64,000 bases of DNA from Zoroaster sp. YZ-2022 (taxonomy: Eukaryota; Echinodermata; Asteroidea; Forcipulatida; Zoroasteridae), in NCBI GenBank assembly GCA_029582265.1, contig CM055816.1, positions 35,490,891 to 35,554,890 of the forward strand, written 5' to 3'. The position numbers were made by a program, and so were the translations under genes. A model generated the notes under the pieces. It saw only the letters and a list, made by a program, of their open reading frames with translations, did no database searches and was not told the origin of the DNA. Below, in pieces: positions 1 through 64,000 of this stretch (positions are counted from its first letter, which is position 1; each line of letters begins with the position of its first letter).

Positions 1-94
1 TTCTTATTTATAAGTGATGCCGAGCTTCTTCACAGAAGAGCTATCTTGTTTTTCTTCTAAATAAATCCATAGTGGTCAAACAGAGGCTTGAATG

Positions 95-349
95 TGACCC
101 GCTCTGGCAAAACCCAAAACTTCTCTGCATTTACCATAATGCGTAACAGTCATGAAAAGTTCAAAAAATTACCCCAGAGACCAGTTTGAGGGACCAGTTT
201 TCATGTCACCATACAGAGCAATTTCTGTAGATTTTGATGGAAAAGAAAAATCCTGAAATGTTGTTGGGAACATTGTTAATTTTCACGATAAATTTGGGAG
301 GTCAATTTTGAAAATTGGGTCCAAATTTAGGGTTTTGCTAGAGCCAGTC
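95..349. repeat. MITE-like foldback, TGTGACCCGCTC family
   Basis: Ends gacccgctctggcaaaaccc and gggttttgctagagccagtc are imperfect inverted repeats. Related ends occur at 28592-29024, 31593-32056 and about 34690-35116. Confidence 0.5.
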
Positions 350-1361
350 AGAAATAGGCTGGCCCCCGTTATGTATTGAGCATCTGTGGCTAAGATCACA
401 CTTGGGTACAGGGAATCCATCAAAGATAGCCTATTCCCCCTTATCATTTACACTAACAAAATAAATTAATTAATTAAATAAGGAAGTTAGTAAGAAAAAA
501 GTATAAAAGTTTAATTTATTATTTTAATATTTGAATAAATTAATAATAAATAAATTGTTTTTCTAAACTTTTCACTCAGTAAATCTTGTGTTTGCCTTTT
601 TCAAGCTAGTCTCTTTATATTATTATTTTTTATTATTTATATATATTTAAAAAAAATTAGATTCAGCCTCTTTTATTTTTATTTTTTATTAGCCTACTGT
701 TATTCATCCTCCTATCTTGTCTCATCTCTTATTGTGTAAAAAATTGTTTTCACGCGCGCGTTTACGCACGCGCTCAACGCTCTACCAGCCTATTAAAATG
801 CTTATGTGTTCTTTGTTAATAACAAACGCAATATACGATTTTTATTTTTATTTTAAATAGCTTTGTATTACTATTACACTAATTACCTTCAGATGTGATG
901 GACGTGTTTTTTTACTTCATGAGTTTTGATACATTGTTGCATCATATTTCTACATCCTACTGAAATCCTTTGTTCCAGTTTATCATCATATTTCTACTGA
1001 CTTTGTTTATTCATCTTACGGTAAGCTCATATTTATAACCCGAATTTTATTATGTGTAAACAATTTTTTTTTGTTATCTCCTAATAGGTCTAGGCCTACC
1101 TCAGTATTTTTAACGTTATATCACATAAACTATCATTAATTTTACTGCATTCAGTCAACATAAAATATTTTTGTAAAAAAAGTTTTTTTTCTTAAATTTT
1201 CAGATACATCAACGTTAATTATTAGACCCTCCTAGTTCCTCCTCCAATTTTTACTTTTTCTTCACATAATAGGTGAGATTTCCTATTTTAATTTAATTTT
1301 TTTTAATTTTTTATATATTATAATAATTTCCCCTACTATTCTTTAAAAAGAGTACTTAACG

Positions 1362-1432
1362 GGCAGGTCGTGCAGTCTCATAAGACGAAACCTGCCGTAA
1401 GCCTTATAGCATACTGCACCTGACGAGTCATG
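1362..1432 (+). ncRNA. Hammerhead-like three-helix junction in permuted strand order (candidate)
   Basis: All conserved hammerhead parts are present on the plus strand: GGCAGG then the cleavage triplet GTC (1362-1369), stem I strand GTGCAGT (1370-1376), GAC then GAAA then CCTGCC (1384-1396), stem I strand ACTGCAC (1413-1419), core CTGACGA (1420-1426) and GTC (1427-1429). Stem III (6 bp plus A-U), stem I (7 bp) and stem II (3 bp, then ATG/CAT after a bulge) all match consensus pairing. The strand order is the reverse of the cyclic order in known type I-III hammerheads, so activity is unproven; it may be a scrambled relic. Confidence 0.3.
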
Positions 1433-2269
1433 CTATTTTTAAATTTTTTTTTTATAAAATAAATTAAAAAAAAAGGCTGTTTAAGAACTCTTATATTGCC
1501 GGCTATAACCTTCTCCTAACCCTTATTATTTTCTTTAATAACCCTTTTTAATAATTTCTATTCATTTTTCTTGTTTTATTTTTATTTGACATTAATCCAC
1601 TTTTACATAGATCCACAAAACAAAATATCATTTTCATCATAATTTTTTATTTATTTATTTTTTAATTTTTTTTTATTTTTATTTTTTTATTTTTATTTTT
1701 TATTTTAAATTAAACCTTAGAACACACAACCCTTTTACCCTTCTTAATCAGATTTTACAACTTATAATAATAAATCATACAACACATCTAACATTAAATA
1801 TTCGTATCCACAACCCACTATTGTTTTGTGTGTAATTTTTCTTCCTTTCGTGCCGAGTTTGACAAAGTCTGAATCTTTATAATCAGTCGTCACTCTCATT
1901 CTACGCACTTCTTGGAATAGTTTTAATCCATTTGTCCACGGTGATAGAATTAACGTTTTTGCATATCGTGAGATATGTTTAGGGCTAAATAAACCTTGTT
2001 TATTTATAATCAAAATAATGAGCATTAATATTTCTAACATACAATTTAAAGATTACATACGTAGTAAAATAAACATAATTTCTGCATAAGGAACTGGGTT
2101 ATCGTATCCAATTTCAGTCAAGAAATTGGTAACTTTGTACAGGGGAATGTTTAGCATAATATTGCTCTGATCTTTCACAAGTGAGAAGCAATAGATTTAA
2201 AACAACGTGAAAATGCATTCCAATGTTTTGATCGTCAAATACAACTTTCGCTATCCTCAATCGGAATTT

Positions 2270-2410
2270 GGATCAGCTTGTCAAAGTTGTATTCTTCTGA
2301 AGACGATCAGAGCATGCTGATCGAAATGTCCAATTGTAACCAACAAGTTCTTTTCAGCACTGTTTACTAATAAAACAAAGGGAATTTCTACATGGTGTCA
2401 CCGCAAAACA
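2270..2410 (+). repeat. Penelope-derived terminal fragment
   Basis: Contains CTGAAGA (about 2296), a GATCAG/CTGATC stem and GAAA, followed by gttcttttcag and catggtgtcaccgcaa, the same order as in the Penelope-like terminal segments at 35.3-35.6 kb. Confidence 0.5.
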
Positions 2411-2784
2411 GTCTTTACTTTTCTGTCAAGAATATTTTGGAAATAATTTGACAAATCTGACTAAAACACGTAATGTTTCTCAGTTGGTTCACACATGTCT
2501 GAGAAAAACTTAAAAGTTAATTTACAATTTTCACAATACTTTTTACATTTACATTTATTTGTGGAGATTTTGTTCGCATCTTATTTTACTTCAGTAACAA
2601 AAATATAATTTGACCATTATTACTAAAATGATAGCACCTCAGACAGAAATATTACAAGGGATGTTTGATACCATCATCAACTTTACACCATTTTGTTTTT
2701 AAATATTTCATCATTTCTGAGATAACCAATGTTTAATTGCCCCTCTTCATTATGAGCCCTACAGTTCTAATAACCTGACATATA

Positions 2785-3060
2785 TACTGAGACGCAATAG
2801 AAACTTACCACTTGTTTTGGAATAGCATAAAATTGAAATGGTTCAAAATAAGACAACACAACAATTTGGATTAGAAATGTTGGCATTTTATTGAGGAAAT
2901 GTCCACGTTTTGTCCACTGTACTCGATCCCATCTGTATCCACTTCACCGCGAAACGTCAGAGGGTCACGTTGCCAAATAAGTGCACATATTACATTTGTG
3001 CATTGTGATTACTGATAATTTTAGATCGAAAAAGTGGTAAGTTTCTATTGCGTCTCAGTA
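2785..3060. mobile_element. TA-flanked MITE (TACTGAGACGCAATAG ends)
   Basis: Perfect terminal inverted repeats (tactgagacgcaatag onward, about 28 bp), flanked by TA at 2783-2784 and 3061-3062, as expected for Tc1/mariner-type transposition. 276 bp, no coding capacity. A second copy with a different centre is at 44654-44961. Confidence 0.8.
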
Positions 3061-3162
3061 TATTATTTTTTGGGTAAAAAAATTAACAAATAGGATCTAT
3101 ATTAAAGGGACAGTATCATCATGATCAGCAGGACATGGAATCAGAGTGCTTGTTTTAGATTA

Positions 3163-3517
3163 ACCCTAGCTTTCCCAAATCCTGCAAAATCCTTTTTGCT
3201 ATAAAGTGAAGGATTTTGAAGGATTGAGGTTACGTGCTCTTTGGAGGATTGAGATTGTTAGGCATACTTGCCTTTCCATGGTAAATGTACATCAATTTTT
3301 GTTGTGATTGCAAGGTCAGTGCTTGGGTCAGTGGACACTGTTTATTGCTCCATGCATGCAGGGAGGGTCCCTGGCCATGTACATGTATCACAGATTAGAA
3401 ACACATGTATGCATACATGTCATGTGCTTTGCTTTACGACTGAAGGATTTTGAAGGATTTTGAAGGATTTTGGAGGATTCAGGTTTCTGTAAGCAAATGG
3501 GCCTAGGGAGTTAGGGT
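3163..3517. mobile_element. TTAA-type MITE nested in an AGGGACAGTATC MITE
   Basis: ttaaccctagc ... gttagggttaa, with TTAA on both sides. The sequence outside (3100-3160 and 3518-3545) joins into the AGGGACAGTATCGTC family seen at 29.4, 32.5 and 34.0 kb. The interior has several GAAGGATTTTG repeats. Confidence 0.55.
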
Positions 3518-3889
3518 TAATTCAGTGACTGAAATCAATTTCCCACATAATGAGATAAACTGCTTCTACGAATATGCTTATTTTTCTCTTGAATCAAGAT
3601 ATGCAAGTTTTCACTTATTACATTGTGTCTTTAACAAGAAAATGTTAAAAATGCATCCACATTTTTGTAGTCATTTTCAGGAAGTCACAAATTCAGTTTC
3701 CAGTTTCTGTTCACAGGTCAGCTTCAAATTTTTTTTTTCATTTGTTTTTCTTTTGCCAACGGTGACATTCATACTACATGTACATGTACACACGGGGACC
3801 AAATTTCCCATATATACAAAGCATGGTGGCTAAGAGAGGCCCTCATAAAAATTAGGCAAACGTTAATACCCCTATGTGAAAAAAATCAT

Positions 3890-4130
3890 TTAAAACACAG
3901 CGCGGCAGAATTCCAATCGATCCAATCGATCCAATCGATTGGACATAGCAAAAAAATAAATTAAAAAAAATAAAAAAGAATGCCGACGTGCGGGTCTGAG
4001 GCAATGCGTGCGAACACTAGAAACTAGAAAAAAAAATTTGGGGGGGGGGTGTAAAACACAAATATGCAAATTAAGTGTTTTTTGTACAAACTGTGAATGG
4101 TTTTTCTCATTACTTAGACTCCACATTTAC
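3890..4130. repeat. Interspersed repeat (CAGCGCGGCAGAATTCC family)
   Basis: Shares acacagcgcggcagaattcc, gtgcgggtctgaggcaatgc and gtatggtggctaagagaggc with copies near 20390-20640 and 24160-24400 (inverted) and 43430-43690. Includes a triple TCCAATCGA repeat. Confidence 0.55.
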
Positions 4131-4434
4131 CCGAAACTTTCGTAAATGGTTACTTATCAAGCCTACTGCTACAAGCAGTTTGGCCAACATTACCAATGGT
4201 GTGCTTTTCTTTTACAAGTGAAATGATTCACTTGATTACAAGCGATTTGGGATTTCAGTATTCTCCAGGAGGCAATTCATATAATTTTTGGAAATACATC
4301 TATCATAAAACAGCCACGTTCCAAAAATTATTGTGGTTGACAAGCAAACCATTCGATTCAAAAAAAGGGAAATGGGGAAGGCAAACGGTTCAATCTATAC
4401 TTGACAACATTTTCTTGGCTTACTCTTCCGTGAC

Positions 4435-4584
4435 CTACATGTAGTTTGAGGCAACACCTGGTTTCATGCGCATGAAATCCAGGGAAGCGTACTCGGTTGA
4501 TTCTTCAGTTTGGATTGGGGGCTTGTCTGGAGGGTGAGCCTTCAAATGGGATACTTTAGCATAAATCAGTCCTTCTTCATTGAC
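4435..4584 (-). CDS. Terminal exon, ending 1: ITIM plus ITSM-like, stop TAG
   Basis: Acceptor caccttttcag; phase-0 start, 50 codons including TAG at 4435-4437. It encodes VNEEGLIYAKVSHLKA, HPPDKPPIQTEES, TEYASLDFMRMKP and GVASNYM. It carries the same ITIM (LIYAKV) and ITSM-like TEYASL as ending 2, with Lys/Glu, Ala/Asp and C-terminal differences (NYM versus NF). To reach this ending the transcript must skip exons 12157-12212 and 8703-8849. The 3' UTR beyond 4435 cannot be delimited from sequence alone. Confidence 0.8.
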   Translation of the reverse strand, partial: VNEEGLIYAKVSHLKAHPPDKPPIQTEESTEYASLDFMRMKPGVASNYM

Positions 4585-5055
4585 CTGAAAAGGTGGATAA
4601 AAAAATTACGATAACAATTACACAATTAGTGAATTATAAAGTATTAAGTACTATAGGTGAAGTAGGTTACATGAAGTAGGTGATGGTACCAAACATCCCA
4701 AGAAATGATTCCTTCTGAAATGCTGACATTTTTTTGAAAACTTGAAATATACATTGTATTAATAATTTGATAAATTTTACCTTTTTAGAATGAATGCAAA
4801 CAAATTTGAATACATTTTCAATATTCTCTTGTTACCCATAATGAAAATTGTTACACTATCACAGATTGGTTCCTGCAGATATCTCTTGATTCTTATAAAG
4901 TATGAATGCATTAACGGACAATTTACCAATGGTGTACCATTCCTTTAAGGCCTGTTTACATAATTAAACATAATTTTACCAGCAAGAGTATATCAAAATG
5001 GGATTTTCTCAATGACTTCATGATTTTATCACATGCAGCAAAGGCTAATTATAAG

Positions 5056-5112
5056 TATGGTGGCCGAGTGGTCTAGTGCACTGAACTCAAGTTCTGGTGT
5101 TGTCAGAACTTG
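5056..5112 (+). repeat. tRNA-like A-box fragment (block A copy 1)
   Basis: ggtggccgagtggtctagtg resembles a tRNA-Leu/Ser D-arm with A box, followed by an anticodon-stem-like gaactcaagttc. No T-arm or acceptor closure follows. Duplicated at 9613-9669. A SINE head, not a functional tRNA. Confidence 0.45.
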
Positions 5113-6370
5113 TGTCCTTGACACTTAACCATATATGATTTGTCCTTCGGATGGGATGTTAACTGGAGGTTACTGTATACTATTAGTCCTCCTACAATCA
5201 GTGCAATTTTTGAAACAACCCATTCAGGCCACTCCAAGCCATTAGCTGTTGCCAGTGGCCTCCTATATATGGTTACCCTTCTGTGTACTGTCACACCACT
5301 GAGATTACAGGATAAAGTGGTCTCCCATGATACATTGGAGGCCATACTAATATGTTCAAACATTTACAGTGTCCTTGGGTGGCACATGGTTGATTACTTG
5401 GAAAGGACAGGACTGTACATGTATGTAGTGAAGGTTGCTGAAGAACAGAATTTAGTGGATCGGAGTGGCCTCCATGTGTAGAAGGGTTTAATCAAATAGA
5501 CCAAGGCTAGAGGCTATACCAGTGGCACTTTCAACCCATCTTTTGTAAACAAGTGAAGCCATGTGTAACATGGTCTGTGTATTTATGTAGGTTAATTTCT
5601 AATTCTACCTCCATGGGTTAATTCACTGTAATGTGTCCGAGGTACATGTAACATGCTTGAAAGTCAATCCTTTTTATAATAATTAGCATTCACTGTATCT
5701 TCGAGAATTTAAAATACATATATAAATAAATTTAAAAAATGGGAAAACAGCAGCTGTCCAGATGCTATCCCATAATAATTATTGTGGTACCAAATCTTCA
5801 AAATGTACCATGCATTTTTGTTGATCTTTCATATTCAGCACTTATGGCCTGTAAATCTTGATAGGTAGTAATTTTGTCCCATTTGAAGAGGTGAATGTAC
5901 CAGTTTTCCCCCCAAAAAGTGCCCCTTGGAGGATTTTGATGGATTTGGGGTGGTTAGGGTTACGATGGTAATTACCAATGTTGTACCTTCCCTTTAAAGT
6001 TAGTGTGTCAAGTCACAAAGAGAAATTCTTGCACAAGGTGTCAATAGTCAACAGTAATAATATCAAGTGTGTTTGCAGTATAATAACAAACAACCAGGAG
6101 ACGCGTGTGAAGATTGGTTATCTACAAACGGCTGTCCGTCTGACATAACCTTCTGTTGATTGTTAGATAAATTTGTTTCAAACCGAGGTCAAAAGCTTAA
6201 ATATCTTGGAAACAGTAGCCAATCAGCAATTTTAATTGTCATATTTGAATTCAGCACATCAAAATCCATAATAAATAGCACATTTTATCTCCGAAGCAGA
6301 CAACTTTAAAAAAATTGTTGACCAGTGTAATAAGCTGACACATTCACAAGTTTGTTTCATCTACATGTAT

Positions 6371-7015
6371 GTATATCTTGATTCAAAGAGGGTAAGCATT
6401 CTCCTACAGGCTATTTTGCCAACATTAACCAATGATGTACCTTCCCTTTAATGTATATCTTGATTCAAAGAGAGTAAGCATACTCATAGAAGCAGTTTTG
6501 CCAACATTACCAATGTTGTACCTTCCCTTCAATGTATCTTGATTCAAAGAGAGGAAGCATACTCATAGAAGCAGTTTTGCCAACATTACCAATGTTGTAC
6601 CTTCCCTTCAATGTATATCTTGATTCAAAGAGAGTAAGCATACTCATAGAAGCAGTTTTGCCAACATTACCAATGCTGTACCTTCCCTTCAATGTATATC
6701 TTGATTCAAAGAGGGTAAGCATTCTCCTACAGGCTATTTTGCCAACATTACCAATGCTGTACCTTCCCTTCAATGTATATCTTGATTCAAAGAGGGTAAG
6801 CATTCTCCTACAGGCTATTTTGCCAACATTAACCAATGATGTAACTTCCCTTCAATGTATATCTTGATTCAAAGAGGGTAAGCATTCTCCTACAGGCTAT
6901 TTTGCCAACATTAACCAATGCTGTACCTTCCCTTCAATGTATATCTTGATTCAAAGAGGGTAAGCATTCTCCTACAGGCTATTTTGCCAACATTAACCAA
7001 TGATGTAACTTCCCT
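6371..7015. repeat. Minisatellite, about 82-bp unit, 8 copies
   Basis: Units start at tgtatatcttgattcaaag and end at ccaatgttgtaccttccctt. Two sub-types (agagtaagcatactcatagaag and agggtaagcattctcctacagg) are interspersed. Open frames on both strands are by-products of the periodicity. Confidence 0.9.
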
Positions 7016-7612
7016 TTAAAGTTATGTGTCTGCACTGCCAGAATTGTGTTGACACAGCTATTGAGTCCAATACAAAAATGAGACAATTTTGTTCAAGTTT
7101 GTTTGCTTTTGTTTGTAATAGTGTTGTTTTGAATAGTTTTTTTTTTTATCAGGTGTATCAGGTTCAAAATTTAGTTTAAAATTGAGTTCATGGTTCATTT
7201 TGTAGATAGAGGCATTGTTTTGTAAGTGTTCTGGGTGGGGGGTAACAATAATACTTTGCCAGTTTATTGTAAAACTCTTTCTCCATGGTAAAATGCTGCT
7301 CTTTGTAGATAGAGGCATCATTTTGTTCATCCTACACTACAAAATGTCCACATAACATTTTAAGGCTACCATGTTGGTCTTTCATCATTGCTATTCTGGT
7401 GATGTTAAGAATTAAATTGAATTTGACTGTACATACATAGTGTATGGCTCAGTCTTGAGTCCAGACGTTTTGTGAATCTGCTCACAACGCGCTGTACCTG
7501 CACACAATGTGCACTGCAAATTTATTTCTGATAAAATAAAGCTTGGTGAAAGACTAGACGTGTCCGAGTTTCTCAGGTTGGCACGCACTACTGCAATATC
7601 TGAGTTACTTCG

Positions 7613-7890
7613 GTGTAAGGGCAAAATCAAATCAATTGTTTATCACCCAACCCAAGAATTTCATCAATCTATAGATAAAGCAGAACCCGTTGCTATAAGG
7701 AGTCAGCTGGCCAATCGCCATCGGGCAAGCTCGGTGGTCGAGAGGTTAAGACGGCTACACTAGTAAGCAAGAGGTGGTTTCGAATCCTGCCTGAGTTACC
7801 TGTGGAGGTTGTCTCTGCAGACACTCAGAACGCACCGAATACACAGTGCTTCATACATTAGGTGGTGTAAGGGCAAAATCCAATCAATTA
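7613..7890 (+). repeat. tRNA-derived SINE monomer with direct-repeat borders
   Basis: A head ggtggtcgagaggttaagac (A box) and ggtttcgaatcctgc (B box) sits at 7729-7800. It is bordered by gtgtaagggcaaaatcaaatcaattg and gtgtaagggcaaaatccaatcaatta. The same family occurs at 11870-12150 and, inverted, at 62.55-63.0 kb. Confidence 0.65.
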
Positions 7891-7902
7891 TATTAGACTT
7901 AC

Positions 7903-7958
7903 CGTTCTCCCATCATCATCTTGTTTTTGCCCTAGATTTGCATAGGTATCCTCAGCAT
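7903..7958 (-). CDS. Penultimate exon, ending 1 (DAEDTYANL...)
   Basis: 56 nt, phase 1 to 0, between ccaaatcag and GAACG|gtaagt. It encodes DAEDTYANLGQKQDDDGRT, differing from the copy at 12157-12212 by Ala for Glu at the +1 residue of the Tyr motif. It lies next to a tRNA-derived SINE. Confidence 0.7.
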
Positions 7959-8702
7959 CTGATTTGGACAGGATAAAACAAGAAGTAAATACACTTTAAC
8001 ACTGATATCCAGCTTTTGGAGATGGGGTGGCAGTTCATCCATGGTTTGGATGGAGTTAGTGCAGCAAGTGTACAGTTAATTTTATAACCGAATAAGCAAA
8101 CACATGGTTAATTGGTTAACTGAACCAAATTTTTAAAACAAATACGAAGATGGCCAGCCATCGCTGGTATCCTCATTACATCCAAATCAATGCGTAAATA
8201 GTTTTTGTTTTACAAAATTAAGGTAGGAGGTGTAACCTGTATGTTATTAATAATGGCTGGTGTATTTTGTTGATTACATGTGTGTATAATGATATTGACA
8301 TATTTTGCAGGGGTATATCTTGTTCAAGATGATAGATGATGTTGTGTTTTGATATACGATCCATCGCCACAAGACGGCGATATACTATCTTTGCCCAAGA
8401 CGAACCGCTATCACACTCGAACCGCTATTGGTCAGAGTTTGATAAAATTACTATGGACCAATCACAGGCCAGCTTTCATTGGACACTTGGAAATCCAAGA
8501 TTGCAACCACAGATACTTTCATTTTATGATGGAAATTAATTTATGAAACCCAAACTATTATACCTAAATGTTAAGTTTTTTTTATGAAAATAAAGGTGGA
8601 AAAAAGAATTAGATTTTACTTTCACGTAAATTTTGCAGATTGATTGTATAGATGAGGGAATGTTTTCTGGGGTCAATGAACCAAAAAGGTTGGATGAACT
8701 TT

Positions 8703-8849
8703 TTAAAAGTTTGAAGCAACACCTGGTTTCATGCGCATGAAATCGAGGGAAGCATACTCGGTTGATTCTTCAGTTTGGATTGGGGGCTTGTCTGGAGGGT
8801 GATCCTTCAAATGGGAGACTTCAGCATAAATCAGTCCTTCTTCATTGAC
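8703..8849 (-). CDS. Terminal exon, ending 2: ITIM plus ITSM-like, stop TAA
   Basis: Acceptor caccttttcag; phase-0 start, 49 codons including TAA at 8703-8705. It encodes VNEEGLIYAEVSHLKD, HPPDKPPIQTEES, TEYASLDFMRMKP and GVASNF. LIYAEV is a strict ITIM and TEYASL an ITSM-like motif 20-odd residues later, with a proline segment between. This is the layout of the tails of CD33-type and SLAM-type receptors (known families; no homology claimed). Starting in phase 1 at the same acceptor would hit an immediate stop, which confirms phase 0. Confidence 0.8.
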   Translation of the reverse strand, partial: VNEEGLIYAEVSHLKDHPPDKPPIQTEESTEYASLDFMRMKPGVASNF

Positions 8850-9189
8850 CTGAAAAGGTGGATAAAAAAAATAACGATAATAAGTACTATAGGTGAAGTA
8901 GGTTAAATATATGAAGTAGGTGATGGTACCAAACATCCCAAGAAATGATTCCTTCTGAAATGCTGACATTTTTTTTGAAAACTTGAAATGTACATTGTAT
9001 TAATAATTTGATAAATTTTACCTTTTTAGAATGAATGCAAACAAATTTGAATACATTTTCAATATTCTCTTGTTACCCATAATGAAAATTGTTACACTAT
9101 CACAGATTGGTTCCTGCAGATATCTCTTGATTCTTATAAAGTATGAATGCATTAACGGACAATTTACCAATGGTGTACCATTCCTTTAA

Positions 9190-9501
9190 CCCTCCTATAT
9201 ACAGTGCAGTTGCCATAGAATTGTCAGACCTTTCAAAACCTTTCAAGTTTGCTGTACTGAAGGGTTTTGAAAGGTGAGAAAACTGTCTGACAAAAGGGAC
9301 CTATGAAAGGTTTCGAAAGGTGTAACATCTCTCTGAACAAACTGGTGTTGAAATGTTTCAATACCTTTCAAAGGGTATTGAAAGGTGTGGTTGTTCAGTA
9401 GCAACAAATTCTGGAGGATTTTAAAGGGTTCATAATAATTGATAGCCAATTTGGCCCGTAAGCAGATTTTGAAAGTTTTGAAAGGTCAAACCATAGGAGG
9501 G
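9190..9501. mobile_element. piggyBac-like MITE, TTAA target
   Basis: CCCTCCTATA ... TATAGGAGGG-type ends, flanked by TTAA at 9186-9189 and 9502-9505. The paralogous site in block A copy 1 (about 4945) reads ccattcctttaaggcctg without the element, an exact empty site. Confidence 0.85.
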
Positions 9502-10868
9502 TTAAGGCCTGTTTACATAATTAAACATAACTTTACCAGCAAGAGTATATCAAAATGGGATTTTCTCAATGACTTCATGATTTTATCACATGCAGCAAAG
9601 GCTAATTATAAGTATGGTGGCCGAGTGGTCTAGTGCACTGAACTCAAGTTCTGGTGTTGTCAGAACTTGTGTCCTTGACACTTAACCATATATGATTTGT
9701 CCTTCGGATGGGATGTTAACTGGAGGTTACTGTATACTATTAGTCCTCCTACAATCAGTGCAATTTTTGAAACAACCCATTCAGGCCACTCCAAGCCATT
9801 AGCTGTTGCCAGTGGCCTCCTATATATGGTTACCCTTCTGTGTACTGTCACACCACTGAGATTACAGGCTAAAGTGGTCTCCCATGATACATTGTAGGCC
9901 ATACTAATATGTTCAAACATTTACAGTGTCCTTGGGTGGCACATGGTTGGTTACTTGGAAAGGACAGGACTGTACATGTATGTAGTGAAGGTTGCTGAAG
10001 AACAGAATTTAGTGGATCGGAGTGGCCTCCATGTGTAGAAGGGTTTTAATCAAATAGACCAAGGCTAGAGGCTATACCAGTGGCACTTTCAACCCATCTT
10101 TTGTAAACAAGTGAAGCCATGTGTAACATGGTCTGTGTATTTATGTAGGTTAATTTCTAATTCTACCTCCATGGGTTAATTCACTGTAATGTGTCCGAGG
10201 TACATGTAACATGCTTGAAAGTCAATCCTTTTTATAATTAGCATTCACTGTATCTTCGAGAATTTAAAATACATATATAAATAAATTTAAAAAATGGGAA
10301 AACAGCAGCTGTCCAGATGCTATCCCATAATAATTATTGTGGTACCAAATCTTCAAAATGTACCATGCATTTTTGTTGATCTTTCATATTCAGCACTTAT
10401 GGCCTGTAAATCTTGATAGGTGCCCCTTGGAGGATTTTGATGGATTTGGGGTGGTTAGGGTTACGATGGTAATTACCAATGTTGTACCTTCCCTTTAAAG
10501 TCAGTGTGTCAAGTCACAAAGAGAAATTCTTGCACAAGGTGTCAATAGTCAACAGTAATAATATCAAGTGTGTTTGCAGTATAATAACAAACAACCAGGA
10601 GACGCGTGTGAAGATTGGTTATCTACAAACGGCTGTCCGTCTGACATAACCTTCTGTTGATTGTTGGATAAATTTGTTTCAAACCGAGGTCAAAAGCTTA
10701 AATATCTTGGAAACAGTAGCCAATCAGCAATTTTAATTGTCATATTTGAATTCAGCACATCAAAATCCATAATAAATAGCACATTTTATCTCCGAAGCAG
10801 ACAACTTTAAAAAAATTGTTGACCAGTGTAATAAGCTGACACATTCACAAGTTTGTTTCATCTACATG

Positions 10869-11275
10869 TATGTATATCTTGATTCAAAGAGGGTAAGCAT
10901 TCTCCTACAGGCTATTTTGCCAACATTAACCAATGATGTACCTTCCCTTTAATGTATATCTTGATTCAAAGAGAGTAAGCATACTCATAGAAGCAGTTTT
11001 GCCAACATTACCAATGTTGTACCTTCCCTTCAATGTATATCTTGATTCAAAGAGAGTAAGCATACTCATAGAAGCAGTTTTGCCAACATTACCAATGTTG
11101 TACCTTCCCTTCAATGTATATCTTGATTCAAAGAGGGTAAGCATTCTCCTACAGGCTATTTTGCCAACATTAACCAATGCTGTACCTTCCCTTCAATGTA
11201 TATCTTGATTCAAAGAGGGTAAGCATTCTCCTACAGGCTATTTTGCCAACATTAACCAATGTTGTAACTTCCCTT
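10869..11275. repeat. Minisatellite, about 82-bp unit, 5 copies (block A copy 2)
   Basis: Same unit and flanks as 6371-7015, with three fewer copies, so unit number changed after the block A duplication. Confidence 0.9.
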
Positions 11276-11869
11276 TAAAGTTATGTGTCTGCACTGCCAG
11301 AATTGTGTTGACACAGCTATCGAGTCCAATACAAAAATGAGACAATTTTGTTCAAGTTTGTTTGCTTTTGTTTGTAATAGTGTTGTTTTGAATAGTTTTT
11401 TAAATTTTTATCAGGTGTATCAGGTTCAAAATTTAGTTTAAAATTGAGTTCATGGTTCATTTTGTAGATAGAGGCATTGTTTTGTAAGTGTTCTGGGGGG
11501 TTTGGTTAACAATAATTTGCCAGTTTATTGTAAAACTCTTTCTCCATGGTAAAATGCTGCTCTTTGTAGATAGAGGCATTGTTTTGTTCATCCTACACTA
11601 CAAAATGTCCACATAACATTTTAAGGCTACCATGTTGGTCTTTCATCATTGCTATTCTGGTGATGTTCAGAATTAAATTGAATTTGACTGTACATACATA
11701 GTGTATGGCTCAGTCCAGACGTTTTGTGAATCTGCTCACAACGCGCTGTACCTGCACACAATGTGCACTGCAAATTTTTTTCTGATAAAATAAAGCTTGG
11801 TGAAAGATTAGACGTGTCCGAGTTTCTCAGGTTGGCACGCACTATTGCAAGATCTGATTTACTTCGGTG

Positions 11870-12150
11870 TAAGGGCAAAATCAAATCAATTGTTTATCAC
11901 CCAACCCAAGAATTCCATCAATCTATAGATAAAGCAGAACCTGTTGCTATAAATAGTCAGCTGGCCAATCGCCATCGGGTAAGCTCGGTGGTCGAGAGGT
12001 TAAGACGGCTACACTAGTAAGCAAGAGGTGGTTTCGAATCCTGCCCGAGTTACCTGTGGAGGTTGTCTCTGCAGACACTCAGAACGCACCGAGTACACAG
12101 TGCTTCATACATTAGGCGGTGTAAGGGCAAAATCCAATCAATTATATTAG
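11870..12150 (+). repeat. tRNA-derived SINE monomer (block A copy 2)
   Basis: Copy of 7613-7890 with tRNA-like A and B boxes at about 11985-12057. It ends a few bases from the penultimate exon 12157-12212. Confidence 0.65.
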
Positions 12151-12156
12151 ACTTAC

Positions 12157-12212
12157 CGTTCTCCCATCATCATCTTGTTTTTGCCCTAAATTTTCATAGG
12201 TATCCTCGGCAT
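12157..12212 (-). CDS. Penultimate exon, ending 2 (DAEDTYENL...)
   Basis: 56 nt, phase 1 to 0, between aacatttag and GAACG|gtaagt. It encodes DAEDTYENLGQKQDDDGRT. TYENL is a YxNL motif, which also fits the YxN preference of Grb2-type SH2 domains. Its phase-0 end joins only the terminal exons. Its upstream intron differs from the copy at 7903-7958 because about 0.6 kb is missing here. Confidence 0.7.
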
Positions 12213-12909
12213 CTAAATGTTAATGTTTTTTTAATGAAAATAAAGATGGAAAAAAGAATTAGATTTTACTTTCACGTAAATTTTGCAGATTGATTGTATA
12301 GATGAGGGAATGTTTTCTGGGGTCAATGAACAAAAAAGGTTGCATGAACTTTTTAAAAGTAGTTTTCGGATGAACAAACCGTAATCATATATACAATTGG
12401 TTAACTGAGTAACCAAGTAATTGGTGCAGCACTAGATGGAATATTACACTTTATAAAAGGAATAACAAAATCTCATGTATTGTCCATGTTTGTTGCCATC
12501 TTATCAGTAATTTCAATTTCTTTTTCATTGGAACAATGCTGTTTTACTTGGGGAATGGATAGCAAATAATTTGTCAGAGGCATGGTTTTATAGTATATGC
12601 ATTTCTCAAATTAAATTGATGGTAAGTCTCATCATGAATTCACTTGGGCACATAATAACGGTTAAATCAAGTTTCTGAAAATAAAGTACTCAATTTATTT
12701 TATGACGAGACCCACCATAAATTAATTTACTATAAATCCTCCCTCTGAAAATTATTTGTTTTTGTTTCATCAACAGATAATAATGAAGATTCCCAGAAAA
12801 ACTGCCGGTAAAATAGTGAGAAAATAGGGAGGGCCGATACATCTTTGACATAAAGGAAATAAGAGTTCACTTAACATTGCAATAAATGTGAATGAAATTG
12901 AAAACTCAC

Positions 12910-12969
12910 TGCTTTCAGCTGGTTTCTTGAAAGCTCTGATGTTGACTTCTTCATAAACCAATGATGCAC
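12910..12969 (-). CDS. Tail exon with ITIM LVYEEV
   Basis: 60 nt, class 1-1, between catgtcag and AAAGCA|gtgagt. It encodes GASLVYEEVNIRAFKKPAES. LVYEEV matches the ITIM consensus. It is the last exon shared by both possible 3' endings: its phase-1 end joins either 12157-12212 or 7903-7958. Confidence 0.7.
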
Positions 12970-13025
12970 CTGACATGATAAATAGGTGGATACAATAACT
13001 ATAAATAACTTTTGCATTGCCAAAC

Positions 13026-13190
13026 ATTTAGAAACATATATTTAGAAACATATATTTAGAAACATATTTAGAAACATATATTTAGAAACATATATTTAGA
13101 AACATATATTTAGAAATATATGTTTAGAAACATATATTTAGGAACATATATTTAGAAACATATATTTAGAAACATATTTAAAAACATTTA
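13026..13190. repeat. 12-bp satellite ATATTTAGAAAC
   Basis: About a dozen tandem units with single-base variants. A second array lies at 15886-16010 at the start of block B copy 2. Confidence 0.85.
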
Positions 13191-13321
13191 TTTCATGCCA
13201 ACATAAAGAAATCAATTTACATCATTTATTCCAATACATATAATAATATACATGTACATGTAGATGCAACAAAACTATAAGCTATAAATTATACCAAATA
13301 AGGAAATGAAATTAATCTTAA

Positions 13322-13533
13322 CCCTAACCCCCTAGCTATTCTGGCTAAGAGCCTTCCTGAATCTGCCAAAATCCAACACTTTGTACAAACACTACCACCC
13401 AACTGTTGCACTCAGCTGGAATTAGGACACCCGGCCCCATGCAAAGTATCCCTGTCTGGGCTATACAGTACCGAGTCCATCAAAATCAAACAAACCCTGC
13501 TGTTGGAGTTTGAATGGTTTGGGGTGGTTAGGG
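13322..13533. mobile_element. piggyBac-like MITE (CCCTAACCCC ends), block B copy 1
   Basis: TTAA at 13318-13321 and 13534-13537; ends CCCTAACCCCC and GGTGGTTAGGG. Copied in block B copy 2 at about 16143-16354. Confidence 0.75.
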
Positions 13534-14201
13534 TTAAATGCTAACATGTATGGAAAATGGGGAAGCAGAGCTTTTGTAAGCCTTCCATACGGAGAGACAG
13601 AACACAATCAATATGACAGAATACGACGGGACAACCAAAAACATGAGTAATACTCGCTGTAGCTTCATTTGAGAGACTATGAAAAAAAAGTATATATAAT
13701 AAACAGAGAAACAAATTAAAATGAAGATTTTTACAAATATGATTAAAAAAATGCAACTTGTAACTTTTTGGACAAAAGGCGTCAGTAACAGTTTGTCTTG
13801 TGTCAGCAAAACAAAACACCTCTCTGTAAGAGTGTATTTTTGGAGTGCACTGTCCTCCTAAAATTTACATAAATATTACCCTTTGATGAACTACAAGCCT
13901 CAGAGGAGGAAACAGAAGCAATTAATGTAAACCACGCTTAAAAACCAGGAGACAGCAAGTTGTGAGTATATTTAAAATTAAATTTCCCCAAATTAAGATG
14001 TCTCCCAGTTTTAAAAGTTTGAGATTTTCAAATAAAGGAGAACCCAACATTGTTTACAATGCGAAGAAGAAAAGAATTATACTGTTAGAAGAACCCTTTT
14101 TGGTAAAAAAACGTTTCAATTGGCTCCTTGTACCAACATTTTTAGAAATCTTACTTGACAAGATATTAACATGCAATAGTAATGCAATAGATTAATATTA
14201 A

Positions 14202-14756
14202 CCCTAACCATGCTAAATGCAACAGGATGCAACAGTTGTAAAATTCTAATGGACGTTGCTGCATTCAGCAGCCAGTACTGATGACTCAAATCTGTTGTAT
14301 CTTGTTGCATTCAGCGTTGTTTAACATGTAAATAAAGAAGGAAATAAAGAAAGTTTCTTTTGATGTAAACAGTGGAAAACAAAAATAAGCAGAAAAGATA
14401 AAACATGTAAATAAAGAAGGAAAGAAAGTTACTTTTATGTAAATATAAAGAAAACAGAAAGAAGCAAAGAAAACATAAAAGTAACAAGCATGTAAACAAA
14501 GGGAAAGGACAATGATGATTACCATAGCAGAGAAGCACAAAGCTTGTGCAGCTAAATAATCCCCTCGTTGTATGTTGTTGCAGAGAGCACTGTGAATGAA
14601 AAACCAGTCCAATTTACTGAACCCTTCACTGCTAAGTGCAACAAGATCCATATAATTATGGATCTTGTTGCACCTAGCAGGCCTCGATCATTGACCACTG
14701 TTGCATGTTGTTGCATTTAGCAGGGTGATAAGAAAGTTACCCTAGCATGGTTAGGG
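14202..14756. mobile_element. piggyBac-like MITE, long inverted ends (CCCTAACCATGC)
   Basis: TTAA at 14198-14201 and 14757-14760; inverted ends CCCTAACCATGCTAAATGC and GCATGGTTAGGG. Inner half rich in ttgttgcat/atgcaaca words and GTAAATAAAGAAGGAAA repeats, which produce a spurious hydrophobic frame on the minus strand. Copied at about 17022-17579. Confidence 0.75.
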
Positions 14757-14835
14757 TTAACGCTGCCACTACACCTGTCCCCGTCTTCACCCTTCTTAAT
14801 TACCTACATGTACAGGTACAATTATTTTAACTTAC

Positions 14836-14901
14836 CCCCAGACTTGGACTTCTTCATCGAATCAGGGACTTTTAAATCCTCATATGCATCCTCATCAGCA
14901 A
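14836..14901 (-). CDS. Tail exon with AYEDL motif (block B copy 1)
   Basis: 66 nt, class 1-1, aattttag to TGGGG|gtaagt. It encodes VADEDAYEDLKVPDSM then KKSKSG. YEDL is a half-ITAM-type YxxL. One Leu/Val difference from its partner falls in the +3 position of the motif, where both residues are functional in SH2 ligands. Confidence 0.7.
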
Positions 14902-15071
14902 CTAAAATTACAAAATTAGTAAAAAAATTTTTTTTACATACTGATTTTGATTCTCTCCATAAAACACCTCCTCCCCCAAAACACCCCCCATCAAACCAGC
15001 CTAGTACCACTTTGAAGTATCTAGTGCCTGTTGTTTTCCCCTATATTCAAGTGAAGATTATATTTGTATAC

Positions 15072-15119
15072 CTGCTGACGGTGGTTTGTACTTCTTTGGT
15101 TTCCTGGAAGGAGCGCTCA
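15072..15119 (-). CDS. Tail exon VSAPSRKPKKYKPPSA (block B copy 1)
   Basis: 48 nt, class 1-1, cctttag to CAGCAG|gtatac. It encodes the same 16 residues as 17914-17961. Unchanged coding after duplication suggests recent duplication or constraint. Confidence 0.65.
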
Positions 15120-15299
15120 CTAAAGGAAAAGAAGAGAGAAAAAAGACAACAAAATATAGATTCCTTTGGTACCAAAACTTTCCCTTTAACTTCGTCAGTG
15201 GAGATTCCGCACTTTTAGAACTTGCATCACTTTTAGAAATTGCATGTAAATGGATTTACCCCTCTGAGGCCCTCTCTTTGCAAAGGAGCATATTTCTTA

Positions 15300-15720
15300 G
15301 CCAATTTTAGTGCCGTTTTGGTGCCAAGTTGGTGCAGTTTTAGTGTAGGCATTTGAAAAAAAATTGGTGTACCCCAAAACTACACCAGAGCTGTGTTATT
15401 GGTGCACTTTGGTGTACCGAAACACCCAACCTAAAATTTGTACTGGTTGGTGCAGTTTTGGTGTAGTCCCAATTATTTAAATTAGTGCTAAAGAGCACCA
15501 GTGGTGCATTTTGGTGCTGAAAAATTTGGTGTAGTATTGGTGCATATGGTTTTGGTGTACATGTAGTCCCAACAGTGCACGAGTGGTGTATTTTAGTACA
15601 TGTAGGCCTTACAGATATTGGTGTAGCATTGGTGCACATGGTTTTGGTGTAGTCCAAATTATTTAAACTAGTACATGCACCAAAGCATTGGTCTAGCTGC
15701 TTTATTTTATACTTCACATT
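15300..15720. repeat. GGTGCA/GGTGTAGTTTTGG low-complexity repeat
   Basis: Irregular repeats of ggtgcagttttggtgtagtccc between the two block B copies; no gene seen. Confidence 0.6.
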
Positions 15721-15885
15721 GGAAAACTACCAAAATGAGTGCAGACTTCGTGTATACATATACATGTAAAAATAACTGCAGTATACCCTTACAGAAATAT
15801 CATGGAGCTTGATGGCTTCCAAAAATGCAAATTAGTTCAAGCTCAAGCTTGCAGACAAGTGTTCCCTAAATTGTTTTGAGTAGTA

Positions 15886-16010
15886 TATTTAGAAACATAC
15901 ATTTAGAAACATACATTTAGAAACATACGTTTAGAAACATATATTTAGAAACATATATTTAGAAACATATATTTAGAAACATATATTTAGAAACATATTT
16001 AAAAACATTT
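15886..16010. repeat. 12-bp satellite ATATTTAGAAAC, second array
   Basis: Same unit as 13026-13190; it marks the left edge of block B copy 2. A partial Tc1-type MITE end (gtgttccctaaattgttttg) abuts it at 15860-15886. Confidence 0.8.
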
Positions 16011-17657
16011 ATTTCATGCCAACATAAAGAAATAAATTTACATCATTTATTCCAATACATATAATAATATACATGTACATGTAGATGCAACAAAACTATA
16101 AGCTATAAATTATACCAAATAAGGAAATGAAATTAATCTTAACCCTAACCCCCTAGCTATTCTGGCTAAGAGCCTTCCTGAATCTGCCAAAATCCAACAC
16201 TTTGTACAAACACTACCACCCAACTGTTGCACTCAGCTGGAATTAGGACACCCGGCCCCATGCAAAGTATCCCTGTCTGGGCTATACAGTACCGAGTCCA
16301 TCAAAATCAAACAAACCCTGCTGTTGGAGTTTGAATGGTTTGGGGTGGTTAGGGTTAAATGCTAACATGTATGGAAAATGGGGAAGCAGAGCTTTTGTAA
16401 GCCTTCCATACGGAGAGACAGAACACAATCAATATGACAGAATACGACGGGACAAACAAAAACATGAGTAATACTCGCTGTAGCTTCATTTGAGAGACTA
16501 TGAAAAAAAAGTATATATAATAAACAGAGAAACAAATTAAAATGAAGATTTTTACAAATATGATTAAAAAAATGCAACTTGTAACTTTTTGGACAAAAGG
16601 CGTCAGTAACAGTTTGTCTTGTGTCAGCAAAACAAAACACCTCTCTGTAAGAGTGTATTTTTGGAGTGCACTGTCCTCCTAAAATTTACATAAATATTAC
16701 CCTTTGATGAACTACAAGCCTCAGAGGAGGAAACAGAAGCAATTAATGTAAACCACGCTTAAAAACCAGGAGACAGCAAGTTGTGAGTATATTTAAAATT
16801 AAATTTCCCCAAATTAAGATGTCTCCCAGTTTTAAAAGTTTGAGATTTTCAAATAAAGGAGAACCCAACATTGTTTACAATGCGAAGAAGAAAAGAATTA
16901 TACTGTTAGAAGAACCCTTTTTGGTAAAAAAAACGTTTCAATTGGCTCCTTGTACCAACATTTTTAGAAATCTTACTTGACAAGATATTAACATGCAATA
17001 GTAATGCAATAGATTAATATTAACCCTAACCATGCTAAATGCAACAGGATGCAACAGTTGTAAAATTGTAATGGACGTTGCTGCATTCAGCAGCCAGTAC
17101 TGATGACTCAAATCTGTTGTATCTTGTTGCATTCAGTGTTGTTTAACATGTAAATAAAGAAGGAAATAAAGAAAGTTTCTTTTGATGTAAACAGTGGAAA
17201 ACAAAAATAAGCAGAAAAGATAAAACATGTAAATAAAGAAGGAAAGAAAGTTACTTTTATGTAAATATAAAGAAAACAGAAAGAAGCAAAGAAAACATAA
17301 AAGTAACAAGCATGTAAACAAAGGGAAAGGACAATGATGATTACCATAGCAGAGAAGCACAAAGCTTGTGCAGCTAAATAATCCCCTCGTTGTATGTTGT
17401 TGCAGAGAGCACTGTGATTGAAAAACCAGTCCAATTTACTGAACCCTTCACTGCTAAGTGCAACAAGATCCATATAATTATGGATCTTGTTGCACCTAGC
17501 AGGCCTCGATCATTGACCACTGTTGCATGTTGTTGCATTTAGCAGGGTGATAAGAAAGTTACCCTAGCATGGTTAGGGTTAACGCTGCCACTACACCTGT
17601 CCCCATCTTCACCCTTCTTAATTACCTACATGTACAGGTACAATTATTTTAACTTAC

Positions 17658-17723
17658 CCCCAGATTTAGACTTCTTCATCGAATCAGGGACTTTTACATC
17701 CTCATATGCGTCCTCATCAGCAA
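17658..17723 (-). CDS. Tail exon with AYEDV motif (block B copy 2)
   Basis: 66 nt, class 1-1, between aattttag and TGGGG|gtaagt. It encodes VADEDAYEDVKVPDSM then KKSKSG. YEDV with acidic residues upstream is a good Src-family substrate context. The block B partner at 14836-14901 has YEDL instead. Confidence 0.7.
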
Positions 17724-17913
17724 CTAAAATTACAAAATTAGTAAAATGTATTTATTTACATGCTGATTTTGATTCTCTCCATAAAATACCCCCTCCCCAA
17801 AACACCTCCTCCCCCAAAACACCCCCCCCTCATCAAACCAGCATATTACCACTTCGAAGTATCTAGTGCCTGTTGTTTTCCCCTATATTCAAGAGAAGAT
17901 TATATTTGTATAC

Positions 17914-17961
17914 CTGCTGACGGTGGTTTGTACTTCTTTGGTTTCCTGGAAGGAGCGCTCA
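17914..17961 (-). CDS. Tail exon VSAPSRKPKKYKPPSA (block B copy 2)
   Basis: 48 nt, class 1-1, between cctttag and CAGCAG|gtatac. It encodes VSAPSRKPKKYKPPSA, a basic/proline segment (RKPKKYKPP) typical of SH3 or lipid contact regions (inference). Sequence identical in coding to its copy at 15072-15119. Confidence 0.65.
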
Positions 17962-18205
17962 CTAAAGGAAAAGAAGAGAGAAAAAAAAGACAACAAAATT
18001 ATAGATTCCTTGGTACCAAAACTTTCACCTTTAACTTCGTCAGTGGAGATTCCGCACTTTTAGAACTTGCATGTAAAATGGATTTACCCCTCTGAGGCCC
18101 TCTCTTTGCAAAGGAGCATATACCCCCTGGGTATAGAGATGCACCCCCTTTGAGGTACTGTACATGTACGTCAGTACCCTCTGGGTGTTTATATGTACCC
18201 CGGAA

Positions 18206-18360
18206 GATCTGATGTCACACTTTTAGCCATTGGCGCGTGAAATACGCCAGATCCTGGCCGTGCGGCCGCCATATTTTCCCCCGATGTTCAACTTTGACCT
18301 TGGTTGGTAGCTAGCACGCAAGCCTCGAAGCATGACGTCAGATCTTCAGCACGTATCCAG
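18206..18360. mobile_element. MITE with GAAGATCTGATGTCA ends
   Basis: gaagatctgatgtca and tgacgtcagatcttc are inverted ends around a GC-rich centre. A relative is at 26378-26515. Confidence 0.65.
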
Positions 18361-18669
18361 TGAAACCCCCTTGAATGGTACGCCTGGAGCCTGACTACAT
18401 GTATATCATTGATCTAGGATAAAGACAGGGGACTAGTCTAGTGTACCTGTTCCCTCTGCATACATGTATTAAGATTCCCCTCTCTGAGGCCCTTTCTTTA
18501 CAAAAGGGTGCAACTCAGTACCCTTTGAGCGTATAAGATGCACCCCTTTGCAGCTCTCTTCTTGCAAAGGGGGTGTACCCCAGTTCCTTTTGAGTGTTAA
18601 GATGTATCCCTGCGAGGCCCTTTCTTTACAAAGGGGGTGTATCTCATTACCCTTTTGGTGTCAATTTAA

Positions 18670-18915
18670 TCAGTTCGCGTCGGGAATAAAAAAGTTTTTC
18701 TGGGCCCCTGTGGCGGGTTTATTTTTCCCACACACACGTTAATGGAAGCTTCCACAGCGGGTGGCCCGCACTTCCGAGCATGTCACCGTACATGCGTGGC
18801 TCAACCGAGCATGCATACAAATATTCCAGAGTTTCCTCTGGCGTGTTTAGACGCTCTCCGATCCGTGGTGCAAACAACAAAATTGCATGTATACACGGTG
18901 TCCAACGCGAACTGG
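18670..18915. mobile_element. TTAA-flanked MITE (CAGTTCGCGTCGGG ends)
   Basis: TTAA at 18666-18669 and 18916-18919; ends tcagttcgcgtc and acgcgaactgg. Full relative at 56378-56635, and a third copy (about 38116-38857) inside the hAT-like element. Confidence 0.7.
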
Positions 18916-18993
18916 TTAATAATACACCCCTCAGAGGCCCTTTCATTCCAAAGGGCATGTATTTCAGTGTGGTGTCAATGTACACCCCTCTCA

Positions 18994-19335
18994 CTATGAA
19001 TAACTTTACCTTGAAAATGCCCTGAAAATCTGCTGTACCATGAAATAAATAGTTCACGACAATTTCATGACGACACAACACTGTGAAATTGCCATGAAAT
19101 ACTCTTGGAATTCCTTCGCCGTGAAAACGCTGTGAAAATACCATGAACTTCTCGTGGCAGTTTTGGGGCAGCTCATTATTTCTCGAGAGCACCATGAATT
19201 TGCCGTGAAATCACCGTGAACATTATTGCCAATATCCGAGAGGAAGAGACACTGTAAAATTGCAGTGAAATTATAGTGAACTGTTATTTCAAGGCAAAAC
19301 AGATTTTCAGGGTATTTAAGGTGAAGTTGTTTATA
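18994..19335. mobile_element. MITE (CTTTACCTTGAAAATGCCCTG ends)
   Basis: Inverted ends accttgaaaatgccctgaaaatc and gattttcagggtatttaaggt. A relative of the same length is at 56702-57042. Open frames here are not coding. Confidence 0.65.
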
Positions 19336-19597
19336 GTGTCTGAGGCTCTTTAAACACAAGGTCACAAGGTATTTCGGTGCTCTTTTGGTGTCTATATACA
19401 CCCCTGATGAGGCCCTTACTTTCTCAACACCCAAGTATTCTTTGGGTGTTGAGAAAAACCCCTTTGCCAAGAAAGTGCCCCGTGGTTGCTAATATAATAT
19501 TCATAAATACAGGGGGAGGGAGAACATTACCCCTTCTGTTCTCATATGGGTCTCCTTCCCATACAAGGTAAGATCAATAAAATGACTTTAAACTGAC

Positions 19598-19642
19598 CTT
19601 CCTTTTTCTTGTTGACCACGGCGTAGGTAACATCAGGAAGAT
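19598..19642 (-). CDS. Tail exon with canonical ITIM VTYAVV
   Basis: 45 nt, class 1-1, between cttttcag and GGAAG|gtcagt. It encodes DLPDVTYAVVNKKKE. VTYAVV fits the ITIM consensus (S/I/V/L-x-Y-x-x-I/V/L) exactly. Single copy. In vertebrate receptors such motifs bind SHP-1/SHP-2 SH2 domains after phosphorylation (known for the motif, inferred here). Confidence 0.75.
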
Positions 19643-19822
19643 CTGAAAAGATAGCAAATCCTTTTGGTGTCTGAACTAGACATTTGCATAATATGAGTGA
19701 ATAGAAAGTATGGCAAAAATAACATTAAACAAAAAAAAACTAAACAAAAAACATTTAAAATAAACAAAATTATCACTAAGAAAAAGAAGGAACAAAGAAC
19801 ATAGAAAGAAATGAACAAATCG

Positions 19823-20060
19823 TCGTGTCAGTGCAACAACGTCATATCTCCGAGTTACGATGTTTTTGCGCAACACCAGTTTGTGTCAGTGCAAAAAGGT
19901 CGTATGTAACAAGTTCCTGGATGAATGCACAAAAACAATGGCTGAGATACGACGTTGTTGCACAAACATTTTTTAATGTATGTAAATTCATGCAGATTGA
20001 CGACGCGCTGTACATACGACCTTATTGCATTGTGTACATACGACATTGTTGCACTGACGC
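19823..20060. repeat. Short repeats around GTGCAACAACGTCATAT words
   Basis: Several dispersed copies, in both orientations, of gtcagtgcaacaacgtc-like words. No exon seen between 19642 and 20214. Confidence 0.4.
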
Positions 20061-20213
20061 AAACACAAAATCCGAACCCCAAACAAACAAAAACAAAACA
20101 ACAATAATTGAACAAAGGAAGACGGAACAGGAACACAATAATATACGAATTAAAGAACCAACAAGCAAACAATACATGTAACAAATATTTAAATCCAAAA
20201 CCTCATATCTTAC

Positions 20214-20267
20214 TTGGAGGCAAAGGCTTTGGCGATTTCTTGTCTTTCTGCACCAAGGCATAGGTGT
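20214..20267 (-). CDS. Tail exon with DTYALV and Pro-rich end (block C copy 1)
   Basis: 54 nt, class 1-1, attgatag to CCTCCAA|gtaaga. It encodes DTYALVQKDKKSPKPLPP, with a YxxV motif followed by the PxxP-type run SPKPLPP. The intron upstream of it, within block C copy 1, carries the Penelope-like insertion at 21.05-22.50 kb. Confidence 0.7.
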
Positions 20268-21300
20268 CTATCAATAAATAAATCACAAGTGACTAAACAG
20301 ATTAGTTTTTGCAACCGGGCTTGTATTTATTAAATACAATCCCAGTATTGTCTCCAGAAAGAATGGATTTGAATCATTCGTGATGTAGAATTAAATAGAC
20401 TGACGCATCAGGCCAAACAAAAAAAGATGCTGTTTTCTGGGCCCTAATGCGAGTCGCCTCAGATCTGCATTTTCAGTTTTCATTTTAGTTTTGCTGTGAA
20501 ACGATGTCCAATTGCAGAAAAAATTGCTGGATCGATTAGAATTCTGCCACGCTGTTTTTTTAAACGACTTTTTAACAAAGGGGTATAAACGATTGCCCAA
20601 TTTGTGAGGCCTCTCTTAGCCACCATACTTTGTCTATGGGAAATTTAGTCTGGTTCCAAGAACCGCATATACATGCATCAATTAAAATTAAAAAATTATT
20701 TTGAAGCCGACCTAGGGGCTTTTTTTGGGCGGCCTAAGTTTTCAAAAATGAACAGTGCATTCTAGGAGGTAGCTGTACCAAACGCCGAGTTAGCAAAACT
20801 ATGCTTATTGTGCACACATACCTTGTATGTTCAATGCTATGGATCTGGCAATAACAAAAAGTGCTGTTTGACAATTTTCTTTTTACTGAATTAAAGTTCC
20901 ACTTCTCCAACATGATCACCCCTCCCCATTTTTGATCCAGCCTATTATGGCCAGGGCCTGAATGAACCCTAACCCCCAAGGCATTCTGGCTAGGAACCTT
21001 CCTGAATCCTCCAAAATCCTCCAGTGCACTTTGGAAACATGCCCTTTTATATCGTTTCGGTTTGCGGTAACACCATGTGTTTATCTCAACTAACGTGAAG
21101 CTGAGATACAGGTTCTGAAAAGAACTGTATCGCACAATCGTATCTCAACCTTCGTTAAGTGAGAAAGGTTCAAGGGAGAACCAATTTCGGGCAACTCGTT
21201 TTTCTCTACTGTCGCTAAGTGAGAAATATGGTTCAGGGAGAACCATGGGGACTTCACGGGTTAATATGGTTCAGGGAGAACCAAGGGACTTCACGGGTTA

Positions 21301-21345
21301 TTCTCAACGTTTCGATTAGCCTGCTCTAATCTTCTTCAGGAGAAT
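21301..21345 (-). ncRNA. Hammerhead-like core at the end of the Penelope-like ORF
   Basis: Minus strand: CTGAAGA (21339-21333), one base, stem GATTAG / loop AGCAGG / stem CTAATC, then GAAA (21313-21310) and CG. This resembles the hammerhead CUGANGA-stem II-GAAA core, which is known from Penelope terminal repeats. There is one extra base before the stem, and the stem III/cleavage-site part is not clear. The TAG stop of the nuclease lies in the stem. Confidence 0.4.
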
Positions 21346-22000
21346 GAAGAGGTTTGCCGATGCAACTCCTTAAGTAGTATTTGCTGGGATTATGTGTAGA
21401 ATGGGAAGTGTTCCGATTGGTGCTACTGTTGTGTGATGTGTTGTGATTGGTTGCCACCGTGGCATTGTTCTTGTTGTGTGTGTTTCCTGCTGTGTGAGTT
21501 GCCTGCTCGCTGAGGCGTATCAGTTGACAGTGGGGTGTGGGTGTTGGTGGATGGTAGGATTGAATGCCAAATGTTGCTGATGAAATAGCCGATGTCCTGG
21601 GGGACAGTGTCATGTTTATGAATCTCAATAGCCTCTCTGATACGACGGGTGTACCAGTGCTTTCCGGGGCTATGATCTTTGCATTCTGCCAGTCAATGAT
21701 ATGGTCCAAATCGGTGGAGTGTTTGATGATCGCAGATTTGTCACATTCCCCTCTGCGGCCGTGGGCCTTGTGTTCCTTGATCCTGGTCGTAAGGTCTCTG
21801 CCGGTCTCGCCAATGTACACTTTCCCACAAGTGCAAGGAATTCGGTAAACCCCAGCTTGACGGCTGGGATCATGTCTGTCCTTGTGGGTGTGTAACTTCG
21901 TTTCCAACTTGTTTCGAGTCCGGTAGTAGACCTTAATGTCAGCTTCCCTCAGGTTACGCTGAATCTTGTGTGAAGTGTGGCCGATGTACTGCGGTAACAC
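21326..22000 (-). pseudogene. GIY-YIG endonuclease domain of the Penelope-like element
   Basis: Starts LPQYIGHTSHKIQRNLREAD; the nuclease motif follows: GVYRIPCTCGKVYIGETGRD then LTTRIKEHKAHGRR, with the Cys-x-Cys between GVY and YIG seen in Penelope nucleases, the conserved Arg/His and a later SERLLRF Glu. The nuclease frame itself is intact to the TAG at 21326, but it is cut off from its RT by a frameshift, so the copy is not autonomous. Confidence 0.85.
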
Positions 22001-22380
22001 GGCAATGGGTTTTCGGTTGCATCAGAGGATCGTGGAGCGTTCCTATTCGGGAGGAACCAAGCTTATCAGGTCTGTACCCATTGTCTCTTAACACGGCGTT
22101 AAGATGTTTCAACTCGGATGGCAAGTGCTCTTTATCACTGATAGTGTGTGCCCTTCGAAGTAGGGTGCGATTCACGGAGGATTTCACGGATGGTGGGTGG
22201 AACGACCGGGCATTTAGGTAGCGGTCTGTGTGTGTGGGTTTTCTGTAAACCGAATGCCCAAGTGAGCCATCAACCCGTTTGGAAATGAGTACATCAAGGA
22301 AAGGCAACGAGTCGGATGTCTCAGTTTCCATGGTGAATTGAATGCTCGGATGTTGCTGGTTGAGGTGACCGAGGATACGA
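21954..22380 (-). pseudogene. Penelope-like reverse transcriptase, C-terminal part (truncated, frameshifted)
   Basis: Reads RILGHLNQQHPSIQFTMETE, then LPFLDVLISKRVDGSLGHSV, YRKPTHTDRYLNARSFHPP and so on, the thumb-side end of a Penelope-family RT. It starts abruptly at the inverted terminal segment near 22380, so the fingers and the palm with the catalytic YADD-type motif are missing. The frame runs past its true path near 22003-22012, where a frameshift separates it from the downstream GIY-YIG frame. Confidence 0.75.
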
Positions 22381-23152
22381 TTGTGCGATACGGTTCTTTT
22401 CAGAACCTGTATCTCAGCTTCACGTTAGTTGAGATAAACACATGGTGTTACCGCAAACCGAAACGATATCGATATTCCACCATGCAAAGCCTCAAAACTT
22501 ATGCCCATTTATCTTCAAAATGCACCATGCATTTTCGTTGATCTTTCATATTCAGCACTTATGGCCTGTACTTCTTGCCAGGTAGTAATTTTGCCAATTT
22601 GAAGAGGTGAAAGTACCAGTTTTCAACAGTGCTGAATTTTCCCAAAAAGTGTCCCTTGGAGGATTTTGCAGGATTTGGGGTTGTCAGGGTTAATGGATTA
22701 AATACTACACAGAAGGGGAGGTAAGATTCCTCCCTAAATGGCTGATGTGCATTCCCCAGCCCCCCTGAATAATTCCATTTCAAAGAGAAATGTACATGTA
22801 ATTAGGGCTACCATTTCTCAAAGGCTTGGCTGTACCATGACTTTGGCTCTCCTCCCTAAACCATGTTATTCAAAGAGACCAACAAAAGAAAAGTCTCCGG
22901 TTTCTTGCGAAATTTAGTCTGGTTCCAATACTTATATTCATGTTATAGATTTTCATTATGAATATTTCTTTTGTAAATGATGAATACCTACCTATTCCAG
23001 AACAGTTACACCAATTAAGATTTTGTTTGGGGTTTAGCTTTTCTTGTTAATTGTATGTACATGTATTTGACACTGAGCGAGTGTGATTTCTGACAGATAC
23101 AGTGCCACGTTATAAATGTTCATAATTATGATTACGGGCATGTATACTATAC

Positions 23153-23218
23153 CTCCATTGTCAGTCATCATTCTTTCAATAAAGGGCGCTTTTGGATGAG
23201 TATCCACTGTCACCCCTC
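23153..23218 (-). CDS. Tail exon GGVTVDTHPKAPF... (block C copy 1)
   Basis: 66 nt, class 1-1, ccctcag to GGAG|gtatag. It encodes GGVTVDTHPKAPFIERMM then TDNG. No Tyr. Conserved with its block C partner at 25569-25634. Confidence 0.65.
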
Positions 23219-23270
23219 CTGAGGGAATAATAATAATAAAATGAGTTGTGGGGCTTTCTGAATTGCACAC

Positions 23271-23327
23271 CTTTTTCAGTCGTTGAAGTGGGTCTTTGGG
23301 TCGACTTCCTTTTGCGAGTTTCTTCAT
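23271..23327 (-). CDS. Tail exon, basic Ser/Thr-rich (block C copy 1)
   Basis: 57 nt, class 1-1, ctgccttag to GAAAAAG|gtgtgc. It encodes DEETRKRKSTQRPTSTTEK. A 52-nt intron separates it from the next exon at 23153-23218, unusually short for this locus. Confidence 0.65.
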
Positions 23328-23866
23328 CTAAGGCAGTAACAGAGGAGCCATAATTGTTAGCAAATTAGCTCGGAGTAGCAATAAGATACCTTATGCATTG
23401 GCATCACAAACTAAAAGGCACCCTTATTCAGAGGCAAAAGTAGGTCACTCACTGGTTCATGTATGGGTTCTGAGCATATGGGTGTCTGCTTTTGAGTGTG
23501 CCTACACCAACCAATGAGTTAGACTGGTCCCGAGGATAAAGACAGGCTCCCGGCATACCATGTAGGGCTGTGCGTTTTTGGATATTTTTGGAACCGGATA
23601 TCCGAAATCAGGAAACTTCGGATACCCGTTTTCATTTTTGTTGAAAAAATGCCTCTGGTGGCATACAAATACATGTAGTGTAAATGGTAACAAATTGACT
23701 TTTATAATACAGAGGACATACTGTCAATCTTTTCTTTATTGGAGTGTAATCTCTCCAATTTAAAGATAATTGTCTGTACAAGTGCATTGTTCAAGAGTCA
23801 CAGATTAAAGAACAAACAAGCAAACAATACATGTAACAAATATTTAAATCCAAAAACTCATCTTAC

Positions 23867-23920
23867 TTGGAGGCAAAGACTTTGGCGGTTTCTTGTCTTT
23901 CTGCACCAAGGCATAGGTGT
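23867..23920 (-). CDS. Tail exon with DTYALV and Pro-rich end (block C copy 2)
   Basis: 54 nt, class 1-1, between attgatag and CCTCCAA|gtaaga. It encodes DTYALVQKDKKPPKSLPP. TYALV is a YxxV phosphotyrosine-type motif (Asp at -2, so not a strict ITIM). The PPKSLPP end is a possible SH3 ligand. Duplicate of 20214-20267 with Ser/Pro swaps. Confidence 0.7.
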
Positions 23921-24878
23921 CTATCAATAAATAGATCACAAGTGATTAAACAGATTAGTTTTTTGCAACCGGCCTTGTATTATTAAATACGATCCCAGTA
24001 TTGTCTCCAGAAAGAATGGATTTGAATCATAGACTGACGCATAAGGCCAAACAAAAAAAAATGCTGTTTTCTGGGCCCTATGCGAGTCGCCTCAGATCTG
24101 CATTTTCAGTTTTCATTTTAGTTTTGCTGTGAAACGATGTCCAATTGCAGAAAAAATTGCTGGATCGATTAGAATTCTGCCACGCTGTTTTTTTTAACAT
24201 CTCTAGTTTCTAGTGTTCGCACGCATTGCCTCAGACCCGCACGTCGGCATTTTTTTTTTTTTTTTTTTTTGCTATGTCCAATTGCTGGATCGATTGGAAT
24301 TCTGCCGCGCTGTGTTTTAAATGATTTTTTCACATAGGGGTATAAACGATTGCCCAATTTGTGAGGCCTCTCTTAGCCACCATACTTTGTCTATGGGAAA
24401 TTTAGTCTGGTTCCAATAACCGCATATACATGTATCAATTAAAAAAAGAAAAAAATATTTTGAAGCCGACCTAGGACCAGAAACCAGGGGCTTTTTTTGG
24501 TCGGCCTAAGTTTTCAAAAATGAACAGTGCATTCTAGGAGGTAGCTGTACCAAACGCCGAGTTAGCAAAACTATGCTTATTGTGCACACATACCTTGTAT
24601 GTTCAATGCTATGGATCTGACAATGAGCAAAGTTGGTATCTCAAATAAAGGTCAATCAGCCAAACTACTCAATATGCTGCATCAAATGTGATTATTACAT
24701 GTATTCTTGGACCAATTTTGTCAGCATTTCAGAGTTCAGGTTGCCATGCATGCATAATACAAAATAACAAAAATTGCTGTATGGCAATTTCTTTTTGCTG
24801 AATTAAAGTTCCACTTCTCCAACATGATCACCCCTCCCCATTTTTGATCCAGCCTATTATGGCCAGGGCCTGAATTAA

Positions 24879-25113
24879 CCCTAACCCCCTAGGCATTCTG
24901 GCTAAGAACCTTCCTGAATCCTCCAGTGCACGTTGGAAACATGCCCTTTTATCTTCAAAATGCACCATGCATTTTCGTTGATCTTTCATATTCAGCACTT
25001 GCCAGGTAGTAATTTTGCCAATTTGAAGAGGTGAAAGTACCAGTTTTCAACAGTGCTGAATTTTCCCAAAAAATGTCCTTTGGAGGATTTTGCAGGATTT
25101 GGGGTTGTCGGGG
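24879..25113. mobile_element. piggyBac-like MITE, uninterrupted (block C copy 2)
   Basis: TTAA at 24875-24878 and 25114-25117; ends CCCTAACCCCC and GTCGGGG. It holds the empty site (catgcccttttatcttcaaa) for the insertion seen in copy 1. Confidence 0.8.
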
Positions 25114-25568
25114 TTAATGGATTAAATACTACACAGAAGGGGAGGTAAGATTCCTCCCTAAATGGCTGATGTGCATTCCCCAGCCCCCCTGAATAATTCC
25201 ATTACAAAGAGAACTGTAAGGACTACCATTTCTCAAAGGCTTGGCTGTACCATGACTTTGGCTCTCCTCCCTAAACCATGTTATTCAAAGAGGCCAAAAA
25301 AAGAAAAGTCTTGCAAAATTTAGTCTGGTTCCAATACTTATATTCATGTTATAGATTTTCATTATGAATATTTCTTTTGTAAATGACTCTGAATACCTAC
25401 CTATTCCAGAACAGTTACACCAATTAAGATTTTGTTTGGGGTTTAGCTTTTCTTGTTAATTGTATGTACAGTACATGTATTTGACACTGAGCGAGTGTGA
25501 TTTCTGACAGATACAGTGCCACGTTATAAATGTTCATAATTATGATTACGGGTACATGTATACTATAC

Positions 25569-25634
25569 CTCCATTGTCAGTCATCATTCTTTCAATAGAG
25601 GGCACTTTTGGATGAGTCTCCACTGTCACCCCTC
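25569..25634 (-). CDS. Tail exon GGVTVETHPKVPS... (block C copy 2)
   Basis: 66 nt, class 1-1, between ccctcag and GGAG|gtatag. It encodes GGVTVETHPKVPSIERMM then TDNG. It differs from its copy at 23153-23218 at several codons (Asp/Glu, Ala/Val, Phe/Ser) without any frame change, which is evidence that both are or were coding. Confidence 0.65.
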
Positions 25635-25686
25635 CTGAGGGAATAATAATAATAAAATGGGTTATGGGGCTTTCTGAATTGCACAC

Positions 25687-25743
25687 CTTTTTCAGTCGTT
25701 GAAGTGGATCTTTGGGTCGACTTCCTTTTGCGAGTTTCTTCAT
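25687..25743 (-). CDS. Tail exon, basic Ser/Thr-rich (block C copy 2)
   Basis: 57 nt, class 1-1, between ctgccttag and GAAAAAG|gtgtgc. It encodes DEETRKRKSTQRSTSTTEK, a basic Ser/Thr-rich segment and possible phosphorylation site. It is followed after a very short intron (52 nt) by 25569-25634. Duplicate of 23271-23327 with one visible Pro/Ser replacement, so the frame has been kept since duplication. Confidence 0.65.
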
Positions 25744-25991
25744 CTAAGGCAGTAACAGAGGAGCCATAATTGTTAGCAAATTAGCTCGGAGTAGCAAATA
25801 AGATACCTTATGCATTGGCATCACAAACTAAAAGGCACCCTTATTCAGAGGCAAAAGTAGGTCACTCACTGGTTCATGTATGGGTTCTGAGCGTATGGGT
25901 TCTGAGCATGTGTCTGCTTTTGAGTGTGCCTACATCAACCAATGAGTTAGACTGGTCCCGAGGATAAAGACAGGCTCCCGGCATACCATGT

Positions 25992-26365
25992 AGGGCTGTG
26001 CGTTTTTGGATATTTTTGGAACCGGATACCCGAAATCAGGAAACTTCGGATACCCGTTTTCATTTTTGTTGAAAAAATGCCTCCGGTGGTGTACAAATAC
26101 ATGTACTGTAAATGGTAACAAATTAACTTTTATAATACAGAGGACATACTGTCGATATTTTCTTTATTGGGATGTACATGTAACCTCTCCAATTTAAAGA
26201 TAATTGTCTGTACAAGTGCATTGTTCAAGAGTCACAGATTTCTGTTTGCACCGGTCAAATGTTAAGTCCCAATTTTAAAAGGTTGTTTACGGGTAATTGG
26301 AACCGAAAAATGGAACCGGGTAATGACCGTTTTGGTCGGGTATCCGGATACCTGGATCAGCCCTA
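25992..26365. repeat. Repeat with GGATACCCG words and AGGGCTG ends
   Basis: tagggctgtgcgtttttgg ... ggatcagccctaat; the left half is duplicated at 23565-23640 and a fragment appears at 57330-57370. Confidence 0.45.
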
Positions 26366-26377
26366 ATACCATGTGCT

Positions 26378-26520
26378 GAAGATCTGATGTCACGTTTCGG
26401 GGCTCACGTGCTTGTTACCAACCAAGGTCAAAATTGAATCTCGGGGGGAAACATGGCGGCCACAGCCAGTATCTGGGGTAATTCACAAGCCTCGAAGTGT
26501 GACGTCAGATCATCAGGCTA
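26378..26520. mobile_element. MITE with GAAGATCTGATGTCA ends, second copy
   Basis: ctgaagatctgatgtca and tgacgtcagatcatcag ends; the interior resembles 18206-18360. Confidence 0.6.
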
Positions 26521-26972
26521 CCAATGGGTGACCTTTTTTGCCTCTGAGAGAGGGCACCCTTTAATTTGTGACATCACATGCTTAATTTATATGCTTGTGC
26601 CTTTAAGCCCCATTTCACCACTTGTAAAATATCTTGTATTAATACATGCAGTCATGTATCTCAACTACAATGTACATGTATGTTTCAATGGCCAATCTTG
26701 TTTCCGAGTATACATGTATAAACATGTAATTTAAAATTTATAGCTACAAATCAAACGGGGCCACATGCAGATCCAACACATACCACAAAAACATTTGATA
26801 TTGATACAGCTTCTTCAGTTGACTGTACAATTACACTGATCTTGAACATGAAAAATCTTTTCTGTCAGTTGTTGGTATTAAGTCTAGCTACTTTCCTCAG
26901 AGGAATAAGTGAATAATTACTGATGGTGAAATGGGGCTTTAACTGCAAGAAAAATTGCAAACAATATTTTAG

Positions 26973-27691
26973 GAGATTGTATGGTAGTATGATCCATTAG
27001 CAAGATGAAGCTGGCTGAAATGAAATACTTTATTTCATTAAATCGGTGATTTTTTTAGAAATAACAGAAATGAAAGTACATGAAGACAGAAATAATGATA
27101 ATATGAACAGAACCAACAAACACACCAGTACCCTGTTGATTAATTAAGAGATTGTATGGTAGTATGATCAATTAGCAAGATGAAGCTGGCTGAAATGAAA
27201 TACTTTATTTCATTAAATGGGTGATTTTTTTATAGAAATAACAGAAATGAAAGTACATGAAGACAGAAATAATGATAATATGAACAGAACCAACAAACAC
27301 ACCAGTACCCTGTTGATTAATTAAGAGATTGTATGGTAGTATGATCCATTAGCAAGATTAAGCTGGCTGAAATGAAATACTTTATTTCATTAAATGGGTG
27401 ATTTTTTAGAAATAACAGAAATGAAAGTACATGAAGACAGAAATAATGATAATATGAACAGAACCAACAAACACACCAGTACCCTGTTGATTAATTAAGA
27501 GATTAATTAAGAGATTGTATGGTAGTATGATCAATTAGCAAGATGAAGCTGGCTGAAATGAAATACTTTACTTCATTAAATGGGTGATTTTTTAGAAATA
27601 ACAGAAATGAAAGTACATGGAGACAGAAATAATGATAATATGAACAGAACCAAGCTGGGTAAACAAAAAATACACCAGTACCCTGTTGATA
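26973..27691. repeat. Tandem repeat, about 175-185-bp unit, 4 copies
   Basis: Units start gagattgtatggtagtatg (26973, 27148, 27325, 27511) and end ccagtaccctgttgat. Unit 3 is followed by an extra taattaagagat. No coding signal. Confidence 0.9.
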
Positions 27692-27847
27692 GAAAGACAG
27701 ATGGACAGAACCAAATGGTAACAGAAAGTGAATATTCAGGATTGTTTGTTCAAAAGTGGCAAGACCATTGACAAGAACATGTAGTGTAAACAGGCATACT
27801 GAAAACAGATCTACAGACAAATCCCAAGATGATGAAATTAACGTTGA

Positions 27848-27993
27848 TCTGCGCACTTCCTGGTTTGATAACGAGGCTCTCAGTGTTGAGGCATGCGCTG
27901 TATGATGGGAGCATGAGTCGTTCTGTTGTCTACCTCGCATCGGTGTTGTAACTTGACACAGAGAGCCAAGGTTTCAAAGCAGAAGTGCGCAGA
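27848..27993. mobile_element. Short MITE with TCTGCGCACTTC ends
   Basis: tctgcgcacttcctgg ... gcagaagtgcgcaga; the inverted ends also contain gaggctctc/gagagcc. Surrounding 28000-28580 has no recognised gene. Confidence 0.55.
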
Positions 27994-28591
27994 CTGAGTC
28001 AATTTGAAATTCGTCTATCGACAGTATATATTTAAACACCATTATCCACTTTGCATGAAGTTACATATTTCCGGCTTCTAATACAGGGCATCTCCCCTAA
28101 AAAAAAACATTCCCTTATTTCTATCTTAAAATTTCAAAAGTCTACCATAATCAGCGATACATGTCATTATGTATTGCCCTATTCTTTGTCTAAATTTTGA
28201 GAAATTTTCTTAGGATTTAGTTGCCCCGATTTGAAAACAAAAGCAGTTTTTAAAACAATAGCACAAGTGCTAAATATTAACGCTGTTCCAAGTTTAAAAT
28301 TAACATCACTCATTATTAATTAAATTTTATTGTCAAAATTGGACCAGGTCAAATAGCACCCGAGTGGGCATTATTTTTGGGACAAAATAATTGTGGATAA
28401 TGTTGTACAAGTATTTTAAACAAATAATAAGGGCATTTGTTTTATTTATTTTTGGTTGGGGGGGGGGGGGACGACGGACACCCTCCACTTTATTTGACTG
28501 CATGTTAAGCAACACACACATTGGTACTGTACATGTATATTGCACTGTAAATTTACAGCTCCAGCCATACAGTGTATGTCCACATATACAA

Positions 28592-29024
28592 TATGTGACC
28601 CGCTCTGTAAAAAAGGGTGACATGTCGCACTATGCGTTTACATGTAATGGGCGATGAAATGTTGAGAGGGTGTTTTTTTTCTTTTAACATCTGATTTTTG
28701 GTTGTTTTTTTGACATCATTAGGATCTAAATTTTCATAACATGTTTACATAAACGTCAATTTCAATCAATAAAATATTAAAATCAATGATTTTTGTGAGT
28801 ACTTTGTTTAAAATATGTCATTTGTTTTCATTTTCCTAACACTAAATTGTGTTAATTATGCACATTATTGATTATTACAAATGCCATATCTCCATAATGC
28901 AATATGCCACACACATCTAACATATACCAAATTAAAGCCGATGATGTACTCTTTCCACCTACATAGAAATGTATATTTGTCATATTTGCATCTTGTGACT
29001 CATTTTCACAGAGCGGGTCACATA
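28592..29024. mobile_element. MITE, TATGTGACCCGCTCTGT ends
   Basis: 17-bp inverted ends tatgtgacccgctctgt and acagagcgggtcacata; interior AT-rich. Confidence 0.75.
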
Positions 29025-29406
29025 TACATACAGGTAATCATTTGCTCCAATGATTTGATGTACCAGCGATAACAATTATGAACCATTACTACAGCACAAG
29101 GTATCATTGTCATCCAAGTGTTTTCCGATTGGGGTCTATTGGTATCCTCATATAAGGTACCAATCAGGATATAAATATATCCCAATAGGGATAGTATGCT
29201 AGAAATCATTGTCACCTAAGAGTATCTGGATCGGGGGTCTATTGTATTCTCATTGGGAGAATAGGGTACCAATCAGGATATAAAATATCTCCCAATCGGG
29301 GTCATTTAGTTGACATTGATCCCCATGAGCAATTATCATTATGGATGATGTTACATGTATATGACATATGACACCACTTCTTTGGAAAAAGCTGTATGAT
29401 TCTTAA

Positions 29407-29757
29407 AGGGATAGTATCGTCATGATCAACAGGGCATGGAGTCAGAGTGCTCTAGTTTCAGTTTAACTCAGTGACTGAAAATGATACCCCATATGATGAG
29501 GTCATATATGAGCAAGTATACTCCTCACAAAAACTCGTACCTCATTTGAGGGATAGTATCGTCATGATCAACAGGGCATGGAGTCAGAGTGCTTTAGTTT
29601 CAGTTTAACTCAGTGACTGAAAATGATACCCCATATGATGAGGTCATTTTACCGCTGCTGCTGCATAAATGAGCAAGTAATTTTTAGTCACTGTGTTCAT
29701 CTTAAACAAACACTCCAATTTCATGCCCTGTTGATCGTGCCAATATTGCCCCTTTAG
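29407..29757. mobile_element. AGGGATAGTATCGTC MITE, two overlapping copies
   Basis: TTAA at 29403-29406; the left half (gatcaacagggcatggagtc ... cagtgactgaaaat) is repeated at about 29550; right end catgccctgttgatcg. Upstream 29100-29310 carries repeated ccaatcaggatataaa words. Confidence 0.55.
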
Positions 29758-29802
29758 GGTACATCAGTTTTTAGAGTTGCCTCAGAATTTCTGTCCTCTC
29801 AC

Positions 29803-29835
29803 TCCATCGCCACTTGATCGATGCTTGTGATTTCA
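29803..29835 (-). CDS. Candidate 33-nt tail exon
   Basis: Minus strand: pyrimidine-rich tract ending in gttccag, 33 nt, then GGA|gtgaga. Class 1-1, reading VKSQASIKWRW. It fits phase and position between the 30.2-kb and 25.7-kb exons, but it is short and has no paralogue in the window. Confidence 0.22.
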
Positions 29836-30004
29836 CTGGAACATGAGTTTGAAAAAGATGAAAGGATGAAGTGAATTATAAATCCAGGTGAATAATTTGC
29901 AGTAATGATAGCCACAGACACTGCTACTGTGTCCGCTTTATGGACAAACAAACCTGTCCAATATGTACATGTATAGGTTGGTGAAATTCTTGCGTCGGGA
30001 AATA

Positions 30005-30137
30005 AACAATTGATTTAATTTTGCCCTAACACCGACATGTGTATAGCACACGTTTTTTTTTTCCACAGAGACTCGGGAAGCACTGAGTATACAGTGCTAT
30101 ACACATGTTGGTGTTAGGGCAAAATTAAATCAACTGT
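30005..30137. repeat. Inverted SINE-derived hairpin
   Basis: aattttgccctaacaccg ... tgttggtgttagggcaaaat: arms of about 45 bp around a 40-bp loop, made of SINE border sequence. Confidence 0.6.
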
Positions 30138-30231
30138 CCAATATGGCAAGCCTTTTAATGATAAAAAACACCTGCTTTCAAACGCTTTAACACCATTTTG
30201 CAATTTGTATTTTTGACTTCCCAAATCTGAC

Positions 30232-30288
30232 CTGCGTCAGCAGCTTCCTCTTGTTGATGGAAGGTTTCGGCCCTGTTATCTGTGGCTT
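30232..30288 (-). CDS. Candidate 57-nt cytoplasmic tail exon
   Basis: Ends at a good donor (GACGCAG|gtcaga). If the acceptor is the gggag just upstream, the exon is class 1-1 and reads EATDNRAETFHQQEEAADAG (acidic). If the stronger-looking ttactag is used instead, the exon becomes 62 nt in another frame (GEKPQITGPKPSINKRKL...) and ends in phase 0, which does not fit its neighbours. The frame is therefore uncertain. Confidence 0.3.
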
Positions 30289-30719
30289 CTCCCCTAGTAA
30301 AAACAAGTGTCCTCTAATTATTTCACAGAAAAATGTCTCCAAGGAGATTTTCAAGTTAGGTCTACAGATACTTGTTTCTTCTGTAGTTTTACTTTTTGTG
30401 ATTTTTGCTGGGCTTCAAGTGGTCTCTTGCAAAAAAATAGGGATAAATATAGGGCATTTTTTTCTAAAATATAGGGCCAATATAGGGCTTCACAAGAAAA
30501 TTATAGGAAAAATATCTAGGAATTTTACAAATACAACAGCTGCACAACAACAGTGCTCATTCGATTTTTAACACCATTTTCCGTATGGGAAAATCAAAAA
30601 AATATAGGAAATATAGGGACGCTTGAAGCCCTGTTTTTGTTTTTCTGATGGAGAAATACTTTACCTACTAATTTGTACATGTATATTTAATTAAGGCCAT
30701 TGTGCACCTACATGTACAA

Positions 30720-31110
30720 GTAGGTACTGACAGGTCTGTGTGGACACATTATGTCAGTCCCTGGATATTCCTCAGGGTTTGACCGAACATACTGTACAGA
30801 CCTGGACATTGTGGGCACCTGTCTGACGTGGAACACTTTCATCAGTCCCTTGGGTGACCACTCAAATTTTGACTGTACATACATGTAATGTGTAAACTTG
30901 GACATTGTGGGCACCTGTCTCATGTGGAACACTTTCATCAGTCCCTTGGGTGACCACTCAAATTTTGACTGTACATGTAATGTGTAAACCTGGACATTGT
31001 GGGCACCTGTCTGATGTGGACACTTTTTATTGGTTCCTTGGGTGACCACGATCATTGGTTTGACTATCCACTATATAAACCTGTATAAACCTGTGGGCAT
31101 ACCTGTTGAA
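30720..31110. repeat. Tandem GACATTGTGGGCACCTGTCT repeat
   Basis: Three to four imperfect units (gtgggcacctgtctgatgtgg, cttgggtgaccactcaaattt); another unit lies at 31388-31460. Confidence 0.6.
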
Positions 31111-31189
31111 TGTTGAAATGGTTTAATCAGTCTTTGGTTGTCTACTAAGGTTTTAATGGTAGGCCTACATGTACATGTACATACATTGT

Positions 31190-31360
31190 ATGTAAGACTA
31201 ATTGCGTTGACACCATGTGAAAATCTCAATTGAGTAGTAATTATTTCTGAAAAGAACTGGAGGTTACAACTCGACGTTTCGATCAGTATGGTCTGATCAT
31301 CCACATGGTGTCACTGCAATTAGTCTTACTTATCCTCTTCACCATGCAAAGCTACAAGTT
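31190..31360. mobile_element. Short Penelope-derived element
   Basis: gactaattgcgttgacacc ... ggtgtcactgcaattagtc arms with the internal aactcgacgtttcgatcag segment, ending ttcaccatgcaaagctacaag as do the relatives at 35.6 and 48.7 kb. The word aggcctacatgtacat occurs on both sides (31161-31176, 31365-31380). Confidence 0.6.
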
Positions 31361-31592
31361 TTACAGGCCTACATGTACATACTGTATAAACCTGGACATT
31401 GTGGGCACCTGATTAATATGGACACTTTTCATTGGTTCTGTTGGGTGTCCACTTTTCTTTAGTTTGATGATCATTTATTGTAATATGAACATAACTATAG
31501 ATTAATTAATGTGGACATTATTCACTGGTTTCTTGGGTGTCCACAGCACGTCTGACAATAACCTGTATACACATGTACAATTTTACACATGT

Positions 31593-32056
31593 ACATATGT
31601 GACCTGTTCCCACGATATGAGCATAACATTTTTTTTTTTTCTGGTATGGACTTACAAAGTAATTTTTTTTAATGAAATGATTATAAGTTATAACTTTTTA
31701 TAATTTTCATAGATTTTAATATAAAGTGCTAACCCAATAATTTTTGATACTATTGGAAAGCTCTTTTTCTCAGGGGTGTGATTGGGCAGTTTTGAAAAAT
31801 CCACGTAAATTTTGCTAGGGGTATTGGGGCCGCTGTTGTGAACAGCGCTGGGGTGAAATCTATAGTTCTGAGCATTTGCTTTGCTTTCCTTTATTGCTTA
31901 AATCTTTAAAATCCAGAGGATCACAACATTGCGATTTGTAAAAATCCGAAAATCTGGACAAATTATACCCCTGTTTTCTACATGATTTGGAAATAAAAAC
32001 ATGTCAGTTTTGACAACATTCCAACTTTCCTATCATTTAGTGGGAGCAGGTCACAT
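31593..32056. mobile_element. MITE, TATGTGACCTGTTCCCAC ends
   Basis: tatgtgacctgttcccac and gtgggagcaggtcacata inverted ends; ends just before the tail exon at 32134-32193. Confidence 0.7.
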
Positions 32057-32133
32057 AAGGGTGTTTGTTATTTGAGCTTCAGAAATGTACTTTGTTTTAA
32101 AGTGAAGGTGATAGCTGATTGTTAGTAGCAGAC

Positions 32134-32193
32134 CTTGGTTAGTAGCCACAAGTGCAGATTTTCTGATAGAAGAGTTCACACGTTTCTCATCAA
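32134..32193 (-). CDS. 60-nt cytoplasmic tail exon (VDEKRVNSSI...)
   Basis: Class 1-1, between tgttacag and ACCAAG|gtctgc. It encodes VDEKRVNSSIRKSALVATNQG. It is a paralogue of 33425-33484, with the same length, phase and upstream intron words. It contains a basic-Ser stretch (SSIRKS) that could be a kinase site (inference only). Confidence 0.6.
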
Positions 32194-32481
32194 CTGTAAC
32201 AGGCCACAATGATAACAATGATTACAGTTGTATGAATTTCAGGCTACATACATTTGTAATCATGTTTTCATTTATTAGTAAAAATTACAGGGAAAAAGAT
32301 GTGAATGTAAGGAAAACTGTAGATTGGAATTTGAAAATATTATAAGGACAGTGTGTTATTCTTGTACACATACATACTGTAGGTTACAAATGACCATACA
32401 TGTATGTAAGGAAATGTCCATGTAATGAAATGCATGCTGGAAGGAATTTGTACTTCAAAAATGTTACTGAAAACAATTTAA

Positions 32482-32674
32482 AGGGGCAGTATCGTCTCAA
32501 TCAACAGGGCATGGAATCAGAGTGCTATTTTTTGGATTAACTGAGTGACTGCCATAATACCCCACATGATAAGGTGTTATTACTGTTGCTGCTGCATAAA
32601 TGAGCCACTGATTTTCAGTCACTGTGTTCATCTTAAACTAGGACACTGATTCCATGCCCTGTTGAAACCCTGTT
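32482..32674. mobile_element. TTAA-flanked MITE, AGGGGCAGTATCGTC family
   Basis: TTAA at 32478-32481 and 32675-32678; internal pairs gggcatgga/tccatgccc and cagtgactg/cagtcactg. Confidence 0.65.
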
Positions 32675-32924
32675 TTAAGGTGATGACCCTCCCACAAACT
32701 CAACTTTGTCTAAGACAAATATTACTTGGATATGATTTGTTCTCTGAAGAGAAAAAAAAAGAAAGAAACAAATGCATTCATGAAACTAATTGTATAAGTC
32801 ATTACAAACCATGATATTTACAAATTACAATGCACATTTCATGGAGGAACATTTGTTGAAAATTGAGCTTTATAAATTAGTTTGAAGTGAATGTTGGAAC
32901 AGAACGAGACAGCAGCAGAAACAT

Positions 32925-32979
32925 CTGTTAGTAGCCACAACTACAGACATTCCGACAGAAAGATTCACTCCCTCTTCAA
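32925..32979 (-). pseudogene. Degenerate duplicate of the 33.4/32.1-kb exon
   Basis: Keeps the ttgcag acceptor and reads VEEGVNLSVGMSVVVATN, clearly paralogous to 32134-32193. It is 55 nt, not a multiple of three, and the expected donor reads CAG|atgttt instead of gt. Splicing would break the frame, so it is most likely a dead exon copy. Confidence 0.4.
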
Positions 32980-33424
32980 CTGCAATAAGCCACAATCAAT
33001 TTGGATTTCAGGCTTCGACATTTCCCCTTTTCAGTAAAGAATGTACAATAATAAATCGGTTGGATGAAATTGGTTATAAAAACATGTTTCAGCAACCAAA
33101 TTTGTGGAGAGGTTTAACCAAAGCAAAATGAAAATGGCTTACATGGACGAGTGTAGAATTGAGACTTAAAAATACTTTTGAAAAAGTACTTTTCTTTGAA
33201 AAAAAATATATTCCTCTTTCCACCTCCAGTTTAACCAAGAAGAGATGATGCCATTAATAGGAAAAAAGTATTTGTGGGGAAAAAACCAAACAAACTTCTG
33301 TTTAAATATTAATGTATCAGTGCTAGAGAACAAAACAAGTAAACTTGGATGATAAAAAGTAAAAAAAAAAAATTGTTATGGTGTTAATGTTTTGAAAGTA
33401 AGGACACCAAAAATAACAAATAAC

Positions 33425-33484
33425 CTTTTTTAGTAGCCTCATCGGCAGATCCTCTGAAGGAAGATCTCAATGGTTCCTCTGCAA
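33425..33484 (-). CDS. 60-nt cytoplasmic tail exon (VAEEPLRSSF...)
   Basis: Class 1-1, between tattgcag and AAAAAG|gttatt. It encodes VAEEPLRSSFRGSADEATKKG (Ser-rich, no Tyr). It belongs to a local family of three paralogous exons (33.4, 32.9 and 32.1 kb) that share upstream intron words (gcaataagcc and ggatttcaggct, read on plus), so the family arose by tandem exon duplication. Confidence 0.6.
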
Positions 33485-33659
33485 CTGCAATAAGCCAAAA
33501 GATTAATTCTAGTAAGGATTTCAGGCTATTAGACAGGCAACAACATGTAAATACTAATATAAACATGTATGGATGTTCAAAATGTTTTTTTTTAAATTTT
33601 ATTCTGTGCTACATTTTTTAAGATGATGCCGATGTTGATGAGAAACTTGCTCTAAATTA

Positions 33660-33825
33660 TGCGGGGGAGGAAGTGAGGGGAGGGGGGTAAGGAAGTGAGG
33701 GGAGGGGGTGAGGAAGTGAGGGGAGGGGGTGAGGAAGTGAGGGGAGGGGGTGAGGGGAGGGGGTGAGGGGAGGGGGTGAGGGGAGGGGGTAAGGGGAAGA
33801 GGGTGAGGGGGAGGAGCTGGGAACT
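33660..33825. repeat. Purine-strand G-rich minisatellite
   Basis: Repeats of gtgaggggaggggg with many G4-G6 runs on one strand; strong G-quadruplex potential. Intronic. Confidence 0.85.
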
Positions 33826-33977
33826 TTGAAGTGCTGGCTCATTAATTCAGTTATCAGTCACATACCCAAGAGGGGGTGGGGATACCTTCCATTTGTACTT
33901 ATTTGTAACCCCCTCCCCAAAAAACAAACAAACAAACAAAATGAAAACAAACAACATCAATAAACAAAAACAATTAA

Positions 33978-34169
33978 AGGGACATTATCATCACGATCAA
34001 CAGGGCATGGAATTGGAGTGCTAGTTTTAGATGAACTCAGTGACTGAAAATAATACCCCACATGATAAGGTCATATTACCATTGCTGCTGCATAAATAAA
34101 CCAATAATTTTCAGTCACTGCGTTCATCTTAAACTAGGACATTGATTCCATCCCCTGTTAAAAGTCCCT
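33978..34169. mobile_element. TTAA-flanked MITE, AGGGACATTATC family
   Basis: TTAA at 33974-33977 and 34170-34173; ends AGGGAC and GTCCCT. Best-preserved member of the family in the window. Confidence 0.75.
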
Positions 34170-35336
34170 TTAATAAAAAAATAATTAAAATAATAAGAAA
34201 TTAAAACATTTATTTCATTATTCATTTGACTCAAGTCCGATTTATTATTTATTTATTTATTTATTTATTTATTATTATTATTTTTTTTTGGGGGGGGAGC
34301 AGGGGTGTTTGTGATATGCTGTTGTTTAGTGTCCCAACAAAACTGGGGTACTACATGTACATGTGTATATGTACATTATCTTCCTTAGATCCGCTAGTGG
34401 ACGCTTGAGGAGAATGTGAGTCTGGACACTCAAAGGAGATATCCTGCATGTGAAACTGCCAATCATATCAACAGTTTGTAAATTATAATTATTACAAGTT
34501 ACCAGTTTTGACAGGCTGTAAAAATAAAATTACATTTACAGTGCGCTAATGGAAAGAAGACAAAATTCAACAAATTATGATTTTTCTTGTTACAGGGGTT
34601 CAGTATTGTAAGTTACATGAGTATGTATATGTATGTATTTGAGGTTACATGTAAATGAATACTACTTACTAAAATTACAAAAAATATAATACGTGACCTG
34701 TTACGAAATGAGCATAAAGTTACACTATACCATTTCACAGTACAGCGGGAAAAGTAAAAAAATATATATATATATATATAAAAAAATCGGAGGGGAGGTC
34801 TAATTTTTGGGGTTATTATATTTGTAATTTGTAAATATCCTTATATCGAATTCCAAATTTTCAGTTCAATCAGACAATTAAAAACAATTAAAAAATTTCA
34901 GGCCAATTTTGTTGGTAGCTTTGATCGTAATTCTGACAAACAATTTGAAACAAAGACGGAAACAAAACCGCAAATACCTCTCTGGTGGTCTGGTGGTTCG
35001 CTGTAACCACAAGTGTTATATATCATTGGAAAGCTCTTGTTCTACTGAATCCAGAAATACCAATAACTCAATTGTTTAAATTTCCGGCGCATTTTGTGGT
35101 GACATGTCACATATATAGACAAACAGCAACACTGATGATAGAAAAATGCCAAATGGCAGCAATGTGGCCTACGAATGGCTGAATTTATGGTGTATGTCAA
35201 ATTAAGATACAATGTGTATGGCTTTTTTATGCATGTACATGTACATGGGTTCAGTATTATGTACATGTACATGAGATTAAATAAATATTGTGTTCTACAA
35301 TTGTAATACCTACATTGTAATACTAATACTAACCTA

Positions 35337-35611
35337 AGACAGACTAATTGCGGTGACACCATGTGAAATTCTCTATTGCGTAGTAATTAGTTCTGAAAAG
35401 AGCTGGAGGTACAACTCGACGTTTCGATCAGTATGCTCCGATCGTTCTCCTGATCATCCTCCCGAGGACGATCAGAGCATACTGATTGAAATGGCGAGTT
35501 GTAACCTGCAGTTCTTTTCAGAACTAATTATTACTCAAAAGAGAATTTCACATGGTGTCACCGCAAATAGTCTTACTTATCCTCTTCACCATGCAAAGCT
35601 ACAAGTTTTAC
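35337..35611. mobile_element. 275-bp palindromic Penelope-derived element with 14-bp target duplication
   Basis: Flanked by ctaatactaaccta at 35323-35336 and 35612-35625. Two inverted copies of the terminal segment (agactaattgcggtgacacc ... aactcgacgtttcgatcag) meet head to head near 35455; right tip ttcaccatgcaaagctac. Each arm carries the GATCAG-loop-CTGAT-GAAA hammerhead-like core. Confidence 0.75.
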
Positions 35612-36669
35612 CTAATACTAACCTACTTACATGTAGTTGTACACAAAATACCATAAAATATTTTATTTATACCAGAAATATTTATATACATGTACAAGTG
35701 ATGACAACGTATTATATACACATGATAAAAGGCAGCAATGTGGCCTAAAAATGGATGAATTTTTGGCGTACACTTTGTCTAAGGTTTGAGAAATGGAGGT
35801 AGAATTGGGGTGGGGTGGGGTAAGATTCATTTCCCTCTTTTGTGTAAACTTTTTGTATCATCTTCACTTAGGTAATTTTGAAGAATCTGTTTCTTTGACA
35901 AGAAGCATAATTGATAGTTTTCTTAATATTTCCATGAACAAATTCACATGACCCCATAATCAACATGGCAACAAACAATTTCTAAAAACATTTCAAGTTA
36001 ACATAATGGCCCCTGTGCACCCACACTGGGAGGGCTGTGTGCCTACACCTTTGGTGCCAAATTTGGACCCCCTCCTTCCACAATTCTTGGATGCACCCTT
36101 GGCTATAAAGGGAAAGCAGAATGTCTATGAAATTGGCCCTAGGACTTAAAGACTACCAATGCCATGGTGTGGATTACAGCAGGCTGGCACGCTTCACATA
36201 GGTAATAGACTTCTCGTATTGAACTTTGGATAAAGATATAATCGCTCACCAGAAGAAAAATAAATAAATAAATAAATAAAATTCCCCGGTAGCATGTTTT
36301 TGGCGATGGTTCTAAAATGAATAAGGCAGACCTGTCTTTTTAACGGAGGAAGATTCTCCAGAAGAGAACTGTGGATGTTCGATTTTCTGTTCTGATAAAA
36401 GTATCTGCAACAGTAACATTACGTAAAGACAAAGTAAATGTCTTCATTAATTTAACCCTCCTACACATGGAGGCCACTCCGATCCACTAAATTTTTAATG
36501 TTTTTCACCAACCTTTAGTACATACAAGCCCGCTGTCCTTTGCAAGTAATCTTACAAAATCAACTGTGTGTCACCCAAGGCCCCTGTGTTTGAACATATT
36601 AGTATGGTCTGCAATGTATCAATGGGAGACCAGTGCACCGGGGGCCTGGAAATTTGTGGGCCTGGAAAT

Positions 36670-36785
36670 TTGTGTCCCACCCCCGTCTGTCCCACCCCCG
36701 TCTGTCCCACCCCCGTCTGTCCCACCCCCGTCTGTCCCTCCCCCGTCTGTCCCTCCCCCGTCTGTCCCTCCCCCGTCTGTGTCCC
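36670..36785. repeat. 15-bp minisatellite CCCCGTCTGTCCC(A/T)CC
   Basis: Seven or so units with A-to-T variation; frames open on several strands only because of the 15-bp period. Confidence 0.9.
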
Positions 36786-37304
36786 CGCCCACACTTTTTG
36801 AGCTAAAACAAAACTCATACAACAACCTCCCAAGCTATACGTAGGCACATTTTATAATGTTTCAAACAATGATTTTAGACTACCATTATTTCCCAATTTC
36901 AATAATTGTTATACTTGTTTATATTTTTGTTTCATGAATCTCCCAATACTACATGTATGTTTTCCCAATTCTATGTTGTTTTTTGGGTTACAATGAAAAT
37001 CATTACTTGACAGTTTGGTGATAAAAACCTGTTAAAACCTGTGAGTGTTATCAACTGGGAGAAAACAGAAATGTGGGAGGACGAAAACAGATGTATTGAA
37101 TTGAGCAAGCTCAAGAAAATCCTAGCAAGACAACTGCACCTGTAAATAAGTTGCATAATGTTAATTACATGTACATGTAGTAATGACAAGCAAATACATA
37201 CAATACAACATTTAAGAGAATCCGTGAACTATGATCTACAGGGTTAATATTAGCCTTTAGTCAAAGTACACATTGCAATCATGAACAACACTACAACCTA
37301 AAAT

Positions 37305-38988
37305 CAGGGTTCGTACACTTTTTTACTTAGATAATTCCATGACTTTCCATGACCTTTACAACAAGTATTCCATGACTTTTCGATTCGCGGCCAACATTAA
37401 CAATGCGAATCTAAGTAGATTCGCATAACACCAGTGTTCTAGCCAGGCATGCCCGATATACGCTATAAAAAATACCGATACGCTATAAATCGGCCGATAC
37501 GCTATCGATACGCTATAATTTTATTCCATGGTGAAAAAAAAATAATAATAATAATTTCCTTTGTTCAGTTCGAGAACTAATTGTGAACAACAATAATTTG
37601 TTGCCAGTGAGGGATTTATTTCATCTTGAAGGAAGCTTTATTGATACATTTTAATTGGCCGGCAACTTTGTTTCTTTTCAAGAGAGAATGTTTTTGATGC
37701 ACCGCATTTGTAACTATGCGGCCTGCCGCGATTTATTTATAAGCATTCAACGTTCAACGACACTGGTTCCGCTACCACTCTGCTTAGGCAAAAACCAGAT
37801 GAGCGGAGTACCCGCGTGCCAGGCAGAGTGGGACCCACGTGTGTTTAGTTTATAATAGCTTGTAAACCAGCCAAGAACCAGGTCCCAGAGGTTATTGTCT
37901 CTTGGTCGGGGAGTGTAAAACCACAACCTGTCAGTCATTGTCAAGTGAACAATAGCCCCAACTCTTGTCTGGGCTCTAATCCCAAATTGATACATTCAAC
38001 ATTCCAAAGTCGGCAGACATTTCTTTGATGTGTTTTCCTTCCTCCATGATGTGAACTTGTGACCCAGAAATTGTGTCTTTTTGGTTGCGGGTTGTCTTGT
38101 TTCTTTTTCTTTTAAAACCAGTTTGCGTTGGGAATAAAACAGTTTTTCTGGGCCCCTGTGCGGGTTTCTTTTTCACACACAAACACGTTTTTTGTTTTGC
38201 GTGAAATTTTTTTTGGTTACGTCAATGAAACTAAGACGAGACACCCCCATTTAGCTTATTAGCAGATAAATTGGCGAGTTTTCCGTGGGAATTATAGCCA
38301 GGAGGGCGTATTTGGTGTTGCGTCTTTAGAAGTCCACCGATCGCGAGCCCTCGAAATAATTCATCGTCGTATTTACATGTCAACCGAGCATGGAGGAAGG
38401 ATTCCTTCCCATTATCCGAGTGGCTTGGTACCGAGTAACAATGGGACAATGGTGCACGGTAATTGGTCTATATAGAAATCTTAGTACACCCCAGCTTTAC
38501 AGATTTCAATGGAGACAAAGACAAAGGTGTGGAACAGGTTTACGAGTGCCCCCGCACAACCACCCATGTGAAGCGAGCGCGTTTACACGGCCCCCGCTCT
38601 TGTGATGAACAAGTGTTGCACAATAACACGTCAACCGAAGCACGAGCTCTGCCAAAATGGCGTGTTTTCACGTCACCCGAAAGGACAATGGAAGCTTCCA
38701 CTGCGTGTGGTCACGTCTTCTAGTGCACGTCACTTTACGCACGTGGCTCGTTATCACGTCAACCGGGCATGCATACAAATATTCCCGAGTTTCCTATGGC
38801 GTGTAATTAGACGCTCTCCGATCCGTGGTGCGAAAAAAAACGCGAACTGGTTTTAATAAGTCTTAAAATTCCATGACTTTCCATGACTTTTAAAGAAGTT
38901 CACCCTTTTCCATGACTTTCAAGGCCTGGAAAATGCAAAAGCAAAATTCCCTGACTTTCCAGGTTTTCCATGACCCGTACGAACCCTG
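37305..38988. mobile_element. hAT-like element (CAGGGTTCGTAC ends), non-coding
   Basis: Perfect 12-bp inverted ends CAGGGTTCGTAC / GTACGAACCCTG, with subterminal ttccatgactttccatgac on both sides. Direct repeat taaaat at 37299-37304 and 38989-38994 (6 bp, whereas hAT target duplications are normally 8). No transposase recognised; the right half contains a relative of the CAGTTCGCG MITE. Confidence 0.7.
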
Positions 38989-39360
38989 TAAAATAAGATC
39001 CCACACGTTCCGAGGGGGCTACTGCTTATTTATTCATAAACCTCCAGCAAATGTATGCCAATTTATTTAAACCAATCAGTGTAAGCAAAATGTTGGGCTT
39101 GCTTCTATTTAAATGAGTGATACTATAACAAACTACATGTAGCTGCCTAATGCATTAACTGGTAGAGGAATATAAAGAAAACATAAAAAACCACAGAACA
39201 GACTGGTAAAGGACCTCGGGGCATCTGCTAATCGCGTGGATTTTTTCTTTATTTATTTTTTTTTTTTTTGTGCGTTGTGTTCTGGGTTGCCGCGTGGGCT
39301 AGGTTAATATAATCCGTTTATGATAACAGGACAGCTACATGTATGCATAGCAGTATTCGA

Positions 39361-39455
39361 GGTCTCGACTGAGGTCGAGGTCTCGACTGAGGTCGAGGTC
39401 TCGACTGAGGTCGAGGTCTCGACTGAGGTCGAGGTCTCGACTAAGAGGTCGAGGT
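39361..39455. repeat. 18-bp minisatellite CTGAGGTCGAGGTCTCGA
   Basis: Five units; each unit is itself near-palindromic around GGTCGAGGTCTCGACC. Confidence 0.9.
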
Positions 39456-39522
39456 CTCGGACTTTGAAGTCTTAATTGACTCCAACACTAATGCATAGTA
39501 ATGGGGTAGTTAATGATCATAC

Positions 39523-39540
39523 CTTTGAACTGCATGATTT
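39523..39540 (-). CDS. Candidate 18-nt micro-exon, copy 3 (EIMQFK)
   Basis: Third tandem copy, with acceptor attaaccctag and donor CAAAG|gtatgatc (the best donor of the three). It encodes EIMQFK in the same phase. Confidence 0.28.
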
Positions 39541-39624
39541 CTAGGGTTAATATTAAGCTGATAATCATAAAAGGACATGTACATGTACATGTATGCATAG
39601 TAATGGGGTAGGCAGTGATGACAC

Positions 39625-39642
39625 CTTTGAACTGTGTGATTT
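39625..39642 (-). CDS. Candidate 18-nt micro-exon, copy 2 (EITQFK)
   Basis: Same structure as the copy at 39711-39728: attaacccaag acceptor and CAAAG|gtgtcatcactg donor, class 1-1, encoding EITQFK. Confidence 0.28.
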
Positions 39643-39710
39643 CTTGGGTTAATAACAGCTGGTGATCATAACAGGACAGCTATATGTATTGTATGTGTCA
39701 GTGACTACAC

Positions 39711-39728
39711 CTTTGAACTGTGTGATTT
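39711..39728 (-). CDS. Candidate 18-nt micro-exon, copy 1 (EITQFK)
   Basis: Minus strand: attaacccaag|AAATCACACAGTTCAAAG|gtgtagtcactg. It is 18 nt and class 1-1, reading EITQFK. It is the first of three tandem copies spaced 86-102 bp apart, each keeping AG and GT, whose donor flank resembles that of exon 39799-39882. It could equally be a non-coding tandem duplicate of that exon's end. Confidence 0.28.
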
Positions 39729-39798
39729 CTTGGGTTAATAATAGCTGGTGATCATAACAGGAAAGCTATGTGTAATCATGGCGAGACAGTGACCACAC

Positions 39799-39882
39799 CT
39801 TTGGGGCCAGCCTTGGCAAGGGGTTTCATGATCAGAGGTGTCGTCTGATTAGTTTGCCCTTTGTCGACCCGAGTGTAGATTG
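39799..39882 (-). CDS. Cytoplasmic exon with AIYTRV tyrosine motif
   Basis: 84 nt, class 1-1, between gtttcacag and CCAAAG|gtgtgg. It encodes AIYTRVDKGQTNQ, then TTPLIMKPLAKAGPKG. IYTRV is a YxxV motif resembling an ITIM, although position -2 is Ala rather than Ser/Ile/Val/Leu. Membrane-proximal in the tail. Three 18-nt exon-like copies with similar donor flanks lie just downstream (39523-39728). Confidence 0.7.
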
Positions 39883-40058
39883 CTGTGAAACCAAAAAAAT
39901 TGGCATGTATGCATGTGCGAATGTTTGGAAACAGACACCAAGGCACAGGAGAATAGTATGATCATACCAACAATTAAAAAGCCAAAGTAAAGGAAACAGA
40001 AAGGAAACAGTATTTAGTTAACAATATTTTGTATTTAACAGCTTATACTTTGTATTAA

Positions 40059-40349
40059 CCTTCCTACACATGGAGGCCACTCCGATCCACAAAATTCTGC
40101 TCTTGAGCAACCTTCAGTACATACATGTACATGTACAAGCCTGCTGTCCTTTCCAAGTAATCTTACAAAATCAACTGTGTGCCACCCAAGGCCACTGTAA
40201 ATGTTTGAACAATGGGAGACCACCTTACCCTGCAATCTCAGTGGTGTGACAGTGCACAGAAGGGTAACCATCGGAGGCCACTGGCAACAGCTAGTGGCTT
40301 GGAGTGGCCTGAATGGGTTGTTTCAAAAATTGCACTGATTGTAGGAGAG
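40059..40349. mobile_element. TTAA-flanked MITE (CCTTCCTACACATGGAGG)
   Basis: TTAA at 40055-40058 and 40350-40353; its body (ggccactccgatccac ... ggcctgaatgggttg) is the same family, inverted, as 5180-5480 and 9737-10040, and a fragment at 36460-36600. Confidence 0.7.
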
Positions 40350-40443
40350 TTAATTAATGTTGGTACACATACATGTACATGTACATTATGTATGCATCTA
40401 CTATCATCCTAAGAGAGCATTTTGTCTTAAGTGTTTCCATTAA

Positions 40444-40687
40444 CCCTCCTACTATTGCTGCACTTTAGTGGGAAGTTGCTGTAGAGGTCAAAATCAGTCA
40501 ACTGCCAGTGTTTTGACTGTTCACCCAAATGTGCACACAGGGCCATTTTTGACTGGTTTTGACTGTCATTTCAACTACCCTGAACAATACCAGACAATGC
40601 TTTTACAAGTGAAAAATAAAGTGCACTAGATATACCTTGGCAAGTATATCACAATTTTTACTGATTTTGGTCCTTGTAGTAGGAGGG
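40444..40687. mobile_element. piggyBac-like MITE (CCCTCCTACTATTGCTGC)
   Basis: TTAA at 40440-40443 and 40688-40691; interior rich in ttttgactg/cagtcaaa words. Relatives at 51573-51884 and 53255-53569. Confidence 0.75.
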
Positions 40688-41409
40688 TTAAAGATAAAAC
40701 AGGAATCATAAATTTAAAAGGTTGCCTTCTGGCAATTTTGTTTTCAATAAAAAATATGTTTTCCTCAAACATGTACATGTAAGCAACTACATGTAAATTA
40801 TATTATCTTATTCTTTCATCATTGTATTATGGGGAGACTTTTATAACAGTTTTATGGTACATGTATATTTCATCATGTCGAGGGTTTGAAATGAAAATAC
40901 ATTACCAAATACCAATGTTGTCTTTTCCTTTCAAGGGTCAAATGTAAACACTGCAAAATAAAAACATAAAAACAAGGAACTACCTGCTGCATATTTGTAT
41001 TTTTACGCAGAACAAGGGTAATGTAAAACAAAGCAATTGAACTATTTTCAGTCTAAATAAACATGGTCAATGTTTATTATCAAGAGATGAGAGATAAATG
41101 ACATACATGTACACATGCATGTACATGTATGTTCCCAAAGAGATGAGAGATTTCAGATCAAATTACAATGATTACGCTTTACAGGCTGACTATGTACCAT
41201 TAGTAATTCTCCTTTGTTGAAATGTTAAAAATGTTAATAGATACGGTATATTTGATACAAAAGGTGATGATACAAAGAATACCCATCATTTGTTTTAAAT
41301 AATTAAATGAATTATGGTGAGAAATCTCATCATAAGGACTACTAACATTCATTTATGTATTTATCTTTTTGTTTAGTATTATATTGCATTTGCTATTGTA
41401 TTGTTATGC

Positions 41410-41515
41410 TATTGTATGATTTCTTGTTTACTGTAAAGCGCCTTGAGCACTTCTTGGTGGATATATGCACATTATAAATCTTCTGTATTATTATTATTAT
41501 TGTTGTTATTATCAT
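41410..41515 (+). repeat. LINE/SINE 3' tail (AAAGCGCCTTGAGCAC ... ATTATT)
   Basis: taaagcgccttgagcac, then cacattataaat and an (ATT)n tail: the conserved 3' end shared by many L2/CR1-like LINEs and V-type SINEs. A similar tail is at 43955-44005. Confidence 0.6.
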
Positions 41516-42388
41516 AAGGAGGGTATGATGTAACATCCCATCACAGAATGGGGCGTACTTGATGCCAAATTGTACATGTGCTGTACACAAATGTACTTGA
41601 GTTCCATTTGGGATGTTCACATAGATATAAAAGAAAATAACTAACTCGGCCGCAAGTACATGTACATATACTCAATGATTACTCTGCACAATGTCTTCAC
41701 CTCAAGATTCCTCAAAACACTGTGCTGAGCTGTAAGTGAATTTTATTTTCAAGTCTGTAGCTTTCCATTACCATTGTTGTAGGTCTTGAGACCACTTTTT
41801 GTTGGTCTCGTTCTCGTTCTCCAGATTTTTAAATGCTCTTACAAATCTGTTCTACTACATGGGTGTAAGTAAATATTGATCAGATTCCACCTAGAGTACA
41901 AGTGTGTCCAGTATACACCTTTAAGTAAACGTTTCTTCATTCCTTATTTGAATATCGCATATAGTACTTTGTTAGTATTGTTTTGTCCTTTGTCTGTGTC
42001 TCAATTTGTGTCTCCATCTGTGTCACTTTTTTGTTATGCAGAACGTTCAGGGAACTTGCATTGGTAATCTTTTTCATTGTTATTCTCTGCCCGTGCCTGC
42101 ATAGGGACCCAACTACATACATGTACATGTAAGCTTTGCTTCTAATTGGCCCCTTCTGCAGATTCACTTAGTTTCATTTTATATTACTATGTTAAAATGT
42201 ACTTTGATATTTAATTTGGACTCTGCGGAGAAAGAATAAACCTGAAACATGAAATCTAAACTGTGTGATAAATCATTGATCATCACATTCATTCAATTAA
42301 AACAAATATGATACAAAACAAACAACAAAATAATCAAACATAAAACAATCACATTCAGAAATATTTTTAGAAGTTAAAGGAAACTTAC

Positions 42389-42432
42389 CGTTGCTTTGTA
42401 GTCCTTCGCTAACACGACCATTTTGCTCAGAA
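42389..42432 (-). CDS. 44-nt cytoplasmic exon (phase 2 to 1)
   Basis: Bounded by aattttag and AACG|gtaagt (strong donor). In phase 2 it reads GSEQNGRVSEGLQSN and ends in phase 1, restoring the phase used by all later tail exons. In the other two frames it is either stopped or incompatible with the neighbours. Membrane-proximal part of the cytoplasmic tail; no motif recognised. Confidence 0.55.
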
Positions 42433-42812
42433 CTAAAATTAAAGGTCAGATGAAAAATTCTGAGGTGAATATAAACACAAACAACTTATCAAACAAACAA
42501 AAATTCATGATTTGTGCACATAACATTTAAATACAAAAGTAGAAAAATATTTAATTTATGCGCAAAATTTCATTTAAAAGTTGAACTGTCAATTTTATTT
42601 TAAAAAACATAAAAACAAAAACTGTAACAGTTATTATCGTTTCATCTAAAACATGAGCTCGTATTATAATTAAACTTTCACAGGTCAGATTTATAATCAA
42701 GTAATGGGTGTTTACCACAAATAAACAGGACATTTGAAAAGTTGCAGTAACAGGAAAGAAACAGGACATGATACAAGGAAAAGTTCCTGTTTGGTAAGTT
42801 ATATATATCCTA

Positions 42813-43067
42813 CTCAAAACAATTTAGAGAACACCGGATTTACTGCACCCGTTATTGAAATGTTCCATGAACCAGGATTTTCATTTGCAACCCCGCCCCT
42901 CTCTTTCAGTAGTCATGTCATAAAATGTGTAATCACTAAATGCATCCTTTATCATCTGTTTCATTGTGCAGTTGTTTCTCATCAATTCTGTGAAACATTG
43001 TGTTTATCGGAAATAAATGATCTTGCTTTAACTGAGATTATTCCGGTGTTCCCTAAATTGTTTTGAG
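42813..43067. mobile_element. TA-flanked Tc1-type MITE (CTCAAAACAATTTAG ends)
   Basis: Inverted ends ctcaaaacaatttagagaac and gttccctaaattgttttgag; TA at 42811-42812 and 43068-43069. No transposase remnant. Confidence 0.75.
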
Positions 43068-43194
43068 TAGTATATATATAAAAATTAGATGGTTGAAATG
43101 AACGTACATTGTACATTACTAAATAACAATGTTGTAGTAATTTTTAAGTTCGAAACATGAAAAACTCTGTATCCATGTACATTATTCTGTCCAC

Positions 43195-43300
43195 CTGTTC
43201 ACTGTGGCCACCTGTTCACTGTGGCCACCTGTTCACTGTGGTCACCTGTTCACTGTGGTCACCTGTTCACTGTGGCCACCTGTTCACTGTCTATTATAAC
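43195..43300. repeat. 17-bp minisatellite CACCTGTTCACTGTGGC
   Basis: About six units with C/T variation (ggcc versus ggtc). Related words make up 47470-47955. Confidence 0.85.
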
Positions 43301-44204
43301 TGAACTTTCACAGGTAAGGCCAAACAAAGCTCTCTGGTTTCTGGTCACAGGTCGGCTTCAAAATTGGTGTGGTGACACACTTTTTTTTTTTTGGCCAACC
43401 ACTGATACGTGATACGATTATTTCCCACTCACAAAGTATGGTGGTTAAGAGAGGCCTCAAAAATTGAGAAAATGTTCATACCCATATGTAGAAAAATTAT
43501 TTATTTAAACACAGCACAGCAGAAGTTCAATCAATCCAGCAATATTGGCTGCAATTGGACATCGTTTCATAGCAAAAAAAAAAAAAAAAAAAGAACTAAA
43601 AATGCCTACATGCGGGTCTGAGGCGATGCACACAGGGACCAGAAACTGGACTTTTTTATGGGGGGGGGGCGGGGCCTAAGTTTTATAATAAAAAAAAAGT
43701 GTTTACCACAAATAAACAGGACATTTGAAATGTTCAATTAACTGGAAAGAAACAGGACATGATACAAGGAACAGTACCCTTTCTGTTAGTTTTGTGGTAT
43801 ATTTTGTCAAATTTGGATGGTTGAAACGAAAATAACATTTCCATAAAACAATGTTGTACATGAACCTTTCCCTTAAAGGGCCTATGAAATATGAATTGAA
43901 AGATATCATTTTGTAAATTTTTGTAATCTTTACCTTTTTTATTGCTTCTAATTGTAAAACGCTTTGAGGTTCTTGCATAAGGTGCTATATAAATCAATTT
44001 TGTTCATTTTCAATTTGCGGTAACACCATGTGTTTATCTCAACTATTGCTAAGTGAGGCACTGATTCTGAAAAGAACCTTATCGCACAACTCGTATCTCA
44101 AGTGTCGCTTAGTGAGATTACGGTTCAGGGGAGAACCAATATCGGGCAACTCGTTTCTCAACTGTCATAAGACTGCAGTTCAGGGAGAACCACAGGGACT
44201 TTAA

Positions 44205-44552
44205 CCCCAACCCCCTAGGCATTCTGGCAAGGAACCTTCCTGAACCCTAACCACCTATGGGTCTTCTGGCTAGGAACCTTCTTTATCCCTAACCCCTAGG
44301 TATTCTGGCTAGGAACCTTCCTGATGAATCCTCCAAAATCCATCAGTGCACTTTTGGAAACACATGCCCTTATCTTCAAAATGCACCATGCATTTTCGTT
44401 GATCTTTCATATTCAGCACTTATGGCCTGTACTGCTTGCCAGGTAGTAATTTTGTCCCATTTGAAGAGATGAAAGTACCAGTTTCCAACAGTGCTGAATT
44501 TTTTCCAAAAATTCCCGTTTGGAGAATTTTGATGGATTTGGTGTGGTTAGGG
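44205..44552. mobile_element. piggyBac-like MITE with triplicated left end
   Basis: TTAA at 44201-44204 and 44553-44556; the left-end word ccctaaccccctaggnattctgg occurs three times in a row. Preceded (44017-44200) by a Penelope-like terminal fragment (ttgcggtaacaccatgtg). Confidence 0.65.
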
Positions 44553-44653
44553 TTAAAGTCTACCTACGGCTATGAGTAAAGAATTTTTATTACATGACAT
44601 TAGATAATCCATCTGCAAGGTCTATCTAGTTGAAAAGAGTGAAACTGAAAGTA

Positions 44654-44961
44654 TACTGAGACGCAATAGAAACTTACCACTTGTTTTGGAATAGCATAAA
44701 ATTGTAATGGTTCAAAATAAGACAACACAACAATTTGGATTAGAAATGTTGGCATTTTATTGAGGAAATGTCCACGTTTTGTCCACTGTACGCACCTGGG
44801 CCATGAGGAGAACGACTCAAAGGTCACGTGACCATGTGTGACCGATTTGTCTGTAGGGGGTACACTGACTTGCCAAAATAAGTGCACATATTACATTTGT
44901 GCATTGTGATTACTGATAATTTAAGGTCGAAAAAGTGGTAAGTTTCTATTGCGTCTCAGTA
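44654..44961. mobile_element. TA-flanked MITE (TACTGAGACGCAATAG), second copy
   Basis: Same 28-bp ends as 2785-3060, TA on both sides; the centre is replaced by a different sequence of about 80 bp including ggtcacgtgaccatgtgtgac. Confidence 0.8.
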
Positions 44962-45272
44962 TATTTATCACAAAATAAACGGCACATTTGGAAAATGTTG
45001 CATCAACTGGAATGAAACAGGACGTGGTACAAGGAAATGGTCCCTTTTGGTTGGTTTTGAAGTACATGTACATGTATATTTCAAAATTTGATATGATTCC
45101 CAAATAAGAATGTTGTAGACTGTACAAGTACCCTCCTCCTTTAGGAAAGATGATTATGAAAATGAATTAAAATAAACAAACAAATTCTCAGGACGTTAGA
45201 CCATCTTCTCGTCTAGTTTCTCATTTCAACATTTAGTGTCGAAAAAGTGAAACTGAAAGTGTTTACCATAAA

Positions 45273-45466
45273 CAGAGCTGCCAACTCTTCCGGATTCTGC
45301 GGAAGACTTCGCGTATTTGACGGTAATTTACTTACTTAAAATATATGCAAGGAGGCCTCTCCTTTTGGCACCAAAAGGAGAGGCCTCCTTGCATATATTT
45401 TAAGTAAGTAAATTACCGTCAAATACGCGAAGTCTTCCGCAGAATCCGGAAGAGTTGGCAGCTCTG
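45273..45466. mobile_element. 194-bp near-perfect palindrome (foldback element)
   Basis: Arms of 96 bp from cagagctgccaactc to ccttttgg meet around a 2-nt centre. Direct repeat cataaa flanks both sides (45267-45272, 45467-45472). The uninterrupted relatives gtttaccacaaataaacagg at about 42709 and 43702 show the empty site. Confidence 0.85.
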
Positions 45467-46572
45467 CATAAATAAACAGGACGTTTTGAAATGTTGCAAT
45501 TAAGGGAAAGTTACAACTTTGGTATTTGGTAATGTGTGTTCATTTTAACCCTCTGTTGTTCAAGAAATATATCATTAAACTAATGAACACGTACAATGTA
45601 GTTACATCACAAAAGGTGACAAGGTTTTTGAGAAAACTACAAACAAAACTACTACAAATTATGTTGTGTGTTTTGTGTTTTACAAAAGGAGATTAACCAT
45701 TATTGTTGTTGTTGTTTTTTGTGTTTTACAAAAGGAAATGAACCGAAGCGATAATGATTATCCACCATATAAAGTCTCAAAACGTTTTAAAAGTTGCTGG
45801 ATGTAAAAATTTGGGTAAATTCAACATTTCCTGATTTATCTAAGATGAAAACACTCCAGATAAAATAATACTGCATGATGAATGATACCTGTACCAACTT
45901 CACAGGTTTTATAAGTAATACTTCATTATTTTTCGGTTCCAATTACCCGTAAAATGACTCTTGGCTAAAAAGGTTTTAGAAGTTTGCCGACAGACTTTCA
46001 CAGATGTGCCGGCTTTAATTTGATGTATCTTGTTTGTTTTGGGTTGACTGCTGTCATCCAAGTACATGTATCACGAGTTGGTATTTGTGCCTATTGTTCA
46101 CAGTTATTGGATTAGTGGAAGGTGTGGGACACATTAATTTTGTTTGTGTGCAGGGAATGGGGATGCTACAAGTCGTGGAAATTATTACAATAAGTCCACA
46201 TTTATTGATAAACAAGAGAAACTTGTATGTATTGGTGATTTTATACATTCAGGAGTATTTACGTGTTTTTACTAATTTGATCAATGGTACCCGGTTCCTG
46301 AAATAACCGAAAACGTACAATCCTTAATTGGTGAACAGTTAATAAGCCGAGAATTACAAATTGGTTGGTTACTGTCTACGTCGAACACTTGCAAGACACA
46401 ATAAATGGAGGTATGGGGTGGTGACTATTGGCTCGCCTTAGTGACAAAACTAAGATTTGCCTACTGCTGATGAATTTGTACGACTGTGTGAGACTGATTT
46501 GAAACACAGACTACCAAGAAGGGCACAGGTGGACAGATCGATATATGTATACACAAACATACACACACAATC

Positions 46573-46767
46573 TTGTCTAAGGTGTAAACTGAGGACCTCC
46601 TATTGTTCGCCTCTTTTGTTCTCTTTGCTGTTGGACTTAAAACTTTTTGAGGCTTCTCCCATTAGATTTGTATACGTTTTTCAACCGAGGACATTTGCTA
46701 ACAATAACCGCCAACCGAGGACCTATTGTTCCCTTTTGTTATAAGTCCTCGGTTTACACCTTAGACA
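46573..46767. mobile_element. MITE, GTCTAAGGTGTAAACTGAGG ends
   Basis: gtctaaggtgtaaactgagg and cctcggtttacaccttagac, perfect or nearly so; a partial copy lies at 56215-56350. Confidence 0.75.
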
Positions 46768-46838
46768 TACTCGTAGTGACACACAGGCACATACACAAAG
46801 TAATCACAACAAGACATAGAGTAATGATCATAATTTAC

Positions 46839-46863
46839 CCTGCAAGTTCCATGCTGTCACTGT
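46839..46863 (-). CDS. 25-nt cytoplasmic exon (phase 1 to 2)
   Basis: Reading minus: a T-run and tttacag, then ACAGTGACAGC...GCAGG|gtaaat. With the phase-1 G it encodes DSDSMELA and ends with two bases of a Gly codon. This phase-2 end is matched exactly by the phase-2 start of 42389-42432, which is the main reason to accept so short an exon. It is acidic and Ser-rich, with no known motif. Confidence 0.55.
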
Positions 46864-46917
46864 CTGTAAAAAAACACACACAAACAAACATAAGATAAGT
46901 AAGGTTTTTAGATAGTA

Positions 46918-47424
46918 GAGGTTTCGCAAGTCTACGGATACATATACGGATACGTCACCACTTTGTGTGTTCACGTGACGTGTAACCGTGGCGTCCGTGT
47001 TTTGCATGGACGTTAACAACGGATACGTAAGTTCATACACGCAAGGAGAAAAACGGATACTGTTTTGCAGAATTTTAGTTGTATTTTTGTCCCAGATTAA
47101 AAACATCTCTCACGGTATTGCTTTTAATGGTATCATCCATGATATAGATAGAAATGTGTTAGTCATTTGTAAGCAAACAATGAGAAAAATGCAGTGTAGA
47201 CTGCATTTTTCTCATGCGTTTTTCTCATGCGTTTTTCTCATGCATTTTTCATTTTGCGTCATGCTTGTTGGAAACTTTCTTTACATGCGTTTAACTTTAA
47301 CGTTAGGCCTAATCCATTCCATGTGGGTCCGATTGCGAAACAAAATCTGACGCGCGTCCAACGTGAGCGGATGCGGTTATCATAGCTGTATCTGTATCCG
47401 TATCCGTACGCTTGCAAAACCTCT
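46918..47424. mobile_element. MITE, AGAGGTTTCGCAAG ends
   Basis: agaggtttcgcaagtctacggata and tatccgtacgcttgcaaaacctct; the interior has three catgcgtttttct repeats. No coding region accepted. Confidence 0.65.
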
Positions 47425-47469
47425 CTAATAATGTACATGTAGGTACATGTATTAAAGGTAAAGAATGTA

Positions 47470-47955
47470 TACCTATCCCATTATGGCCATACTGTGGCCA
47501 AATGCTAATTGCGACCGAGACCACCTGTCATTCATGGCCAAATGATTATTGTGGTCACCTGTCTATTGTGACTACCTGTCCATTGTGGCCAATATGCTAA
47601 CTGAGACTGAGACCACCTGTCATTTGTGGCCAAATGTTCATTGTGGTCACCTGTATATTGTGACTACAGGTCTGTCCATGTATTCTGGCCACCTGTCCAT
47701 TGTGGCCAAATGCTAATTGAGACTGAGACCACCTGTCATTTGTGGCCAAATGTTCATTGTGGTCACCTGTATAGATTGTGACTACAGGTCTGTCCATGCA
47801 TTCTGGCCACCTGTCCATTGTGGCCAAATGCTAATTGAGACTGAGACCAATGCTCATTGTGGCCAAATGTTCATTGTGGCCAAATGTTCATTGTGGCCAA
47901 ATGTTCATTGTGGCCACCTGTTTTATGTGGCCACCTGTTTTATGTGGCCACCCGT
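47470..47955. repeat. Degenerate minisatellite (TGTGGCCAAATGTTCAT / CACCTGTCCATTG)
   Basis: Two higher-order units of about 110 bp (47590-47700 and 47700-47830) made of 17-18-bp words, followed by four simple units. Confidence 0.85.
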
Positions 47956-48138
47956 CTAGATCCATGACAGTACAACTTTAAGTAATCATGATGACACTCA
48001 ATACTAATCATGCGCTCATTATTAAGGAACTAAATACCAATTATTTATGTTAAATGATCTTAAAATACTTTTGATTTAATTTTTTATGTTCTAAATGAAA
48101 ATACAATGTAATAACCAAATCATGATAAGGAATCTGGG

Positions 48139-48314
48139 GTGCCACGGCCGAGTGGTCTCGCGCATCAGATTTGTGTTCTGATGTCTGAGTGCCACGGCCG
48201 AGTGGTCTAGCGCATCACACTTGTGTTCTGATGTCCGAGTGCCACGGCCGAGTGGTCTATAGCGCATCAGACTTGTGTTCTGATGTCTGAGTGCCACGGC
48301 CGAGTGGTCTAGTG
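48139..48314 (+). repeat. Tandem tRNA-like heads, units 1-4 (left of hAT insertion)
   Basis: 50-52-bp units, each gtgccacggccgagtggtct ... cagacttgtgttctgatgtctga: a tRNA D-arm/A-box plus anticodon arm without T-arm. Unit 4 is interrupted at 48314. Confidence 0.8.
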
Positions 48315-48706
48315 CAGCGTTCCGCAACCTTTTTGGCCCACGACCCAATCAAAATTCCAGGCATTCAGCTGCGACCCATCACCCCCATGGCAAAACTTTA
48401 TCACTACAAATGCCATGGAAATGTAATTGCTATATGACGTTAATTTTAGTACACCGTCTTTGTACATAGTAATTTGAGACTTAAATAATTCAAGATATTA
48501 ACGTGAATAAAGCAAATCAACGACAATCATATCGATAACTGTTCTTATTGCTGTTTGCGCCATCGCTCGATACTTTGCATCATCATGACCACGTGAATGA
48601 GTTTCGTTCTCGGTGGCGTATTAACGAAAGATCCAGCCCACTTGTTATAATTATCAGCCAAGCTTAGTGATCGAAGGGAGAGGATGACTCCACCTACTTA
48701 TTACTA

Positions 48707-48842
48707 GGTAAAACTTGTAGCTTTGCATGGTGAGGAAGACTAATTGCGGTGACACCATGTGGAATCTCAACTGAGTAGTAATTAGTTCAGAACTAATTAC
48801 TACTCAATTGAGATTCCACATGGTGTCACCGCAATTAGTCTT
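48707..48842. mobile_element. 136-bp palindromic Penelope-derived insertion
   Basis: Flanked by a perfect 15-bp direct repeat acctacttattacta (48692-48706 and 48843-48857). Most of it is a palindrome with 52-bp arms (agactaattgcggtgacacc ... ggtgtcaccgcaattagtct) with almost no spacer; left tip cttgtagctttgcatggtga. Confidence 0.85.
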
Positions 48843-49305
48843 ACCTACTTATTACTATTCATTATTGGCCTATCAACGATCGTTGGATTGTAACCAGAAA
48901 TAATTGACACGACCCAGATAAGGTACTTGGAACTTTATTTCTAGGAAACCAGACACTGAACACGGCTCTGATGAAACCGTCATTAGTCACGTGATAACGC
49001 GGTAGCTTTGTGAAACAACTTTTACGGTACTGTACAATAAGCTTGGTACGAAACAGTTGCTTTTCTATGTTCAACACAGTACTACTGAGAATTTTATTTT
49101 AAGGGAATTATAAAATTAAATCATAGAAGGAACACATCTCTGACGAAACCTATGAAACATCTTATTGTAACAATGTAAAAACAATTTGTAGTGAATTATA
49201 AACTTTAAACACGTTTTCTTTTCTATGTTAAAAAAAAATAAATAAATAAAACCGGACACTTTTATCATCATTATTATTAGTGCGATGGCTGAGTTTGTTT
49301 CTTGG

Positions 49306-49593
49306 CTACAAGTTCATCGAAAAAAACTGACGAGGTTTGTCAGCTGAGTTTCTGTGCTTTTTTTGGAGGTGACGCTGCAGCTTTTTAGGCTTGAACGATT
49401 CGTTCGCTAAAACTTCGCAATACACGACACATTGTGGACGTTGAACATTCTGCTTGTCCACAGTTACCGTAAATCCATAATTCAAGAATAACGGGTTATA
49501 CTTTCTTGTACCAGCTGCGGCCAACACTGCACACGCTGACAGCTCAATAGATAGAATGAAAAAACTTCGAAATTCGCGTGTCTGAATTCCCAC
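49306..49593 (-). pseudogene. hAT transposase N-terminal fragment with BED-type zinc finger remnant
   Basis: Contains KYNPLFLNYGFTVTVD, QRPQCVVYCEVLANESF and KPKKLQRHLQKKH, close to the BED finger region of ZBED/SCAND3-like hAT transposases (normally C-x-x-C and H-x4-H). The first Cys pair is altered (C-V-V-Y-C), and no catalytic domain follows, so it is a non-functional remnant inside the element. Confidence 0.65.
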
Positions 49594-49861
49594 GCTTTAC
49601 ACCTGGCTGACTGGTCATAATAATGACTTCAAAAGATCCACCGCGCATGTTTTGCGCTGTGGATCTTCTGATGTCTTTTTTATTTGATAACTTTGTGGAT
49701 GTGCGCTACCCGCTACTATACGACAATGCACTTTCTTTTTGCAAATATGCCGATCTAAAGAAGTTGATTTTTTTTTCGCGATTTCTGAAGTAATCCCGCG
49801 ACCCATCAAAAATCCTCCGCGACCCAATTTTGGGTCGCGACCCATAGGTTGCGGAACGGTG

Positions 49862-50300
49862 GTCTAGTGCATCAGACTTGTGTTCTGATGTCTGAGTGCC
49901 ACGGCCGAGTGGTCTAGCGCATCAGACTTGTGTTCTGATGTCTGAGTGCCACGGCCGAGTGGTCTAGCGCAACAGACTTGTGTTCTGATGTCTGAGTCGT
50001 CAGAATGTGGGTTCGAATCCTGGCCGTGACTGTGGTACTTGTTTTTTTGAGCAAGACACTTCACTGTACAGTGCTTCTCTTTACCCTGGCGTATAAATGT
50101 GTACCTGTGAGGGTACATAGAGGTTGATATTGTGGTTGAAAAAGCTATGCGCTATGGTAGCTCAGGGCTGTATACTCCCCAGGGAGCTGAGAAAGTTTAA
50201 GGATTAATATTGGCCCAATGAGCAGGGTAATAATGTAAAAGCGCCTTGTATCCTTTGGCGCTCTATAAATCCAGTTATTATTGTTATTATTACTATTATT
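49862..50300 (+). repeat. Tandem tRNA-like heads, units 4-6, and full SINE body
   Basis: After the hAT target duplication, the array continues (units at 49896 and 49946). Only the last unit has the B box and acceptor-side match (ggttcgaatcctggccgtgac, ending near 50031). A body follows, then the tail aaagcgccttgtatcc ... ctctataaatccagttatt with (ATT)n. Together it is a tRNA-derived SINE with an L2-like tail and a multiplied head. Confidence 0.75.
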
Positions 50301-50488
50301 ATTATGAACACATGTACAATCTATTAAAAGCACTCAATTGGGAATTTCAGTTTAGAATTTCACATGAAGAAAAACAAGTGTAACTTGTTAAAACAAGGAA
50401 GTACTCCACATTTTGCTTTTATTGTTAGATATTGATGAATAGTGAAATATTTCACCAGGACAATTAATTCATTAAATTGTCCCCTTAA

Positions 50489-50750
50489 CCCTAACCCCCT
50501 AGGTATTCTGGCTAGGAACCTCCCTGAATCCTCCACAATCCATCAGTGCACTTTTGGAAACATGCCCTTATCTTCAAAATGCACCATGCATTTTCGTTGA
50601 ACTTTCATATTCAGCACTTATGACCTGTACTTCTTGCTAAGTAGTAATTTTGTCCCATTTGAAGAGGTAAATGTACCAGTTTCCAACAGTGCTAAATTTT
50701 CCCCAAAAAGTGCCCCTTAGAGGATTTTGTAGGATGTGGGGTGGTTAGGG
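50489..50750. mobile_element. piggyBac-like MITE (CCCTAACCCCCTAGG)
   Basis: TTAA at 50485-50488 and 50751-50754; same family as 24879-25113. Confidence 0.8.
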
Positions 50751-51276
50751 TTAATGTAAGGTATACATGTATACTACATGTACTTACTTACATGTATATC
50801 AACAGTTTGACTGATTTTGACCCTTGTAGTAGCAGTAGGGTTAATAATAAATATGTGCTTATTAGACATCCTCTTTGTGAGTATAGGTGCGTCATACGCA
50901 TGTGTACCGACAGTATGCGCACTTCTTTTTCAACTCAAATGCAAGAATAATTCATTGTGCAATTACAAAAGATGATAACCTTTACACATTTTTTCATGTT
51001 TTCAATATAATTCAATTGCTAAAATAGCAGCCATTACTAGTATGATTCCAATGTTTTCCAAAACATACAATGTACATTATAATGATTAACTGCTAAACAC
51101 TATTAAGAAGAAAAATGGGAGATGCATTTTGTGATATAAGCAGAATCATTTTGGAACCACTCTGGAAAGCATACAGGAACTCGCTCCCTCAGTGCTTTAA
51201 CATATTTAACATATATTTTTCAAAACATACATTGTAATGATTAACGACAGTGTACAACACTGAACGATTTCAACTG

Positions 51277-51469
51277 TAAAGCCCGGTTCATAATTGACGC
51301 GAAAGCGTATGCAAAGCAAATTTTACGTCATCAAATTCGCAGCGAATGATTCGTGCAAGTTGAAATGTGTTCAACTTTTTACGAACCTTCACCGCAAATA
51401 TTTGCTGTGAACCACTGTCGATGTCACTAATTTCGCTTCGCATTCGCGTTAAGTATGAACCGGCCTTTA
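51277..51469. mobile_element. MITE, TAAAGCCCGGTTCATA ends
   Basis: taaagcccggttcata and tatgaaccggccttta inverted ends, with internal gacgcgaaagcg/cgcattcgcgtt. Confidence 0.7.
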
Positions 51470-51572
51470 CTTTAAGAAGAAAAATGGGAGTTGCATTTTG
51501 TGACATTAGCAGAATCCTTTAGGAACCACTCTGGAAAGCAAACAGGAACATGCTCCCTCATCAGTGCTTTAA

Positions 51573-51884
51573 CCCTCCTACTCTAGCTGCACTTTAGTGG
51601 GAAGTTGCTATAGAGGTCAAAATCAGTCAACTGCCTGTTTTGACTGTTGACCCAAATGTGCACACAGGGGCATTTTTGACTGGTTTTGACTGTCATTTTG
51701 ACCACCCTCAACAATATCAGACAGTGCTTTTACCAGTCAAAAACGGTTGAATCATTTTGACATGTAAATGTACTTACTACACGTAACGTTTGACAGTGTT
51801 TGACTTTTAAGTGTACTAGATATACATACCTTGGCAAGTATATCAACATTTTGACTGATTTTGACCCATGTTGTAGTAGGAGGG
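51573..51884. mobile_element. piggyBac-like MITE (CCCTCCTACTCTAGCTGC)
   Basis: TTAA at 51569-51572 and 51885-51888; same family as 40444-40687. Confidence 0.75.
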
Positions 51885-52247
51885 TTAACATACATGTATT
51901 CTATTCTCCGTCATTGTATTCTAAATGCACAATGAGCATGATACATGTAACTAGTATAACTACCCTGAATGCTTGCTGTAGGGTATCATAGGATTAGGCA
52001 CTTAACTAAACGCAATTTTAAACTAGAGTCACAGACGGACCATCTGCACTAAACGCTCGGGTTCGCGCACGAGTTACAGTTCTCTCACATGCCGAATAAC
52101 CCTCCCAGACTGAACTGCTTCCTTTTGAGACCTTGCCTGTCAGTCTGGACCAATACATCATATGAATGGCCCAAATAGTACTCCCCTGGAAAAAAATCTT
52201 GGATACCATCCTGCAGGTAGACCCCTTACTGAGAAGGTACCATTTAC

Positions 52248-52388
52248 CTTTTGTCTTTAGATGTTTTGGTGATGTCTTCCTCAGAATGAGGCCAATGATG
52301 ATAGCCAGAAGGAAGATGCTTCCTACTACACCTCCTGCGATGACAACAGCATTGTTATTGGGAGGGCTGACTGGACCTTTGTTTGTGA
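52248..52388 (-). CDS. Transmembrane exon of the receptor
   Basis: 141 nt, class 1-1, between tttgtag and AAAAG|gtaaat. It encodes VTNKGPVSPPNNN, then the hydrophobic helix AVVIAGGVVGSIFLLAIIIG and LIL, then the basic stop-transfer RKTSPKHLKTKG. This gives a type I single-pass orientation: the furin-site exon lies upstream outside the cell and the Tyr-motif exons follow inside. A GG/G-x-x-G pattern in the helix could support dimer packing (inference). The next exon downstream (46839-46863) starts in the matching phase. Confidence 0.85.
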
Positions 52389-53254
52389 CTACAAAATGAA
52401 ATAAACGGGGAAAAACACTCAATATTCAAGTTTGATTATGATAATCCCTCTATTCTCGTTGAAAGAAAAAAAAAGGAAATTTACTTTCAAAGCAGGAATC
52501 AATTTCAAAAAGAAACGTGTGAACCCACATCTTGAAGCCTTGAACGAAGCACATTGTGAATGCACATCGTGAACACACATCGTAAACGCACATTGTTCAC
52601 GCAGATCTTGATGCCTTGAACATACATTTCAAAGCCTTGAACGCACATCTTCTACATGTACGCATGATTGCTTTAGAGCTGATAACCACAGGTATGTACC
52701 CTTCTACAAGCGTCACAATAAATCACAAATTCGTTTGCATAGCATGTATGTACTTCTGAAGTAGTTCGTTTTTGTTTCTCACTTCCAAAAGCTGAAATGA
52801 TTGTCCCAATTTTTGTTTCCATGGAATTTCTTCACTCACAATGGCAATTTTTAATTACGATATATTTTTTTTACTGTCGATTTGCCAATATCTCGATAAC
52901 TTGAATAGGTTCTTGATATCGTAATTGAATTTAAAAAAAGGTATCGTGACATTCAATATTATCATGCTATAGGCCTATTGCTCAAGCAATAACACGATAT
53001 ACAGTACATTATTATATACATTATAATAACATAGATGAAGAGCATTAGAGAATGTGTGTGGATGGAGGTCTCCAAAAAGCATTACCTTGTTGAATGAAGA
53101 ACCCACAAGATATCAAACAAAACAAAGAACAATTATGAAGACAACAATGCAAATTCAATTAAAGCTTAGAGATTGGTATACAGCTAGTATATGAAGTAAA
53201 CCTAAGATAATTAAAGAATGAAAATTAATCTGCTTGTGAATATTTGCCGATTAA

Positions 53255-53569
53255 CCCTCCTACTACCTCAAGGGTCAAAATCAGTCAAAATGTTGAAATA
53301 CTTCCCAAGGTCTATCTGGTGCACTTAAAAGTCAAACGCTGTCAAACCTTACGTGTAGTACAATGTAAGTACATTTACAGGTCAAAATGAGTCGACTGTT
53401 TTTGACTGGTAAAAGCATTGTCTGGTATTGTTCAGGGTGGTCAAAATGACAGTACAAACCAGTCAAAAATGCCCCCGTGTGCACATTTGGGTCAACAGTC
53501 AAAACAGGCAGTTGACTGGTTTTGACCTCTACAGCAACTTTCCACTAAAGTGCATCAATAGTAGGAGGA
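53255..53569. mobile_element. piggyBac-like MITE, inverted relative
   Basis: TTAA at 53251-53254 and 53570-53573; reads as the reverse complement of 51573-51884. Sits between the transmembrane and furin-site exons. Confidence 0.75.
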
Positions 53570-53821
53570 TTAATTGAGTTTTAAATTTAAATTAGAACAA
53601 GGAAACATTTGATACATGTATACAGGTATTTCTAAGAGAGATATTCAAATAATTCCACAGCTTGGGGCGTTCATTTTTTACACCTTTTTGGGCTAGTGTG
53701 GTACGACCATACCTGCCAGTCTCCTTTATCATAAATATACACTTGTATATGAATGTTTTGCATTATTTCTTTCACACAAAAATCTTATAAGCTGAATACA
53801 CCAAAAACATCTCAAACTTAC

Positions 53822-54094
53822 TCTTTTCGGCAACTGATGGATCACTGCACAAGTCGCCATAACAAATCCTAGAGCGCACATCTTCTACATCCCTAGCTGC
53901 TCGTCTTTTCCGTGTCTGACTTGCTGGACACTGCACAGATAATGTCACTGTCGTATCAGATGTGATACATTCTCCACACTCCTGCCAATCATTGATGCCT
54001 TTATACTTGACCTCCAGCTGAATACAACCATTCTTGCCTGTCAATCCAGTCACAGTCACTGTGCCTTCATCTGTGTTATACTGTATGGTGAAAC
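53822..54094 (-). CDS. Ectodomain juxtamembrane exon with furin-type site
   Basis: 273 nt, class 1-1, bounded by tttgcag and AAAAGA|gtaagt. It encodes about 91 residues. The first half is beta-strand-like (GFTIQYNTDEGTVTVTGL ... CIQLEVKYKGINDWQECGEC ... TVTLSVQCPASQ). It is followed by the dibasic run TRKRRAARD, a good R-x-K/R-R proprotein-convertase site, and then a Cys-x4-Cys segment (ICYGDLC). Six cysteines are visible. It lies immediately upstream of the transmembrane exon, so the receptor may be cleaved close to the membrane and held together by a disulfide or shed. I do not recognise the fold; a zona-pellucida-like or FN3/Ig-like end is possible but unproven. Confidence 0.75.
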
Positions 54095-55124
54095 CTGCAA
54101 ATAGCGTAAAATAGAGATTAAAAAATATGTACAAGAAACAAACATTTTACCAGCGATAAAAATTACTTTCAAGACAAATAGTGAAGGGGGGAGGTTTAAT
54201 AAGTGATACCTGAACTCAAATTATTTTTCAAAAGTGGGAGGAAGGATGATTAGGACCTACATGTACATGTACATGTAGCAAAAAAAACAAACATTTGATT
54301 TGACCTCCAAATTAGGGTTCATTAACTTATGTGGTAGACTGCCAGAATAGAGTGGGTTAAAAGTTGACGTTTGTATCAGTAAAGAAGACGCAAATTTATA
54401 CAATTTGTTGCTTTATGGATTCTGGAAGAAATGGGCAATAAATGTTTTTGTTTCCTTGGTTGTCTTGGCAGCCTTTATTCCCGCTGGCCCCCCATCCTGC
54501 CCACCCCATCTGAGCACTTGTCTTTGCACCTTAAAAATCATATAAAAAGTGTCCTAATTCTTATTAAATGTTCAAGATCATACAAAATGGTAAATATTTT
54601 CAACCCTATTTTAAAAAGTAAGTAATTCTAAGTAGGAATCACCAAAAATAAGACTATTTTTCTTTAACCCTTCAAAAAACCTATGAAAATGTACTTCCCC
54701 ATCAGGGACACTTTCACTGAGCCTATTTTGATTACGTACATTTACGGGAGGGTGAACACTACAACTGTTTACTGTGGTACGTTTTGTACACAAAGCATAG
54801 TACATCGCGTACAGCTGTAAAAATAAGTTTACCAACTAAGACTTTCAAAAGTTAACCAGCCCCTATGTTGGTGGGCGGTCCACTTATGCCAATTATCTAT
54901 TGCTCTATGGGGCCAGGTCAGAGGCCAAACCATATCTGCCGAGTAGCCAGGGATCAAGCCCCGGTCAGATGCAAACAACCCTGGTAACGGTTGTACACAA
55001 AGTAAATTTATATGGAGAAACTGACCTGAAATATTATATACATGTAAACGGTTCGCGAGCAAAGAATATGCATGATGTACATGCTGATTTTAATTAATTA
55101 AACTTAAACATTAAGGTTAATTAC

Positions 55125-55148
55125 CAGATGCATTTGATGGCGGCTCAG
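55125..55148 (-). CDS. 24-nt extracellular micro-exon (AEPPSNAS)
   Basis: Flanked on the minus strand by tacatgtag and by TCTG|gtaatt. In phase 1 it encodes AEPPSNAS, which contains an N-A-S glycosylation sequon and two prolines, so it would be a short linker just N-terminal to the Cys-containing exon at 53822-54094. Both ends are phase 1, matching its neighbours. Very short exons are weak evidence on their own. The phase agreement and position raise confidence. Confidence 0.5.
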
Positions 55149-55376
55149 CTACATGTAGAAAATCCAGTCATGTTGGGAGGAAAACAAAGAAAAAGAAAAC
55201 AGAACATTAATTAACCTATATTTACAAATACACAAAAAAGGCAATAATCTTCTTGAATTTTATGATGTACAGTATGAATGCATTATTCACAGACATATAC
55301 ATGTATACCGACTTCCAAGTGAGGTGTAAACATACATGTATGTACATGTGGAAACCTGACAAATGAATTTCATTAA

Positions 55377-55673
55377 AACCCTCCTACACATGGAGGCCAC
55401 TCTGAACCACAAAATTCTGTTCTTAAGCAACCTTCAGTACATACATGTACATGTACAAGCCTGCTGTCCTTTCCAAGTAATCTTACAAAATCGACTGTGT
55501 GCCACCCAAGGCCAGTTATTTATCAGTTATTTATCAGTTATTTATCACTGTGTAGTCATCTTGTTTTGTACTTCTATGCAAATCCTTGTGACCAAACCGG
55601 GGCTTGAAGTACAAATCGTTTGGTATTAATGTACTTACTACACGTAAGGTTTGACAATGGTTGACTTTTAAGT

Positions 55674-55715
<42 letters not shown>

Positions 55716-55763
55716 GGGAAGTATTTCAAAATTTTGACCCTTGTATTAGTAGGACTAGGAGGA
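55377..55763. repeat. Composite of two TTAA MITE halves with (TA)n
   Basis: TTAA at 55373-55376 and 55764-55767; the left half is of the ACATGGAGGCCACTC family, the right half of the TTTGACTG family, with a (TA)n run at 55681-55710. Confidence 0.55.
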
Positions 55764-56377
55764 TTAATGTACACTATGTAGACGATGTGATGTTACAAAA
55801 TACATTAGTGGTGTGGTCACATTTTTTGCCCACGCTCATCTTGTTTTGGTTTAGACGTGACATCACAGATCGCATCGTCTCATTGAGAATGTTTGTTGGA
55901 ACATTTTGAAGTGACCTATATGAATTTCCAGGTTTGATGAGAGGGTAAAGTCATTCCACAATCAGGTGGGGGAGGGTGTGTGAGGGTAGGGATGATACTT
56001 GGATCCACCTGGACAATCAGGAGACGGGGTAGGTGCCTCCCCATCTACATTTAGATGAGTTATACATGTAAATGTTTAAAATGCAGAACATCTGCTTGTC
56101 TGAGTTGAGGCTGTTGAGAAGGTCCAGAAAGTGAAAATGAATGATTAACACCCCCTCCCCTCACCCAAAAAAGAACAAACAAACAACACCAAACACACTC
56201 ACACATATTTGTTTATGGTGTAAACTGAGGACCTCCTTATAGTCCCCTCTTTTGCTCCCTTTGTTTGACTTATGGTGTAAATTTTAGGCACCTCCCCTTT
56301 GTTTTCTACACGTTTAACAACCAAGAACATTTCTAAACAAGAACTGACAACTGAGGACCCAATGTTGCCATTGTTAA

Positions 56378-56635
56378 CCAGTTCGCGTCGGGAATAAAAA
56401 AGTTTTTCTGGGCCCCTGTGGCGGGTTTCTTTTTCCCACACACACGTTAATGGAAGCTTACACAGCGGGTGGCCGGCACTTCGAGCATGTCACCATACAC
56501 GCGTGGCTCATCAACCGAGCATGCATACAAATATTCCGGAGTTTCCTGTGGCGTGTTTAGATGCTCTCCGACCCGTGGTGCAAAACAAAATTGAGTGTAT
56601 ACATGTACATGTACACGGCCTCCGACGCGAACTGG
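56378..56635. mobile_element. TTAA-flanked MITE (CCAGTTCGCGTCG ends)
   Basis: TTAA at 56374-56377 and 56636-56639; perfect 13-bp ends CCAGTTCGCGTCG / CGACGCGAACTGG. Best copy of this family. Confidence 0.8.
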
Positions 56636-56701
56636 TTAAAAATAAGCTGTTTACACCATAAAATAACCCCCATACATTTGTACATGTAATGCTGTATGTC
56701 A

Positions 56702-57042
56702 CTATGAATAACTTTACCCTGAAAATGCCCTGAAAATCAGTTGTACCATGAAATAAATAGTTCATGGCAATTTCACGATGGCACAACACCATGAAATTGC
56801 CATGAAATACTCTTGGAATTCCTTCACCTTGAAAACGCTGTGAAAATGCCATGAACATCTCATGGCAGTTTTGGGGCGGCTTATTATTTCTCGAGAGCAC
56901 CATGAATTTGCTGTTAAATCACCGTGGACATTATTGCAAATATCCGAGAGGAAGAGATACTGTGAAATTGCAGTGAAATTATGGTGAACTGTTATTTCAA
57001 GTCGAAACAGATTTTCAAGGCATTTTCAAGGTGAAGTTGTGT
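56702..57042. mobile_element. MITE (CTTTACCCTGAAAATGCCC ends)
   Basis: Relative of 18994-19335. Both copies lie immediately after a CAGTTCGCG MITE, so the pair may have moved or been duplicated together. Confidence 0.65.
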
Positions 57043-57821
57043 AAAATAACCCACATACATGTAATACTGTATGTGTTCATACAGGAAGAGAACCCCACAT
57101 GTCAAATTCTAGTCAAACATCCCCACACCCAATCTACAAAAACATTCTACGTTTTTCTTCCTTCCTTCCTGTATTGTAAGTAAGCTAGGGTTTTCCTTGG
57201 GGCAAACAGTGAACTATACATGTACTATACAAACAGTGTACATGCACATAATTATTTCTCAGGTCTTAAGGGATGGTACACCATTGGGATCTGGGAATGA
57301 GCATTCATTCAAACCCTGTACACGTAGTTTAGGGGAACCGGATACCCGAAATTGGAAATCTTTGGATACCCAGGAACCATATAAACAATTTTGTAAAAAC
57401 ACATAAAATACTCCTGAATGTATAAAATAACCAATACGAACACAAATTTCAAACAAAGGCAGCAAATCTGTGAAAGGCTGTCGCCAAATGTTCATCCAAG
57501 TTTTGTTCATTTTGTTAGGAAATTTTTTTTTTCCATTTGTGTGGCTTAAAATGTTGAGTCAAAATTAGTTTCCGAGTGCACAGCCTTAATAGAGCTTTCA
57601 AGATATTTTCATGAAATTAATCTTTGAAAAGTTTTTCACAAAAACTACATGTACAGGTGATTGTATGTTTTTGAGAAAACAACAAAAAACTGAACTTTTT
57701 AATATTTTGTTTGTACAAAAAGTTTCCATCACAATTCCTTTGTTCTATAAGATAAAAATCACTCAGAATAATTAGACAGAATAATTTCTCAGGATGACTG
57801 ACCATATACAGTGTACCAAAC

Positions 57822-57866
57822 CTGTAAGACAAACTTGTTGATCTGGAGCCAATTGAGGCAATTTTG
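57822..57866 (-). CDS. Candidate 45-nt ectodomain exon (phase 1-1)
   Basis: Reading minus, a C/T-rich tract ending in cttcag precedes the exon, and CTTACAG|gtttgg follows it. With a phase-1 G from the previous exon it reads AKLPQLAPDQQVCLT, open throughout and a multiple of three. It lies upstream of the ectodomain and transmembrane exons of the receptor gene. A neighbouring tandem copy at 58058-58108 keeps the acceptor but has lost the donor, which fits exon duplication in this gene. No domain is recognised. The short length makes this provisional. Confidence 0.4.
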
Positions 57867-58057
57867 CTGAAGAGAGGATGGGGGGGGGCAGGCTTAAACA
57901 GGGCTCAGATCTACAACCACTTGCCAAAATGCTGTCCTATATATAGATCCACTCCTGTCCCTGCCTCCTCACCCTGGCTATTGCCAAATACATGTATTCT
58001 TGGTTTCAAATTAGAAACGCCTTTTTCTCAGGATGACTGAACACATGTGTGCCAAGG

Positions 58058-58108
58058 CTGTAAGACAAACTTGACCATCTGGAGCCAATTGAGGCAATTT
58101 CCTCCTTG
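58058..58108 (-). pseudogene. Decayed copy of the 57.8-kb mini-exon
   Basis: 51 nt, phase-1 open (reads as ARRKLPQLAPDGQVCLT), with the same acceptor context as 57822-57866 and two extra codons. The donor position reads CTTACAG followed by cc instead of gt, so normal splicing is not expected. The surrounding roughly 120 bp are also duplicated, including a G-run and the words gccaattgaggcaattt. It is either a dead duplicate or a repeat that both copies belong to. Confidence 0.3.
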
Positions 58109-58398
58109 CTGAAGAGAGGATTGGGGGGGGGGAGGGGCTTAAACAGGGCCCAGACCTATCACTTGCCAAAATGCTGTCCTAGATCCACTCTTGTCCATGT
58201 TTCAAATTAGAAATGCCTTTACCAACAGGAAAAATGCCCCTGTGGAAAATTATTACATGTATTTCATTCAAAATCCATCCTGGAAATTTTGTCGAAAAAA
58301 TATTTTCACTGCAGGCACTGTACACTACATGTATGTACAGGTATATATGTACATGAGTAATGAGTATGAGTTACATGTAAGTTGTATGTATGCATGTA

Positions 58399-58425
58399 CA
58401 CTGCTCAAAAAAATAAAGGGAACAC
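58399..58425 (+). repeat. Tc1 left terminal inverted repeat
   Basis: 27 bp, exactly complementary to 59954-59980. Transposase binding and cleavage end. Confidence 0.95.
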
Positions 58426-58659
58426 ATAATCATTACAATGTAACTCCAAGTCAATCACACTTCTGGGATATCAACCTGTCCAGTTAGGAAGCAACACCGA
58501 TTGTGAATCAATTTCACCTGCTGTTGTGCAAATGGAACAGACAACAGGTGGAAATGAGAGGCAATTTGCAAGCCACCCCCTATAAAGGAATGGTTCTGCA
58601 GGTGGTGGCCACAAACCATTTCCCTGTCCTCATCCTTTCTGGCTGATTTCTGGTTACTT

Positions 58660-59721
58660 TTGCATTTTGCCAGTGCCCTCACCACTAGAAGTAGCATGAG
58701 GCGGTGTCTGCAACCCACAGAAGTTGCTCAGGTAGTGCAGCTCATCCAGGATGGCACATCAATGCGCGCTGTGGCAAGAAGGTTTGCTGTGTCTCCCAGC
58801 ACAGTGTCAAGAGCATGGAGGAGATACCAGGAGACAGGCCAGTACACCAGGAGACGTGGAGGGGGCCGTAGGAGGACAACAACCCAGCAGCAGGACCGCT
58901 ATCTGGTCCTTTGTGCAAGGAGGAACAGGAGGAGCACTGCCAGAGCCCTACAAAACGACCTCCAGCAGGCCACTAATGTGCATGTTTCTGCTCAAACTGT
59001 GAGAAACAGACTCCATGAGGGTGGTATGAGGGCCCGACGTCCACAAGTGGGGCCTGTGCTCACAGCCCAACACCGTGCAGCCCGATTGGCATTTGCCAGG
59101 GAACACCAGGATTGGCAGATTCGCCATTGGCACCCTGTGCTCTTCACGGATGAGAGCAGGTTCACACTGAGCACATGTGACAGACGTGACAGAGTCTGGA
59201 GACGCCGTGGAGAACGTTCTGCTGCCTGCAACATCCTCCAGCATGACCGGTTTGGCGGTGGGTCAGTGATGGTCTGGGGAGGCATATCCTTGGAGGGCCG
59301 CACAGACCTCCATGTGCTAGCCAGAGGTACCATGACTGCCATTAGGTACCGGGATGAGATCCTCAGACCCATTGTCAGACCATATGCTGGTGCAGTGGGT
59401 CCTGGGTTCCTTCTCATGCATGACAATGCTCGGCCTCATGTGGCTGGAGTGTGTCAGCAGTTCCTGCATGACGAAGGCATTGATGCTATGGACTGGCCTG
59501 CCCGTTCCCCAGACCTGAATCCAATCGAGCACCTCTGGGACATCATGTCTCGTTCCATCCACCGGCGCCACGTCGCACCACAGACTGTCCAGGAGTTGAC
59601 TGATGCCCTGATCCAGGTCTGGGAGGAGATCCCTCAGGAGAACATCCGTCGTCTCATCAGGAGCATGCCCAGACGTTGTAGGGAGTGCATACAGGCACGT
59701 GGAGGCCACACGCACTACTGA
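58660..59721 (+). CDS. Tc1 transposase, DD34E, apparently intact
   Basis: 353 codons from the first ATG; the ATG at 58696 ([12 protein letters not shown], 341 aa) is the likelier start because the family usually begins there. N-terminal paired-like HTH region ([32 protein letters not shown]), a GRRR linker ([12 protein letters not shown]), then the catalytic core. The triad is Asp in LFTDESRF, Asp in [10 protein letters not shown] and Glu in [12 protein letters not shown], with exactly 34 residues between the second Asp and the Glu. No stops or frameshifts. It would bind the element's inverted ends and cut and paste into TA sites. Confidence 0.95.
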
Positions 59722-59953
59722 GCCTCATTTTGAATTGTCTTGAGGAATTTCCACAGAAGTTGGATCAGCCTGTGATCAGATTTTCCACTTTTATTTTGAG
59801 TATGATTCTGAATACAGACCTCCATGGGTTAATGATTTCGATTTCCATTGATCATTCTTATGTTATTTTGTTCTCAACGCATTCCACTATGTAATGAATA
59901 AAGATTTTCAACTGGAATATTTCATTCATCGAGATCTAGGATGTGTTCTTTAA

Positions 59954-59980
59954 GTGTTCCCTTTATTTTTTTGAGCAGTG
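59954..59980 (-). repeat. Tc1 right terminal inverted repeat
   Basis: 27-bp inverted copy of the left end; followed by the TA target duplicate. Confidence 0.95.
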
Positions 59981-60267
59981 TACTACATGCACGGTACATG
60001 TACATGTATGGAGAACATTGTACATTTACAGTATTAAACCTGATGTTTTATCTGGCAATGAGGAAAATAAAAATTAAATCTATTAAATTTGTACAAATTT
60101 TGTCGAGCCCCAAATGGCAAATCATGCGGACTCAAATTATTTTCCAAAAATTTAACAATAATAATTAGAACCAACCCCTATTCATTCTTGTGAACATACA
60201 TGCTTTTTAACAATCTTTGGAAAAGATGTTGGGGGCATGAAAAATAAAATACAAAAATAATAATACA

Positions 60268-61041
60268 AAACTCACCACCCCTCAACCCGGAAAAGCAGCA
60301 GGGATTGATGACATACTGGCAGAAATGATACAGCACCTGGGACCTAATGCAAAGACCTGGCTCCTAGAAATGCTGAATTCATGTTTGGCCCAGAAAACAA
60401 TTCCATCTGCCTGGAGGAAGGCCAAGGTTGTTGCAATCCTCAAACCCGGCAAAGACCCATCATCTCCAAAGAGCTACCGGCCCATCTCCCTCCTCTGCAT
60501 CACATACAAGCTCTATGAGAGGCTACTACTCCAACGCCTCATGCCCCTTATAGACTCCAAGCTGACCAAAGATCAAGCTGGTTTCCGCCCTGGCCGCTCC
60601 TGTGCTGGACAGCTACTCAACCTCACCCAACACATCGAGGATGGTTTTGAGTCCAAACTAATAACCGGAGCAGCCTTCGTAGATCTCTCTGCTGCCTACG
60701 ACACTGTTCAGCACCGCACAATGGTTAAGAAAGTACTGGACATGACTGGTGACCTGAGCTTGTGCCAAGTCATCAAAAGCCTCCTTAATAACAGGTACTT
60801 CTATATCCAGTTGAATGACCAGAGGAGCAAATGGAAAGCCCAGAAGAATGGCCTACCACAAGGTAGCGTACTGGCCCCCCTCCTTTTCAACATATACACA
60901 AATGACCAGCCATTACCCCCAGAATGCCAGCGTTTCATCTATGCTGATGACCTCTGCATCACCACCCAACAAGAAGACTTCCAGAAGATCGAGTCTGTCC
61001 TTGAAAGCGCCCTCCAAGCTACTACAATAACAACCATCTGA
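60268..61041 (+). pseudogene. LINE reverse transcriptase, N-terminal part lost
   Basis: RT motifs in order: AWRKAKVVAILKPGKDPSS, YRPISLLCITYKLYERLL, DQAGFRPGRSC, AAFVDLSAAYDTV, NGLPQGSVLAPLLFNIYTND and the catalytic FIYADDLCI. The frame is lost just after KIESVLESALQ, where bases appear to be missing; the true path continues in another frame as YYNNNHLKPNPSKTQ. The stop at 61039-61041 is therefore an artefact of the frameshift. Confidence 0.85.
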
Positions 61042-61043
61042 AA

Positions 61044-61075
61044 CCCAACCCATCAAAAACCCAACCCATCAAAAA
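61044..61075 (+). repeat. 16-bp tandem duplication that shifts the LINE frame
   Basis: CCCAACCCATCAAAAA occurs twice (61044-61059, 61060-61075). With one unit, NPSKTQLCSFHLRNRDAKIE would read straight into the downstream frame; with two, the frame is broken. Confidence 0.9.
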
Positions 61076-61077
61076 CC

Positions 61078-61986
61078 CAACTATGCAGCTTTCACTTGAG
61101 GAATCGAGATGCGAAAATAGAACTGAACGTCTCGTGTGATGGCCACAAAGTCTCCAACCATCCCAACCCCGTGTATCTTGGTATTACACTCGACAGGACT
61201 CTCTCTTTTAAGAACCACCTCAAGAACGCCAAGGTTAACACCCGCAACAACATCCTGCGCAAGTTAGTCAACTCTACATGTAAGTGGGGTGCAGATCCAC
61301 CAACAATCCGTGCAACTGCTAAGGCATTGTGTTTCTCCACAGCGGAGTATGCCTGCTCAAGCTGGAGCCGATCACGCCACACCAAACTGGTCGACACAGC
61401 CCTAAATGACACCTGCCGCATCATCTCGGGATGCATTAAGACAACACCTGTCCCGTGCATTTATGCCCTAGCAGGCATCTCTCCCCCCCACATCAGACGA
61501 TCTGTTATCGCCCAAGATGAACGGAGAACGCAGGAGATAGACATCAGGCACCCTTTGCATGGCCATGTAGCACCTCCCCGCAGGCTCCGATCCAGATCCA
61601 GCTTCGTGCAGACGGTCCTGCCTCTCCAGACGACCAAACAAAAAGCAAGAACCAACATCTGGAAAGATGAATGGCAACGCTACGACATCCGAGCTCCTGA
61701 ATGGTTGGATCGAGAAGTTACACCCACTGAAAGCCTTGCTAGTGGTCATGATCTTGGATGGGTAACTTGGAAGACAGTAAATAGACTGCGGGTGGAACAG
61801 GGGAGGTGCAAAGCACTGATGAAAGCCTGGAACTACACAACAGAAGACATATGCAGCTGTGGATTGGTGCAGACCATGTCCCACCTGCTGGAATGTGCCG
61901 ATGCCCCCCGGTGCAGCCCAGAAGATCTGGCAGAACCTACTCCATCAGCTGTGGCCTGTGCTCGATACTGGCAGAACGACATCTGA
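61078..61986 (+). pseudogene. LINE RT C-terminal region with Cys-rich end
   Basis: Continues the same polyprotein: LCSFHLRNRDAKIELNV, VYLGITLDRTLSFKNHL, ARNN-like RNNILRKLVNSTCKWG, AEYACSSWSRSRHTKLVD, CRIISGCIKTTPVPCIYALA. The C-terminal zinc-like pattern is CSCGLVQTMSHLLEC (C-x-C ... H-x3-C). It ends TPSAVACARYWQNDI and a stop. Intact as a frame but separated from the RT core by the two lesions upstream. Confidence 0.85.
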
Positions 61987-62559
61987 GATTGCTACGGACT
62001 CGAAGAAGAAGACCCCTCTTCCAATCCCACCAAACAAAAACAAATAATAATAAATTAATACAAAAACAATAGGCCTACTGGATATGGTAAATCTTAACAA
62101 TGATTTCTGCATTGTTTATGGGAGGGGATTTTGAATGAATTTCGTAAAATAAAAAGCAACAAAATAGGCCAAACGCAGAATAATAAACATTTTCATATGG
62201 GGTTGAATTTGTAATATGATATTGGTTTTATTATTTTTAAATTCAGTATTGTCCTTTGAAGTGACTGAAGATGAACCAAAGTTGAATAAAAATTCTTCCA
62301 AAACTAAAAGACACTGAATGCAATGTATGTGTACATTAATTACAACACCCAAATACAGTCCGAGTCAAGTGGTTAGCAAAACAAGTTCTGATACTTAAAA
62401 AGTTAATGACACAACCACAATTTACACTCATGTTGATATATTGCACGTATTTCCTCAATAAAACTTCTACAAATTGAAGTTCAAATTTCATATGTAATTT
62501 AAACTTTAAGTACAAAATAAAATAACATGCAGTCAACTTCATACAAATGGTTTAATTAT

Positions 62560-62790
62560 TGCCCTACACCAATGTGTGTATAGCACGCGTCTGTGAAAAA
62601 CCTTCACAGGCGTCTCGGGCGGGATTCGAACCCACGACCTCCTGCTTACTAGTGCAGACGTCTTAACCTCTCGACCACCGAGCTTGCCCGATGACAATTG
62701 GCCGGCTAGAATCCCATATAGCAGCGGGTTCCGCGATATATATAGGTTGGTGAAATTCTTGCGTCGGGAGATAAACAATTTATTTAATTT
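62560..62790 (-). repeat. tRNA-derived SINE monomer 1
   Basis: Minus strand has gctcggtggtcgagaggtta (A box) and gtgggttcgaatcccgcc (canonical B box) at about 62612-62690, followed by the family tail. The anticodon region does not fold into a standard 7-base loop, so it is a SINE head rather than a tRNA gene. Confidence 0.65.
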
Positions 62791-63010
62791 TGCCCTACAC
62801 CGACGTGTGTATAGCACTGCATGCTCAGTGCTTTCCGAGTGTCTGTGAAGAAACTACACAGGCGCCTCGGGCGGGATTCGAACCCACAACCTCCTGCTTA
62901 CTAGTGCAGACGTCTTAACCTCTCGAACACCGAGCTTGCCCGATGACGATTGGCTCGCTAGAATCCTATATAGAAGTGGGTGCAGCGATATTTATAGTTT
63001 GATGAAATTC
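62791..63010 (-). repeat. tRNA-derived SINE monomer 2
   Basis: Second head-to-tail copy with the B box at about 62872-62885 and the A box near 62920-62935; same borders (tttgccctacaccgacgtg) as monomer 1. Confidence 0.65.
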
Positions 63011-63094
63011 TTGCTTCGGGTGATAAACAATTGATTTAATTTTTTTAATTAAATCAATTGTTTATCACCCGAAGCAAGAATTTCATCAAACTAT
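62994..63094. repeat. 101-bp perfect palindrome at the SINE edge
   Basis: atagtttgatgaaattcttg ... caagaatttcatcaaactat; the arms meet at an AATTTTTTTAATT centre. It is the SINE border sequence followed directly by its own reverse complement. Confidence 0.85.
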
Positions 63095-63763
63095 TCATAC
63101 AAATGCTTGTTTTGTTAATTTGTTGTACAATTTAAAACATGTACCTCTTTTTCTGATGGAAGCTTTTTATTTAAAACTTGAATAGAGAATTAGCTGTTGC
63201 TAAGGCCAATAACCATAATTTTGCATTTTTAAAACTTGTTTTAAAACTGATGTATACACGAACAGTGTAATCCAAGGGTCTGTATAACAGTTTAATCTGA
63301 AATAGAACTGATAAGAAAATTTTGATAATTTCAAATAAAATACAATAAAGGTTTTTGTGCAGTATTAACGTCCAATGTCATGGCAATGCACTTTTACAGT
63401 ATTTAAATACATTTACTGTGCAGTACACATTTCCCAGGATTTCGATCAGTGAAAGTTTTAAAAACAACCGAAACTACATACATTATGCATGTCCATGCTG
63501 GGCTTAAAGAGGGGCTCTATATACATGTAGGTCAAATTTAGTTTTACGCTTCACTCATTTTCGAATAAATAAAGAGTCCTTATGAAAGTGGACAACTATA
63601 CATTGTACATGTAGTTGTACGTACATGTACATGTAATTGTGATCAATTGTACAACTAGTACCTTTGTAAAAAAGTTTATTGTGGCCGCGTACCCAAAGGC
63701 TATAATGACTAGATACAGCAAACCCCATGGGGCTAGGGACAAAGGAATGGGTCAGAGTCATGA
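63095..63763. other. Non-coding stretch
   Basis: AT-rich with several tacatgtac words near 63600-63640; no exon, RNA gene or element recognised. Confidence 0.5.
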
Positions 63764-63827
63764 GGGAACAATTAAAATGGACAAGGGAACAATTAAAATG
63801 GACAAGGGAACAATTAAAATGGACAAC
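63764..63827. repeat. 21-bp tandem repeat GGGAACAATTAAAATGGACAA
   Basis: Three perfect or near-perfect units; the local open frames are due to the period being a multiple of three. Confidence 0.9.
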
Positions 63828-64000
63828 AGAAAGATTAGGCAAACAAAACAAATTTATGTAAACACAATTATATTATTAGAATGCCTTGACTTTCACACAC
63901 TCATGTGCACTACACTGCATACATGTACATATAAGTATGACTAGATGTACACGTGTACAGCAAGCCCAAGTTCAGAAGGGAACAAAGAAACAGAAGGATT

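Follow-up and report, generated by a model that had tools for sequence, protein, structure and literature searches.

Does the minus strand of this stretch encode a single receptor gene, and what would a string of very short exons with tyrosine motifs do in its tail? The window, 64,000 nucleotides of Zoroaster sp. YZ-2022, carries on this strand the 3' half of an echinoderm Ig/FN3 receptor gene, nearest to those of sea stars. In 5' to 3' order it comprises exon A with an RKRR site, a transmembrane (TM) exon and 20 candidate tail mini-exons (Table 1), most of which bear a docking-type tyrosine motif. The preliminary description, which had read a furin-site exon, a TM exon and about 20 tail exons from minus-strand splice signals and phases, is confirmed in this respect. 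Its assignment of the exons to class 1-1 holds for most of them, the exceptions being E3, E14, E15 and apparently E6. We favour, with a probability of about 0.68, a type I membrane receptor with a cassette tail that would serve as an SH2 scaffold phosphorylated by Src-family kinases (SFK) and would end in an inhibitory element of the SHP type.

Table 1. Exons of the receptor gene in the window, in 5' to 3' order of the gene.
Feature	Positions	Strand	Class	Sequence or motif	Support and counterparts
Exon A	53822..54094	-	1-1	RKRR furin-type site	membrane-proximal FN3-like domain
TM exon	52248..52388	-	1-1	PPNNNAVVIAGGVVGSIFLLAIIIGLILRKTSPKH	tblastn 42.4 bits, E 8e-7 to P0006 TM; splice sites
E3	42389..42432	-	2-1	SEQNGRVSEGLQSN	P0002, P0005, P0006
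E4	39799..39882	-	1-1	AIYTRV	top class 1-1 splice score (9.5); no match in relatives
E5	32134..32193	-	1-1	DEKRVNSSIRKS	three tandem counterparts, P0006 only; weak donor score
E6	30232..30293	-	phase 1 in, apparent phase 0 out	EKPQITGPKPSINK	coordinates by eye, 3' end provisional
E7a	25687..25743	-	1-1	EETRKRKSTQRSTSTTEK	P0005, P0006
E8a	25569..25634	-	1-1	GVTVETHPKVPSIERMMTDNG	P0005, P0006
E9a	23867..23920	-	1-1	DTYALV...PPKSLPP	P0002, P0004, P0005, P0006
E7b	23271..23327	-			copy of E7a; block 22501-23806 ~ 24941-26240
E8b	23153..23218	-			copy of E8a; same block as E7b
E9b	20214..20267	-		DTYALV	copy of E9a; 20149-20565 ~ 23804-24198, 91.6%
E10	19598..19642	-	1-1	NLPDVTYAVV (N = junction codon), strict ITIM	P0002 has NLPDVTYAEV
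E11a	17914..17961	-	1-1	SAPSRKPKKYKPPSA	P0002, P0004, P0005, P0006
E12a	17658..17723	-	1-1	ADEDAYEDVKVPD	single copy in P0002, P0005, P0006; amplified in P0004
E11b	15072..15119	-			copy of E11a; block 13064-15293 ~ 15885-18121, 96.9%
E12b	14836..14901	-		AYEDL	copy of E12a; same block as E11b
E13	12910..12969	-	1-1	LVYEEV, strict ITIM	splice score 7.3; no match in relatives above threshold
E14a	12157..12212	-	1-0	DTYENL	weak acceptor (-3.8); tails of P0002, P0004, P0005, P0006
E15a	8703..8849	-	phase 0 to stop	LIYAEV ITIM, 24 residues to TEYASL (ITSM-like), stop	terminal
E14b	7903..7958	-	1-0	DTYANL	tblastn, splice sites, relatives' tails
E15b	4435..4584	-	phase 0 to stop	LIYAKV, TEYASL, stop	duplicate terminal exon; duplication, tblastn, splice sites

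The relatives used for comparison were predicted receptors of Patiria miniata (P0002, P0004), Asterias amurensis (P0006) and the sea cucumber Apostichopus japonicus (P0007), a 5.5-kb record (P0005) and Acanthaster planci TYRO3-like isoform X2 (P0003). All but P0003 carry generic database names ('nephrin-like', 'DSCAM-like 1 homolog', uncharacterized LOC119735735). The gene had been called undescribed: gene models of this kind do exist, and no publication describing the tail was found in titles and abstract openings among the matches listed.

We regard homology, rather than splice score, as decisive for the reality of the exons. Eighteen of the 20 tail exons have a match in one or more of the tails of the Patiria, Asterias and 5.5-kb-record receptors, and the matches follow the gene's exon order. 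Hits of P0003, hits containing stop codons and plus-strand hits with E of 5 or above were set aside in the tblastn comparison. Colinear tblastn chains, scored with stop-containing hits dropped, credit only for bits above 16 and the conserved last exon removed, reached 45.1 (P0002), 62.7 (P0005) and 59.6 (P0006) on the minus strand; the plus-strand values were 13.8, 13.3 and 16.2. The highest scores of shuffled tails, in the same order, were 18.5, 14.3 and 19.6 (minus) and 23.0, 14.8 and 20.0 (plus), and the observed minus-strand value was reached by none of 60 shuffles of each tail. Splice-scan candidate counts alone did not tell the strands apart: 13 minus- and 11 plus-strand candidates came out of a class 1-1 scan that required no motif, and 31 and 19 out of a second scan, with hand-set matrices that were loosened after a stricter scan had given none. 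Among the matches listed, 11 of 12 minus-strand candidates overlapped model exons, and seven model exons (A, TM, E4, E10, E12a, E12b and E13) reached the scan score. E6 is identical to P0006 EKPLITKPKPSMKK at 10 of 14 residues, and E13, weakly similar to a Patiria module (16/1000 shuffles) and to E12 (20/1000), is possibly a diverged E12-type cassette. The support for E4 consists of splice signals.

The stretch 57803-57866, to which the preliminary description had extended the gene, scores as an exon but lies inside a repeat (57785-57939 ~ 58024-58181) and matches no relative; the visible gene therefore ends at 54094. Three further candidates were also rejected as exons: 45417-45463 (LPTLPDSAEDFAY), which sits in a near-perfect palindrome (45273-45466, 99%), and 31103-31246 and 48698-48799, which have repeats in common with one another and with 35.3-35.6 kb. 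At 35631-35744 neither a repeat nor a relative's match was found.

Exon A, the TM exon and the tail exons very likely form one spliced gene, because the codons split at exon junctions reproduce conserved residues: in the spliced frame they give KGG, GDTYA and NLPDVTY as in the full-length predicted relatives, and a direct E12-E14 junction would restore GDAE, compared with predicted relatives. In these relatives the modules follow one another as they do in the window, downstream of Ig and FN3 domains, which bears out the original proposal of one gene and likewise that of a membrane receptor with a phosphotyrosine tail, tail phosphorylation being predicted. Their ectodomains have several Ig domains, present in all six long relatives, one Pfam fn3 domain and a second FN3-like domain recognised by fold. 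No Ig exon was found anywhere in the window, and no upstream Ig/FN3 exon in 54-64 kb. For exon A at 53.8-54.1 kb, a Pfam scan gave nothing above cut-off, the PDB held no convincing sequence relative (best E 0.18 and 0.025) and a search of prokaryote and viral contigs with its reading frame found none. VIA-align comparison of a predicted model, on which the assignment rests, gives an FN3 beta-sandwich. The furin pattern R-x-[KR]-R, a predicted cleavage site, is present as RKRR in the window and as RRRR in P0001-P0006, and is missing from P0007.

All tyrosine motifs of the preliminary description are present. After the TM exon the strict ITIM pattern [SIVL]xYxx[IVL] is matched by LIYAEV/LIYAKV, VTYAVV and LVYEEV, as it is in five of five ITIM-tailed relatives; TEYASL (two copies), AIYTRV, TYALV (twice), AYEDV/L and TYENL/TYANL were also found. 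TEYASL is not a strict ITSM (TxYxx[VI]) because its +3 residue is L, not V or I, and P0005 and P0006 have TTYASI; not all ITIM-bearing IgSF inhibitory receptors carry a strict ITSM. The spacing between the ITIM and ITSM-like tyrosines is 24 residues in all five ITIM-tailed relatives and in both window copies. E15a is 81% identical to P0002, 64% to P0006 and 61% to P0007 (tblastn), so that the terminal exon with both motifs is also found in a sea cucumber, of whose tail only this last module is clearly matched.

Such a receptor would, judging from its relatives, have Ig domains and one FN3 domain encoded upstream of the window. Once clustered by ligand or adhesion, it would be phosphorylated on its tail tyrosines by Src-family kinases. 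An SHP-type phosphatase with tandem SH2 domains would bind to the ITIM and ITSM-like pair at the C terminus and provide a constant inhibitory output; further SH2 and SH3 proteins may be recruited by the TYAxV, YExV/L and proline-rich modules that lie upstream of the pair. Since most modules are phase 1-1 cassettes, the number of sites could vary without loss of frame, cassettes being duplicated or skipped. The duplicated terminal pair would offer two candidate 3' ends; no AATAAA or ATTAAA lies nearer than 1177 and 1089 bases past the two stops. Src-family kinases, Syk, Csk and phosphatases of unspecified type are among the SH2 proteins reported from Patiria eggs in an article whose main text nowhere uses the words SHP or PTPN (PMC11593052).

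Three exon blocks are tandemly duplicated (E7-E9, E11-E12 and the terminal pair E14-E15), with aligned pieces about 90-99% identical. The seven duplicated exon pairs, the terminal one limited to its first 46 codons with the differing last residues left out, have 9 synonymous changes on 103.3 sites and 10 nonsynonymous ones on 364.7, a ratio of 0.31 (p = 0.013) that indicates purifying selection. The E7-E9 pairs may be under relaxed constraint, because they show six nonsynonymous changes and no synonymous one. P0002 and P0004-P0007 resemble the window in their TM segment, module order and C-terminal pair, and the receptor of the window would have their Ig and FN3 ectodomain. They differ in which modules are multiplied: P0006 has three copies of E5, and P0004 three of E11 and 17 of E12, a 24-residue YEE[V/I/M] unit counted by motif pattern (8 by score threshold). 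Block copying of tiny exons therefore makes docking-site numbers differ between related gene models. The P0003 ectodomain is 53% identical to both Patiria ITIM-type receptors, which share 41% and 48% with that of P0006, and has the RRRR site in its exon A domain like the ITIM-type relatives, but its tail, unlike that of the window, is a tyrosine kinase; the best 60 of 112 solved kinases were FGFR1-3 save the first, labelled EGFR. Tentatively, and at somewhat less than even odds, these genes may form an echinoderm family with a fixed ITIM/ITSM-type end, retained through deep time, and lineage-specific, block-multiplied SH2 cassettes (up to 17, with a drift from YEEV/I to YEEM, possibly from SFK/SHP- to PI3K-type). 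Within it, related ectodomains would carry either an ITIM tail or a kinase resembling FGFR, so as to pair inhibitory with activating receptors.

If exons A and TM belonged to one clustered paralogue, such as a kinase-type gene, and the tail exons to another, the window would hold two partial genes. The 9.8 kb between TM and E3, where the connecting class 1-2 exon was searched for and not found, and the same exon A type on a kinase in Acanthaster would fit this. However, the TM exon matches the ITIM-type P0006, with no minus-strand P0003 match there among the matches listed, the order of TM and E3 is the same in P0005 and P0006, and no kinase domain turned up at 4-53 and 54-64 kb of the minus strand in Pfam scans of all three frames, which very short kinase exons could escape; we consider two genes quite improbable. 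A shorter true tail, with at least one block duplication being an assembly artefact of allelic copies in tandem, is unlikely, if less so: the identity of the copies lies within the range of allelic divergence and E14a, with its weak acceptor, sits at a breakpoint, but there are three separate local duplications of whole exon blocks with differing offsets, the E11-E12 block is also multiplied in a Patiria model and exon substitutions skew synonymous overall. That acceptor, the purely nonsynonymous changes in E7-E9 and the failure of E6 to phase into E7 might also suggest a decaying gene with free-floating duplicated exons, which we hold to be highly improbable when the frame stays open through each of the 20 tail exons, no duplicated pair has lost a motif tyrosine and the overall ratio is as low as given above.

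The same gene could instead be a nephrin relative of adhesion or slit-diaphragm type, acting at junctions through SFK, Grb2/Nck and actin regulators and with no inhibitory immune role. The database name 'nephrin-like' and the presence of contactin-2, RPTP-delta and Robo2 among the best solved matches of P0006 would agree with this, but Fc receptor-like 5 is among them too (rank 4), the conserved end is an ITIM and ITSM-like pair, and no YDxV was seen in the window exons read or, for the five ITIM-tailed relatives, among the Yxx[VILM] motifs listed. A sea urchin 'nephrin-like' gene, LOC581043, possibly of this family, would also agree with a nephrin-type role; its reported sites are the axial organ and coelomocytes (PMC12113024). 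We judge a nephrin-type role doubtful and retain the receptor with an SHP-type inhibitory end.

Vertebrate immunity is where ITIM signalling is best understood; a few cases are known from invertebrates, in allorecognition loci. With an ITIM/ITSM-like pair common to sea stars and a sea cucumber, the ancestor of both would already have had an inhibitory receptor of the tandem-SH2 kind. The block-duplicated tail would let genomes and long-read cDNA show, as a natural experiment, how a receptor is tuned by the number and type of its SH2 docking sites, and an ITIM tail and a kinase on related ectodomains make inhibitory/activating pairing testable.

Among known systems, PD-1/Siglec-type receptors have an ITIM followed roughly 25 residues downstream by a TEYxxx motif, on other ectodomains and short tails. 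Nephrin has eight Ig domains, one FN3 domain and YDxV Nck-binding motifs in its tail; this motif was not found in the window exons read (the TM-E3 joining exon not among them). DSCAM has ten Ig and six FN3 domains, a set that differs from the one fn3 stretch in each of the six relatives. Over that same stretch, P0003 matched the DSCAM C-terminal FN3 family with a score below cut-off. A receptor tyrosine kinase would have a kinase domain, of which Pfam found none on the minus strand at 4-53 and 54-64 kb. PECAM-1 is, like the window's family, an Ig receptor; it has dual ITIMs, and its cytoplasmic domain is spread over eight exons that undergo alternative splicing (PMC5664058). To our knowledge, it is without FN3, a furin-type site or block-amplified tail exons. 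The fester co-receptors (FcoR) of Botryllus differ in their V-Ig, sushi and two C2-Ig domains and their allorecognition locus, with no FN3 or repeated modules reported in that account (PMC12065747). FcoR and Hydractinia Alr are nevertheless, like the window's family, invertebrate Ig receptors with ITIMs, and FcoR splicing can exchange ITIM and hemITAM (PMC12065747).

The receptor gene was read on the minus strand as a membrane-proximal exon (exon A), a transmembrane exon and 20 candidate tail exons extending down to 4435 (E3 to E15, with a and b for the copies of duplicated exons). Every tyrosine motif listed in the preliminary description was found in the window sequence; the outermost exon proposed there, at 57803-57866, lies inside a repeat and was removed from the gene model. 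A scan of the window restricted to class 1-1 exons (intron phase 1 on both sides), based on splice signals and open frame with no motif requirement, gave 13 candidates on the minus strand and 11 on the plus strand with scores above 5.5. Splice signals by themselves are therefore little proof of exons. Eleven of the 12 minus-strand candidates listed overlap exons of the model, and the one outside it, at 31103-31246, was rejected as a repeat.

Positions of the principal features in the window
Feature	Position	Strand	Remarks
Exon A, membrane-proximal	54094-53822	-	splice signals and open frame
Transmembrane exon	52388-52248	-	splice signals and open frame
E7-E8-E9 duplication	22501-23806 ~ 24941-26240, with 20149-21050 ~ 23804-24952		
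E11-E12 duplication	13055-15293 ~ 15876-18121		96.7% identity
E14-E15 duplication	pieces between 4443-7960 and 8708-12214		
Tc1-type transposase ORF	58660-59721	+	353 aa; HTH_Tnp_Tc3_2, DDE_3 (Pfam)
Reverse transcriptase ORF	60325-61041	+	RVT_1 (Pfam)
Tandem or dispersed repeats	48139-48316, 49859-49997, 62589-63043, 11982-12052		

Judged from sequence comparison, the tail is real. Tails of P0002 (Patiria miniata), P0005 (encoded on a record of 5,524 bases that may be a transcript) and P0006 (Asterias amurensis nephrin-like isoform X6), each without its strongly conserved last exon, gave colinear chain scores of 45.1, 62.7 and 59.6 on the minus strand, 13.8, 13.3 and 16.2 on the plus strand, and 13.9, 11.4 and 14.9 when the tails were reversed. 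None of 60 shuffles reached the observed score for any of the three tails, the top shuffle scores on either strand being 23.0, 14.8 and 20.0. P0005 carries E3, E7, E8, E9, E10, E11, E12, E14 and E15 in the order of the window; P0006 has all of these together with E6 and three E5-like units, and P0002 has E3, E9-E12, E14 and E15. With duplicates counted, counterparts in one or more relatives were found for 18 of the 20 tail exons; the module-by-module comparison with relatives returned none for E4 and E13.

In the spliced frame, codons split at the junctions restore conserved residues, namely KGG (E7/E8), GDTYA (E8/E9) and NLPDVTY (E9/E10). Splicing of E12 directly to E14, as in P0005, yields the conserved GDAE, and with E13 inserted between them the junction codon becomes N. 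E3 begins in phase 2, and a class 1-2 exon looked for after the transmembrane exon was not found; E6 apparently ends in phase 0, whereas E7 opens in phase 1. The weak acceptor of E14a is placed at a duplication breakpoint.

Three exon blocks are tandemly duplicated. Unequal exchange is a plausible cause, with the minisatellite as its possible seat, because a 14-base minisatellite starts both E11-E12 copies (13026-13193 and 15884-16014) and an 81-base tandem repeat lies within the E14-E15 introns. Part of the tail is under purifying selection: the seven duplicated exon pairs differ by 9 synonymous changes on 103.3 sites and 10 nonsynonymous changes on 364.7 sites (ratio 0.31, p = 0.013), a signal that stems from the E12, E14 and E15 pairs (9 synonymous, 4 nonsynonymous), with 0 synonymous and 6 nonsynonymous changes in the E7-E9 pairs and none in the E11 pair. 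All motif tyrosines are intact in both copies of each duplicated exon.

The E14-E15 duplication creates two candidate 3' ends, each reachable from phase 1 exons, and the nearest AATAAA lies 1177 and 1089 bases downstream of the respective stops. E15a could also end early, as 8849-8723, at an internal phase 1 donor, CAG|GTGTTG, and continue into E14b; such a join leaves the reading frame open and places two ITIM/ITSM pairs in series.

When the exon A domain was searched against proteins of about 750-2400 residues, 2 of 342 candidates matched, Patiria miniata "DSCAM-like 1 homolog" (59%) and Acanthaster planci "TYRO3-like" (57%). P0001, a 141-residue ENA protein, shows 80% identity across 91% of the exon A reading frame, with 73 of 90 residues the same inside exon A. 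On a small sample, this comparison hints that the ectodomain evolves fast between paralogues or alleles. By eye, over 53700-54150, the translated intron flank looks closer to P0001 than exon A, in which 17 of 90 residues differ. The search with the Patiria tail matched 5 of 659 candidate proteins: P0002 itself, P0004 (Patiria LOC119735735 isoform X5), P0005, P0006 and P0007 (sea cucumber nephrin-like isoform X3). The clusters of P0004, P0006 and P0007 comprise 13, 22 and 7 member sequences, each cluster on one contig, which suggests many predicted isoforms per gene.

The last exon of the window is 81% identical to that of Patiria and 64% to that of Asterias, and on this basis we take the window to come from a sea star closer to Patiria. 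The tyrosines of the C-terminal pair, LIYxE[VI] ... T[ET]YAxx, are spaced by 24 residues in all five ITIM-tailed relatives, including the sea cucumber, and in both window copies. Module amplification differs in the relatives. In P0004, like P0002 a predicted gene model, the E12-type module AAEES[AG]YEE[VIM]...PPAA occurs 17 times among three E11-type units, a count resting on one assembly. At +3, 6 of these copies (residues 1009-1452) carry V/I and 11 carry M, a difference that possibly changes the class of SH2 partner.

Mobile elements are also present in the window. The reverse transcriptase ORF, which we take to be of non-LTR type, is followed within 60325-61986 (+) by an ORF that had no Pfam match. 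ORFs at 21326-22331 (-), between E8b and E9b, gave no Pfam match above cut-off and presumably resemble the GIY-YIG end of a Penelope-like element. A near-perfect 194-base palindrome at 45273-45466 (self-complementarity 99%) is possibly a foldback element, and the repeats at 62.6-62.9 kb, like that at 11982-12052, are scored as tRNA-derived.

The tail is modular and its motifs are conserved. From what is generally known of ITIM receptors, Src-family kinases would phosphorylate the tail tyrosines, the last two of which may recruit an SHP-type phosphatase, and the tail cassettes could dock additional SH2/SH3 proteins. Patiria eggs reportedly express 52 SH2 ORFs; SFK1, SFK3, Syk, Csk and Grb2 are among those named, together with a category "phosphatases", and the main text of that paper makes no mention of SHP by name (PMC11593052). 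A sea urchin gene labelled nephrin-like is reported in coelomocytes and axial organ (PMC12113024, Table 1). Among known systems, PECAM-1 combines dual ITIMs with a cytoplasmic domain encoded by eight exons that are alternatively spliced; variants without exon 14 are described as unable to bind SHP-2 (PMC5664058). Botryllus FcoR and Hydractinia Alr likewise bear ITIMs, which in FcoR undergo splice swapping (PMC12065747). As far as the listings of literature searches show, what appears to be new is the echinoderm receptor family itself, together with the amplification of its docking exons in blocks.
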